Source: Spirogloea muscicola
Lineage: Eukaryota; Streptophyta; Zygnematophyceae; Spirogloeales; Spirogloeaceae
NCBI GenBank assembly: GCA_009602725.1
Contig: WELB01000134.1
Coordinates: 8,287-72,286, forward strand
Reading direction: 5' to 3'
DNA: 64,000 nt
The notes beneath the pieces are model-generated. The model did not search any database and was not told the origin of the DNA. It was given only the letters and a program-made list of their open reading frames with translations. The position numbers and the translations under genes were made by a program. Positions 1-64,000 of the stretch are shown here, piece after piece. Position 1 is the stretch's first letter, and the number at the start of each line of letters is the position of its first letter.

Positions 1-1333
1 GTGCGGGCCAGCGCCGGCAGCGAGTCCAAGGAGGAGAAGGTGAGCGGCCAGCCATGCCCGCCGCCGCCACCGCCGCCGCCGCCCCCGCCGCCGCCGCCGC
101 CGCCGCCGCCTTCCGGCAGCGCTTCTGTAGACGGTGGCTCGGAGGGCTGCTGGCTAGGCACAGCCTGGCCTTCTCCTTTTGCGCATTGGTCTCGCCGAGG
201 CCGATAGCTGGCCTTAACTGTCCCTGATGTCCTTTGAGTCAGTGTGTCGAGTCAATATAACGAGTCAATATTTAAATCTTGATATGCAAGTGTTGAGGAG
301 ATATACAGGTTTTGAGGAGTCAATACGTTGAGTTTGCATGTCGAGTCAATAGAATGAGTAAACATTTTTATCTTGATATGCAAGTGTGGATTTAAACCTC
401 GAAACTCACTCCCTGCTCCTTCAGTCTTGAGCCTTGACCCTGGGCTACATTGGCCGGTCGCAGGTGCCCTTTGGATACACACGCAAGGATGTGATCCTCG
501 TGGGCGTTGGCGTGCTCGTTGCCGGCGTGGCGCTCAAATACGGCCTTGAGGTACGCAAACCACTTCCTGTGCAGCAGCCGTTATAATTGCTAACGCCCCA
601 TCGTCAGAAGTCAAGGCCGTAGAGGCGGCCAGTGTCACCATGAGTGGCTCACTGCCGCTACTCCCGCCACCTTCCCCGACCTTTGCAGCTGGCAGGCCTA
701 GATTCCCTGCGAGCGGGCAACGTGGTGCAGCTGCTGCTGGTGTTGTGCCTCATGCTTGGCTACACAGCGACATACGTCTTCCGTGTCGGCAACAAGGAGA
801 TGACATATGTCAAGCAGCTGAAGGACTACGAGGACAAGGTCATGCAGGTGTGTTGATGCCGCTGCCGCCGCTGCCCCTGCTGCTGCCACTGCTGCCGCAT
901 CCTCAGCCAGCTGTGCATGCATGGAGGCAGCCAACGAGGAAGCGTCACGTTGGCACTACCAACTCAGAAGCTAATGAGCTCATCATCAGAGTCGCTTAGG
1001 TCCACAGCTGAAGAGGTTACCAAGAAGCTTCCAGATTTGGTCTAAGCATATGTGTCAGGTTGCAAGCAGCAGGCACCCCTCAAGTGGTCATCACCTGCGT
1101 ACAGACTGTGATTCTTCGATTTCTCCTTGAGCTGCTGGTGCAGCGACTGCACTGCTCTGTGGTTGCCTGGACCTGTGCCTTTGACAGCCTCCTTACCATT
1201 TGTGGCACTTGCTGCCTGTGGGTGCGGTGGTGTTGAGCAGAAGCGATTGGAGGAGCTGCCAGAGGCGGAGCTTGAGGCCATGCTGGCGGAAATTGAGGAA
1301 GAAAAGCAGCGGCTCCGCGAAAAGCGAAAGTAG
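1..1333 (+). CDS. DUF3007 family plastid protein (5' partial)
   Basis: Four exons: 1-39, 464-550, 689-847 and 1241-1333 (stop TAG at 1331-1333), all joined in phase 0 at GT-AG introns. The product runs from a VPFGYTRKDVILVGVGV start through two hydrophobic segments (around VILVGVGVLVAGVALKYGL and VQLLLVLCLMLGYTATYVF), then a conserved NKEMTYVKQLKDYEDKVMQ block, and ends in a charged helix starting KRLEELPEAELEAMLAEIEE. This order of two membrane spans, a QLKDYEDKVMQKRLEEL block and an acidic helix is that of the DUF3007 family of cyanobacteria and plastids. The function of that family is not established here. The first exon reaches the window edge, so the transit peptide is missing. Family assignment is strong. 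Confidence 0.85.
57..112 (+). repeat. (CCG)n microsatellite in intron 1 of the DUF3007 gene
   Basis: Nearly uninterrupted CCG/CCGCC triplets follow the 5' splice site of exon 1. They translate to a proline run in one frame, but they lie in the intron. Confidence 0.8.
246..387 (+). repeat. Pair of 48-bp direct repeats in intron 1
   Basis: Positions 246-293 and 340-387 are near-identical. Both begin GTCGAGTCAATA and end CTTGATATGCAAGTGT, with a few substitutions between. They lie in the AT-rich part of the DUF3007 intron 1 and have no coding meaning. A local tandem-type duplication is the simplest reading. Confidence 0.75.
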
Positions 1334-2149
1334 CCATAGCCGCTGCAGCCATCGCAGCATCTAGGATCTTGCCTTGCTGGCCAGCTTCACTGCCACAGTG
1401 ACATTGGCCCTTTCCCTGCTAAGTCGTGCCTGCGGCATGCATGGCACAGATCCAACAACTCCAATTCATATTCTCATCATGTAATCTATGCCAACTAGAA
1501 ACTCACAATCAGTGCTCGAAATGCTGACAAGATCTGCCGCTAGGCGTGCAGTCTATGCAGAGCGTGCCAGACCGCAATGAGCTCGGTCTCCCCAATCTTG
1601 CATGCTCCACTGGGCCCTCGAGATCTTGCCAGTGGCTCCTTAAGGAGTGCTGCAAGTTATGCGAGGCTACTTGCCTAAGTTAGCTGGACTTGTCGGCGGA
1701 CTCCATGTGTCAGCACTCATGCATGTTATCGTTCCTAGATCTGGACAACGGTGTCCAGCGAACTTACCCCGAACCACCCAAAACGGCCCCCCGACTGTCG
1801 ACCCACGTTCCAAAACCTTCACAACCAGATCCTGACTTGCGCTCATGTGCTCCCATGTATTCCGGCTGCATGGGATGGCCGTAAGGAACCAGGCTCTGTG
1901 TAACTAGCCAGAGGCCTCAGGCAGCAGGTTCTGGGCTCGCTGAGGTGGGAAGGGGTGCTTTCTGCTGATGCCGGGATTGGCCCGAGGCTGGAGACCTACT
2001 GTATGAAGAGCCTCTGCTCTCGGTATGTCTTTTGCAAAGCTTTGCTCGTGAAGCCCAGTCTTACATCACAATACAATGTCTTGTTCCTTGGACGATCAAA
2101 GAGTTCGGGTCTTCTCAAGCTGCACCACGTCTGCTGGGGACTGCAATCC

Positions 2150-2315
2150 GACGGGTAGTCTTCACGACTTGCGGCTGTTAAGTAGAGGTTACCGAGTGGT
2201 TATCCTACATGGTACTTGCGTATGTACTTCAGCCCTTTTCGTCCCCTTCGGACCTTGTTAAGTTTCTGGGCTGGCTTTTCACAGCCCAGAGGTGCCCATT
2301 GTAAGAGCTGTTTCT
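2150..2315 (+). mobile_element. Degenerate LINE 3' end with hairpin tail
   Basis: A worn copy of the peptide tail found elsewhere in the window (DLRLLSRGY, about 2168-2194, its stop codon mutated to CGA). It is followed about 75 bases later by the conserved tail: GGGCTG...CAGCCC at 2268-2287, then a short CTNNAG-type stem ending in AGAGCTGTTTC. It sits between the DUF3007 and YchJ-like genes. Order and spacing match the better copies at 9838-10104 and 11190-11366. This is a 5'-truncated non-LTR retrotransposon fragment. Confidence 0.65.
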
Positions 2316-2828
2316 GTCTAAGAACACCACAAGCGTGACAAGCTTGCTGCGTGATGACCTGAATCTGATCCCATCAGCAGCCTTGCTGTTCGTCTCAATG
2401 TGCATCTTTCAGAAATTGGAAGATGTGTTGAGTGGTTGAGTAGTGGCCTAAGGACACAGGCAAGCACACTGACAGATGTACATCACCTGCTGCTAAGCTG
2501 ACCTGCTCAGAAACCACGAGTCAGCACGCAGAGGTCGCTCACAGTCAGGCGCTTGGAACCTGGAAGTCGAGACTTGGCAGCGAAGCACGGCTGTGGAGCG
2601 CCGAGCTTTCGGCCACTGGTCGCTGCGCCGTCTCTCGAGGTTGTCGGAGCTTTTCCCTGCTCTCGGTCTAGTGGGCGCCCGATGGTGGCGCCGGCATTGG
2701 CGGCGGTGCCCACAGTGTGGCCAGTGCGGCAATGGGATCCAGCTGCCGGCGCGGCAGTGGAATTCCGTCGAAGGCTGGGAGGTGACGGCTGCTTCAGCAC
2801 CCAAGTGCTACGGAAGCTCCATCGTTGC

Positions 2829-4648
2829 ATGGCTGGCGCGATGTCGCTACCTGCTGTGCCACTGCGGCAGCCCCAGCAGCGCCCACATTGCAAAACTACG
2901 ACTATTGCTGCCGCTGCCAAGGGCAAGGGCTTCGGCGAGCTCCTGCGCCAGCGCAGAAGGGCGGATGACGGCGGCGTCGGTGTCGGCGAGGGGGTCACTG
3001 GCGAGGCCGTGGCAACGGCGGCGGCAGCCGAGGGCGAGGCGGGCAGCCGGCCCTGTCCCTGTGGCGGCGGCGCTGAGAGGCTGCCGTATGACCAATGCTG
3101 CCGGCGCTTCCACGGCGGCGCCGTCGAGCCGGACGCCCTTACCCTCATGAGTGAGAGCTGCCAGCTGCATGCACGTCGACTACTATAATACCTCCAAGTC
3201 TACACATGCTAAAATGAGGGACTTTGACATGTGCTTCGGCTGAGTCTGAGTCTCATTGGCTTACGCATGGCAGATATATCAGGTAGAGAAGCCATATTGG
3301 ATAATAAGGAACATTGAGGAGGATCTGTTAGGTCTATGATTTGTCGCTTAGACCAGAGTGTTAAGAACACCTACAAGAGACGCCCTGCAACTATGGAGAG
3401 TACAGAAGTCAGTCCCCATTGCTCGTCATTGCCAATCTGCAACCAGCAGCCTCAAGGGTCACTACAGAATTGGATTGTGCAGCTGATTGCAGCTCGTGGC
3501 AAACGGTAACTGCATGAGTTGCCATTACTATATCCGGCCAGCTGTCATGCAAACCTTGTGTAGAGGGCGTAGTCTCTGACTTCAGCCCCGTGCTGCTGTG
3601 GACTGACTGTGGTCATGGACCCTGACGAGCTCTCGGGGCTGCTGGCGCCGCCGCTGGCGGCGGCGGCAGAGGCAAGGTACTCGGCATATGCCAAGGGCGT
3701 TGTGCCGTACATTGTGCGCACAACGCACCTCGACAACCCCGATGTTGCAGGTTTGCCATCAGCCTTCGATCACAACTTCTGGCTTCCCTTATGTCAGATA
3801 CCCCTTCCTTCTGGTACCGCCACTACCAGTGGGCAGACCAGAGGGCGAGCTGAGATGAGCTTCCGCAGTACCTGTGCTCGCACAAACATGCATCTCCTGG
3901 TAATGTGAATGTTGCCGTCCCATGGTGCTTAAGCCGGCAACCCTTAGTGCAGAGCGTGGTGGGAGCCTGGCGGCAGATGCTGAGACAACATGCAAGCAAC
4001 TGGTCTTCAAGCGCCTTGAGTTTCGAGACCATACTCTGACGCCCACAAGCGCGGACGAGGTCGTCCCCTGCCTCACTGCCTGTAGCTTGCTGCCCTCTTT
4101 GTGCCATTCAGCGCAAAAATTGTACTGGCTGCGCTGTCATTGTTGTCAAGTAACATTCTCTAGGTTGCTATTGCTGTAGCTTCCAAGTAATCTTGCTCCG
4201 TTGTGGAATCCTTGCTTGCCAGTCACGCCCATTTGAGGTCCTCCAGTGTCGAGCATGGCTGCTGTATCCAGTCAACAGTCAGCCACCTGGATGTCATTGG
4301 GCTCTGCCTGCCGCCTTGAGTGTCTTTTACTCATTAATTAATTGATTGTCAACATCACGCATCTGGTCATAGAGCAGTGTGCTTCTTTCACGCAGCTCCG
4401 TGTAGCCCCTCCTGCAGGACTATGTATCCTTCCGAGTGACCTACTCCATGGCCAAAGCTGGGAACCGAGGCGAGGACAAAGTTCTGATAGAAACAAGCAG
4501 ATTCTTGAGAAGCGAAGGTCGGTGGCTATACCGGGAGAAGCTCACAACAGATATCACCTCCGATAAGGGGTGGGAGAATGCCATTTGGATGCAGGATGAG
4601 CGCGCCCCCCGCAAGCAGGCAAGGACGTACAACACAAAAAAAAAATGA
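2829..4648 (+). CDS. YchJ/SEC-C zinc-binding domain protein
   Basis: Four exons: 2829-3150, 3670-3750, 3953-4059 and 4418-4648, with phases that fit exactly (741 nt, 246 aa). The SEC-C type motif is CPCGGG...LPYDQCCRRFHGG in exon 1. The exon 1/2 junction rebuilds EPDALTLM-K-ARYSAYAKG, the hallmark LMxxRYSAY of the YchJ (UPF0225) family. Exon 3 supplies GGSLAADAETTCKQLVFKRL, and exon 4 DYVSFRVTY and ETSRFLRSEGRWLY, which match the NTF2-like second half of the family. Biochemical function is unknown; the Cys cluster probably binds zinc. The chosen ATG gives an Ala/Pro/Arg-rich leader compatible with an organelle transit peptide, but the same frame stays open to an ATG at 2553, so the start is uncertain. 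The last residues after GRWLY are not conserved, and a further 3' intron cannot be excluded. Confidence 0.82.
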
Positions 4649-5392
4649 TTGTTGTTTGCTAGGCTTTTGTTGCAAGTAAAACTCCTTGTTGATGGCGAAG
4701 GACTCTTCCAGTAGGGGGCGATGGCTGTGGTTGCAATTGTGTAAATAAATAAATGGACTTCAGAATCGTTGTAAGAGGCTGCCCTGAACATCTCAGACGG
4801 TTGGGCTCTCACAAGACAAGGCATGTGGACCAGCTGCCCTAAGCATCAAGGAGCCAGTCCAACTCTTTCTCTTTTTGCTGCCAACACAGCTGTTTGGCCA
4901 TTCGCATCAACCTGAGTAGGCTAGCAAAGCTGACAACACATACACTTAATGACCTTATGAGCTTAGTTGGGTTAAAATTAACCATGTGTCATATTTACCA
5001 GCTGTTGTGGGGGTCCTTGGCAGACTTGCATGGGCTTGGCAACAGCCATCAGTCAGGCTACCTTACAAGCATTTCAGCAGGCTTGAGAGATCAGGCTCTG
5101 TCTAGTCTATGGCATGCATAATGCCTGTCGCAGGAATCCACTTGGATATCTATTGGAGCATAAGTATGGTGTGGTGTGCAGGTCCAGTGACATGCCAAAG
5201 TCATAGCTGAGTTTCATGCTTGAATAAGCACAGCTCAGGAACCTAGTCTCGAAATGCCTCAACCTTAAACGAACAACACCCAGTCCCTTAAGCAGATCGA
5301 CCAAATTTCCCGTGTACTTTCAGTACATTGGTAATTTGTCGGCAGTAATTTTGTCGGCCAGGTCAAGCTTTACCGTCGTGATGCTCATGAAC
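4649..5392. other. Convergent intergenic region, nothing recognised
   Basis: The 3' flanks of the YchJ-like gene (+) and the first OPR gene (-) meet here. I see only AT-rich unique sequence; the short ORFs have no recognisable content. Confidence 0.6.
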
Positions 5393-8005
<2,613 letters not shown>

Positions 8006-8379
8006 GGCTGCTGCAGTCTCTTCAGTTTGCTACGAAGTGCGGAAGCAAAGTGTAGGAATGGCCTGTGCAGGCAAATGGCACCATATCAGCATACATGGAA
8101 GCTTGCAAAGAGCAGCAGTGTCCGTGATTCACAGAGCATGTCACGCAGAACCAGACTCTTTTTGCTCTTGCATCGGCCTTGCAAGATGTTTGCCGGATGT
8201 CAGCCGCTCCGTCAGCTCGAGCTCGCGGCGAAAGACTTCGCGCGCGTTGAAAGGACAATGGACTGCGACGGCTTTGCCTTCGGCGGGCTCTGGGAGATAC
8301 GATGGCGCGCCGGGCCAGCCATGAGCTCAAGTCGACTGTCCTGACTCACACATCTCTTCACTAAGTCAACAAACGAGTA

Positions 8380-8600
8380 GTGCAGCGGCACCCGCGGCAG
8401 CCCACCTGCTGTCGCCAGTGCGTGCTCTGGCAGCGCGCCAGGCCGCTGGCGGCGGCGCAGCTGCGCGCTCTCGCAGGCGCCGCCGCCGCCGCCGCCGCTC
8501 GCGGCGCGCGTCCGGCACGGCAGGGAAGGACGCGGCGGCTGATGGACGATCCGAGGAAAGTGAGTCTCCCTAGTAGACTAATGAAATGAATAAAAATTGG
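8380..8600. other. GC-rich stretch upstream of OPR copy A, unassigned
   Basis: A GC-rich Ala/Arg-coding stretch just 5' of copy A. It has the composition of first exons in this genome, but I found no ATG plus donor on the minus strand that would splice into copy A. It could be promoter or 5' UTR. Function not assigned. Confidence 0.3.
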
Positions 8601-8619
8601 ACTGGATGTATTTTTTCAA

Positions 8620-9240
8620 AAAAAAATAGATGAAAGCGGCTGCTGGCAATTGAGGAGCGGCTGTAAAAGCTCCGATGACGTGAAAGACCAGCCCACCCAA
8701 GTAGGAACAGAAGATCTGAAGGAGCCGGAATGGAGCAGCTCTTCCAAACTCAAAGTTAAGGCGATGGCTGTGAGAGGCCAGTCCCAAAGAAACAGCTCTT
8801 ACAGTGTAAGGCAATGGCTGTGAGAGGCCAGCCCAAAAAGAAGTTAGCAGCTTATGAAAGAAGAAGAAGAAGTGGCTCTCCCAATAGGGGCAAGGGCTGT
8901 GAGAAGCCAGCCCGAAAAGAATTGACAAGGTTCGAAGGGGCCAAACTACGAGCTAAGCAGCGACTGCGGGGCCTGAAGAGGCTATGGCAGAAGGGGGGAG
9001 GATGGACCACTCAGTACTTACGAGTAAGGAGCCTCACATCCGACAGACTAGCTACCGGAAATCTATCCCCCTGACGAAAGCCGGAGGCCGCAGCAAGAGC
9101 ACGGCCAGCACGCAGATGCAAGGCGTGGGCCATGGACCGCTGGAGGGAGACGGACAAGCGCATACGAGCCCTTATGAAAGGGCACGGAAAGGATGAGTGA
9201 ACGGAAGGTTGAAAACTCAACAGGTGCAAAGGTAGGCTCC
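8620..9240 (-). mobile_element. LINE 3'-end fragment with multiple hairpin tails
   Basis: On the minus strand, 9175-9011 encodes the conserved C-terminal peptide (MRLSVSLQRSMAHALHLRAG ... SDVRLLTRKY, stop). About 85 bases downstream comes the structured tail GGGCTGG...CAGCC followed by a TGGGAGAGCC stem, and then at least two further tail units near 8840-8765 and 8700-8640. The RLSVSLQRSMA motif resembles the end of the C-terminal nuclease-bearing ORF of some algal and protist non-LTR retrotransposons. Only the 3' few hundred bases are present. Confidence 0.7.
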
Positions 9241-9267
9241 TCTTGGAGTAGGACAGAATGGATTGAA

Positions 9268-9680
9268 AGGAAGCGGCTGCTGATATTAGAAGAGCGGCTG
9301 TGAAAGCCAGCCAGATGCATACAGGTGTTCATGACGGAGCCACAGGCTAGACAGCCAGGGCGCTCTTAGTAACCCCGTGTCAGCAGTAGGAAGTCAGATG
9401 AGCTGAGGGGAGGAAGAGCAACCCCGCTGCGCAAGCCAGAGGCTGCTGCAAGGGCACGACCAGCGCGGCGATGCAAAGCAAGCGCTTGGGAACGCTGTAG
9501 CGACATAGACAAACGCATACGGTAGCAGGACACAAGACGCAAAGGCACCGAGCCACCGGGAAGGGCTGCACCCCGCCGGGTGGTCCTTGTACTTGTGCAA
9601 GGAGGAAGAGAAGGGGCGCGGCGCATGAATGGAGAGGGGTGGCCTATTGAAGCCAATACGTGTTCAGCCAATACATGTTC
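9268..9680 (-). mobile_element. LINE 3'-end fragment (peptide tail + hairpin)
   Basis: Minus-strand ORF end at 9366 with MRLSMSLQRSQALALHRRAG and a final SSDFLLLTRGY, followed by the tail variant CTGGCTTTCACAGCCGC near 9320-9290. The 9268-9400 part is repeated at 10396-10530 in the same orientation, showing two copies with the same 3' tail subtype. Confidence 0.7.
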
Positions 9681-9837
9681 AGGCTAGAGCAAAAAGTGGA
9701 GGGGAAGAAGGAGAGAGGTGGAGGGACCCTTTCTTGCACCTTTCCTTCCTTCACTTACCCATTCTAGCCGCGTGCGTAGCTGTATGAGGAAGCTGAATGA
9801 GAGCTGGCGCTTTCTGCTCCCCCGGGCGAACCTTTCC

Positions 9838-10200
9838 TACCGTATGCGCTTGGCCGTCTCGCTGCAGCGGTCTATGGCCTGCACGCTGCACATGCGTGCC
9901 AGCAGAGCCCTCGCTGCTGCCTCTGGCTCTGGCCAGGGGACCCGCTTCCAGGAGCCTAGCTTCTCTGACCTGAGGCTGCTTAGCAGGGATTACTGAGTGC
10001 TTCTTAGCTGCCTTTTTTTAATAGCGCTTCCCCTGGCCCCCTTCTCGTACTTTGTTCTTCTTTTTGGGCTGGCTTTTCCAGCCCCTATCCTTAATGGGCA
10101 AGCCCTTTCTTCCTTTCCTAGCATGTTCTGACCATCACAGCCATCCCTTTGGGCTGGCCTCTCTCGCAGCCGTTGCCTTACACTGGAAGTGCTGTTTCTC
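9838..10200 (+). mobile_element. LINE 3'-end fragment with two hairpin tails
   Basis: Plus-strand peptide MRLAVSLQRSMACTLHMRAS ... SFSDLRLLSRDY with stop TGA at 9994-9996. At 10065-10104 the tail shows a perfect stem GGGCTGG-CTTTT-CCAGCCC, then CTT-AATGGGC-AAG. A second tail unit lies at 10151-10199 (GGGCTGG...GCAGCC, CTT...AAG). This is the clearest copy of element order: ORF end, about 70-base spacer, hairpin 1, hairpin 2. Confidence 0.75.
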
Positions 10201-10395
10201 CCTCTTTCTCCGAAGCCATCGCCCCCTTCAAAAGAGCTTATTCCTTTGAGCTTCTCATCTCGCTTCGCTTTGTGTGAAGCCCCGTGCTCTAGAAAAAAAC
10301 ATCGCCTGACCAGTGTACTACCTGACCAATGTACTGACTCGGCTTGGCCTCCACTTCATTTCACATGCACTGCGTCTTAACTCTTTATTGAAAAG

Positions 10396-10535
10396 GCGGC
10401 TGCTCGTATCACAAGAGCAGCTGTGAAAGCCAGCCATGTGCATACAGACGGGTGTCCATGACTATATTAGCGGAGCAAACAGGCTAGGCAGACACGGCGC
10501 TCTTAGTACCCCCGTGTCAGCAGTAATCAACAGCT
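10396..10535 (-). mobile_element. Short LINE 3' remnant
   Basis: The minus strand reads LLTRGY then stop TAA, followed by the same tail subtype as 9268-9400 (CTGGCTTTCACAGCTGC). Only the last few codons of the ORF remain, so this is a severely 5'-truncated copy. Confidence 0.65.
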
Positions 10536-10692
10536 CTTCCATTGAAAGGCAGGGGCTGTAGATGGATAGCCAGGCCCAGAAGATTGGACAAGGTCCTAAG
10601 TAGGAGAGTAGGAGAGCCACTTCTCTAAGTAGGAAGTCAGATGAGCTGGGGGGGGGGGGAGGTGGAGAGCGGGAGGCCAAGTGGCAGCTGGC

Positions 10693-10885
10693 GCCACGTG
10701 GTGCGGCAGGAATCGCGCTCAGTCCATCTGCTGGCGGATCGCGCCCACGTGGGTGCCTCTGTGGCAAGTGGGAGGGCGGCCATGACGTCAGGCATTTTGC
10801 GTCAGAGTCAACGGCTTGCCTAACCAATGACGTCACGCTTTCTGACGTGGACGCCTCGGGCATGTGGGGGGCGGCGGTGACGTCA
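10693..10885. promoter_or_regulatory. Cluster of G-box and CRE palindromes
   Basis: Within about 190 bp there are two CACGTG cores (GCGCCACGTGG near 10691-10701 and CCCACGTGGG at 10744-10753), three perfect TGACGTCA palindromes (10783-10790, 10828-10835, 10878-10885) and a half site TGACGTGG at 10843. In plants CACGTG and TGACGTCA are binding sites for bZIP and bHLH factors. The cluster lies between the two OPR genes, about 2.7 kb upstream of copy A, inside repeat-rich DNA. It could be a regulatory module or part of a transposable element promoter. The motifs are seen directly; the role is inference. Confidence 0.4.
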
Positions 10886-11189
10886 GGCGCCAAATCCAAC
10901 GCCCAGCCTGACCCCTGATGTCACGCTTTTTCCCACGATCAATTAAGGTCAAGGCTTGGCCTTAATTCCTACAGTCAGGCGATCAGCAGGGTTAGTAGAG
11001 TTAAGGCCTGGTTTAACCCGGGACTGACTGCAGAACGTCTTGCTTGCACCCAGGACCCAACAACAAGGTCGCCAGATTGTGGGCGCAATTTGACGCGCTG
11101 CAGGACGTTGCCAGAAACCCAGCCCTTCTGATCGTTACGCATCCGTCAGGGCTTTCGGCTTTTGACAGGGCGACAATGTCCGCCCTCTA

Positions 11190-11366
11190 ATTCTACTCCG
11201 ATCTGCGCTTGCTGACTAGAGGCTATTGAGCGTCTATTTGCAGGAGTATGTACAATACAAGTCACGTAGACTTGTATTGTGCTTTTCGCCCTTACGCCCT
11301 TTCGAAGCTTGTTCATGCATGGGCTGGCCTCTTACAGCCATTGCTTTACATTGGAAGAGCTGTTAA
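11190..11366 (+). mobile_element. LINE 3' remnant with hairpin tail
   Basis: YSDLRLLTRGY and stop TGA near 11226, then a spacer, then GGGCTGGCCTCTTACAGCC at 11321 and the CTTTACATTGGAAGAG second stem. Same order as the other copies; the upstream ORF is lost or too diverged to read. Confidence 0.65.
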
Positions 11367-12205
11367 TTCCATTTGGCAGGTGGCATGAAGCCGCCCACGC
11401 AGGGGATCGATGAGCGTCGAGCAATCAGTCCAGGCAGTCCGCTCTCATGCGGTATAGCGGCTTGACGTCGAGGGCGGAGGACATGTCCTGGTAAGATGGT
11501 ATGACCGAGCAACCTGTTCTACCTCTTGAACTCTGATTCGAAAGAGCACGATGTCCTGGCGAACAGTTGAGCATGGCGCTTAGCAGTGCTGTGTGCCATG
11601 TGGGATGTACATGAGGGAATTGGTGCTCGTCTCTAAGGGCTTCAGAAGAGGCACGACTTGCTGTTTTGCCCTCAGATGATCGGTTGACGGGCCTGCGTTT
11701 CAAGCTCTCTAAATTTCACAAGAAGCTACACAAAGTAATGTTGACTACACACAGAGCATACAGGCAGACCTGGTGCCCCCCCCAACAGTGCGCTCACGTG
11801 GACATGTGAGTTTGCAGGAGGGTACATTGACTGCCTTTGACTCGTCTGTCTTGTAACTTGCTCGATTTTTCAAAAGAATCTTTCGAAATAAGAGAAACTG
11901 TACACTTACTGCCTCCCAGCCTCATGGATTGAGGCCGCTTGGCAAATTCATGAAGTGGAGATTCTACTACCCCAACACTCACTCCAATATCTGGAGTTGC
12001 AAATTGATCAAGTGGAAAACCTTACACAAGCAAGCAAGAGAAGTGGAGGCTAGTCTATTCCTCAGAAGGGCTAAAACACAAGAGGCGATGAGGATGGCAT
12101 GAAGATTGGTCCTGCTAGTTGGGGCTGCGGCATATGAAGACAATCAACTTGGCTTCTTCTTCAGGATTCTGGCTGGTTCATTTAGCCACGCAAAAGGCTG
12201 AGATG
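11367..12205. other. Downstream flank of OPR copy B, nothing recognised
   Basis: Unique-looking sequence after the last copy B exon (minus strand). No ORF, RNA or repeat that I can support. Confidence 0.5.
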
Positions 12206-15144
<2,939 letters not shown>

Positions 15145-16981
15145 GGCCGTGGAGGCGGGGGCAAGGGGAATGGAAGGGAGGGGGCTTCCTGACTGTCGAG
15201 AAGTTGTCGGGGAAGGAAGGACCTAGACCCAGGCCCAGGCCCCGCTAGACGGGAAATGGACTGTGTACGAAATGATCAAGGAATAAGGAAAATACTCTTC
15301 CCATAGAGAGCGATGGCTGTGATGGCCAGCCCGGAAAGCCGGGTTACATGGAGCGAAGCCCGACGCTGAGGTTGCTAAGATGGAAAGCAACAAGGACGAA
15401 ACCTTATATAGAAAGGAAAGGTAGAGAATCATGAAGATTGAATAAGTTGAAGGAATGACGGAATAGCACTGCTGAGGGCGAAGGTTCTCCCCAGCAGGGC
15501 GCGGCCCCGCCGCGGCCCTGGAAACCGGGAGGTGCTTTCCCGGGGGGGCCAATCCCGTCGTCAAATGCAGTGCCGGTCGTAGCCCAGATGGTAGCACGTT
15601 CCAGGGAGGCTCTATTGGCGCTCTCATTTCCCGGGCCCCACGCCTGTCGGCGGCTTTTGTCCATCATGACGGGCCCGGATCCATGTGGGGCGGCTCCGCC
15701 AATGTGGTGGCAGCGTACCACCGCCGCTGACGCCAGCGGCGCTGAGCTGGCGGCTCAAGCGGCAGATGCAACGACCCAGTGACGCAGGCGCGCGTCAGCC
15801 CCGTCAAGTGGGGCCAGGTGGGCCGTGCGTGATGGTCAGCGTCGGCAGTTCGACTTCGACATCTTTTAGTCTATGGTTTCCTGTGAGCTTTCATACATCT
15901 GATTTGTGACGCACAATTGACCGACGGATTCGACGCATAATATGCTGCGGCACTTCTCTCGCTCTGGAGCTGCAGTCAAATAGGCTCGCTGTTCAGCACT
16001 AACGAATTATCGAGCATTTTGATACTCAGATGCAGATTTTGGCTCTAGTGTGTGACGCCATTTGTTGGTCCCATCCACATACTTATCCACAAATTTTCCG
16101 GTTGAGCAAACACAAGAATGACGGGATCTGCTACGAGCCACCACCCAAGATGGTTTACTTAAGACTTGGGGGGGAGTGCTGGTGTCGCAGCTCCCGCATC
16201 ATCAGCAGCAGAGATTATTATCGCTGATTGCATTTGGATATAAGCTTGAATGAGAACCAACCATGGCATTCCGTTCAGTCATCCAGATGGGCGGACGAGG
16301 AACAGATGTAGATCCTCACAGCACTCCGATGTTCTACAGAAACCTCCAGCACTAGTCTGGCCTCGCTTTCAAATTCACAGGGTAGACGAACATTTTGTTT
16401 CCCTTCTTTCTTTGTACCTACCTGCTTGCTGGGCCACCCCGAAGGCACGACCCTTGTATAGCGCCATGTCCACGCAAGCCCACCTATTTGCGCCATGAGC
16501 GCCTTTACATGCCGCTGCCTCCACCTCTTTCACTGCCGCAGGCGTGCGAGCGCCGGACTATCTGCTTAGCAGTAGTCAACAGCAGGGCCGCCTGTATACA
16601 GAGATCTGAGCACCTATTGACCAGTCTACACTGCGCCTTGAAATGCTAACCATCTGTGCTCGAAGCATAGTCGTGACGAGCCTCGCCACATACCACCCTC
16701 CTCCAATATACCTTTGGGTCAGCCCCCGTGCTTGTAAAAGATGTCATAACGACTTCTCAGAGGGGATGAGGCAACCTGAGCAAGGGGCCTGAACAATTTG
16801 CAGCGGGAGAGATGACAATCACTTCGACATGTGCTTAAGCCAAGGCTCTTGCAAGCAAGTTCGATGCTCTAGAAGGAGCAAGAGGAGGTTATCGGGTATG
16901 CAAAGAGCCTATGCGTAAAGACAAAGCCTTGAGAACGGCTTGTTCACATGCTGCATTGTCAACACCTGCACAGACCTCCTG
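15145..16981. other. Intergenic region with one isolated hairpin tail
   Basis: Between OPR copy B and AP1G. On the minus strand 15333-15288 is one LINE-type tail (GGGCTGGCCATCACAGCC, then CTCTCTATGGGAAGAG) without the peptide. The rest, including the GC-rich part at 15480-15800, shows no gene I can support. Confidence 0.5.
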
Positions 16982-19900
16982 CTATAAATGCTGCGGGAAA
17001 TTGGACACCTGTCCTTGCTCAAGCACGTCTTGACCAAGAGCCTTGTATGCTATTCTCAACTTCATCACAAGGGCTTTCTGCACGGACAAGGGAACAGCCA
17101 TTAGCATATGTACCTATGTACATGCACACACAGCTTGCAATTGACAATGCAACAAGGCATAAGACACAGATGGTTGAGAATGTCCAGACTGCTAAGCTCA
17201 AAGGGCATCCATCATAGATACATTGTAATCAAGTTCCAAGACTTCTTCATCAAGAAGGATGTTGGTTGCTACCTGGCCATGGAGGCTGTTAGTCACTACC
17301 ATGTCTTGTGTGACTGAGCCACTGTTTGCCGGTAACATGCTGGCTGACGCAGGCTCCAAGCGGAGTTGCATAAACTGCTCAAGCCTCGAAAGCAATGAAG
17401 CGCACGTAAGAAATTGCATGCTTCCTTCCACGCACACACAAAACTTGCTCCCTCCTTGCAAAAACTCACGTTCTCAAAATCACATGCACCTAGTTATAGT
17501 AAGTCTTCTTCTTCATAGCCTCTCGACTTGTTGCTGGCTAGTCAATATATATCTTGTTGGTTGAGCTCTAAATGAATGCGTAAACAAGTAGCAAAGCAGT
17601 AGCTCAAAGCACGGCTGATTGCGTTTGACAGTTATATATAGTGAATTTTGGATACCTTGGGCACGGCAGCTTGGAAGACGAAATCAAGGAGGGGGTCCGA
17701 GGTGTTGTTGAAGAAGGTAGCATGGATGTGGGTGACTTGGGCATTGCTGTTATCCTTTCTAAGGTCGAATACAACCTTGAGCTTTGCGCTTTGAAAGGCC
17801 ACAATGGAGGGGATGGCTGCACACACATGTAAAATAACAATTAAGAGCCCTGTCCCAAAGATGTATATAGAACTTGGACTGCAAACTGGACAAAAAGTGA
17901 CTAACATTAACAGATACATTTGTCCCATGCAGACCACTACCACACGTACACATCTCCATCTACCACATTGGAAAGAGATGCACATTCCAGCAAGCAATGC
18001 TTGGAGATGAACAACTCACAACAAGGATCAGGCATGTCAGACTGAAGCAGTACATTGTGACTATGGTTTTGCTTGGCAAGTGTCTTACCTGAAGCGCTAG
18101 CCACAGGTGATTGTATGTGTAAAGAGCCAAATGAATCGACAGGAGCGGGTGGCAGGGGAGAGGTGGAAGTCTCTGCTGGAGAAGAAGTGCCTAGAAGGAG
18201 ATTGAAAGGGTCTGAGACAGTCGATGTCGAGGCGGCTGAGGAAGTGGGAAGAGTGGAAGGTGTGTCGCCAAGAGAGAGCAAGTCTAAAAGAGCGTTTACA
18301 CCACTTGTACCTGCATGTTATGGGATGAAAACATCAGCTCTGCCGAGTTTACCAAAGGTGGCACACAAATCATTGGTCATTAGGCCTGATCGCACACTAT
18401 TAACAATTTGAATTGTTGGTATAACCACAACCAATCATATGTTGCAGGTGGGAGATGGACAATGAATGGAAAAAGTACACGCAGACTTCTCCTCCCAATA
18501 TGACAATAACACACCGAAGATGGACCAGCAGCAAGAACAAAATCAATGACAACACGTAAGAGAAGAAGAAGTATGACGACCAATACCACTTGAATTTGTA
18601 GGAGGAGCTCCAAGCATGTCAAGAAGGCCATTCTGTGCTTGAGAAGAAGAGCTTGGTTGTGACACAGCACCATCGTCCACACTGAAATCCAGCAGGTCTG
18701 CAAGCATTGGCTGTACCGGTGCTTTGATGCCGTTTGGTTGCACATTTGACCTGGCATCAACTTGAAACAATCTGTGAGGATAAAACGGGTTGTGACGGCC
18801 ATCAAAAACCTTAGACGGTTGATATGCATCAAGCTGCAGAGCTTTCTCAAGAAATCTACACAGTAAGGTCGTTCCTGTGAGCACGTTTCAGTCATCTATT
18901 ACATTCATTGGCAAAGTGATTGCAGATGAGGTGTAACTCCACAAGCAGACTTGTGAAGCTCACCTGGACTGTGAGTCTGCCTTGGTGACATCAACAGCTA
19001 AGCCTGTCTCAACCTGCTGCTTTGTCAAGTAGGTAGCCTCATCTAACGCTGGCATCTTCTCCATCAGAGCAGTCCTGTCAAGGGGAGAGGCAAAAGAAGG
19101 GTGCCTAAAGTAGTTATCTTGGAAGAAATCCAGAAGAAAGATTGCCACCAGAAGAACCTCTATAAGGCATCAACAAGAACAGGGCAAGGTCCATACTATG
19201 TCAATGTGATACTGACCTGAGCTTACTATGCCTAGCCAATATTGTGCTAAACTCGACTGCCCTTTGTTGAAGCTCCAGCTGAAGGCTGCTTCTGTGCTGT
19301 TCAATCAAGTCTTTTGCTCTTCTGTGATCACAGCAAAAGTGGAGCTTGTGAGAACTATTGAGTTGGATGCCACTTATGCCATTTATGGCATATCATGCGC
19401 CTCAACTGGCCTGTGCAAAAAGCAGCATTGCAGGCTAGTCTGAATTCATGATAGCTAGAAGTGAGTGTGGCTGATATCAGCCAGTCTAGTAGCTGGAAGT
19501 AAGCAAGGCAGCGTTACAAGTGATAAGGATTTACCCTGAACAAGATGGGAACCTGGAGGATAACTTAAGCAGCGCAACAAGAGCATAGGCTCGAGCCGCT
19601 GGCGAAGACCGTTGGTCTGCTAGCACGCTCTCCAGAACGTCAGTTGCGTCTGCCTCAGTGACCTGCAAACAATGAGCACCTCCCCTGATTTGGAAAACAT
19701 TCTGTGGCAGCAATTAAAAGTACCGGCATAGGCTATGGGCACACAGCCATCCTGGAGCTGCTGCTAGTGAAGTCGGGTTGTTTTGGGAATATACCGTCAT
19801 GACTTCTTCGCCCTCGAGCTCATCAGTTGGTTTCACGAGTAGTTCCCCGTACTCGCCAATGCACCAGACAGTAAGCTGTGCCAAGCTTTCCTGCATGCAC

Positions 19901-22900
19901 ATGTAACCCATTCGCGTTCTGCTTAGCGCCACTGAATATGTTGATTAGCATCGAATAGTAGATTAAGTTTCTATAGAGGCTGTGATCTTGACATGCTAGC
20001 CAGCATCATGCTTCACGGCACTGGCCGTACAAAGTACTGCACGTAAAGTCGACCTCGTCTGACAAGCAGGTGCAGGCGAACTACCTGGCCCTGCCAGCTC
20101 TGGAATGCTCGATAGACTAGTCGCACAGTATATCCATGGAGCTCAGGTGCATTCATGACAAGAACAATGAGTGATCGTACAAAGTCCTCCCCAACATACT
20201 GTCCAGCCTGCAGGTCAGGTACAAGCGTAGTAGACACTTAAGACACATCTACTAGACTTTCTGTAGGAGTTGCTAGCTTACATCTTCAAGGATGCTGGTC
20301 AGCAGAATGCCTCTGGCCCTTCTGTAAGACTTTGCTGGAAGTTAGACCTAGGCCAGTACTCTACTCATCAGTATAGGCTGCACAATGCAAACAATGTAAG
20401 AGACATCACCTCAACCATGACTTTTACAAGAATGTCCAGGTGCCACCGTTTGTTTGGTGAGAACCTGAACATGGTATATGTGAAAAGCACCATCAGCATA
20501 ATAAGCAATCACTACAGTCGTGTTGGCTATCAGCAGCAAACAAGCCCATCACAGAGACCGTTGGCTATCAGCAGCAAACAAGCCCATCACAGAGACCAAT
20601 GGCCTGCACTCAAGGCACCTCCCACAAGGGTAGGCCTTCACTTTGACGGACCTCTGGACAAGCAAGCAGATCTTGGCTGTGAGATCTGGCTTGAACTCTG
20701 GCGCACTGATTTTCAGGTACTCCAGAAGCTCCTTAGTAGATGCCTTCACATTGTTCTCATTGACCAGGGCATAGACAAGCTCAAGAGCCCGTCGCTGAAT
20801 AGACACGTCAGAGTCCTGCACAGTAACAAGCCAAATGGGCATTAGTTTGCTCTAAATTGCTTGATGGGCTGCAATGCAAATTATAACTCCTGCCCAACAA
20901 CCTATAGATTCAAGAAGAGAGGTGCTGCGGTGTGGAGATAAATGTTGGACCTTGATGCACTCGAGGATGGTACTGCGATGTCTTTGCACAGCCTGCATGT
21001 CCACCGCAACCACCTTCACGAGCATGTTGAGTGCCACATACCTGTCCAAGCCACGTCATGTTGTTCAATACACACAAGGATTGCTGCTTAGCTGAGAGCC
21101 CCAAGTGGAGCACGACATGAGCACTGGCCTGCCATACTCCTGCCTTCAAGCGCACCTTATATTGTTGTCACGGTTTGCAAGAAAGCGGCCCAGAATGTTG
21201 ATAGCAAGCACGCGCAAGCCACCAATAGCTTCAACAGCCATGATGGTTTGCACACATTCATAGAGGATGGCGTTGCCAGCATTCTTGTTCGACTCCGTGT
21301 TTGTAGCGACCTGGCCACAGCGACCTTCATCAGACTCTACCGCCACCAGATGCACTCGCTTGACTGGTTGAGCTGTGTGAGCTTGCATGTACGCGCAGTG
21401 CTACAAATTCCAGACTGTCAGATTCTTCTACAACCTGACGTAAGCACCAGCTGCAACCTGATATACATGAGCACGCAGTCAAACAGGGGTGACTCGTGTG
21501 CATAGTTGCCCAAGCTTGCCTGTGCAAGTACATCACTCATAATGTCGCTAGCGTCCGGGTCGTTCCTCCCAAGCAGACGAAGCAGGCGCAGAATGAGAAT
21601 CTGCAAGAACGGGTCAGTGACGCCACCAACATCGTACTCTGGGGCGTAGCCGCTGATCACCAGGTTCCTCAGGATGCGCACCAGCGCAGGTGTTTGCTGC
21701 AAGGCAATGTTTGCAAGTGCGTCGGTGCGTGTGATTGCCTTAGGTGCACTCCCATTCACACGCTTCAACCCCTCTGCCAATAAGTTCGAGAAGCAACAGC
21801 TGAGCATCTCAGAAGTCCGATGTTTGAACGCATGGAAAGGTGCAGGGTGCCTGTAGACTGTGATGCTCCGACCAGCCTTGCGCTCACCCTGCGGAAGAGG
21901 TCGAGCGCGCTGGCGGACGCCAAGCACAGCTCCGTCACGAGCTTGACCCCAGAGATAAGCACTCCGTGGTGCTTGTCAATCAAGAGGCCAGAGGCAGGGC
22001 CCACAAGATTCTCGACCAGCTCGGGCACCTTCCGGACGAGCCGCACAGAGCAGAGGGCCGCCTGCAACCAGGTGATGCAGTCAGCTAAGCCCACAAGCTG
22101 CGGAAAGCTCATGTCGCACCGACAGCTGCCCCCAGCGCACCCCATGATTTGGCACAAGCTGGCTGCCAAACAGAACATGGGGTGGAGGCATCAGTTGGTT
22201 AGGAAGGACTGCTGTAGTTGAAACTGCAGTCGACGCCTGTGAGGAAGTCAGCACCTTCTTGCGGATGTAGGAGTTGTTGCTGCTGAGCAGCCGCTCGATC
22301 TCGGGGGCGAGGTCGCGTGACATCTCCGCGGAGCCGATGTTGCCGAGCGCACACAGCGCCAGGCCCACAATGTACTGGTTGCCGTGGTTGTTGAGGTCGC
22401 TGTGCCGCGCCGTACAACACAAAGCGAGCGCCAAAGTCGTCAGGCCACAGCACAGGCCAGAGGCGTTACGGCGACTCCAAGCATGGCGGCCCACAGTGCG
22501 CATCCCTCAGGCCCGCTCGCACGGTCGAAGCAGATCAGAGCGCGGCAATGCAGCGACTGTGCATCTACAGGATTTGAACCTGTGACCTCCAATCTGAGGT
22601 CACGGGGTCCTTGATTGTGGACCAGGCCAATGCCGCCACGGCCGGGGGGTATGGCGGTGCCTCACTTCTTGAGGGAGTTGGTGACGAGCATGAGGACCTC
22701 CTGGCGCTCGTCGAGGAGCAGCATGAGGCCGAGGTAGCCGACGCGCTTCTCCGGGAAGCCGCCGCCGGCGACGAGCTTGAGGCACTCCATCTGGCCAAAG
22801 TGCGTCGGGTAGCCCAGCATGTGCACGAACATGAGCTTGGCGACGTTGCGGTGGCGGTGGTCCGCCGCGGCGCCGCTGCCGGCGGCGCCGGCATCGGCGT

Positions 22901-23012
22901 CGCGGAACGCCGCCCGCAGAGCTGCGCACTCCTTGGCGATCACCGCCCGCTCCTCCGCCGCCGTCTTGCAGGCCCTCACGGCGCGGATCATGTCCCGCAG
23001 CCGCGACCCCAT
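16982..23012 (-). CDS. AP1G: AP-1 complex subunit gamma (gamma-adaptin)
   Basis: Large subunit of the AP-1 clathrin adaptor at the trans-Golgi network and endosomes. Exons read: 23012-22666, 22399-22255, 22061-21888, 21696-21520, 21310-21156, 21041-20951, 20815-20652, 20464-20410, 20207-20085, 19890-19795, 19662-19535, 19321-19217, 19074-18964, 18855 to about 18590, 18310-18089, 17816-17656, 17374-17273 and 17077-16982 (stop). The trunk begins [20 protein letters not shown] and continues through [64 protein letters not shown] and [11 protein letters not shown] hinge with LLDFSVDD and LLDMLG-type clathrin-binding repeats follows, then the ear domain ([36 protein letters not shown]) and the end [12 protein letters not shown]. 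The intron after 21520 starts with GC (GCAAGC). The ATG at 23012 is preceded by an Ala/Glu repeat that runs into a gap, so a slightly longer N-terminus is possible. Confidence 0.95.
20522..20600 (+). repeat. 39-bp tandem duplication in an AP1G intron
   Basis: Two adjacent near-identical units beginning TTGGCTATCAGCAGCAAACA and ending CACAGAGACC. The unit lies between the exons ending 20652 and starting 20464, so it does not touch coding sequence. Confidence 0.85.
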
Positions 23013-23060
23013 GGGGGCGGCCGCCGCCTCCGCCGCCGCCGCCGCCTCCGCCGCCGCCGC

Positions 23061-23766
<706 letters not shown>

Positions 23767-23978
23767 TCCCCCCTCTCTCCTTGCCTCTCTCCCTCCCTGC
23801 CTCCCTCCCTTCCTTCTCTCTCTCGCTCTCTCCGCCTCTCTCCACCCCCTTCCAGCACCCATCCATTGCCCACTTCCCCTTTCGTCTCCTTTGGTGTGCC
23901 CCGCAATACCCCTCTTCAGCCTGCGCTCCCCTCTCCAGCAGCCAAGGCCAAGGCCTTCTCGCCGTCCGCCGCCCGGCT

Positions 23979-24981
23979 ATGTCGTACCTGCTGCCGCATC
24001 TGCACTCGGGCTGGGCCGTGGACCAGGCCATCCTCAGCGAGGAGGAGCGCGTCGTTGTCATCCGCTTCGGCCACGACTGGGACGAGACCTGCATGCAGGT
24101 CACGACGCTCTCCTTCCCTATGGACCCTTTGCAAATCTCCAGTACCCACAACCTCAGACCTAAACCCTAGACCTGGACTCAGTGCCTAAGGACGAGATTG
24201 GCATTGATGCTCAGTGTTCGTGTAAGGGCTTCTGGGGCGTATTATGCCTCGAGAGCCGGCTCGGCTCCACGCCTGGCCCCTGAATAGCGCCAGCACAAGC
24301 GCCGCCGTCGCCGCTGCCAAAGCTGGCGCCCGTTGGTATTGCCAGCAAGTGAACGTCTGCCTGTCTGAAAGTCTGAGCGCCGCTGCCGCTGCTATGAGAG
24401 TCGAGGAGGAGGATTTGTTGAAGTCGAAGCTGTATTTGTCACCTTGGCCGAGGCCTTGGCTTGATGGTTCTCAGATGGGCAACCCTTTCCCTTTGACATG
24501 TGCCCATACACTAAACGCCAGACACGAGCCCCAAAATCGCATCCTACCAAAGACTCAGAGTTGAGATGTCCTGTATGGCTTGCCCAGTTTGTAAGCTAGG
24601 CGCTTGCACTTGACAGACCCTGCATAGAGTCCAACATGCCACGCTCCAATGTGGGGCGCAACTCTCTTGCAGATGGACGAGGTCCTGGCCCAGGTCGCAG
24701 AGACGATCAAGAATTTTGCCGTCGTCTACCTCGTGGACATTGGCGAGGTGCCTGACTTCAACACAATGTACGAGCTCTACGATCCCTGCACCGTCATGTT
24801 CTTCTTCCGCAACAAGCACATCATGATCGACCTTGGCACGGGTAACAACAACAAGATCAACTGGGCGCTCAAGGACAAGCAGGAGTTCATCGACATTGTA
24901 GAGACGGTGTACCGTGGTGCGCGCAAGGGCCGTGGCCTCGTTGTCTCACCCAAAGATTACTCCACCAAATACCGGTACTGA
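23979..24981 (+). CDS. DIB1: U5 snRNP 15-kDa protein DIB1/TXNL4A (thioredoxin-like splicing factor)
   Basis: Two exons, 23979-24098 and 24673-24981, give exactly 142 aa, the canonical length of this extremely conserved family. It is a thioredoxin-fold component of the U4/U6.U5 tri-snRNP needed for pre-mRNA splicing in the nucleus; it has no redox CxxC. Blocks seen: MSYLLPHLHSGWAVDQAI, RVVVIRFGHDWDETCMQ, FAVVYLVDIGEVPDFN, MYELYDPCTVMFFFRNKHIM, DLGTGNNNKINW and the C-terminus GRGLVVSPKDYSTKYRY. The single intron begins GTCACG and contains a short telomere-like CCTAAACCCTAG at 24159-24170. It is divergent from AP1G, sharing the 5' region that contains the gap. Confidence 0.97.
24159..24170 (+). 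repeat. Telomere-like CCTAAACCCTAG in DIB1 intron 1
   Basis: A short match to the plant telomere unit CCCTAAA, close to the 5' exon, as in several other genes of this window. Confidence 0.5.
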
Positions 24982-25893
24982 GGCCTCGCCGCCCCCATGA
25001 GACTTGCTGGTAAGCAGCCCTGGGCGGTTTCGGCAGAGGCATGGACCACAGGGTCAGGATGTCTTGAGCGCTCTTCATTGAGTTCTGTTATAATTGCCGC
25101 CTTCATGAGTTGTGCTGATTGGCGAGCAACATGGCAAAGTGTCAGCCATTAAGCAGCTCGTACCTTGCCACCTTAGGAGGATACCTAGTGCAATAAAAAT
25201 TCCTTCCAGCTGTCAGCTACTCTGGCATGGAGGACGGTGAGGTCGACCCTTGTACTCTAGCAAATGCTCAGACACCGACTTATCATTATAGTCTGTTAGC
25301 GGGCTTGCCAAGATCATCTGCTGCAGTGCCTGGTTTCAGTTAAGCCGCATACAGCTTTAGAGGTTGCTGGCAGCCTTGACCTGCCGTCCAACCATGGCAT
25401 CATCACCGTCCAAATTGGATTGGTGACACTCCATCTCTTGCCGAGGTGCAGCAAAGTGCCCTGGCTAGCCGTTGCAGCTACACACTTTCTGACAGTCCGG
25501 TTTTTCTGCCAAAAGCTCGTAGCGGCGTGCTTTCGCTTCGCACTTGCACATCAGAGGAGCAGCACAAGGGTTGCAGCCATCACTACGCCCTCAAATCTCG
25601 TCACTTGTTGGGCTCTGATTGACATGACTGATTCTCATACTCAGCCGTGTAGGTCTTGTGCCTGCCAGTGCTCATTCCGGCTTGAGGAAGAAATTGGGCC
25701 ATGCATTTAGCTTCACAATGATTGGCCCATGCATTGCGCCTGACTAAGCAACAGGCAAGCGAGACGCATACTTCACAAATGCAGGCACAGAGAATGTGCG
25801 AGATATTGCAAGCCAGCTGCTAAATTATTATGGTTGTTGTCGACGGGAACTGAATGGGAGAAGACAGCTACTTTTGTCCAGCGTGTGCCACGG
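24982..25893. other. Convergent 3' flanks of DIB1 and PSMB4
   Basis: Non-coding as far as I can see. No repeat, RNA gene or supported ORF. Confidence 0.5.
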
Positions 25894-27423
25894 CTACCAG
25901 GAGCCCTCCGCGCCAACGGTGGGGTCAGTGAATGCACGGAAGCCCCACTCTGACGTTAGCGCATACGGCTTGGTGATTGTCACACCTGCTTCAGTCACCT
26001 TCGCGATCTGCGAAGGCCCGGCCCGAGAAATGCCTCAGAGCATGCATGAGCAGGGCAGCATCGCAGCCAAACAACTAAATAAGGAGGCTCCAATGAAGGC
26101 AATGAAGGGTTCTACAAGTCAGGTGTTAAGTTGCATTACTCACTCGTTGCATTGCTCACTTCAAGGGCTCTTGCCTATCAGGACATCTGAGAAAGCAGAG
26201 GGGATTACTCTGGGCAACTGAGGGAGCTCATGCCCACCTGAACCTTGTTGATGGCCTGCTTGTCACGGTAGTAGAGCACACGCAGGCACTTCTCGAGCAG
26301 CGCCACGCCCTCCGCCTCGCTCATATCCTCGCGGTGCTCCGCACGGAAGATGGGCCGTGCAAGGTGGTTGCCGAACCCTGTCGCCACGTGGGCATCCTCG
26401 TAATGCACACCGATCATCGTTACCTGTGGCCCGAGCCGCCGGGCCCGCCGCACAACGACATGATGCTCTTGTTAGGACCTGCTCTAAAGAGGCTCAGCGG
26501 CGCTCTCTGAGAGCCCAAAATAAAAGCCCATGGCAAGGCTGCAATTGAGGCCACGTTGACGGAGCCGGCTACGCATGGCCAGCGTGCAGGAGGCTAACCA
26601 CGCCAAGGTAGGAGCGACCGTCCTTGACCCCGCCAAGCACAAGCGAATTCCAGAGGGGGTCGAACTTGTTGCGCCGGTTGTACAAGACACGCGTAAGATA
26701 GCTATGGATCTCCGGCGGTGATAGCTCGTTGCCATCGTCATACGTGAAGTCAATTGTCCTGCACACAGCTCAGCTTGAGTGGACTTGTGACCAACCCTCA
26801 AAGGCTGCGCTACTGATCACCCAACTGGTGCTGCTAAGGCCCCATCTAAGCTACCGCTGGCATGGCACGATTGAGCGGCGGCAACGAGTGCGCAGAGAGG
26901 GGAGGCCGCACGTGAGCTCGTCCAGGAGCGTCCGGATGTACTGGAAGTCGCTGATCTCGCCGCCGGCGCCGAGCGCCGTGAAGCGCCCCACCGGCACGAG
27001 GCGCTCCACCGACTTGTAGCGCAGCGTGGAGCCGTAAGCGCCTGGCTCAACAACTTACCAGAGCAGTAAGGATTACTATTACTATATTTGTTAACATTAC
27101 TATTACGTTTGATTGTGCAAGTTGTGCCCCAAAAGGGCGGCCCGGCGCGAGGTGAGCCCATAATAAGGGCTGCCAAGGTGCTCGGTCGAGGCCGCTGTGG
27201 TGGGGACCCAAGTTCCTGCTTTGCCAGCATGCCTAAATCCTGACTCCTGACGCCTGACGCGTGACGCCTGAACCCCGGCGCATGACGCGTGACGCAAGAC
27301 GCCTGGCAGCCGGAGAAGGCGGCCAGGAGTGCGGCGAGGCCAGCACCTGACGTGTCCGCCGCCAGCAGCACGCCGTCCTTGTACTTGATGCCCAGCACCG
27401 ACGTGCCCGTCACGTAAGGGTAC
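25894..27423 (-). CDS. PBG1: 20S proteasome subunit beta type-4 (beta7), 5' end unresolved
   Basis: Exons read: 27423-27347, 27041-26912, 26758-26599, 26423-26238 and 26007-25894 (stop). Phases fit through the whole chain. The product is a structural, non-catalytic beta subunit of the 20S proteasome core (PSMB4/PBG1). Blocks: YPYVTGTSVLGIKYKDGVLL, GSTLRYKSVERLVPVGRF, GAGGEISDFQYIRTLLDELT, YLTRVLYNRRNKFDPLWNSL, VLGGVKDGRSYLGVV, MIGVHYEDAHVATGFGNHLA, GVALLEKCLRVLYYRDKQA and a final ITKPYALTSEWGFRAF. The sequence coding for the short N-terminus before YPYVTG should lie between 27424 and the single N at 27655. I could not choose it, and it may be lost at that N. Confidence 0.93.
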
Positions 27424-27654
27424 CTGGCAGCAGCGACGGCAGCGACGGGGTGAGCTCTCACGGTGACTTGCAACCTTGAGGCGCGGGGTCAAGCACGGCG
27501 CTGGCTGGGCTGCCGGGGCTCGGCTCAGCTCCGGCTCGGCGCAGAGCGACGGTGGCAGCAGCGGCGGCGGCGTCGGCGGCGGCGGCGGCGGACGACGCGG
27601 CGGCGGAGGAGGAGCCCCCACGTCGTGTGCTTGGACGGCGCGAGCTCGAAGCAC

Positions 27655-27655
27655 N
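27655..27655. other. Single-N join at a divergent 5' region
   Basis: One N in very GC-rich sequence between the 5' ends of the PSMB4-like (-) and TANGO2-like (+) genes. Both genes appear to lack their N-terminal exons here, which suggests that missing sequence is collapsed at this base. Confidence 0.6.
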
Positions 27656-28471
27656 ATCGCCGCCAGCGCCCGTGCCGCCGGGCGTCCACGGCCTCAGCAA
27701 TGCGCTCCTCGACACGCCCTGGCCCAAGGCGAGGAGGCCCATGTCGGCGGCTAGGTTTCGGTTTAGGGTTAGGGTTGAAAGGATGCAGGTGTCTAGGGTT
27801 AGGGTGTAGCGCGACCTCTTTGCGCATTGGCCTCTCCTCCCGGATGCTCAGCTCCTAAACCCTGATTCCTAAAACCCTAGACCCTAAATCCTAAACCCTG
27901 ACGTGCTCGTCTGCTCTTGCCCGCTCGGCAGGTCGTGCAAGGGAAGCAGCAGTTTGCCGAGCGGCTGTTTGATGCCAGTGAGCGAGGAGCGAGGGCGGGC
28001 TGCTTGCCAGAGCTGGACGCGTCGCTGGACGAGCTGCTGCAGGACGAGCACAAGGCCGGCCCAGCCGACTTGCCTCGGACGGGTGTGGCACCAGAACTCG
28101 AGCGAGAGTTCAGCTCCATCTTTGTGCAGTGCACTTTGCCAGAGGTCTGGCCCATCACTCCCACTGCCGACCTACTTTTGGCTTCCCAGAGCTTGAGATC
28201 CCTGATGCTAGTGCTGAGCTCCTATTCGCGAGCTTCACATGCTACTTTACTTGTCTTGCTGCGACTATGTGATGGTTGTCATCTGGGTTCTGTGGCTCTC
28301 CCACAGGGTGCGTATGGAACCAGGAGCCGCACCGTCTTGGCTGTTCGGCGGAATGGCGAGCTGCAATTTGTAGAGCGGTCGCTCAAGGACGACGGCCTGT
28401 GGGCCGAGAGCCGGTTCTCATTTTGCATTCCTGTCGGTGGCGTGGCAAGTGGCAGCACGGGGGCTGCATGA
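27656..28471 (+). CDS. TANGO2: TANGO2/NRDE-domain protein (5' part missing)
   Basis: Readable exons: about 27656-27728, 27932-28144 and 28307-28471 (stop). The first gives VPPGVHGLSNALLDTPWPK, a hallmark of the TANGO2/NRDE (DUF833) family. The second, VVQGKQQFAERLFDA ... LEREFSSIFVQ, and the third, YGTRSRTVLAVRRNGELQFV, fit the family's C-terminal half. The N-terminal Cys and the NRDE motif, which should come first, are not found; upstream is the single N and then the antisense PSMB4 gene, so the exon was probably lost in assembly. The first intron as read starts GC (AAG/GCGAGG). TANGO2 proteins are linked to lipid/heme handling and Golgi/ER organisation in animals; the algal role is unknown. 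Confidence 0.78.
27751..27900 (+). repeat. Telomere-like TTTAGGG and CCCTAAA blocks in a TANGO2 intron
   Basis: Degenerate TTTAGGGTTAGGGTT units at 27751-27808 and CCTAAACCCTGATTCCTAAA-type units at 27853-27900, in opposite orientations inside the same intron. Confidence 0.75.
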
Positions 28472-28732
28472 TCTGCAGCCACTCCTGCTACTCAGGAACA
28501 TTGCTGGCAGGCTTCAAGATTGGGCCACGCAAGGCGCACAAAATGACAGCCTTGGTAATGGCGATGGCAATGGTGATGGCCTTGACAATCGTCGACTCAA
28601 TTGCCCACGTATGGTTGAAGGCTGTCGTGCCTGCGACACATGCGTTCGCCGCTCGGTGGGGAGGTTCCATTGCCACAGCGGTGAGGTTGACACGCACATG
28701 CAGCTCTGCTGGGTATGGTCGCAACAGAGTCT

Positions 28733-30763
28733 TCATTGCTGCCCCCGTGCGGCGCGCCAGTAACGCTTGGCTGAAGGGTTGAGGTGCACAGCCTGCTGGG
28801 CCAGGCGGCGCGGCTGCAGGCTGTCAAATGCTGGCAACTCTGATGCCTCTCCCACTCTGGCCGCCATACTTGCCTGGAAGCACACCTCCGCTGGCCGCCT
28901 CTCTGTATAGCCACCGCCCGAGCAGAGCCGTCTCAGCAGATGTCATGTAAAGTGGGGCCGATCGCAACATACAATGACAGCAATCAGGACGCGGGACTTT
29001 GTGAGTGGCAGACCTGGCGGCCAGACAGACCACTCCTTGTGGATGGCCGCACGCCAGCGAGCACGGCTGCTGCTGGGGTTGCCGCCAGCACCAGTAGCTG
29101 CTGCCTCGGCCTTGGCCAGCAGGAGGTGCACGCCGGCGCCGAGCGCGTCTCTGGGCGCCAGCAGCTGCGCCGCCCTTGTCAGGCTCCGACGGGCCTCCTT
29201 GGCCCGGCTGACCGCGGTGGCACCGCCGCCCTCATGGACCAGTCGCAGACACACCTGGCCTGCAGGAGCATCACAAAGCTCGAGTAAGCGGAGAGTGGCG
29301 ACCTAGACATCAAATCTCGTCTTCTCGGAGCTGGACCTTAGATACCAAAGAGCTCGAAACGGGTCAGATTTATGCTGGAAGGGTTTCTGCGGTTATGGTT
29401 TCCAAGGTACAGGAGCGGTGCAGAAGCAAGCCTCAACCATGGAGGAGTTGAAGAGGCCCGTTGTCCTCGCCGGCTTCAGCCAGGCCGTCCCGCGAGGCCG
29501 ACGCCGCCGCTTCCAGGTCGCCGCTGGCAGCCTCTACTGCCACCTGTTTCACGGCAAGCGCCGGGTACCACCTGCTGACAATCTGCGAGCCTTTGGACGG
29601 CCTCGGCTGCAGTGCTTCATTGCAGGCGCCAAGTAAGCGACGTGCCTCCTCCAGCTCCCTGCAGCGCAGAAGCACCTCCACTGCCTCCAAGAGGTCGAGC
29701 AGACTGTCTTCCACCTCCTTGTTCTCCTTCAAGCTTGCATACAAGCGCAGTGCCTGCGCCAGACCAGCAGCGCACTCCATGCCTCAGGCCACTGCTTCTC
29801 TACATTGTACTGTACTGACGTCGGGGGGGGCATGAGCATCACCTCCTGCCACCGGCCCCCTGCCACATGGCAACGTTCCACCTGCAGCCGCGCCGCCAAT
29901 GACACCCGCAGCACAGGCGTGGCGGCGGCCAACTCCGCGGCCTCCTCAGCCAGCGCGAGAGCTTGCTGGCAGCTTGAGCTCTCCGCTCGGTTCAGCCACA
30001 GGCAGCACTCGCTTGCGCAAAGGAGGAGCTGGTATTGTTGACCCGCCGACAAGGGGCGATCAAGTCCAGGCATGGTGTTCAGTTTCAACGTAGTCGTGGA
30101 CAGGCGTAAGCAAGCAGCATGCGTGCTGGCCGCATGCCCGCCCTCCTGCGCCTGCAGCAGCAGGAGCCGAGCCAACAGCAGCCTTGGAACTGCGCTGCCA
30201 CAATTTATATGCACCGACCTGCAAGCGGTCGCTGGCCTTAGTCAGGCCTGCCGTGAACATACTGGCTGTCGACTAGCAAGCATGCATGCGGTCCATCAGT
30301 TGGCCTGTGACATCTGCATACCGCCGGAGGCGCACTCCCACAGACTTCAGACGAGCCAAGTCGTCAGGGGCATGCTGCAAGAGTTCAGCGGCTTCTGCCA
30401 TGCACTCTCCCGAATTGCCCGCCTGGTAGATGAGGCGACCTCCTGCCGAGCAGCCATTCCTGGAGCACGTCTCGGCTAGCTTCACTCTGCATACCAATGC
30501 CCACGGCATCCTGAGTAGCTGTAATCAACACCGTGCCTCACAAGTAGCAGCACCTGTAATCCAAGCGGAGCTTGCTTGAGCCGCACCTTATGGTGGGGCT
30601 GTGGGGTTGGGCGTGCAACGCCCTCTTGAGGTAAGCAACTGCAACTTTGACATTGCCCTGAAGAATTACAGCTTGTTAGTCAAAGTGGACAACACCTCCA
30701 AATGACAATAGTCAGACTTGACTATCAGCCCTCCAGCACGCCTGCAGTGGCAGAAGCGGTCAC

Positions 30764-30801
<38 letters not shown>

Positions 30802-33800
30802 TAACACAGACCTGGGCCTCGAGCGTAGCAGCAAGCAAGCAGTGCGCCTCCAAGGAGCCCCCCGCTTGCTCACTCAAGAAACAGGCCTCCTGCAAGGGCG
30901 TTGGCGCAGAGCCTGCTTGGAGAACGCAAGACAACTTGACTGCCAGCCCCGTGATATTGAGCCGCTCGTCGCGCCGAAACCACTCAATTGCTGCAGGACG
31001 AATTACCATTTCAAAGACCCTGCCCTTTGTCAGGACTAGTAGAGCAGGAAGAGCAGGCGGCGTTATCGCCAAGTCTCTGCATTCTCTGCATTCAATCTGA
31101 ATGCAGAGACTTGTTGCAAGGGTGAAGCGGGGCTCATGATCGGCTGAGGAAAAAGCTGAAAGTGCTTGATCTGCGTCATTAACTAGGGGGCACTTAACAT
31201 GGCAAATATGAAGTCCAACTCTCAGACACAGCAACGTTGCATTACATTTTGTGCTGCATTGTGATCCATTTGATGCACCTGCTGAAGCGCCAGACACGAG
31301 GTACTGGAGCTGGCCATGGAGAAGTAGCGCAGCTTGGTGCTGCAAGGAACCGGGCTTGCGTTCGGCGCAGCTTACTGCCTGCAAGGAAGCCGTGACTGCC
31401 TCTGCCTGTTGGCCCGCAGAGCAGAGGGCGACAGCATAGCCACTCCAGGCCTGTGAAAGCTCCGTCGCACTTCCTGCACAGCGTGGTTGTGGGTTGTCCA
31501 AGCCAGAGGGAGGTGTCAGCTGGGAGTAGGGGATATGACGTCCCTACTGAATCTGTCAGCATAAGTTGCAGGTTGCTGGGAGTAGAGGGCAGCATTGGAG
31601 GAAGAAAGTTAACTGTCTTCCAAAAGAGCTCGATATGCAGAGATGGCCTCCCCATGGCGCCCAGCCTGAAGCATCTTGTCAACAGAAACGATGCCATAAG
31701 GGTAGCACCAAAGTGACCCTCGAGGCCTTCACAGAACTGCATTCCACTTGTGCACAACATGGCCTTCTAGCACTTGGGTTGAGGAGCTAAAGCGTCTTCT
31801 CAGACTGTGCAGAATAGAACCTTAATGAGGACCCGGGCCAAGCTGAGAGACGCTTGCAGCCTCTGCTTTGCTGAGCGGCCGGAGGAAGCATCTCCTGCCA
31901 AGTCAAGGGCATCCCGAGTGCAGCTGTATCTACTGATCGCCAAGAGGAGCTGGGAGTTGGCCTCGGCAACTGCTCCGAGGAGGTACTGAGCAAGGGCGCT
32001 CTGAGGCTCCTGGCGGACGGCCCTGCCCAAGGCTGCAAGCACCTGCTTCAACAGCACAACAGTGAGCACATTCCCAACTTCACTTGTGCGTTTTGCTTAG
32101 TAAAACATCGTTCCACACATCACAAAGCCCCCACTCTAATGGCTCGTTGTCAGCCAACCAGGCTGACCTGCGGCTCCTGCAGCTGCTTGGTCCTGAAAGC
32201 CTGGACTGCCAGGCCCACCTCCACCTCGGGCTCCTGCCATCATGGAGGCACTTGCTCAGCACCCAGTCACCACTTTCAGCCGATCGAGCATGCGCTACGA
32301 AATGCAACCATGCAATTGTACTCAAGGGCATCTCTCACCGGGCATATCTGCTCTGCATAGCACATCGTAGCCCATGCATCGTCCGCAGGGAAATGGCTGT
32401 GCAAAAAGCCCGCCAAAGAATTGTAAGCTTCCGCCTTTCCTTTCCAATTGCTACCTCAGAGGATTCTGGTCCTCATCCACAGCTCACAGGTTCGCTTCGT
32501 ACTGCAACACGAAGGCCACTCGCTGCTGCAAAGGGTACCAGGGGTGCATACTTTTGCAGCTTGGCCTGCATCGCTGCAGTCCCAGCCCAACAAGATGCAA
32601 GCATTGGGTCGGCGCTCCGCGCCTGATCAAAGGCACGCATGGCGAGCTCGTCCCGGCCAGTCCTGCGATAGAGCTGCGTGACACCACAGCACAACAGCCC
32701 TAGCTTGTAGTCAGCGCCCCAGCCAAGAGCTGGGAGGCTGAGGTCTATGTCCATGGAGGGAGGGGCCTCACATGGCCAAGGTTCGACCACGCAGCAGCAT
32801 GTTTGCCGTCCAGCTGCAGGGCCCGAATCAGCGCATGCTGCTTGAGCTGGTCCGTGCTTGCTACAACGCCAAGTGTTGCCCAAAGGTCCACAGCAGTCGG
32901 CGCTACTGAGAGGCCTCTTAGGGTCACCAGCTCTGCCAGCGGCCTAGCCATTGCATCATCCAACCAACAGATGATAGGCTTTTAGTGGCAGGCTCAAGGC
33001 ACTGTGGACGCTGCCCTATCCCAGCATGATACTGACAGACGCTTCTACCTGCGACTTGCTGGCGCTTGCGGCTGGAGAGGCGCGAGGTGGTGCAATGCCA
33101 TTGCCAGGTCCGCAGCATGGAAGGGCCTCCACGGCTCTAGGTGGAGCGCCTTGGTGTAAGCCTTGACGGCCTCCAGCAGCAGGCCCGCTCGCGTCTGTCT
33201 CATGCGGTCCACGTGTTCTTCCAGAGTCGATGTCCTGTCTATATCGGGCCCACAGGCAGCCGCCTGCGACCCAGCAACCTGCGTAGGCAGCGGGCAGCCT
33301 TGTGAAGCACCACTGTAGGCCGGTCAAAGCGTGCTCTTTTAAGTTGCAAACGATCACGGAGTCCAGCAACTCGGAGTGCAGGCAGGCCACCAGTATACCA
33401 GCGTGTCGCCAAGAAGCTTCCGAGCAGCAGTGGAGCTCGGCTCGTGCGAGGTGCAGAGGCGAGCCCACTTCTGCGCTTCTTGGAGGAGCGAGGCAGGCCA
33501 CGCGAGAGCGCCAGCCACAAGCAGCTCCTTGGCCCTCCCAAGCAAGGCAGCTGCCAGCTGGAATTGCGCGGCTGGATGGGACGGCATACTTGACACTGCT
33601 GCCCTCGCCACAAGCAACGCCTGCAGAGCAACAAAACTGTGTCACCATCTCAAGGCAGACTCACAAGCTTTTGACAGGCCTCATGAGCAGATGAGCGCTT
33701 GCTTGCTGGTAATTCAATGGTGACAGCGACCTCTGCGTGGCGGCCGAGGATGCGGTGGACAGTGGCGCACTGAATCTGCATCAGGATCCTACTTCCAATA

Positions 33801-36800
33801 TCTCCTGTGCCGCTGGCCTGCTCCAGCAGCAGTGCTCTCTCATATGCCTGCTTGAGAGTCACCACTTTCAATATCAATCTCTCAGCTCAGTCTAGCAATC
33901 TTGTTGAGATCCTTGCTGACGAAATGATCAGGATCACTTACCTTGAGAGCAGCGGTATAACGCTCCAACCGCTGATAGGAGAAAGCGAGGCCCTGCAAAC
34001 AGGCAAGATGCCGATTGTACGATTTGAAGTGAATCAGCCTTCTTGCAAAGACAATTGCAAGCACTTGCTCGGTCATCAAGGGTTCAGAGAAGTGATAACT
34101 GCCATCGAGGGCTCAAATCCAATATGATATTGTGCTTTTTGCATAGGCCTACTGGAACGGGACATACCTCCCAGGCATGAAAGTTGCGGGGCATGCCGCG
34201 CAGCGCATGCTGGAGGCTCACCACGGCATCATCCCACTGACCCCGGCTGACCTGAAGTCACACCCCACCAACTTGAGGCCGCTGCAACACAAGCTGCCTG
34301 GCAATGAAATCCGAAGCTGCCACCTGAGCCCTTGCATTCTGTGCAGTTGCACAGCCTTAAGAAGGGGTCATATGGCAGCCAACTGGAGAGCAGTGCAAGC
34401 AGCGGACCTGTAGGAAGCCGAGGCGAGCGTGCGCCCAGTATGCCCGTGGGCTGCGCTGTGAGCACTCGCGGCAGACGGCTGCTTACAGAGCAAACTGCTC
34501 GCTCACGTGCAGAAGCTGGCACAACACCTCCTGGACCAACAGCCAATCTCAGGAATAGCGTGTCATGCTGCTGCCTCTCCTGATGACTTGCCCTGACCAG
34601 GCTGACGATTTGTGCTGCAGCTCTACTCGTGCTTTGCCCCAAACAGGCTGCCGCGTCAGTGGAGAGATATCAGAGATAAGATGAGATCAATTCAGGACAG
34701 GGCTTGCCACAGCGAAGTGACTAGCATGACTTTGGAAGTTTTCTGGTGGTGGGACAAAGTATCATCCGTGCCTTACCCCTGACTCAGCATCTTCAGCGTC
34801 GAGCGAGACAGCACGTTGAAAGCAGCGCTTTGCTCGAGTAGCGTCGCCGCCTGGTCCAGCAAAAAGCTGGCCAAGATAGCGAAAAGCCTGGCCGCAGGAC
34901 GGGTCCAGCTTGGCGACCACCATCAGCTCTGCGATGGCCGCCTGCCTTTTCTCCTCGGCGGCCATGAAGACCTGCCCCTGCTCACACAGCAGCAGATGGA
35001 GGGGATAAGCGACAAAATCAGAGGGCTTTTAAGTCGAGTCCTTCAGCAGAAAAGCTTGGCATGTAGCAAGCATGGAGGCAGTACCAGGCGAAGGTGGTAG
35101 GTGGTGCTGTCGGGGCAGGCGGCGACAGCAGTGCGCAGTAGCTCGGTGGCCAGGGCATGGTCGTTGCCACGATAGGCCAGCCAGCCACGCTCGCCTGCCG
35201 CCCAGTGATTGCCAGCGTCCGATCGCAGCAATTCATCAAGGCGAGCAGCGGCCACTGCTTCATTGCCGGTTGCCAGCGCCACCTCGGCCAAGCCCTGTGC
35301 ACGTTGCCAAAACATCACTGCTGCTTCAAAGATGTGGTGACCAATCAACTTCCTTACGCACAAGCGCAGTTGAGATGCAGCAGCCTACAAATGGATCAGA
35401 GGACCTGGCACAGCCGGACCTGCAAGCTTGCAGCCACCAGCTCGCTACCCCATCTTTCAGCAACCTCCGCAGCCTCCTGCGCACGAGCTGGACATCATTA
35501 GTCAACATATTTGAAGTCTTTTGTTAGCTTCAGGTGGACTCCTTAACTCTTCCAGCCTCCAGATTTACACAACAGTGCAACATGTGTCCAACCCCCGAAC
35601 CCTTATCACTGTGGGGTGGGCTGCTCAAAGGTTTGCAGCCCAGAGGTCCGTCCAGCGGCCGGGGGGGCTGGGGCTGCACCGTTACACCCGACAATGCTCA
35701 ATGAGATGTAATGGCAGAGACCTGGGAGATGGTCCGGAAGGTGGCCTCCGCACCACTGGCGTCCCCATCCGCCAGCTGGACCCGCGCCAGGGCCAGGCGG
35801 AGCTTGAGCCCAGCCCGGCGCAGCGCCAAGCCCATGCCGGATGCCAGCCGCTCGGCAGCGGCGAGGCCAGCCTGCACAGCGGCACGGGCCCCGGCAAGGT
35901 CGCCACTCTGCCATCGAAGGTCTGCCGCGAGTGCCCACCCGGACGGGCAGTCGGCATATCGGCGCAGCCCACGCTCACACCATTGAAGGTGCCGCAACAC
36001 AGGACCTGCACGGGAGCTGCGCAGGAAATGGGGTAATGGGAGGCCACCTCAGGAGCCAGAAGGAGCCGCAGAGCAGCCGCACAGTATCGATCCACACCGT
36101 CAGGCTGTGGGCTCACAAGCCGGAGGAGCATACGTTGAAACGGGCCCGGGCTGGAGGTGAAGGCACATTGCCACGGTAGTCAAGCCCAAACCGTGGCCTG
36201 GATGGCCGTGCGCAAGCCGGCGGCCCAGGTGGGAGGCCATGGCAGTGCGGGAGGGCTCCTTGAGCGTGCCGTCTAAGCCTGCGAGCAAGTGAAACGACCA
36301 ATGGCTGGCTGCAAGTCTTCAGTGCCAGTGGCGCCGGTACTGCCAAGCTGGGACTCCAGCACGGCGGTGGACGGGGATGGTGCTCAGCTGCTGCTCACTG
36401 ACCGGCAGCAATCGCCTCCCAGGCATCGTCTTCGAGGAGGGCCATGGCGAGCTCGGCTGCGAGCGGCGTAACGCCGACGCCCGCAGTAGCGAACGGGAAG
36501 CACTCCGCCGCCAGTGCAAGTGCCGCGGCCCTTCGGAAGCCCTCATCATCCCGACAGCCTGCAGCGGACGTGGCAATTAAGAACATCAAACATGCAAGAG
36601 AAAGGGTTAGGGTTAGGGTTTTAGGGATTGCATTACAATTTTAGCTTTAACACTAGGGTCAGGGTTTGCATTAGAATTAGAGTTTGCTAGGGGAGCATCG
36701 CGAAGCGGCAGCAGCACGCCCTGAGAGCTAAGAGAAGCACAACCACACTTAGGACTTGTGATCAGCAAGGCGGAGGTCGGCACCGGCTGCGCGCAGCCGG

Positions 36801-37116
36801 CGGCGCAGGACCGACAGGAGGGCGTCCCGCCAGAATGCCTCCGCAGGTGCTGGCTCCTCGTTGGCCAGGACGGTGCGCACGGCAGCTTCGGCTGCTGCGC
36901 CAGCGACGGCCCCGGGCTCGGCGCCGTCGCCAGCGCCGGCTTCCGCGCCATCGGCAGGCCACCCCTCGAGGAGATGGAGCTCGGCACTCGCCACACCGCG
37001 CAGCGCCTCAGAGCGCAGGGCGCCGGCCGAGGCGGCGCCGGCGTCGGCCAGGACCTGCCGCCACGCCGGCAGAGCGTCTTCGGCCCTGCCAGCCGCCGCG
37101 AGCGCCGCCGCCAGCC
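28733..37116 (-). CDS. SKI3: SKI3/TTC37-like TPR protein of the Ski complex (5' end in gap)
   Basis: A many-exon minus-strand gene made of TPR helices. Well-resolved exons include 34478-34408, 34251-34168, 33992-33942, 33850-33731, 33620-33399, one ending 32772, one ending 32552, and the last 28876-28733 (stop). Diagnostic SKI3 blocks are RAKRCFQRAVSLDAEDAESG, AVCRECSQRSPRAYWAHARL with GFLQ, WDDAVVSLQHALRGMPRNFH, AYTKALHLEPWRPFHAADLA and LKQHALIRALQLDGKHAAAW, then LAMRAFDQARSADPMLASCW. SKI3 scaffolds the cytoplasmic helicase complex that feeds mRNA to the exosome. The N-terminal part (exon 37116-36749, LAAALAAAGRAEDALPAWRQ) runs into the 951-base gap, so the start is unknown. Several exons between 28876 and 32552 and between 34700 and 36750 are visible as TPR-like frames (for example 31440-31300, 30980-30790, 29290-29000) with uncertain borders. 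Confidence 0.88.
30768..30798 (+). repeat. (GA)n microsatellite in a SKI3 intron
   Basis: About fifteen perfect GA units. On the coding strand this is a TC tract near an exon end. Confidence 0.9.
36603..36690 (+). repeat. Telomere-like repeat in a SKI3 intron
   Basis: GGGTTAGGGTTAGGGTTTTA followed by degenerate TTAGGG-like words. On the sense strand of SKI3 it reads CCCTAA. Confidence 0.75.
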
Positions 37117-38067
37117 NNNNNNNNNNNNNNNNNNNNNNNNNNNNNNNNNNNNNNNNNNNNNNNNNNNNNNNNNNNNNNNNNNNNNNNNNNNNNNNNNNNN
37201 NNNNNNNNNNNNNNNNNNNNNNNNNNNNNNNNNNNNNNNNNNNNNNNNNNNNNNNNNNNNNNNNNNNNNNNNNNNNNNNNNNNNNNNNNNNNNNNNNNNN
37301 NNNNNNNNNNNNNNNNNNNNNNNNNNNNNNNNNNNNNNNNNNNNNNNNNNNNNNNNNNNNNNNNNNNNNNNNNNNNNNNNNNNNNNNNNNNNNNNNNNNN
37401 NNNNNNNNNNNNNNNNNNNNNNNNNNNNNNNNNNNNNNNNNNNNNNNNNNNNNNNNNNNNNNNNNNNNNNNNNNNNNNNNNNNNNNNNNNNNNNNNNNNN
37501 NNNNNNNNNNNNNNNNNNNNNNNNNNNNNNNNNNNNNNNNNNNNNNNNNNNNNNNNNNNNNNNNNNNNNNNNNNNNNNNNNNNNNNNNNNNNNNNNNNNN
37601 NNNNNNNNNNNNNNNNNNNNNNNNNNNNNNNNNNNNNNNNNNNNNNNNNNNNNNNNNNNNNNNNNNNNNNNNNNNNNNNNNNNNNNNNNNNNNNNNNNNN
37701 NNNNNNNNNNNNNNNNNNNNNNNNNNNNNNNNNNNNNNNNNNNNNNNNNNNNNNNNNNNNNNNNNNNNNNNNNNNNNNNNNNNNNNNNNNNNNNNNNNNN
37801 NNNNNNNNNNNNNNNNNNNNNNNNNNNNNNNNNNNNNNNNNNNNNNNNNNNNNNNNNNNNNNNNNNNNNNNNNNNNNNNNNNNNNNNNNNNNNNNNNNNN
37901 NNNNNNNNNNNNNNNNNNNNNNNNNNNNNNNNNNNNNNNNNNNNNNNNNNNNNNNNNNNNNNNNNNNNNNNNNNNNNNNNNNNNNNNNNNNNNNNNNNNN
38001 NNNNNNNNNNNNNNNNNNNNNNNNNNNNNNNNNNNNNNNNNNNNNNNNNNNNNNNNNNNNNNNNNNN
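37117..38067. other. Assembly gap (951 N) between SKI3 and the UBA gene
   Basis: Both flanks are GC-rich coding sequence (SKI3 exon on the left, UBA-gene exon on the right). The gap therefore hides the 5' exons and the shared divergent promoter. Confidence 0.95.
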
Positions 38068-39439
38068 GGCGAGGCCGGGGCCTTGGGGCCCGCGGCCCCT
38101 GCGGCCGACGCCGCCGCGGCCACCGCCAGCGCCGGCGACGAGGTCTTTCCATCATCTCTGGCGCTTACGAAACCACATGCCTAAATCTTACACCCCAAAC
38201 CCTAATATTAAACCCGACATACTAAAGCCCTAATCCCCAAGCCCTAAAGCGTAAATCATCCTGGGATTTGGCAATGAGCTTGCCTCTTGGCCTCAACAGG
38301 GCCTGGAGGTGTGGCGCAGCGCTCTGGACGGCCTGAGCCGCCTGACGACCATCGCCGCAGCAGCGTCGGCCATGGCCGCCCGTGACGTCAGGGCGCGCAG
38401 GAGGCCGGCACCCATGGCGGCTTCTGCTGCTGCTGTCGGACCGCCACCACAGCCACCACCCCAGGACACCACGGATGCGCAGCCCCGCCAGGATCCGGCT
38501 GCTGGGGTGATCGCCGCTGCCCACAGCCTGATGGTGCCCAGAAGGCAACGAGGACAAGGCGCTCTGTGGCGCACATCCGGCACCTCTCACAAAGTGCCTG
38601 ACGCGGTGTGGGGCTCCAGGCAGAGGCGGCGCTAATGGAACGGCTGCAGGGCTTGGGTTTTTCAGAGGAGCGCGCCCGCGCCGCACTGCTGCTGCACAGG
38701 TGGGGCCTGCTCCTGCCAGCTACTGTTGATTGCGAGGTCAGGCTGTGGAGGCAGCGAGGCACAAGGTGCACGAGTTGCTGAGCCCGCCTCTCTGTTGTCG
38801 CGGCTGCGCTGCATCCGGCGAGTGCAGCAACCACCTGTGCGTTGCCACGGACTGGCTGCTGGAGCAGTCTGCTGGCCTGAACGTCGGCGGGCCTCGTGCC
38901 AGCTCGGCAGCCACTGAGGAGACACCGGAGGAGAGCGGCCGGGCAGCCACAAATCTTGCTGCGGCATCGCCGCTAGCTGATATTCCACCAAGGACTGAGG
39001 GCTCCTATGGGCAGGCGAGATGCGAGCCACATTGAGCATGCTCCTAGCAATGTAGATCGTTGTTGCCGCTTGTTCGACGCTGGGTGGCTCTCGACAACAG
39101 CTGCGTGGTCAGGCTTTCAAGGTGCAGTGCATCCTGCAGGCCCTGTTGCAACTTGTGGAGATGGGGTTTGATGAGGAGCAGGCGCGCGCAGCGCTGCACA
39201 TCACAAGCCACAACGCTGAGGACGCCTGCATGCTTCTGCTAGGTGACCACGTCCTCCCGCCTGCGCCGCCGCCGGATTTGGGCACTGTTGCACAAGAGTG
39301 CCAGCTTGCTGCTGCCGCAGGTGTTGGCCAGGCGGCCAGTTCTGATGGTGCCACGAGCAACACACGGGAGAGCCAGCAGGGTGAGGGGCTGCTTGGTTCT
39401 GACAATGGTGACGTGCCTTCAGCAGATCAACCGGGGTGA
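38068..39439 (+). CDS. UBA-domain protein (5' end in gap)
   Basis: Exons visible: 38068-38142 (Ala-rich, phase unknown), one starting 38300 (GLEVWRSALDGLSRLTTI), about 38623-38700, about 38745-39030, and 39121-39439 (stop). The 38623 exon encodes MERLQGLGFSEERARAALLL, the first half of a UBA domain. The last begins QCILQALLQLVEMGFDEEQA and continues RAALHITSHNAEDACMLLLG, a complete second UBA domain with the MGF loop. ATDWLLEQ near 38850 looks like the end of another UBA-type helix. UBA domains bind ubiquitin, so a role in ubiquitin-proteasome shuttling is likely, but I cannot name the orthologue. Exon borders in the middle are approximate. Confidence 0.7.
38178..38252 (+). repeat. Telomere-like CCCTAA stretch in first visible intron of the UBA gene
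   Basis: Repeated degenerate words such as CCAAACCCTAATATTAAACC and AAGCCCTAATCCCCAAGCCC, just after the exon that emerges from the gap. Confidence 0.7.
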
Positions 39440-40292
39440 GCCAGCCCGCATTAGCTTCGATGGGAATTTCTGCCCAGATCCTGTTGTGCCTGGAGACTGT
39501 TGTTATCTGGATAGGACAAGCCATTAAAAGTAGGATAATTGTCTTATTGAGCGCCAATCAAAGGATGTAACAGATTTCGCACTCTTTGCCCTTGGAGGAG
39601 CTTGCTGCTCACTGAGATCGTGATACGTCTATGCATTGGGTGTGTCAGGCGGACGCCGACACAAGGGCTGTCTGTTGCTTGCCGCACCACAGCGACAGAT
39701 GCAGATGCTATGCCCTCTGCACCTCCAGCGACGTGCACCTCCGCCAGTGCCGACGAAGGCAATTGAGCTTTTAACATGATCTTTCTAGCAGGCAGCTCGT
39801 CTGGCTGCGCTTCAGCTGAAAGTCCAGCACGAATCGTTGCAGGGATTCCTTTGCAGCAGGCCTCAAATTAGAGTGGTGCCAGCAAAAGACTGTGCAGTTC
39901 TCAGCCTGAAGGGATCAAAGTTGGATGATCCGTCACCAGTAATTAATTTGAGAGCGGGTGTCTCTCTAGGTTTTGTCATGTGGTGGACACAGGTACTGTC
40001 ATTGGGCATCTGTACAATGTGCTGACTGGAGGCTGGGTACATTTGCTACCAGAGCGTGGCCAGGCACGCACAGAGGACAGATAAGAAGCTCATGCAAAGG
40101 GGGCGTGGCTGTGGAAGGCCAGCGCGAAAGAATGGACGAAAGACAGCTTTGAATAATCTTACAAGTGGAAGAAAGCCTGCCAAGCTCACTGTCAAGTAAC
40201 AGGCAGCTGACGGCAGAGCTCCAGCATGCAGCTGACAAGAGTGACACGGGACAGGGTGAGGGGATGGACATAGTCATCGTTGACAGGGGCAG
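39440..40292. other. Convergent intergenic region with one isolated hairpin tail
   Basis: Between the UBA gene and the ARM/WD40 gene. At 40125-40090 (minus) is a tail copy GCGCTGGCCTTCCACAGCC followed by CCCCCTTTGCATGAG. Nothing else is supported. Confidence 0.5.
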
Positions 40293-43200
40293 TTAGTGCT
40301 GCACGAAGGCATACTCGTCAATGTGCTGGTCGTTGCCAGCAGCAAACAGGGTGGAGTGGCTGTTGACCCATCGGAGGTTGTGGTATAAGCCTACATGGCG
40401 GCCATCAGCAAACGCCGGAGTGCGCAGCCCAAATAGTGTAGAGCCCCCGCTGCTGTGCTCCACGTAACACAGGCCATTGAACGTGCTGACGGCCGCACCC
40501 CTGCACGCATCTTGCCCAGAGCACGCAGTGTTACAAGGCAGGGCTAAAGATACAAGGCCTAACCTTGGTTGAGGCTTGGCTTTAGGCTGTATGCTTTAAG
40601 TCATGCATGTGCATGTGCTCCTTGTGTGGAACCCTTTCAGCGAATGTTTGACATCTTGTGGCCATTAGCAAAATTGCCAGCATCATTGCACATTGCAATG
40701 TGACTAAGCCTTGGAGGAAGACTACTGACGTGAAAGAGGCAAGCACGCCAACCTGGAGGCGCCGCAGAGAGCCACCTTGACGACAGCGCTGTCGTCCAGC
40801 TCCGCTGTACCCACTGGCGAGGAGCTCGTTGCGGACGTTCTGGCAGGCGAAAGAAGGGCACGCAAGTCCCAGCTGCGAATGTGGGCATGCATGCTGCCCG
40901 ACAGGACCTCGTGGCCGTTGCTTCCGCCGCAGTCCAGGCACGTGACCATTGCATCATGCATCACCACCTTCTGACCCTTACCTGCCGCCCCCAGCATCCC
41001 TGGCGAACACAGGCGGCACACAGATTCAGCCAGCCATTGGCAGCCATAGTGAGTCGACACGCAATAGAAAAGAAAAAGAAAAAGTCACGCAATAGGACTG
41101 CGTGACTTTGTGCAGAGGGAGGACCTCCAGATCTTTCCCTCAGAAATGAGGAGTCACCCTGGAGTAGTAGCTCACCTACTGAACGGTTCACACCGTCTTC
41201 AAAGTGAATTGAGGGACAGTAATTTCCCCTGGATTCTTAACCCATGGCTCGCTCTCTCGCGTGAGGATGTGGCTCCACGTCTTTGTCGGTACTCAGAATT
41301 CTCATCATTGCCTGACCGGCAAGTCTTCTATTAACACGGAAGTCCTCAGAAGCCTCTGTAGCTATGAAGGTAGAAAAAGTGGTCCGAGTGTTGTGTTCCC
41401 TGTTAGAAGCACATTTTTTTATATCCTTGTGGACAGGCACCACTTCACGTCCTGGGGCAAGAGCCATATAAGCATATAGATTTGGAGGCCTGTTCTGTTT
41501 GGGAATGTGAGTTCCGAGCATCTGTTGAGGAGCCAGATTGGTCCAATGGACTCGATTCCTGTCTGCCAAGGAACCCATCCGGGCAGCGTTGAATTTGGTC
41601 GGTGGACCCAAAATGTCACAGAAGGTGGTAAAATTAAACCGGGCTTGATGGTGACTAGCTTTGGACTCCACAGTTTCAGTGATGTATCCGTAAGGTGTTG
41701 CTTGCCTAGAACGGATGTCGTGCATTAACTCCATCAGAGGGATTAGAAGGGACGTTTGCTCGTGCCGAAGTCCCCTTCCATTTCCAAGGGTGCTAAAACC
41801 TTGGCTTGGAAACCAGCTATGATAAGGTCCACTCTAGGCAACTTGTTTTGGCTGCCGCAGTGATGGCCTGCGGAAGCATAGTATCCCAAAGACTGAAGGT
41901 GTTCTCCTCCACCAAGGTGGGGTACTGGATCTTTAACCAGTCGATGTAGTGATCGGCTGCCGCTCTGGCTTCTGTGTCGGCATCCACATTTATGTATCTG
42001 GCAACATTGAGATGACTCTGGAGAATTGCTTTCAGTCCGTTGGCATATTGGTGGAGCTATTTGGTGGCACCGCCAACAGGCTGAAAGCCGTTCGCTGGAG
42101 TCATCTCAAAGTTGCCAGTTATACATGTGCGGATGCCGACACAGTAGCCAGAGTGGCAGCCAATCACCACATTGACTGATTAACCCACCTTGGTGACAGA
42201 GAACCCCTTCACTCATTGGGATACTATGCTTCCGCAGGACTGCTGTCGGTTGGCATATTGTCAAACCTTGATGTAGGAATTGAGCTTGAATAATTTAATC
42301 CAAGCGCATAAGCACGCTGTGCTCCCGCCCAACTGCACCCCACAACCACCCAGTAGCCTGCAAGGCGTGGAATTGGCACTAGCGCGCCGCAGCTCTGTGC
42401 CCCTCCCTCATCCTACGAAGCGGGCCAGCCTGTCGAATCAGAGGACTGGAGCCGCAATGGGGTATTGTAGTGGTGCCAAGAGACTCGCACAAGCCAGTCA
42501 CCTTGGCAGCACTGGCAACAAGGAGGGTCTGGTGGTTTGCATCGATGTCCATGGAGCAGGCATAGTGCTGACTAATGTCCAGCGTCTTCACCACCTGTAT
42601 GCCAGCATGCGGGGGCCACTCTCCTGCCTGAGAGATCCACAACACGTTGCGTCAAGTATACAGGAGCACCTGCCACCACCTCAGTCTGAGCTGAAGCTGA
42701 CCTGCCCTGTCGTGGACCAAATTATGAGGGTGCTGTCCTTGCTCCCACTGATGAGCTGATCCCGCGAGTGGTCTGCAAAAACAGGCTCATTGTCATTCCG
42801 ATAAGTGGTACAGTCCTCACGACATCGAAGTCATATTGCAAGTGGTCGATCTCACGACGTATGGGTCCCAAGGATGTGGATGCAGCTCAAACGTGGCCCT
42901 CACCATAAGCCATGGCAAAGACTGCGTTGCGATGGCCAAAGTACGAACGCACCGCCCTGAGCCCTGCGCCGCAGACATCAGCGGCGAGCTCCAGACGGCT
43001 CCACCGCCGCACAGCCCAGTTCCTTCGTGGAGCTTGTGGCCTGGTCCGGCGGGTCAGTGTGCACCTGGTTGGACCAATGGCGGCGAGCTGGCAGTGAGCG
43101 AGGGCTTGAACTCGTGTGTGGAGCTCGCAAACCGCCGCCGAGAATGTTGCAATGCGCTGCCTCGTCCACCCAATGGTCTCCTCAATGTTAGTGGTATCAT

Positions 43201-44421
43201 ACTTGGAAGACGTCCTCAGTGATGGCCCGCAGCGTGGCAGCAAGCTCCGCAAGCAGCTCAGCTTTGCACTAGTCCGTCAGCTGGGTGCAGTGACCAATGC
43301 CCGTGGCCACGTCAACGGTCTTGCCCAGCATTGTGATTGCGGCACAGCGGTTCTCAGGCTTGCGCAGCAGCGCAAGAATGGTGGTGACCGCGCCTGCCTT
43401 GCGCCGCCACTGCGACGAGCCTCAACCACCGTCCAAGGAATGCGACCGCCGCTGCAATGGAAGGCCCAGCAAGCCGGCTGCTCCACACGCCCACCGGCAA
43501 TGTTGATGAAGCCGATGTCAATGAGCGCGGCAAAGGCCTCGGCATGGGTGGAAATCTCCACGCGGCTCGCATATGTGGACCGCTTCAGCGTGAGGTGCTT
43601 CAGCACCTGCGCCATGCCACAGGCACGACAGGACGTGAGCGGTCGGGCTGGGCTGGCGAGAGGAAGCAGCAGTGCGTCTTGGACAGCCCAGGAAGGTCAC
43701 AGAGGTCACCGAGGTGACCAGCTCGGCAGTTTTAGGGTTTAGGATTAGGCTCAGGGCTCAGGGCTGGGACTTGGGGTTCAGGGTGGCAGCAGCACGTGCT
43801 GTACCTTGGCTATGAGGCCCTCCCGCACGGTCGCCTGGAAGGCATCCGGCAGCCTAAGACACGCAATGGCCATGGACACAGCGCCCAGGGGGAAGCACTG
43901 CCACGAGCTGTGGCGTGCGAGCGGCGGCGGCGGCGGCGGCGAGACCTGGGGAAGACGAAGAAGTAGGGGGCGGTGCTCTGCTGCTGCGTCACCGGGCCCG
44001 CGACCAGCGCCGCAGACGCCAACGCCTACACAAACTCGTCTGGCAGCTGCCGAGGCCAGCGGGTCGACGAGCTGAGTGGCTGGACTCGCGAGCAAAGCCC
44101 GGCGGCGGCAGCGCCGGTGGCGGAGCGGCACTGACGGCGTCGCGGGAGGAGGCTGGCGCGGCAGCCAGGACAGCGGCAATGCCGGCTGCGGCGGCGTCGG
44201 CGGCGGCGGCGTCGCGTGGCGCATCAGCCAAGCGCGCCAGCAGGCCGAGGAACAGGGCGCCGGCGTCGCTCGGCGCCACGTGCTCCGCCAGCGCCCTGGA
44301 GGCCGGCGCCACCATCAGCGGCGGCGGCAGCGGCGGCGGCGGCGCACTGGAGCGTGCGCAAGAGCTCGGCGGCGCGCGGCAGCTCCTCGGCGCTCAGCTC
44401 CACCTCGATGGACAGCCTCAT
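40293..44421 (-). CDS. ARM-repeat/WD40-repeat protein, identity not resolved
   Basis: Exons I can phase: 42963-42904 (VRSYFGHRNAVFAMAYG), 42772-42702 (DHSRDQLISGSKDSTLIIWS), 42594-42502 (VVKTLDISQHYACSMDIDAN, then HQTLLVASAAK), one ending 40753 (TCLDCGGSNGHEVLSGSMHA, HIRSWDLRALL) and the last 40500-40293 (LYHNLRWVNSHSTLFAAGND, stop). These are WD40 blades. Upstream minus-strand exons are alpha-helical and armadillo-like: 43910-43805 (PLGAVSMAIACLRLPDAFQA), about 43615-43490 (MAQVLKHLTLKRSTYASRVE) and about 43395-43270 (AVTTILALLRKPENRCAAIT). The probable start is MRLSIEVELSAEELPRAAEL at 44421, 158 bp from the VPS52 start. ARM plus WD40 occurs in plant LIN/CERBERUS-type proteins, but I see no U-box, so no name is given. 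The split into one gene is inferred from continuous orientation. Confidence 0.62.
41237..41734 (-). other. 165-aa ORF of unknown, probably transposon-derived origin
   Basis: An open frame of 165 codons within a long intron of the ARM/WD40 gene, lower in GC and less Ala-rich than its surroundings. It starts MELMHDIRSRQATPYGYITE. The frame upstream (41735-42050, minus) continues with recognisable but interrupted codons that take part in the fold-back repeat. I do not recognise the protein. Its position inside an inverted-repeat structure and its interrupted extension suggest a decayed mobile-element gene. Confidence 0.45.
41860..42245. repeat. Fold-back inverted repeat, arms of about 180 bp
   Basis: 41860-42050 and 42070-42245 are diverged reverse complements around a short spacer. 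For example CTGGCAACATTGAGATGACT at 41999 pairs with GAGTCATCTCAAAGTTGCCA at 42100-42119, and GATACTATGCTTCCGCAGG at 42221 pairs with its complement near 41870. Identity is imperfect, so the palindrome is old. It lies in an intron of the ARM/WD40 gene. Confidence 0.8.
43727..43790 (+). repeat. Telomere-like repeat in an ARM/WD40 intron
   Basis: TTTTAGGGTTTAGGATTAGG followed by degenerate CAGGGCT words. On the gene's sense strand it reads CCCTAAA. Confidence 0.65.
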
Positions 44422-44469
44422 GGCGCCGGCGGCGGCCGCGGCGGGCTGTGGCAGTCCAGGCCGAGGTCC

Positions 44470-44555
44470 GGTTTAGGGTTTTGGGGAGGCTAGGGTTCGG
44501 TGTTAGGGTTCTGAGGGCTCCAGCTCCAGGGTTTAGGGCTTGGGGTTGGCTGTGC
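44470..44555. repeat. Telomere-like repeats in the 158-bp divergent promoter
   Basis: GGTTTAGGGTTTTGGGG, TAGGGTTCGGTGTTAGGG and AGGGTTTAGGGCTTGGGG lie between the ARM/WD40 start (44421, minus) and the VPS52 start (44579, plus). Plant telo-box motifs (AAACCCTAA) are known promoter elements, so a regulatory role is possible. Confidence 0.65.
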
Positions 44556-44578
44556 GGACGCCCGCGCGCGGCACCGCC

Positions 44579-47500
44579 ATGGCGGCGGTGGCAGCGGCGG
44601 CGCCGGACGCCGTGGANGCTGCGCCGCCGGACGGCGGGCTGGCGGACCTGGACGTCACGGCCGGCGACCTCACGTTCGGCGGCGAGGACGGCGCCGACGG
44701 GTAAGGGCCGCCCTCGCCGCCGCGTCTCCCACGCGGTGCGGCGGCTGAGCCTGACGGCGCCGCAACGCGCGGCGGCGGGCTGTGCAGCGACGAGGTGTCG
44801 CTGCTCGGCCTGGCGGAGGAGCTCGAGAGCTTCCGGGAGCAGGAGGTGCGCGTCTTGGCCGCCGCCAAAGTCGCCGGCGTGGGGCCCGCGGTGGCAAGGG
44901 CGCGCGCATAGAGGCTATGCCGCGGCCGTGGCGCTGAGCGCCAGCGGCGTCGTGGGCTGGCCGCCGCAGGAGGTGGCGGCGATCCTGAAGCAGGGCGCGG
45001 AGCTGCGCGAGTACGCGCGCGGCGTGGAGGACAAGCTGCGCCTCGTGGAGCTGGAATCCATCCAGGCACGGCCGCTGCCGCGCCACGCCGCGCCAGCGAG
45101 CAGCCGCCGCTGTCGCAGCAGCTGGCGTGACGCTTACTTGGGGGCTGCCGCTCCCGGCGCTTCGCTGCCGCAGGACTACATCCGAGAGAACGACAACCTG
45201 GTGACGCTGCACACGCAGATCCGCGAGTGCGACGGCATCCTCGGCCAGATGGAGTCCCTCCTCGGCGGCTTCCAGGTCAGCCGGCTGCCCGTCTGGGCCG
45301 CCGCGGCAGTCTCCTGGTGCCCCATCTCGCTGCTGCGTCTGTCGCAGCTCCTGGCCATCGATGCCTGGCGCGCGCGGCCATGGCGGATTGCAGCGCGATC
45401 TGGGCTCGATCAGCGCGGAAATCAAGAGCCTCCAAGAGCAGTCCCTCGGCATGGGCATCAAGCTCCGCAACCGCAAGGTCGCCGCCTACTCGCCGACGCC
45501 GCCGCCCATCCCTTGCCCGCTATTGGGATCGGGCAGCAGTCTGCAGCAGCCGCGCTGCTTGGAGCGGGCAAGCCGGTGCCTGATGGGGTGGCCAGCGTCG
45601 CCCTCGCGGCGTTGGCACAGGCGGCAGAGAGCCGACTTTCGTGGTTCATTGAGGAGATGGTTGTGCCCCCGGAGCTCGTCGACACAATCATGGACGGCGA
45701 GGTGAACCGGCGTCCCCGTGCACAATGCTGGTACTCGTCAGCGCCTCGCCCTGACGCACCGGCAGCCAGCTCACACTGGCTGCCCTTGGGCTTGGCCTGC
45801 GGTGCATTGCCTCCAGGTAAACGAGGCCTTTGTTCGAGCGCTGCAATCGCTTCACCGCAAGCTGCAGTTTGCAGCCGAGGAGCCGGCGGCACGCACGGCT
45901 GCGGCGCTCAAGGACGTGGAGCCCGTGCTGCACAAGCTGCGTGCCAGAGCCCTCTTCAAGGTGCGCCTCCCCCGATCCTGTCACGCCTCGCCTCGCCTCC
46001 TGCTGCAGGGCTGGCCAATTTGCGCTGGCACCGCCACCATCATCTGCTGCTGCTTCACTGCGCCTAGCTAGCTTACGGAAAGACGGCGGCGAATGCAACC
46101 AGGGCCGGGAGTACCTGATGCAGAAGGTGTATGCCCTTCGCAAGCCCAAGACTAATGTCCAGATCCTCCAGCAGAGCGTGCTGCTCAAATACAAGTGAGA
46201 GCAAGTGCCCCTCGATTGACTGATCACTGTGGCGTACTTGTGCTTGCACCCCATGCCGACCTCAGCGAGCTGCCAACCGAATACACTGGAAACTTAGGCT
46301 TCTCCATCCGCCGAGTTGAGCACCTCAAGTGGTATTCACTTGCAGGTATGTGGCGACATTCCTCCAGGAGCACGGGAAGGACGTCTTTGCTGATGTGCGG
46401 GCGGCGTACGTCGAGACCATGAACAAGGTCAGTCTGAACAAGGCCTGGTCGCTCGGCCGCTGTCACCCAGCAGCCCACGGAGAGTCCACTTGCACTGCTG
46501 ACAAACCCTCCATACATATTGCTTGCTGCTGCTCTCTCGGCAGGTCCTGAGCTCGCACTTCCGGACGTACATCCATGCGCTGGAGAAGCTGCAGCTGGAC
46601 AACGTTAGTCGCACGGACCTGATCGGCGTAGAAGACAGCAGCAAGGGCGCCGGCGGCCTCTTTGCACGGGGCCAGCAGCCACTGAAGAACCGCTCAGCCG
46701 TCTTCTCCCTTGGCGACCGCGCCTCCGTGCTCCAGGACACTGACGAGCCGGCCATCATCCCGCACATTGCAGAGCTGGGGGACAAGAGATTTGCGTACGA
46801 GGTCCTGTTCCGCAGTCTCAGCAAGCTGCTCATGGACACGGCCACAAGCGAGTAGGACTTCAGAAGCCCCGCCCTACCCCTGCAATCTCACAGAGGAGGT
46901 TGTGGTGACTGGGTCTTGTTGGGTTGAAAGCAAGCTGACGGCTTTGGGTCGCTCATTGGGCGTGCAAGAGCTTGTGTTAGGTACCTCTTCTGCTCGGACT
47001 TCTTTGGCGAGGATGTCACATTCCAAGACATCTTTGCAGGTACGTATGAGCACGTTGCGGGCAAGCGTGGCTTGGCTGCACTCTTATACCTGTCCTCATA
47101 ACTCAAAAGACGACTTTATACTGCTCTTACGCATATTCATGAGGTACCAACCTCCTTACTGCATTCTGGCGAGAAAATCATTATCAACTGTTGCTGAATC
47201 CTTTCTGAGCGAGCATGAATGTTGAGGGGCACTGGTCGGTTTGGCTTGCTGCGTCACTCTCGCTCGCTGACAATGAGCAAAAAGGATGTGGAGGTCACAG
47301 GCCCCTTTGCGGTGATCAACGAGCACCTCACGGCTGTGCTGCCCAATTGCTTCGACGCCATCGGCCTCATGCTCATGATCAGAATGACTCACCAGCACCA
47401 GGTGACGTCCTACAGGATGCATTCGCCGCTGGCATGGAGGCCATTGGTGCGGCAAGTCACTGCCGCGCTTGACTGCTGCAGGATGCATCTGAGCAGGCAG

Positions 47501-49107
47501 TGGCCCATGTGCGTGTCGCAGCTGCTGATGGTCCACCGGCGCGTCCCGTGCCTAGATCCCCACTTCGACAAGGTCAGGTGTTCGTAAAGGCCGGAGGAAG
47601 TTGTCACATGCTCCGTGCAAAGCAGTGAGCGCAGCTGTCTCCTGGGAAGTAATGTCTCAGCGCAGTGCGTCTGACAAGAGATGAGCTTAACTGCCCACTG
47701 TTTCGCAGGTCAACCTGATGATCTGGCCGCGATTCAAGGTGGTGATGGACATGCAGCTGCAGAGCGTGCGTGCAGCAAATGTGCGCAGCCTTTGGGCAGC
47801 GGACGTGCACCCGCACTATGTCACGCGCCGCTATGCCGAGTTTGCCGCCTCACTCACGCAGCTCAGCTCGCCAGACGGCAGCGGAGACGGCCAGGTTGGT
47901 GCTGTATGCCATGGCTTCTGCCTGTGTGCAGGTGGGGGCATGAGCCTGGGGTCTGACGTGCTTGGCTGCACTTGCCGCTGTTCTTGCAGTTGAACCTGAA
48001 CCTGGAGCGTTTACGGGCTGCCGTGGACGACCTGCTGGTGAAGCTGGCGCGCATGTTTCCCACGCAGAAGCAGCAGACCATCTTCCTGATCAACAACTAC
48101 GACCTCGTGCTGGCCATCCTCAAGGTGCCTCTTTCTTACCTCCGCACTTGCCAGCCGGGCTCTTGTCAGCAAGCGCCAACAGACGCACCGCCAGCTGACA
48201 TCTGCACAAAGTCAACTTGTGCAGGAGGCCGGCGTCACCGGTGGCCGGACTCTGCACCTCTTTGAGGATTTACTCACCAGCAGCAGCACTGTGTTTGTGG
48301 TAGGCAGCAGTTGCATCCTACACAACTGCCGGCACCTGCTGAGCACTGCCTTGCACTTTCTTGAGGTGCATGCTGCAATCTATGGCAGGAGGAGGAGCTG
48401 CGTGAGCATTTTGGGTCGCTCATTGCATTTGTCAAGGTGCGGGCAGGTGAGCTGCCACCAGCAGCCTCCTCTGCAGAAGGATTGTGCTCCCTATGGTGCG
48501 CTTCATATGCACACCGGGGCTGGGGCATGCTGGGTTGATGGTGTGGCGCTGCGATTGTGCCAAAGGCAGCGGCGACGAGCAGCTCCATACGGGTGCTGGG
48601 CCGGCGCCGCCGCCCATCATGCTCAAGGAGGTGGAGCCATTGGTGAAAGACTTTGCAGCCCGCTGGAAGGTCGGCACTCTTGTGCCCCACCGCTGGCATT
48701 GCTGCACCGTATCCTGCACTTTTGGTGGTCACTAATGGATGGAGAACCAATATAAACTGCTGCGGCGGTTGTGCAGGCTGCAATTGAGGTAATGCACAAG
48801 GACATCATCACCAACTTCAGCAACTTTGTGTGCGGCATGGAGATTCTGCGTGCAGCGCTCACGCAGCTCCTGCTCTACTATACACGCCTCTCCGACTGCC
48901 TCAAGGTGGGCAGGTCGTCTGCCACACCGCAGCTAAACAGTGCCCGCCTGCCGTGGCTTTTAAGGGCCTGATGAGTTGCTTCCAGCCGGCATCCAACGTG
49001 TGACATGTGTGTTGTGACAGAGGGTGGAGGGCGCAAGCGTGCTGGGCAAGGACGTGGTGTCCACGTCGTCTATTATGTACGAGATTAAAAAGTACAGCCG
49101 GACATGA
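44579..49107 (+). CDS. VPS52: VPS52, GARP/EARP tethering complex subunit
   Basis: Twenty exons: 44579-44700, 44788-44845, 44970-45065, 45174-45275, 45394-45477, 45621-45701, 45817-45960, 46103-46194, 46346-46427, 46544-46851, 46981-47039, 47301-47401, 47522-47572, 47709-47894, 47990-48124, 48225-48299, 48389-48436, about 48550-48669, 48777-48905 and 49021-49107. They total about 720 aa, the plant VPS52 length. It tethers endosome-derived vesicles at the trans-Golgi with VPS51/53/54. Blocks: ARGVEDKLRLVELESIQ, HTQIRECDGILGQMESLLGG, EEMVVPPELVDTIMDGE, YALRKPKTNVQILQQSVLLK, DVRAAYVETMNKVLSSHFRT, PHIAELGDKRFAYEVLFRSL, LLMDTATSEYLFCSDFFGED, NCFDAIGLMLMIRMTHQHQ, DVHPHYVTRRYAEF, VFLINNYD-like IFLINNYDLVLAILK, EVEPLVKDFAARWK and the C-terminus SSIMYEIKKYSRT. 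The intron at 45066 begins GC (GCACGG). The acceptor of the 48550 exon is unclear. One N at 44617 makes codon 13 ambiguous. Confidence 0.96.
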
Positions 49108-50200
49108 CACGAGGTTGGAGGCATTTGCGCCCTTGCCAAGTGCCGACCGCAGGTGCTGCCAACCGCAGGCCTGTCTTACTGCATGCCTCAGTCCTGGATT
49201 GAGGAGGAGCGAGCCGGAGCTTCTGGCGCAGGTTGTGGGTGCCCACAAATGTCGCCTTTGGGCTTGCGCTTCCAGAGCAGCACGGAGGAACTTACATGGA
49301 GCAGAGCAAGGAAAGGGACAGAGGAGGGCGGAGGTGGGAAAGGACTTGGGTTGAGGAAATTGAAAAATGGATAGGGAGCAAACCATGCTCTGATCGTGGA
49401 GGGCCAGAGTGGCCAAGAACAGAAGGCAAGCACATCCACAGATGTGAGCCAACGCCGCCTTCTGCTTTGCTGACCCAAGCAGTAGCCGCAGGAGCTCGTG
49501 AAGGCCGCTGACCGATGCCCGAGTATCGGGTTCAGCCTCCAAGCCCCCCTGCCACCGACTGCAGTTGGCTCAGCCTTCTTTTGGTGCGGAGCTCAGGGAT
49601 GGGCCTCGTTCATTCTATTGTGGGCTGGCTATTCACAGGCCATGCCCCCTTTGGAGAGGCTGTTTCAACTTTCACAGTTCTGGCCCCCTTGGGATATGTC
49701 GGGCATGGGCCTGGGCTCGCTGCCGCCAGGCTGACATGCGGCCGCGTAGGAGCGAGAAGGGGCTCTCGTGAAGGAGGAGAGGAATGCGGGGGGCATGCAG
49801 TAGAAAGAAAGGAACGGCTCTTTCAGTGAAAGGCAATGGCTGTGAGAGGCCAGCCCAAAGGGGATGAAGCATAGGACCAAGCGCGTGGTGTGTGAGGAGG
49901 GGGCCTGAGTGGCTGAGTCCAGAGTAAGCTCTTCCGAATGGGCCGAGCTTTGTAGAAGACAGCCACACTCTTGTCAGACTCTTTCTCTTCTCTTTCTCCA
50001 GGTGAGGACGATGGCTGCCTGTGAGAGGCTAGCCCAAAGAAGAAAGTGCTCGCCCATTGAGAATAGGGGCTGGAACAACCAGCCCGAAAAAGAATGAACA
50101 GAGTACGAGAAGGGGGCCAGCCCAAAGGAATGGACAAGGGCTGAAAGAGCAGGATACTAGCCTCCAAGACGTCAGCAAGTGGGCTTCTCAATTACCTCGA
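49108..50200. mobile_element. Intergenic region with at least four LINE-type hairpin tails
   Basis: Tails at 49621-49666 (+; GGGCTGGCTATTCACAGGCC then CTTTGGAGAG), 49860-49813 (-; GGGCTGGCCTCTCACAGCC), and 50092-50005 (-; two in a row, the first a perfect GGGCTGG-TTGTT-CCAGCCC followed by CTC-AATGGGC-GAG). None has the full peptide beside it. They are either extremely truncated LINE copies or a short non-autonomous element using the same tail. Confidence 0.6.
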
Positions 50201-50243
50201 GTCAGTGAAGTGCAAGCGACGCAGGTGGCCACGGGGTGCAGGA

Positions 50244-53200
50244 ATGGAGGCAGCGGCCAGCCCAGAATGGAGAAGGAGCGGACAAGGTCTGGAAGGGCCG
50301 GGCATGGCAGCAGGCCCTGGCGCGCCACCAGCTGGCAGCCCGGCAGCCGGCGGGCCCGGGCCAGGCGCGGCGGCCGCGGCCGCCNNNNNNNNNNNNNNNN
50401 NNNNNNNNNNNNNNNNNNNNNNNNNNNNNNNNNNNNNNNNNNNNNNNNNNNNNNNNNNNNNNNNNNNNNNNNNNNNNNNNNNNNNNNNNNNNNNNNNNNN
50501 NNNNNNNNNNNNNNNNNNNNNNNNNNNNNNNNNNNNNNNNNNNNNNNNNNNNNNNNNNNNNNNNNNNNNNNNNNNNNNNNNNNNNNNNNNNNNNNNNNNN
50601 NNNNNNNNNNNNNNNNNNNNNNNNNNNNNNNNNNNNNNNNNNNNNNNNNNNNNNNNNNNNNNNNNNNNNNNNNNNNNNNNNNNNNNNNNNNNNNNNNNNN
50701 NNNNNNNNNNNNNNNNNNNNNNNNNNNNNNNNNNNNNNNNNNNNNNNNNNNNNNNNNNNNNNNNNNNNNNNNNNNNNNNNNNNNNNNNNNNNNNNNNNNN
50801 NNNNNNNNNNNNNNNNNNNNNNNNNNNNNNNNNNNNNNNNNNNNNNNNNNNNNNNNNNNNNNNNNNNNNNNNNNNNNNNNNNNNNNNNNNNNNNNNNNNN
50901 NNNNNNNNNNNNNNNNNNNNNNNNCACGCCTGCCCGCGCCTGCGCCTCCTGGACCTCAGCGCCAACCGCATCGCCAGCCTCGACGCGCTGCCCGCCGCGC
51001 TCGCCGGCCTGCGCACCCTGCTCCTGCGCGGCAACGCCGTGGCCTCCACCGCCGGCCTCCAGCGCCTCACCTCGCTGGAGGGCCTGGACCTGGCGCACAA
51101 CCTCGTGCGCAGCGCCCCGGAGGTGGCGCGCCTGGGCGCGCTTCCGCACCTGCGCGACCTCGCGCTGGCGGGCAACCCCGTCACCCTGCTCCCCGGCTTC
51201 CGCGCCGCCACCTTGGCCTGCCTGCTCGGCGACGGCCGCCCCGAGGTCAGCCCCGACAGTATCGCCCAGCCTGCGTATGCATACCTGCTGCGCCCGCACA
51301 TTGAGGACTCGGCCCCTACTTGCGCAGCTCGTCCTGGATGGCAAGCCGGCGAGCGCGTGGGAGCAGCGACAGGCGCAGCTTTCCTCCTGGAGAGGCAGAG
51401 GGCCGGCAGACTGGCTTGTGGCGGCGAGCGGTGGGCCGCCGGCATCTCCGGACCCCTCCTGGATGGAGCTGCTGGATGAGCGCTGGCTCCTGGGAGCCCG
51501 CGGCGGCCACCGTGTGCCCAGCAGAGGCAGTGCAGGCCTGTGCGAAGAAGAGAGCGAAGGTGGGTGCCGGGAGCCTGCAGCCCCGCGAGACAGCGCCCTC
51601 GACACATTTGTGCAGAAACCGGAGGAGGCAGCCAATGGTGGCGATTGCCAACGTGAGAGAGCATCGAGAGAGAGCCATGATGCCGTTGACGACAGTGAGC
51701 AGCGCAGCAGTCTGGTCGGTGCGCTAGCCGGCATGCCCTTGGGGTGGGAGGGCGGCCTGGGGCATTTCGGAGGTGCACCTGATGCTGGCGGGGGTGGACA
51801 CTTGGAGGCGTTCAGCGGGCACGAAGACGGCGGCTTGGAGGGCTTGTCTGCATTGTGCTCCTTGGAGGATGTTGCTGCTGCTGAGTCTCAGCCCCATGGA
51901 CCAACAGGCACGCCCCCCACTCCACCACACTACGAGCCCGACCTGCTCGTGCGGCGGCACGATGTGGAAGACACGGCTCTTGGAGAAAGACACGCGGCTT
52001 GGGGCACTGAGGATGGTGGCCACCGCAGCAACGGTGGCAGCAGCGCCACCAGCAGCAGCAGCAGCGACGTTGCTTGGTCTGACAGCGGCAACAGCGTCGG
52101 CAGCAGCCCGGAGCTCAGCTTGCTGTCGGCGAGGCTGGCCGCACGCTCGCAGGCACCTCCCGTGGCTGCCGCATGGCAGGCGGAATCCTCGATGCTCTCC
52201 GCAGACTCAGTTCTGCCAGCCGAGCATGACCACCGGGCTGGCGCAGGGGGACAGCAACCGGGCTCGTCCTGCAGCGGGCCTGGCAACGGGCTGCGCTTAC
52301 GAGTGGGGTCCCCATCGGCCGACCACAAGTTGCCACCCTTTGCTGGCGAGCACACGCTCACACTGCCCTGGCCGGAGGACGTTACGTTGGGCGGCGGCCA
52401 GGCGGGGCTCCTGTACAACGACGACATGGTCGCACAGGCTGGCGGGGGCGGGGTGCTGACAGCCGACGGCAATGGTCTCCAAGGCGGCAGGGAGGTGGGC
52501 GGGCAGCAGCGGCCCCCTCCCCGCCGAGCGCGGCGCATGGCGTGGATGGAGGGGTCCTTGGTGGCGCCCTCGTCAGCTTCGTCCTCCCTGCCGTCCTCCC
52601 CGCTAGGCCCGAGGGCTGGCCGTCGGCTGCCTGCTTTGCGGCACGTGTGGCCTGCTGCCTGGGAGGCCCTGTCGCCCCACCTCGGCAGCCAGGCGAGCAC
52701 CCCTGCTGTGTCCCCACGCCCGATCGCCCATCATGACGCCCAGAACGCCGATGAGGCAGCCCTGGCTGCTCTTTTCCACAAGACAATTGCTGACCGCGAG
52801 CATGAGGAGCGGTGCCTGCGTGCTGTGCGGTGCACATGCCTGCGATTGTGGGAGGATGGCCGGCACGCAAGGTAAGGAAGCCCAGCAGTCCTGCTTCCTG
52901 TCGTGCCTCAATGGTTGGACCTTTGCCCGGCCATGGGGGCGCCAACCACATACTGAAGTTGGCGCTCGCACAGGCCTGCAGTACTCCTGCTCAGCTCCAA
53001 GTGGCACCTCTACTTCCTGCAGGAGGACACGAGTGTCTCACTCCTCTCACACAGGCCTGGTGAGACGATCTCGAGCCGGACTTACCTGTTGCTTCTCTCG
53101 GCGTCCGTTTTTCTCCACTTTGATACAATATCTTTGCCTTCCATCTTGAACAAGATAGGGGCCAGCTCCAGCTCTGATCACACAGCGGCAGGCATGCAGA

Positions 53201-54618
53201 GCCTTCCTTATCTGTGATGGCAAATCATAGCACATCAGACCTGCGCAGGCTTTGCCTTGGCCTCAACCGGCAAGTGCTCAGGTGGGACGGATGTGAAGAA
53301 CCGAGCTGTTGAAACCTTTGAGTTGTTGGTGCCCAGCAATACGACAGGCTATAGGAACCTTGCTATATCATGCTTTGCAATCCCCACTGCTTTGCTGCCT
53401 ATGCAGCTGTTGACAGGTCTTTGATTGCTGTACTGTATGTCCTCGTCCTTCACACATACTCCTCTGTAAACATGTGATGCATCACGTTGCCACATGCAGG
53501 GTGGATGTGGGGGTGGCAGCCTCTTACGTCGTCCTGTTGCAAGCTGCGAGTATCACTGCAGAGCTTCTGAGCTTGCTCGTGGAAAGGTCGATGGCTGAGC
53601 CGTTGCCGCTCGTTGTTGAGAGGTAGGCTTCGAGCAGCCTTGTTGTTGCTGCTGGACCTCATAGCCGTGTTGTGGCGTGTCTTGGCATGTGCCATGCATC
53701 ACCTTTGACAACACAGTTGGCGTGGTTATTTGTCAGCTGGGAAGCCAAACAGCTCAATTGGCTTCAACAGTGTCTGGGTGAGCTCCGGCCGCTCAACCTG
53801 CACTTGTACACAATGCTACGCGTGCGGCGGCCACCAGGTACTGCACTTGGCAGTTGTCTTGGAAGCTACTCATCATTGGAACTTTCCATTGCTTGCTTGG
53901 TAGCTTTCCCAAGGTGACAATGATCAGTCCCTATTGCAGGCCCTATATGGCAGCTGCAGAAGCTTCTCAGGCGGACGTGTAGTGATCCTTTAGCAGTCCT
54001 CTGCTGCAGGTCTCACTTGGGAGCTGCAGATATTGGTAGCAACGTCTCAAACCCTTGCCCTGTGCCAAGAGCAATGGCCATTGCTGGGGTCGTCCTTCTC
54101 TATGCCGGATCCTAAACACACCGTGTACTTCCTGTTGCTGTGCAAGGAAAGCCTTCATAATGTGATCCGATTGGTGAGTTTGCTGATATGCCTATGCCAC
54201 CTAATCTACTTTCTGGATAATCTGACTAGACATCTACATCTGCAAAGTAAGCATTCATGTTGCAAAGCACCGTGGACTCTGAGAATTTGCATAACATCTT
54301 GCCAATCCAAGATTGTGTCCGAGCTCTGAAATCTGGATCTTTTAGGCAGCAACCATTGACTGCCGATCATAGTGTCACAATGAGCTTGTTTGTATCAATG
54401 TGACGCTCTTGATGGGCCTCGGCGAGTGTCTTACTGTGTATAAGCAGGACGCCAGTCGAAACGACAACTTGCTCAAGGTGTCATTCAGAAGAGGATCAGA
54501 ATGGCAGTTGCAATTTGAAAATGCTGAGCAATTGCGTCGACATACTTCAATATTGAAGGCTCTGCCAGCACAACCTGTTGGGCCATCCTTAGAGGTTCTT
54601 ATACCTGTTGGCCCATGA
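50244..54618 (+). CDS. Leucine-rich-repeat protein, interrupted by a gap
   Basis: The 5' exon (ATG at 50244 or 50304) is Ala/Gly/Pro-rich and runs into the 540-N gap. After the gap, 50925-51245 gives SDS22-like LRRs (RLRLLDLSANRIASLDALPA, LRTLLLRGNAVASTAGLQRL, LRDLALAGNPVTLLPGF). An 82-base intron leads to 51328-52871, beginning LVLDGKPASAWEQRQAQ, a long Ser/Gly-rich low-complexity region and then HDAQNADEAALAALFHKTIA. Further exons: 52974-53059 (AVLLLSSKWHLYFLQEDTSV), about 53212-53279 (STSDLRRLCLGLNRQVLR), about 53500-53621 (VDVGVAASYVVLLQAASITA), about 53719-53838 (LAWLFVSWEAKQLNWLQQCL), 54009-54173 (HTVYFLLLCKESLHNV) and one ending at the stop 54616-54618 (GLGECLTVYKQDASRND). LRRs followed by a PH-like C-terminal half recall STK11IP-type proteins; that name is only a suggestion. 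Confidence 0.7.
50385..50924. other. Assembly gap (540 N) inside the LRR gene
   Basis: Flanked by coding sequence in the same orientation, so part of the N-terminal LRR region is missing. Confidence 0.95.
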
Positions 54619-57100
54619 TGCCATCCTAATATGTGTGGGTTAATGTATGTCATCCACTTGTAGGTGAATGCCATTTTGCTTAAGGGAATTGATGGCACAC
54701 AGTCTTGCAATCTCATGAGACGATGTCGAGGATATAACCTTAATTTAGATGAAATGCAATTGTGCCAAATCATGGGAGGTCAATCTCATATCTGTCATCG
54801 TTGTGCCTACCCCGTCGTACCAATTCAAACATTTGATGCCTCGTTGGTACGGCTTGTCCTGCAATGTAATGTACAGTTGCTAAAGCTTTCACTGGCTCCT
54901 AACCAACTTAAGCCAAGGTCGTCACGAAATAACTGCAGTATGATGCTGCCATCGTTGGCATACGTGGCTGGAGGGTGGCTGGCCCTTTGACATGAGTGGA
55001 TCTTGTGTATGGTCATGGTGATCTATTGTGGTACATGATTAGCATGGCGACTTTCGATGTTGCACCTATCGACTACATGTCAAATCCGTGGCGATTTGTC
55101 TTCTCCCCTCCGGTGGGCATTTGCGCAATTCAACGTGTCCACCATACTGCCCCCTCTTGTCATTACAATTGCACTCTAGGGGTAAACTATTCAATCACTA
55201 CCATTTTCCAAATAGATCATTGGACGTCCACATGGACAAAAGCGCTACTAACCGGACACTGCTGCTGCTATATCTGGTCTAACTGCCTCAGCAACGAACA
55301 TAATAGCTCTCATGTTTATAATCGCAAACACTAAATTCCATGTGTACTATTGGGCATCCGCTGCACGCCTTCACTGCTTTCCGTTGCTGATCCTTGCTTC
55401 AGGTTTGTTGGCCATGGTGTGGGGTGGAATGGGATCGCAGTCTTGCATGCCAAATCTGTCACAAAGCCTCCGTGACATAATATGACCACCCCAACTCGAT
55501 GTCCTGCTGCTCCTATCTCTCTTCACTCGGATCCGCAAGAGTACTCCAGGGGCCCAGGATCCTTCATCTAATAACCACCACTTCCTTCCCCACTCAGACA
55601 GCTGAGACTACCAGCACGAGCAACTCTTCATGTTGAGCGATCATCACCTTGGCAAACAGCTGATTCATATAGGCGCTGCTACTATACATTCTGGTATGAA
55701 ATGAAGCAATGGAGTTTTTAGCACACCGAGCCCTGGCCCATCTCAACGCATAGCGTGCTTCTTTAGTTTGCATGCTTTACTTCCTCTGCCTTCACCGCAA
55801 AAGCTTAAGCAACTCTGCTCTACTTTCAAGCCGGTGAAGCAGCCACGGACGAGGTGAGAAAGCTGCTATTATACAGCAGCTTTTGCATGTCGGATACTGG
55901 GTGTGTGGCCTACTCGCTGAACATGAAGATAGTGAGGATCAGAGAGCAGAGGTCAATCTAGGCCGGAGTAGTAAGTCGAACTCGTCGAGCTTTGGCATGG
56001 AAGGGAGCAAAACACTACTAAGTCTCATGGAGCTATGGCAAATACTAACGAGAGAGCAACAACCGCAGATGGAGGAGGTAAAGGCGGAGGTGACAGGTGT
56101 AGTCTACCAGCAAGATGTTGGCTGTGCCGTGAAATCGATGGCAGGTACATGGTCAGATTTTGCTGAGCAACTGGAGCAGTATGCCAGACTTGCCTAGAAT
56201 GCTTCATTCGGCAAGCTTTCAAGCGCATGTTCCAGTACCTTGCTGAAACAGCTAAGTACATAGCTCGCTGACTCACTGCACTCGTGCATCACGTTCAAGC
56301 GACAGAAGTAAGTAATTGGCCTCCCAAAGGACGGGACCCTCCAGATCGTCCAATCATGCGCTATCTGCTCGAGACGTGCTTTTGGCCTTACTTCTGTATC
56401 GCCTTCGAACGACCTGGGCCCTGACTTTTGCAACTTCGGATAATGCTCTTTCCTTTCTAACGGGCTGGCCAATCACGGCCATCGGCCTCTACTGGAAGAG
56501 TCGATCATTTTGCAACGGATAGGGGCCCTTCCAGGTCGTCTCGCTCCGTGCGGCTCGCATTGACCTCTTCATGACTCGGTTGGCGCAGGCTGGGTGGATA
56601 ATGCAAGAGCACCACGTCGGGCTGCGTTGTTGTGTTGGAAGGAGCCGAAGTATCTTGAAAAGTAGGGGACAAAGTGGCTCTGCTACGATGAAGGCAGAGT
56701 GTATGGTGACCACTCAAGCAAGCAAAAAACGCAAAGCAAAACAGTGGTTGTCTCGTCGGAATGCTACTAGAGGAAGTGCTCCCCTTCCATCTACAGTGCC
56801 ACTAACGAAGAGCCCCGCTTCACATAGTGAAGTAAGCATACTATAGTACGGACGGACTTTGTGCAAGAATCATAGAGGCATAGAGGCTGAATGATAATTG
56901 GACGGGCAAAAAGTGTAGCTCGAAGCGTGTAAGCAGACTGAAGCATCTGAATGCAGACCACTACCGTTCGGTGTTGCGTTACAGAAGTCATACTTGCTGG
57001 ATTACTTCGAAAGCTTCTATAGAGCGCGGATCACCCGGGAGGGTATGCATAGAGAACTTTGCCCTACACACGCTGGTAAGGTGAGTCGTCTTCTTAAGCT
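54619..57100. other. Gene-poor region; one ORF and one hairpin tail
   Basis: I see no supported gene. The 104-codon ORF at 55883-56197 (+) has no features I recognise. A hairpin tail copy is at 56462-56502 (+; GGGCTGGCCAATCACGGCC then CTCTACTGGAAGAG). The rest looks unique or too diverged to classify. Confidence 0.45.
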
Positions 57101-57314
57101 CGTCTATAGAGGGTTTGGGTACCAACCCTCTATACGACAAAGCACTCGCGCGTAGGAGCAGCGGAAGACAGGCCCTGTGGCGCCGCCATCAGGCGGCGAC
57201 TCCACCTCCTGGGCGCAAGCCGGCGGCTTTCCTCGAAGGGGCGCAGCCACGGACTCCCTGCAGCAAGCCACGCGGCAGGCTGCAGCGGAGGCTGCGGAGG
57301 CAAGCAGCGGCAAG

Positions 57315-57605
57315 GCTGCTCCTAAGCTTTACAGGTCCGATGCTGCTCCTAGGCTCTACACGCGCGGGCTGGCCGTGCTATGGCTGCTGCTTCCGGGTCT
57401 CGGCAAAGTGCCGCTTCTCCTGCTCCGAGTTACTCTGATCTGCTGTTGCTCACACGTGGATACTGAGCAGCCATCTGCATCTGCCTCTGCACCATCTTGC
57501 ACTTTGTAGTGTAGTCCTTTTTCAGCACCTCTTTCTTTGGCTTTGAACATTGTCCATTCTTTTTGGGTTGGCTTTGCCAGCCCCTCTTCTCAATGGGCGA
57601 GCACC
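57315..57605 (+). mobile_element. LINE 3'-end fragment with hairpin tail
   Basis: The frame ALHARAGRAMAAASGSRQSA, continuing to YSDLLLLTRGY, stops with TGA near 57456. The tail follows at 57563-57603: GGTTGGC-TTT-GCCAGCC, then CTC-AATGGGC-GAG. The G.T wobble in stem 1 keeps pairing. This copy differs from the 9838 copy at many bases yet keeps the peptide. Confidence 0.7.
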
Positions 57606-57775
57606 TTCTTCTACAGGTTCGAACTCACGTTGGGTAGCAGCCCAAGGCTCTTCGTGCTTCCCCCGTGCCACCCCTCCTCCAGGGGTATGAGCCAGTCGCC
57701 CTATGGCCTTGCGGCGGGCCAAAAATCCTCCCTTGAACGGGTGGATCCTAGCGAGGGGTATATTTAGGAAGAAAG

Positions 57776-57816
57776 TGCTCGCCCATTGAGAATAGGGGCT
57801 GGAACAACCAGCCCGA
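57776..57816 (-). mobile_element. Isolated hairpin tail
   Basis: Minus strand: GGGCTGG-TTGTT-CCAGCCC, then CTC-AATGGGC-GAG, nearly identical to the copy at 50092-50040. No peptide adjoins it. Confidence 0.6.
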
Positions 57817-58059
57817 GTTTTATTTAGGACGGGCGGGACCCGCACCTGGGCGGGCCGCTTGCCTGGCCAGCCAGCCCGCCACCTGGCGGGCCACTTGCCG
57901 TCAAATGGCAAGCGGTCATGTGACGCTAACAGCACCGTGTGACTTACTCAAACGGCTGAATCGTTACCGGCGGGCCACTGGCCATCAATATGCACGGGGT
58001 TTTGGGGCCTCAGTGGCTAGACCTGTTGACCCGGCTTGCATGACGCGCTGTGCCCGCAG

Positions 58060-58251
58060 GTGGGGCGAGCAGGCCAAAGTCAACCCCGCTGGCTCGCTGA
58101 TGCAGGTATTTGCATGCGCCTGTCCATATGCTTCCAGCGGTCCACGGCCTACACCTTGCATCTAAGTGGTAGCCGTGGTCTAGCTGCAGCCACTGGCTTC
58201 CGCCAAGGGGACTGGTTCCGGCGGCTTCATGTTCTGACTTTCGGCTGCTAA
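58060..58251 (+). mobile_element. Frameshifted LINE ORF-end fragment
   Basis: NPAGSLMQV in one frame and CMRLSICFQRSTAYTLHL in the next give the same order as the better copies (AGSLAQVYRMRLAVSLQRS), so a frameshift lies near 58100. It ends FRQGDWFRRLHVLTFGC with stop TAA and a degenerate last block. Confidence 0.6.
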
Positions 58252-58549
58252 GTAGAGATGGTTATGAAGCAATTGGCGGGCCCACTTGTCCCAAGTAGTT
58301 GGTCATGTTATGCCAACAGAGCCGTGCGGCTTAACCAAATGGCCGGTTCATTGCACGTCACGACTCCTGGTTGCGCGGCTCTCAGCTCTAGGTTCAATCC
58401 ACGCTGCCCAGCCTGGTGGAAAAGTCCGTCTCAGGCATCTGTCAAGCCTTTCCTGCGCACTGACAGTCAATGTATCTATCAGCCGGATGAGATGACTAGT
58501 CTCCAAGCTTCTGTCAATACATAACTGCTGCATTGACTTTCCAGCCATG

Positions 58550-58748
58550 TGGAATCGTTTCACTATCTCCCGCCGATGCCATGGGGAGCAGGTGGATTTC
58601 CACGCAGCTGGCTCGCTCGCGCAGGTATACCGCATGCGCCGTCTCGCCGCAGAGGTCCATGGCCTGCACGCTGCATCTGCGTGCCGTTCGTGCCTCAGCA
58701 GAAGAAAGTGCTCGGCCATTGAGGAGAGGGGCTGGAAAAGCCAGTTCA
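58550..58748 (+). mobile_element. LINE fragment joined to an inverted tail
   Basis: Plus strand GEQVDFHAAGSLAQVYRMRR is a copy of the upstream part of the conserved peptide. It breaks near 58690 and runs directly into a hairpin tail in the opposite orientation (58748-58708, minus; CTGGCTTTTCCAGCCCC). Confidence 0.6.
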
Positions 58749-58822
58749 AAATGATTGAATAGAGTACGAGAAGGGGGCCAGGGGAAGCGCCAAGTAAAAC
58801 AAGTACACAAAGAAACAAGCAG

Positions 58823-59388
58823 CTACGAATCACTCAGCACCCCCGGGAAGCAGCCGCAGACCAGAGATGCTAGGCTCCTGGAAGTGGGTCCTCTGGCCAG
58901 AGCCAGAGGCAGCAGCGAGGGCTCTGCCAGCACGAAGGTGCAGCGCGCGGGCCATAGACCTCTGCAGCGAGACGGCCAGGCGCATACGATACACTTGCGC
59001 CAGCGACCCGGCTGCAGGAAAGTCAACCGGCTCCTCATGGAAGCGCCGGGCGATGTTGTGGCGAGCGAGCTGGGTGAGCAGCTAGAGCCACCGAGCGCCC
59101 AGCGCCTCATGGTTGTCAATCGCCAACGGGAGTTTACTCGTCTTCCCGCGGATGGTCGGCGTAGTTGAGCTCTTTAGCCCGAGCGGCCGCATACCCAACC
59201 TTGGTGGCACATTGGGCTGGGTGTGAGCGGTCGTATGCGTCGGTGGTCACCACGTCCAGGAGAAGACGTGGCCCGCCGGCCTGTGGGGTGGCCACCAGGT
59301 CTACGCGACGGGCGTGGAGACCGTCGGCCCTTTCCTGGAGCGGCATGACGCCGGAGTGCTCCGCTGCCACCAAGAAACCAGCCTCCAC
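58823..59388 (-). mobile_element. LINE ORF 3' region: nuclease-like domain plus C-terminal peptide (decayed)
   Basis: The longest LINE fragment in the window. Minus strand 59388-59134 reads ADGLHARRVDLVATPQAGGP, then LLLDVVTTDAYDRSHPAQC and KVGYAAARAKELNYADH. This RxxDLVA...LLDVVTTD...ARxKELNYA pattern is what I know from the C-terminal nuclease-like part of algal and protist non-LTR retrotransposon ORFs. After stops and a frameshift the chain resumes at about 59080: LLTQLARHNIARRFHEEPVD, AGSLAQVYRMRLAVSLQRSM, ARALHLRAGRALAAASGSG. It shows that the short peptides elsewhere are the end of this ORF. The reverse transcriptase domain itself is not in the window. Confidence 0.65.
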
Positions 59389-59606
59389 CAGGACAGCTGC
59401 AGCCTCTGGCCCTGGCCAGGGGACCCGCTACCTGGCGACCAGATTCTCTGACCTGCGGCTGCTTAACAGGGGTTACTGAGTGTTTCGGAGCTGCTTGTGT
59501 CCATGTGTGCTAACTTTAGCACTTTCCCTTGGCCCCTTCGAACTTTCCTCACATTTTCCCTGGGCTGGCCTCTCCTGGAAGCCACCGCCCTCTCTTGGAA
59601 GCCTCT
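59388..59606 (+). mobile_element. LINE 3'-end fragment, head-to-head with the previous one
   Basis: Plus strand AAASGPGQGTRYLATRFSDL then RLLNRGY, stop TGA at 59477-59479, with a tail at 59561-59606 (GGGCTGGCCTCTCCTGGAAGCC). It abuts the minus-strand fragment at about 59388, so two truncated copies are fused in opposite orientation. Confidence 0.65.
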
Positions 59607-59696
59607 TTTCAAAGGTGTGACGAGGGTTGCCCCAAGGTCCTCCCCCGGAGGGGCGGGCCTGATAAGCGCAGGCGCATGCGCTTCATTGAAAAGATT

Positions 59697-59742
59697 TGCT
59701 CGCCCACAGAGGGTAGGGGCAGATAGGGAAAGGCCAGCCCAA
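59697..59742 (-). mobile_element. Isolated hairpin tail
   Basis: Minus strand GGGCTGGCCTTTCCCTATCT followed by CTCTGTGGGCGAG. Stem 1 is weak here, stem 2 fits CTC/GAG. Confidence 0.5.
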
Positions 59743-59769
59743 GAAGGATGGACGATGTCCAACGAGCCA

Positions 59770-59990
59770 AAGGTGCCAAAAGGTGACAAGGGGATACGAC
59801 GGATCTGCCACACGCCGCCGCGAGCGAGCGAAGCAGCGTCTGGCGGCTGGAGCACGACTTGAAGGAACACGACGACGGATCTGCCAGACGCTGCCGTGCG
59901 CGAGCGAAGCAGGCCTGGCAAATGGAGTCAAACTCCCGGATGATGCCGCGCGCAAGCAAAAGCAGCGCCTCTCGGACAGCACGACTGGCG
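59770..59990 (+). repeat. Imperfect tandem repeat of about 75 bp
   Basis: Three diverged units carrying ACGACGGATCTGCCA-CACG/GACG and GCGAGCGAAGCAG. No coding sense seen. Confidence 0.6.
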
Positions 59991-60034
59991 GACGATGTTG
60001 CGTGCATGTGCATTACAAAGCCCCAAGCCTCAGA

Positions 60035-60140
60035 CCGTACTTAGCTACACGGGGTGCACCCGCACCGTTTGGGACTAGGAAACGGTAGACACGATACATC
60101 ATGTAAGGTCACCGGCCTCTCAAATGGGAGGGAACATCAC
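60035..60140 (+). repeat. Unknown dispersed repeat, copy 1 (other copy at 62789)
   Basis: Starts CGTACTTAGCTACACGG and contains a perfect short inverted repeat ACCGTTT...AAACGGT at 60064-60086. The same series of words occurs in the same order at 62789-62911. Confidence 0.75.
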
Positions 60141-60324
60141 AGGTCACTTATAGTCCAAGTACGCGGACTGTCCGGACGGGAACGCGTTTGTTCTGCGGGT
60201 CATCGATGGCACGGGGCCCAGTGGAATGGAAGCCCAGTGAGAGACCTGTGCATCCTGCTTGCGCGCCGCGCTGTGTCCCACAGATATGGACAAGCATGCC
60301 GAACTCAGCGCTGCTAGTCCTTTG

Positions 60325-60440
60325 CGGTGTTTCACATGCGCCTGTCTATACCCCTCTTCCGGTCAATGGCCCACGCCTTGTATGTGCGTGCTGGCTGTGC
60401 CCTAGCTGCAATTTCTGAGCTCTCGTCAAGGAGCGCTAGT
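60325..60440 (+). mobile_element. LINE ORF-end fragment, 3'-truncated
   Basis: HMRLSIPLFRSMAHALYVRA then GCALAAISE. The final DLRLLTRGY block and the tail are missing; the following CGCGCCAGTCTCTTGGACTC-type sequence is different. Confidence 0.55.
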
Positions 60441-60555
60441 CCCTGTACAGCGCGCCAGTCTCTTGGACTCGCGCGCCCTTGGACTTGTGCTACAGGCCTC
60501 TGGCCTGTGCGCCAGCCTCTCGCATTCATCGTGTCCCCTTGTCAGACCCGCTCCT

Positions 60556-60985
60556 CCGGGGGAGGGCCCTGGGGGCGACCCTCGTCACACCCTCAGCGAA
60601 GAATTGGCAGGAGAACCGCTATAATTAGTCGTCTCGGCCAGACTCCTCAGTCCAAGAGACGCCGAGGGGGACACATCACTGCTGCTGCCTAGCCAGCCCC
60701 GCTGCTGCCTGCTGCTGCCGCCGCCGCCACAGCTCTGCTGCTGCCGCCTGCTGCCCAGCCCGTCGCCGCAATCCTCGCTGCTGGCCCTCCCGCCGGCTCT
60801 CTGTGAGTCTGTTGGTAGAGTCACCGCCCTTGGGCGGTGCCTCAAGGCAAGACTTTCGCTGCGCTCTGTGCGCGTATGTGCGTTGGCGTTCTCTTGTATG
60901 AGGGTTGTCTCCAAAACACCCTATGACCGAACCCAAACAGGACATTCTGACCCTAACTGTCTAATCAGGGACAGGGATGTTATAC
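60556..60985 (+). repeat. Long direct repeat, copy 1
   Basis: A block of about 430 bp that recurs at 61308-61760. Shared landmarks in order: GGGCCCTGG, CCTCGTCACACCCTC, CGGCCAGACTC, a GCTGCTGCC-rich stretch with CCACAGCTCTGCTGCTGCCG, GCGCTNTGTGCGCGT, GGGTTGTCTCCA and CCCAAACAGGACATTCTGAC. The copies differ by many substitutions and small indels. Confidence 0.8.
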
Positions 60986-61307
60986 GTCGGATGTCATCTC
61001 CTCGGGTTACTCAGATGTCATGTCCTGTTCTCGAGGAGATGAACATCCAAGTGGGGACGTAGATAAAATTCCCTTCGTTTGGGTTTGCCAACGGTGCCGG
61101 TTATCTTTCCCGCTCGTCTCGCCACCGTTGGGGCGTCCCCACCGGTGCCAGTAAGACCGCTGCACCCTGTGTGAATTATGCCTGATGTCGGGCTCGCTCT
61201 CTGAGGGTGGGACCTGGCCTTTCCTTCCGTGTTGGGCGAGCCCCGCCGAGGGCAGGCCCCTGGGGCTCCCTCATCACAATCCCTACTTCATGTCCCGTTG
61301 TTGGGCC

Positions 61308-61760
61308 CATACCTCTGAGTGTGGGCCCTGGAGCGAGCCTCGTCACACCCTCGGGGAGGGGTGGCAGGTGGCCCGCTGTAAGTAGTAGGCCGAGGCCAGA
61401 CTCATCAGTCTGACCAGTGACGCCGAGAGAGGCACAGCCCTGCTGCTGCCTGCCGCTGCAGCCGCCGCCACAGCTCTGCTGCTGCCGCCTGCTGCCCAGC
61501 GCGTCGCCGCAGCTCGTCGCTGCGGACCCCTCCGGCTCTCTGTAAGTCCCATGGCTGCGCCCCGTATGGGGACAGCTGCTGACCCTCGGTTGAGTCGCTA
61601 ACTTCTGGCGGTGCTTCATGGTAAGACTTCCGCTGCGCTATGTGCGCGTCCGTGTGCGCTGGCGTCCCACTCTGTAAGGGGGTTGTCTCCATAGAACATT
61701 ATGTCCGAGACCCAAACAGGACATTCTGACCCTGACTGTGTAGATAGGGACAGGGGCATT
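61308..61760 (+). repeat. Long direct repeat, copy 2
   Basis: Same landmarks and order as 60556-60985. About 320 bp of other sequence separates the copies, which is short for an LTR pair, so a solo tandem array or two insertions of one repeat is also possible. Confidence 0.8.
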
Positions 61761-62585
61761 GCAGGGGTAGTCCCTTAAACCCCCTAGCCCGGACTCCAGT
61801 AAGGACGTACTCATCTTCATCTGCGTAGCAGGGATCAGGACGTCACAGTACGGAGGGATCCAGCTCATATGCAAGCCTGTGACCGTGCGCACGAAAGAGT
61901 TCAACCGAATGTTTGCAGCATGTGTGCCGTGATTACACCTTGCAGAAGAGTGTCTACTGCGCACCACGTCGACTCGTCCATCAGCACGGCGCCAATCAGC
62001 AATCCCTCAGCGGCTGATGAGCACATCGACATCATGCCGAGCCCTCTGCGAAGCCTTAGGATCATGTCATTGAAAATAAAATCCTCCGGCCAAGAGACTT
62101 CAAGTGTAAAGGCACATGGGTTTTGGGATGCTGAACACTCAAGAAGAAGGATGTAGCTGTGGTATAGCAACGAAGGCATTGTTCACCGCATACTCCGCTG
62201 GAGCAACTAATGCTGAACATTTTACTGGGGTCTCCAAAAAGCCCGACTCATGCTATCAGTTACCAATTAATTTGTGCGTGAAGTCACGTGGTCATCGACT
62301 TCTTTGTTCAACCAGAGCTGCAAATTTATTTCAGACGCCAAGCTCGATAATGGGGCGAACGCCGTGAGTACCAATCCGGAAGGGAATAAGTAATCAGGAC
62401 CGAAGGGGCCGAACATCGCTGCTACAAACAAATCTCTTAAAGTCCACGTGGGACAATTAAATAGTGAAAGGTAATTAGCAGCCGCAAGGTAGAAAGATTA
62501 GCCCCCAGAAAGCAGTCCAGTCCAGGCCAAGAGCCTAGCTCACGGGGCCAAAGAACTGAGGCCATAAGGACTCAGGATCGAGGCC
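61761..62585. other. Nothing recognised
   Basis: AT-richer sequence with short ORFs of no visible content. Confidence 0.4.
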
Positions 62586-62589
62586 ATGC

Positions 62590-62765
62590 AGCCATGAGGT
62601 CAAGAGAGCTGGCCAACCAGGTCAGCCCGCAGGGCGCTGGCCTGAGGGAGAGCTGCCCACCCGGCCAGCCCGTAGGGCGCTGCCTGAGGGAGAGTTGCCC
62701 CAACCGGCCAGCTCGCAGGGCGTGGGCGCGAGGCGTGCGCGCGGGGCCCGAAGCGTGCGCGCGTG
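62590..62765 (+). repeat. Tandem repeat of about 53 bp, three units
   Basis: Units share GGCCAGCCCGCAGGGCGCTG and CTGAGGGAGAG-TTGCCC; the last unit decays into GGCGTGCGCGCG words. Confidence 0.7.
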
Positions 62766-62788
62766 GTACGGAGCCCAACACCTCGAAT

Positions 62789-62911
62789 CGTACTTAGCTA
62801 CACGGAGTGCAGCACATTTACCCGCACCGTTTGGGACTCCAAACGGTAAATACGATACGCTCATGTAAGGTTATCGCGTACCGTTAGCACTCTCAAACGG
62901 AGGAAACGTTA
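62789..62911 (+). repeat. Unknown dispersed repeat, copy 2
   Basis: Matches 60035-60140 from CGTACTTAGCTACACGG onward, again with ACCGTTT...AAACGGT (62826-62847) and a second CCGTTAGC...AAACGG pair. Confidence 0.75.
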
Positions 62912-63339
62912 CAATACGAGATGGCGTCGATTGGTCTATATAGAACATGTTGATGCATGCAAGCTACGTGATACACAGACCGAATAAGAAGTGGTTGCGT
63001 TGGCCACGCTGACAAGGAGGCAGTCCGTCAAGAGGCCAGCGTCGACAATCATTTATCTCAAGCAATGTCAAAGAAAGAATTAGAGGTCCGATCTAAACCT
63101 GAAACTGATGTTGATTGACCTGCGCTGTTTTACTCGACCAGTCTGACGAGTTTGCCAGATTTTCATCTGATGCAATGTGTCAACAGAGAGGATTTAGCCA
63201 AAAGCAATAATAGATCTGATATGTAAGTTACAAAGGCAAAGCACTTCAAGAGATCACAAAAGCTAATCACTCAAGTCTAGCGAGAGCAGTCACAGTCCGC
63301 TCGGCAAGTAAAGAAGGATCATGTGGACTCGGTCTCGTA

Positions 63340-63470
63340 ACTCGATCAAAGTAACTCGGCTTTAGTAAACAATCGAAAGTGTCTCGGCTTCAGTAACAAC
63401 TGATATGGTCACACGGCTTTTGTAACAGTGATTGTAATGGCTCGATCTAGCAACTCGGCTTTGCGTCCCG
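63340..63470 (+). repeat. Degenerate short tandem repeat (CTCGGCTTTAGTAAC type)
   Basis: Words such as AACTCGGCTTTAGTAAAC, TCTCGGCTTCAGTAAC, CACGGCTTTTGTAAC and CAACTCGGCTTTGC recur at intervals of about 30-45 bases. Confidence 0.6.
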
Positions 63471-63889
63471 GTGCAAAAGATGCAAGGATATGTGCAAAGA
63501 TGCAAGAGCAAAGCCTTTAGCAACAGATGCAGTAAACTTGACCACACTCAGTGCTGCACGTGACACCCCAGGCTCGCAATGACATCAACCTTCAGATCCG
63601 GACAAACAGACGATGGCAGCACTATACGCGAGTCTTCGGAGACTTCTCGCAGTCGTGACATGGTCCAGGCGAAGGTTTCCTGGCTGTCATACGCGGTATG
63701 CTCTACGCTCTCGGGCGTGGGCGCAAACTCAGGCGCTGCCATACGCCGTATGCTCTGGCTCTACGCTTTTGGGGCGCCGCGCAGACGCAGGCGCGGGTGG
63801 GCGCAGGCGTGGGCAAGAGGGCGAGACTTGCCGAGCGGACTGATCGCCCCTCATCGAACTGCCGCTCGCTCCGGCCAGGGCCAGGCGCT

Positions 63890-63975
63890 GCGACGGCCGC
63901 TAGCTTCGGCTGGGGCCAGGCACTGTAGCGGATGCTAGCTCCGGCTTGGGCCGGGCACTGTAGAGATCCTAGCAC
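63890..63975 (+). repeat. Tandem repeat of about 37 bp
   Basis: Two to three units of GCTAGCTTCGGCTGGGGCCA / GGCACTGTAGCGGATGCTAG type at the window end. Confidence 0.65.
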
Positions 63976-64000
63976 TGCCTAAATAGGCCAGTTTCGGCCG

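What the first reader, a model, noticed from the sequence alone, without database searches (positions are those of the whole stretch)
2268..59742. Dispersed double-hairpin tail shared by LINE fragments and stand-alone copies
At least fifteen sites on both strands carry the same short module: GGGCTGG-loop-CCAGCCC (or GGCTG...CAGCC), then about 8-12 bases, then a second small stem. Stem 1 is kept when bases change (perfect GGGCTGG/CCAGCCC at 10065; GGTTGGC/GCCAGCC with a wobble at 57563). Stem 2 alternates CTC/GAG, CTT/AAG and CTCT/AGAG, which looks like compensatory change. In full copies it lies 70-110 bases after the LINE stop codon; at 15288, 40090, 49813, 50005, 56462 and 57776 it stands alone. 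In some LINE families a 3' RNA structure is recognised by the reverse transcriptase, and short non-autonomous elements borrow it. This family may be such a LINE/SINE pair.
Basis: partly seen in the sequence, partly recalled or inferred. Interest (0 to 1): 0.72.

Follow-up and report, generated by a model that had tools for sequence, protein, structure and literature searches.

The report
Shared hairpin tail of LINE families
Several families of a jumping gene (a LINE) in one eukaryotic genome end in the same short hairpin sequence; the scattered "stand-alone" hairpins look like cut-off LINE copies rather than a separate small element, and the tails seem interchangeable between families and are often hit by new insertions.

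Summary
The module is real: about 20 sites in the window, against a chance expectation near zero. It is the 3'-terminal ~55 nt of several LINE families (A-E here) with an R2-like reverse transcriptase and, less surely, an R2-like restriction-type endonuclease. It lies at a near-constant distance after the LINE stop codon and ends sharply about 40-50 nt after the hairpin start. The hairpin GGCTG/CAGCC is nearly invariant. An alternative stem 2 has one clearly co-varying pair. The SINE idea is not supported either: stand-alone copies have scattered 5' ends, match LINE 3' ends and, where testable, carry target-site duplications, so they are 5'-truncated LINEs (down to ~49-75 nt). Two further points: families A and B have the least similar proteins (60%) but tails as alike as the closest pair (86%), suggesting tail exchange; and 11 of 18 young D copies sit in sequence of the same LINE group, against 4.5% of window positions. 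Best reading: a reverse-transcriptase recognition tail, exchanged between families and itself a frequent landing site. Recognition by the enzyme is inferred, not shown.

The parts
10058..10112 (+). LINE 3' tail, A type, 61 nt after the stop of LINE fragment 9838-9993
9838..9996 (+). C-terminal end of a family A LINE ORF (...DLRLLSRDY, stop TGA)
   Evidence: tblastn 87% to the L063 protein; stop
8866..8921 (-). LINE 3' tail, D type, 89 nt after the stop of LINE fragment 9166-9014
9011..9166 (-). C-terminal end of a family D LINE ORF with its stop
   Evidence: (90% to D)
8786..8842 (-). LINE 3' tail, E type, next to the D tail
8754..8783 (-). partial E-type tail
9267..9321 (-). degenerate tail, 44 nt after the stop of LINE fragment 9566-9369
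10143..10201 (+). E-type tail
10525..10584 (-). degenerate E-type tail
11313..11369 (+). E-type tail after a LINE C-terminus (SDLRLLTRGY, stop)
15285..15340 (-). stand-alone degenerate tail
2260..2317 (+). stand-alone degenerate tail
40079..40133 (-). stand-alone degenerate tail
49614..49669 (+). degenerate tail
49808..49864 (-). stand-alone E-type tail
50039..50113 (-). 75-nt 5'-truncated A2 LINE 3' end inserted into an E-type relic; 13-bp duplication CTTTGGGCT(G/A)GCC, one mismatch
49995..50034 (-). distal half of the interrupted E-type relic
   Evidence: (E 0.05)
56454..56510 (+). stand-alone degenerate tail
57557..57611 (+). LINE 3' tail, B-like, 90 nt after the stop of LINE fragment 57353-57463
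57768..57816 (-). 49-nt stand-alone A2 tail, hairpin and 3' end only, between two copies of the 9-mer TATTTAGGA (read by eye)
58701..58755 (-). A-type tail downstream of LINE fragments 59394-58848
58848..59394 (-). family A LINE C-terminal region, frame broken
59554..59611 (+). tail, 74 nt after the stop of LINE fragment 59396-59476
59689..59748 (-). degenerate tail with extra bases in the hairpin
60501..60557 (+). weak tail after LINE fragment 60210-60440
   Evidence: (E 0.02)

Best explanation
The module is the 3'-terminal recognition tail of a group of apparently single-ORF LINEs with an R2-like reverse transcriptase and a probable R2-like restriction-type endonuclease. Steps. (1) The LINE RNA ends ~20 nt after the second half of the tail in a pyrimidine run (CUUCUUC): read from the sharp 3' boundary of copies. 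(2) The LINE protein binds the hairpin tail to place the RNA 3' end at a nicked target: inferred, by analogy with R2 and with stringent LINEs. (3) Copying starts at the tail and often stops early, so many insertions hold only the tail (49-130 nt) between target-site duplications: shown by copy anatomy. (4) The tail has moved between LINE families: inferred from mismatched protein and tail similarity and from one A-body/B-tail element. (5) Pyrimidine-rich LINE 3' ends, hairpin loops included, are frequent targets, so tails pile up in nested and tandem arrays: the nesting is shown, the pairing of the RNA 3' end with the nicked purine strand is inferred.
Confidence: 0.75

Rival explanations
1. 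A LINE/SINE pair: the stand-alone copies are short non-autonomous elements with their own body that borrowed the LINE tail.
For: Many stand-alone copies, some in tandem at 106-188-nt spacing; plant and algal LINE/SINE tail pairs are in print (PMC3747384, passages and one section read).
Against: 5' ends are scattered along the LINE sequence; the one pile-up (9 D copies at 22 nt) lies at an indel between two D subfamilies, by eye. No tRNA by ARAGORN in the window or 40 loci. Stand-alone D and A copies match LINE 3' UTR and ORF end up to their 5' end.
Confidence: 0.08
2. The tail is a transcript 3'-end signal (terminator or processing hairpin) needed to make the LINE RNA end, and not a reverse-transcriptase binding site.
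For: Fixed distance to the 3' end and a hairpin followed by a pyrimidine run; no poly(A) seen at the 3' ends of the copies printed.
Against: Does not by itself explain exchange of tails between families or the precise start of copies at the tail; but the two roles are not exclusive.
Confidence: 0.12
3. The high A/B tail similarity is not exchange but convergence or strong selection because both proteins happen to bind the same tail, or later gene conversion between copies.
For: Tails are short (58 nt) and under constraint; only one clear A-body/B-tail element was found (L068, the same place as L061).
Against: B and E proteins are closest (23 of 25 C-terminal residues) yet their tails are only 59% alike, so selection alone does not hold tails at 86%.
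Confidence: 0.3

Closest known systems
R2 retrotransposons and their 3' UTR RNA element (PMC12222951: passages read)
   Same: RT closest to R2 among PDB sequences; C-terminal domain model closest to R2's C-terminal end in the second look; short structured element near the RNA 3' end (R2Tg: last 67 nt; R2Bm: two hairpins).
   Different: Not confined to 28S rDNA; scattered insertions with duplications of 4-23 bp as printed; the hairpin sequence is shared by several families; no support for a pseudoknot.
Stringent-type LINEs with a 3' stem-loop, zebrafish ZfL2-1 and ZfL2-2 (PMC4176376: abstract and section list)
   Same: 3'-tail hairpin at the RNA end.
   Different: Those are L2-clade LINEs (APE-type, recalled) that, by the abstract, recognise only their cognate tail; here tails appear to pass between families, and recognition is not tested.
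Plant L1 ME1 lineage with maize and sorghum SINEs; Chlamydomonas L1-1_CR/SINEX-3_CR (PMC3747384: passages and section 16)
   Same: Conserved last ~45-50 nt with a hairpin while the rest diverges.
   Different: L1-clade and with SINE partners and compensatory changes; here R2-like, no SINE partner found, no compensatory support.
Zepp / ZeppL LINEs of green algae (PMC3446292 and PMC8226300: passages)
   Same: LINEs nested in one another.
   Different: Zepp is an L1 element and sits in clusters, about one per chromosome; this group has no APE domain by Pfam and its copies are on many contigs.
NeSL/Utopia RLE-type LINEs (PMC4640811: passages)
   Same: RLE-type architecture with zinc-finger motifs.
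   Different: Utopia targets U2 snRNA genes and is reported from Amoebozoa, SAR and Opisthokonta; no fixed target seen here.

Membership tests
RLE-type non-LTR retrotransposon (R2/NeSL-like group) | Reverse transcriptase domain of non-LTR type | tested here: met
   RVT_1 8.4e-16; the 3 PDB sequences at E <= 0.01 are R2 proteins, E 7e-7 to 1e-6. No RT tree was made
RLE-type non-LTR retrotransposon (R2/NeSL-like group) | C-terminal PD-(D/E)XK endonuclease | tested here: inconclusive
RLE-type non-LTR retrotransposon (R2/NeSL-like group) | No APE endonuclease domain | tested here: met
   No such Pfam family up to E 1 in the 1350-aa L063 frame
RLE-type non-LTR retrotransposon (R2/NeSL-like group) | N-terminal C2H2-like zinc fingers and a CCHC-like motif before the endonuclease | tested here: inconclusive
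   zf-C2H2-type models 11-14 bits, below cut-off; a CxC..HxxxC stretch is seen directly; the motif rule is recalled
R2 clade | Insertion at a fixed 28S rDNA site | tested here: not met
   Insertions at many unrelated places
LINE of the stringent type | Conserved 3'-terminal hairpin | tested here: met
LINE of the stringent type | Compensatory change in the stem | tested here: not met
   an alternative stem 2 exceeds shuffles (0/500) through mainly one pair
LINE of the stringent type | Tail required for retrotransposition | not testable with these tools
   needs an assay
LINE/SINE pair | SINE with a fixed 5' end and its own body | tested here: not met
   175 tails, scattered 5' ends
LINE/SINE pair | Pol III or tRNA-like head | tested here: inconclusive
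   ARAGORN 0 in the window and in 40 small loci; degenerate A/B boxes and 7SL- or 5S-like heads were not scanned

The most novel reading that the evidence does not exclude
The tail is a shared currency and a shared landing site: several LINE families whose proteins differ by ~40% use mutually acceptable hairpin tails, swap them by template switching, and their RNA 3' ends (CUUCUUC) pair with nicked pyrimidine tracts in older tails and hairpin loops, so that each insertion creates further preferred targets and tails spread as self-nesting arrays.
Probability: 0.3. Interest if true: 0.6.

Novelty: new variant of a known kind. Interest (0 to 1): 0.42.

Why it matters
RLE-type LINEs are known mainly for fixed targets and for each element's own 3' RNA element. 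An abundant R2-like group (thousands of unconfirmed first-look candidates) that shares one short tail across families, with a natural body/tail mismatch, makes it possible to ask directly whether a LINE protein picks RNAs by the tail alone and how tail choice and target choice are linked. It also warns that hairpin-bearing short repeats next to LINEs need not be SINEs.

Tried and rejected
An automatic search for duplications with a swapped-flank control did not separate signal from background (score >= 5 in 26 of 194 against 73 of 637 controls), so duplications were read only where a reference 'empty site' exists. Of 38 rows printed there I read 14 insertions as duplication-flanked; the other rows are repeats of the same place or overlaps of shared repeats. 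For L057:2270 and L101 the duplication read by eye is longer than the one printed. The duplication of the L068 chimera is uncertain, because ACACC may belong to the LINE 5' end. L044 looks like an A 3' UTR with a B distal end (by eye) and was not pursued. L057:2270, first taken for a chimera, is a C copy nested in a B 3' UTR. Foldseek alone gave no match at E <= 0.001 for either model, and its top rows were Tdp2. In one search rows that are not R2 proteins (Wolbachia Cin/Cid factors, acetyl-CoA carboxylase) score close to the R2 rows. Genome-wide counts could not be had: only first-look candidate numbers (1330, 6219, 741, 1540), which are not confirmed copies. The organism was not identified and no RT tree was made.

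Rows dropped: 219 tails became 194 after removal of duplicate places. Clusters were made from those with at least 54 nt (77). Alignment A1 holds 75 of these 77 representatives (L104:65-120 and L057:875-930 were left out without a test) plus two window sites. The nesting count uses 18 of 20 D loci; the tandem loci L107 and L108 were left out. In one search, 175 of 194 tails had a usable match to their own family; 5' ends near zero in family E (34 tails) may reflect divergence from the single E reference and not truncation.
Full report
What the window is. The window is G000:C134:8287-72286 of an unnamed eukaryotic assembly of 153 Mb in 471 contigs, GC 0.47-0.65 by 4-kb piece. A (CCTAAAC)n-like stretch at 27854 recalls the plant and green-alga telomere type; that is a recalled resemblance and not an identification. 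No Rfam family reaches its gathering score in the window.

Is the module there? Yes. The plain pattern GGGCTGG-N2..9-CAGCC occurs 13 times (10 distinct places) against 0.36 expected, and a tighter pattern 9 times against 0.04. A covariance model of 56 positions finds 20 sites at E <= 0.001; 13 window rows were among its 77 training sequences.

Families. Five tail types were named here from the loci: A (with A2), B, C, D (with a D' subtype), E. The commonest stop-to-tail distance is A 77 nt (10 of 18 copies under 100 nt), A2 65 (5 of 8), B 88 (5 copies), D 87 (14 copies), E 70 (2 copies), C 55 (one copy) (an ORF end was found upstream of 87 of 194 tails). Between families the 3' UTR is hardly alignable (z 1.2-4.4 in ten pairs) while the tail is (z 4.3-12.6). 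In five clusters of copies, conservation stops sharply about 40-50 nt after the GGCTGG of stem 1 and fades gradually upstream. That is the anatomy of a LINE 3' end with 5' truncation.

Structure. A hairpin at stem 1 is predicted in 10 of 10 tails tested: 8 with GGCTG/CAGCC (up to eight pairs in B) and 2 (L042, window 49802) with an overlapping UGGC/GCCA pairing; z-scores of the fold energy range from -0.44 to -2.98. On 77 distinct tails (A1) stem 1 shows no covariation (78.2% paired, 78.5% in shuffles). A stem 2 in another register (columns 40-44 with 48-51 and 59) does (score 0.280 against 0.223, 0 of 500 shuffles), but mainly through one pair, UA in 28 and CG in 27 rows, which separates E-like from A/B/D-like tails; parsimony on a tree gives 4 changes of pair type among 58 paired leaves. 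RNAalifold finds no consensus structure. A loop-to-GAG pseudoknot has no support. Because most copies are dead, these negative tests speak against the compensatory claim but do not exclude a selected fold in the active elements.

Stand-alone copies. For 175 tails with a usable match to their own LINE family, the 5' end of the homology runs from 12 nt inside the tail to 1000 nt (the reference limit) upstream, without a shared end; in family E, ends near zero may be divergence. The only pile-up, 9 D copies at 22 nt, is at an indel between D and D' (by eye). ARAGORN finds no tRNA in the window or in 40 small loci. Where the pre-insertion sequence is known from a reference, I read 14 insertions as flanked by duplications. 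Among them are a 61-nt C copy (TTATGAGTGAGGA), a 62-nt A copy (GATTTG), a 123-nt D copy in the hairpin of an A tail (CTTTTTCCAGCC), and in the window the 75-nt A2 copy at 50039-50113 (CTTTGGGCT(G/A)GCC). The 49-nt copy at 57768-57816 lies between two TATTTAGGA (by eye). So a LINE insertion can consist of little more than the hairpin. This is ordinary 5' truncation taken to the limit, and not a SINE.

Tail exchange. In the last ~135 residues A and B are 60% identical, the lowest value (with A2-B) among A, A2, B, C and D, but their tails are 86% identical, equal to A against A2, whose proteins are 93% identical; B and E share 23 of 25 C-terminal residues but their tails only 59%. The L068 locus (the same place as L061) has an A open frame of 1338 residues followed by a B tail. 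The simplest reading is that tails pass between families. Its mechanism (template switching or gene conversion) is not shown.

Landing sites. Of 18 near-identical D copies, 11 have 3' flanks in sequence of the same LINE group, against 90 of 2000 random 45-mers of the window; one of the 11 (L103) is a weak match and one (L089) is short. The loci came from the top of one search list, so some bias is possible. Of the 14 duplications read, 12 begin with C or T, and the element ends in CTTCTTC-like runs; because the end of such a run and the start of the duplication are hard to tell apart, this count leans towards pyrimidines. Pairing of the RNA 3' end with the nicked purine strand would explain both the variable (TTC)n and the preference for LINE tails. 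This is inference.

Against what is known. R2Tg binds a pseudoknotted element in the last 67 nt of its 3' UTR, and R2Bm a two-hairpin element (PMC12222951, passages). Stringent LINEs bind their own stem-loop (PMC4176376, abstract and section list). A maize and sorghum L1 lineage keeps its last 45 nt with a hairpin while the rest diverges (PMC3747384, section 16). Nested LINEs are known for Zepp (PMC3446292, passages). I saw no paper describing this group or tail exchange between RLE-type LINE families in the listings of the searches, which cover only the held library; Repbase was not available. The kind is known; the shared and apparently exchangeable tail in a dispersed R2-like group is a variant worth following.

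Verdict. Observation largely right; covariation and SINE parts not supported; best read as the 3' recognition tail of an R2-like LINE group, with truncated copies, exchange and self-nesting.

Noticed in passing
window 23119-23765: 647 consecutive A bases with N on both sides: probably an assembly or gap-filling artefact; the ORFs listed there are then spurious.
   Followed up: partly
L045:2955, L062:2541, L094:15 (and near L002): A more divergent LINE family (C-terminus SDLYVLTRGY, ~30% identical to A) seems to end in a different sequence with a perfect GGCC-ATTT-GGCC palindrome instead of the GGGCTGG hairpin; no copy in the window at up to 3 mismatches.
   Followed up: partly
L009-L018 (contigs C33, C170, C235, C267, C412, C70, C80, C225, C294): A separate RT family with an open frame of 1237 residues in 9 of these 10 places (1172 in the other), two of them on contig C235; may be a recently active LINE.
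   Followed up: no
L108, L107: Tandem D tails at 106-188-nt spacing, as if new copies land at the end of an existing tail.
   Followed up: partly
window 44076-46067 (+): 663-aa frame matching Vps52 coiled-coil (E 1e-14): probably a host gene.
   Followed up: no
window 60529-60976 and 61288-61755: A ~450-nt direct duplication, 70% identical, with CTGCTGCCG-like repeats, apparently unrelated to the LINE tails.
   Followed up: no
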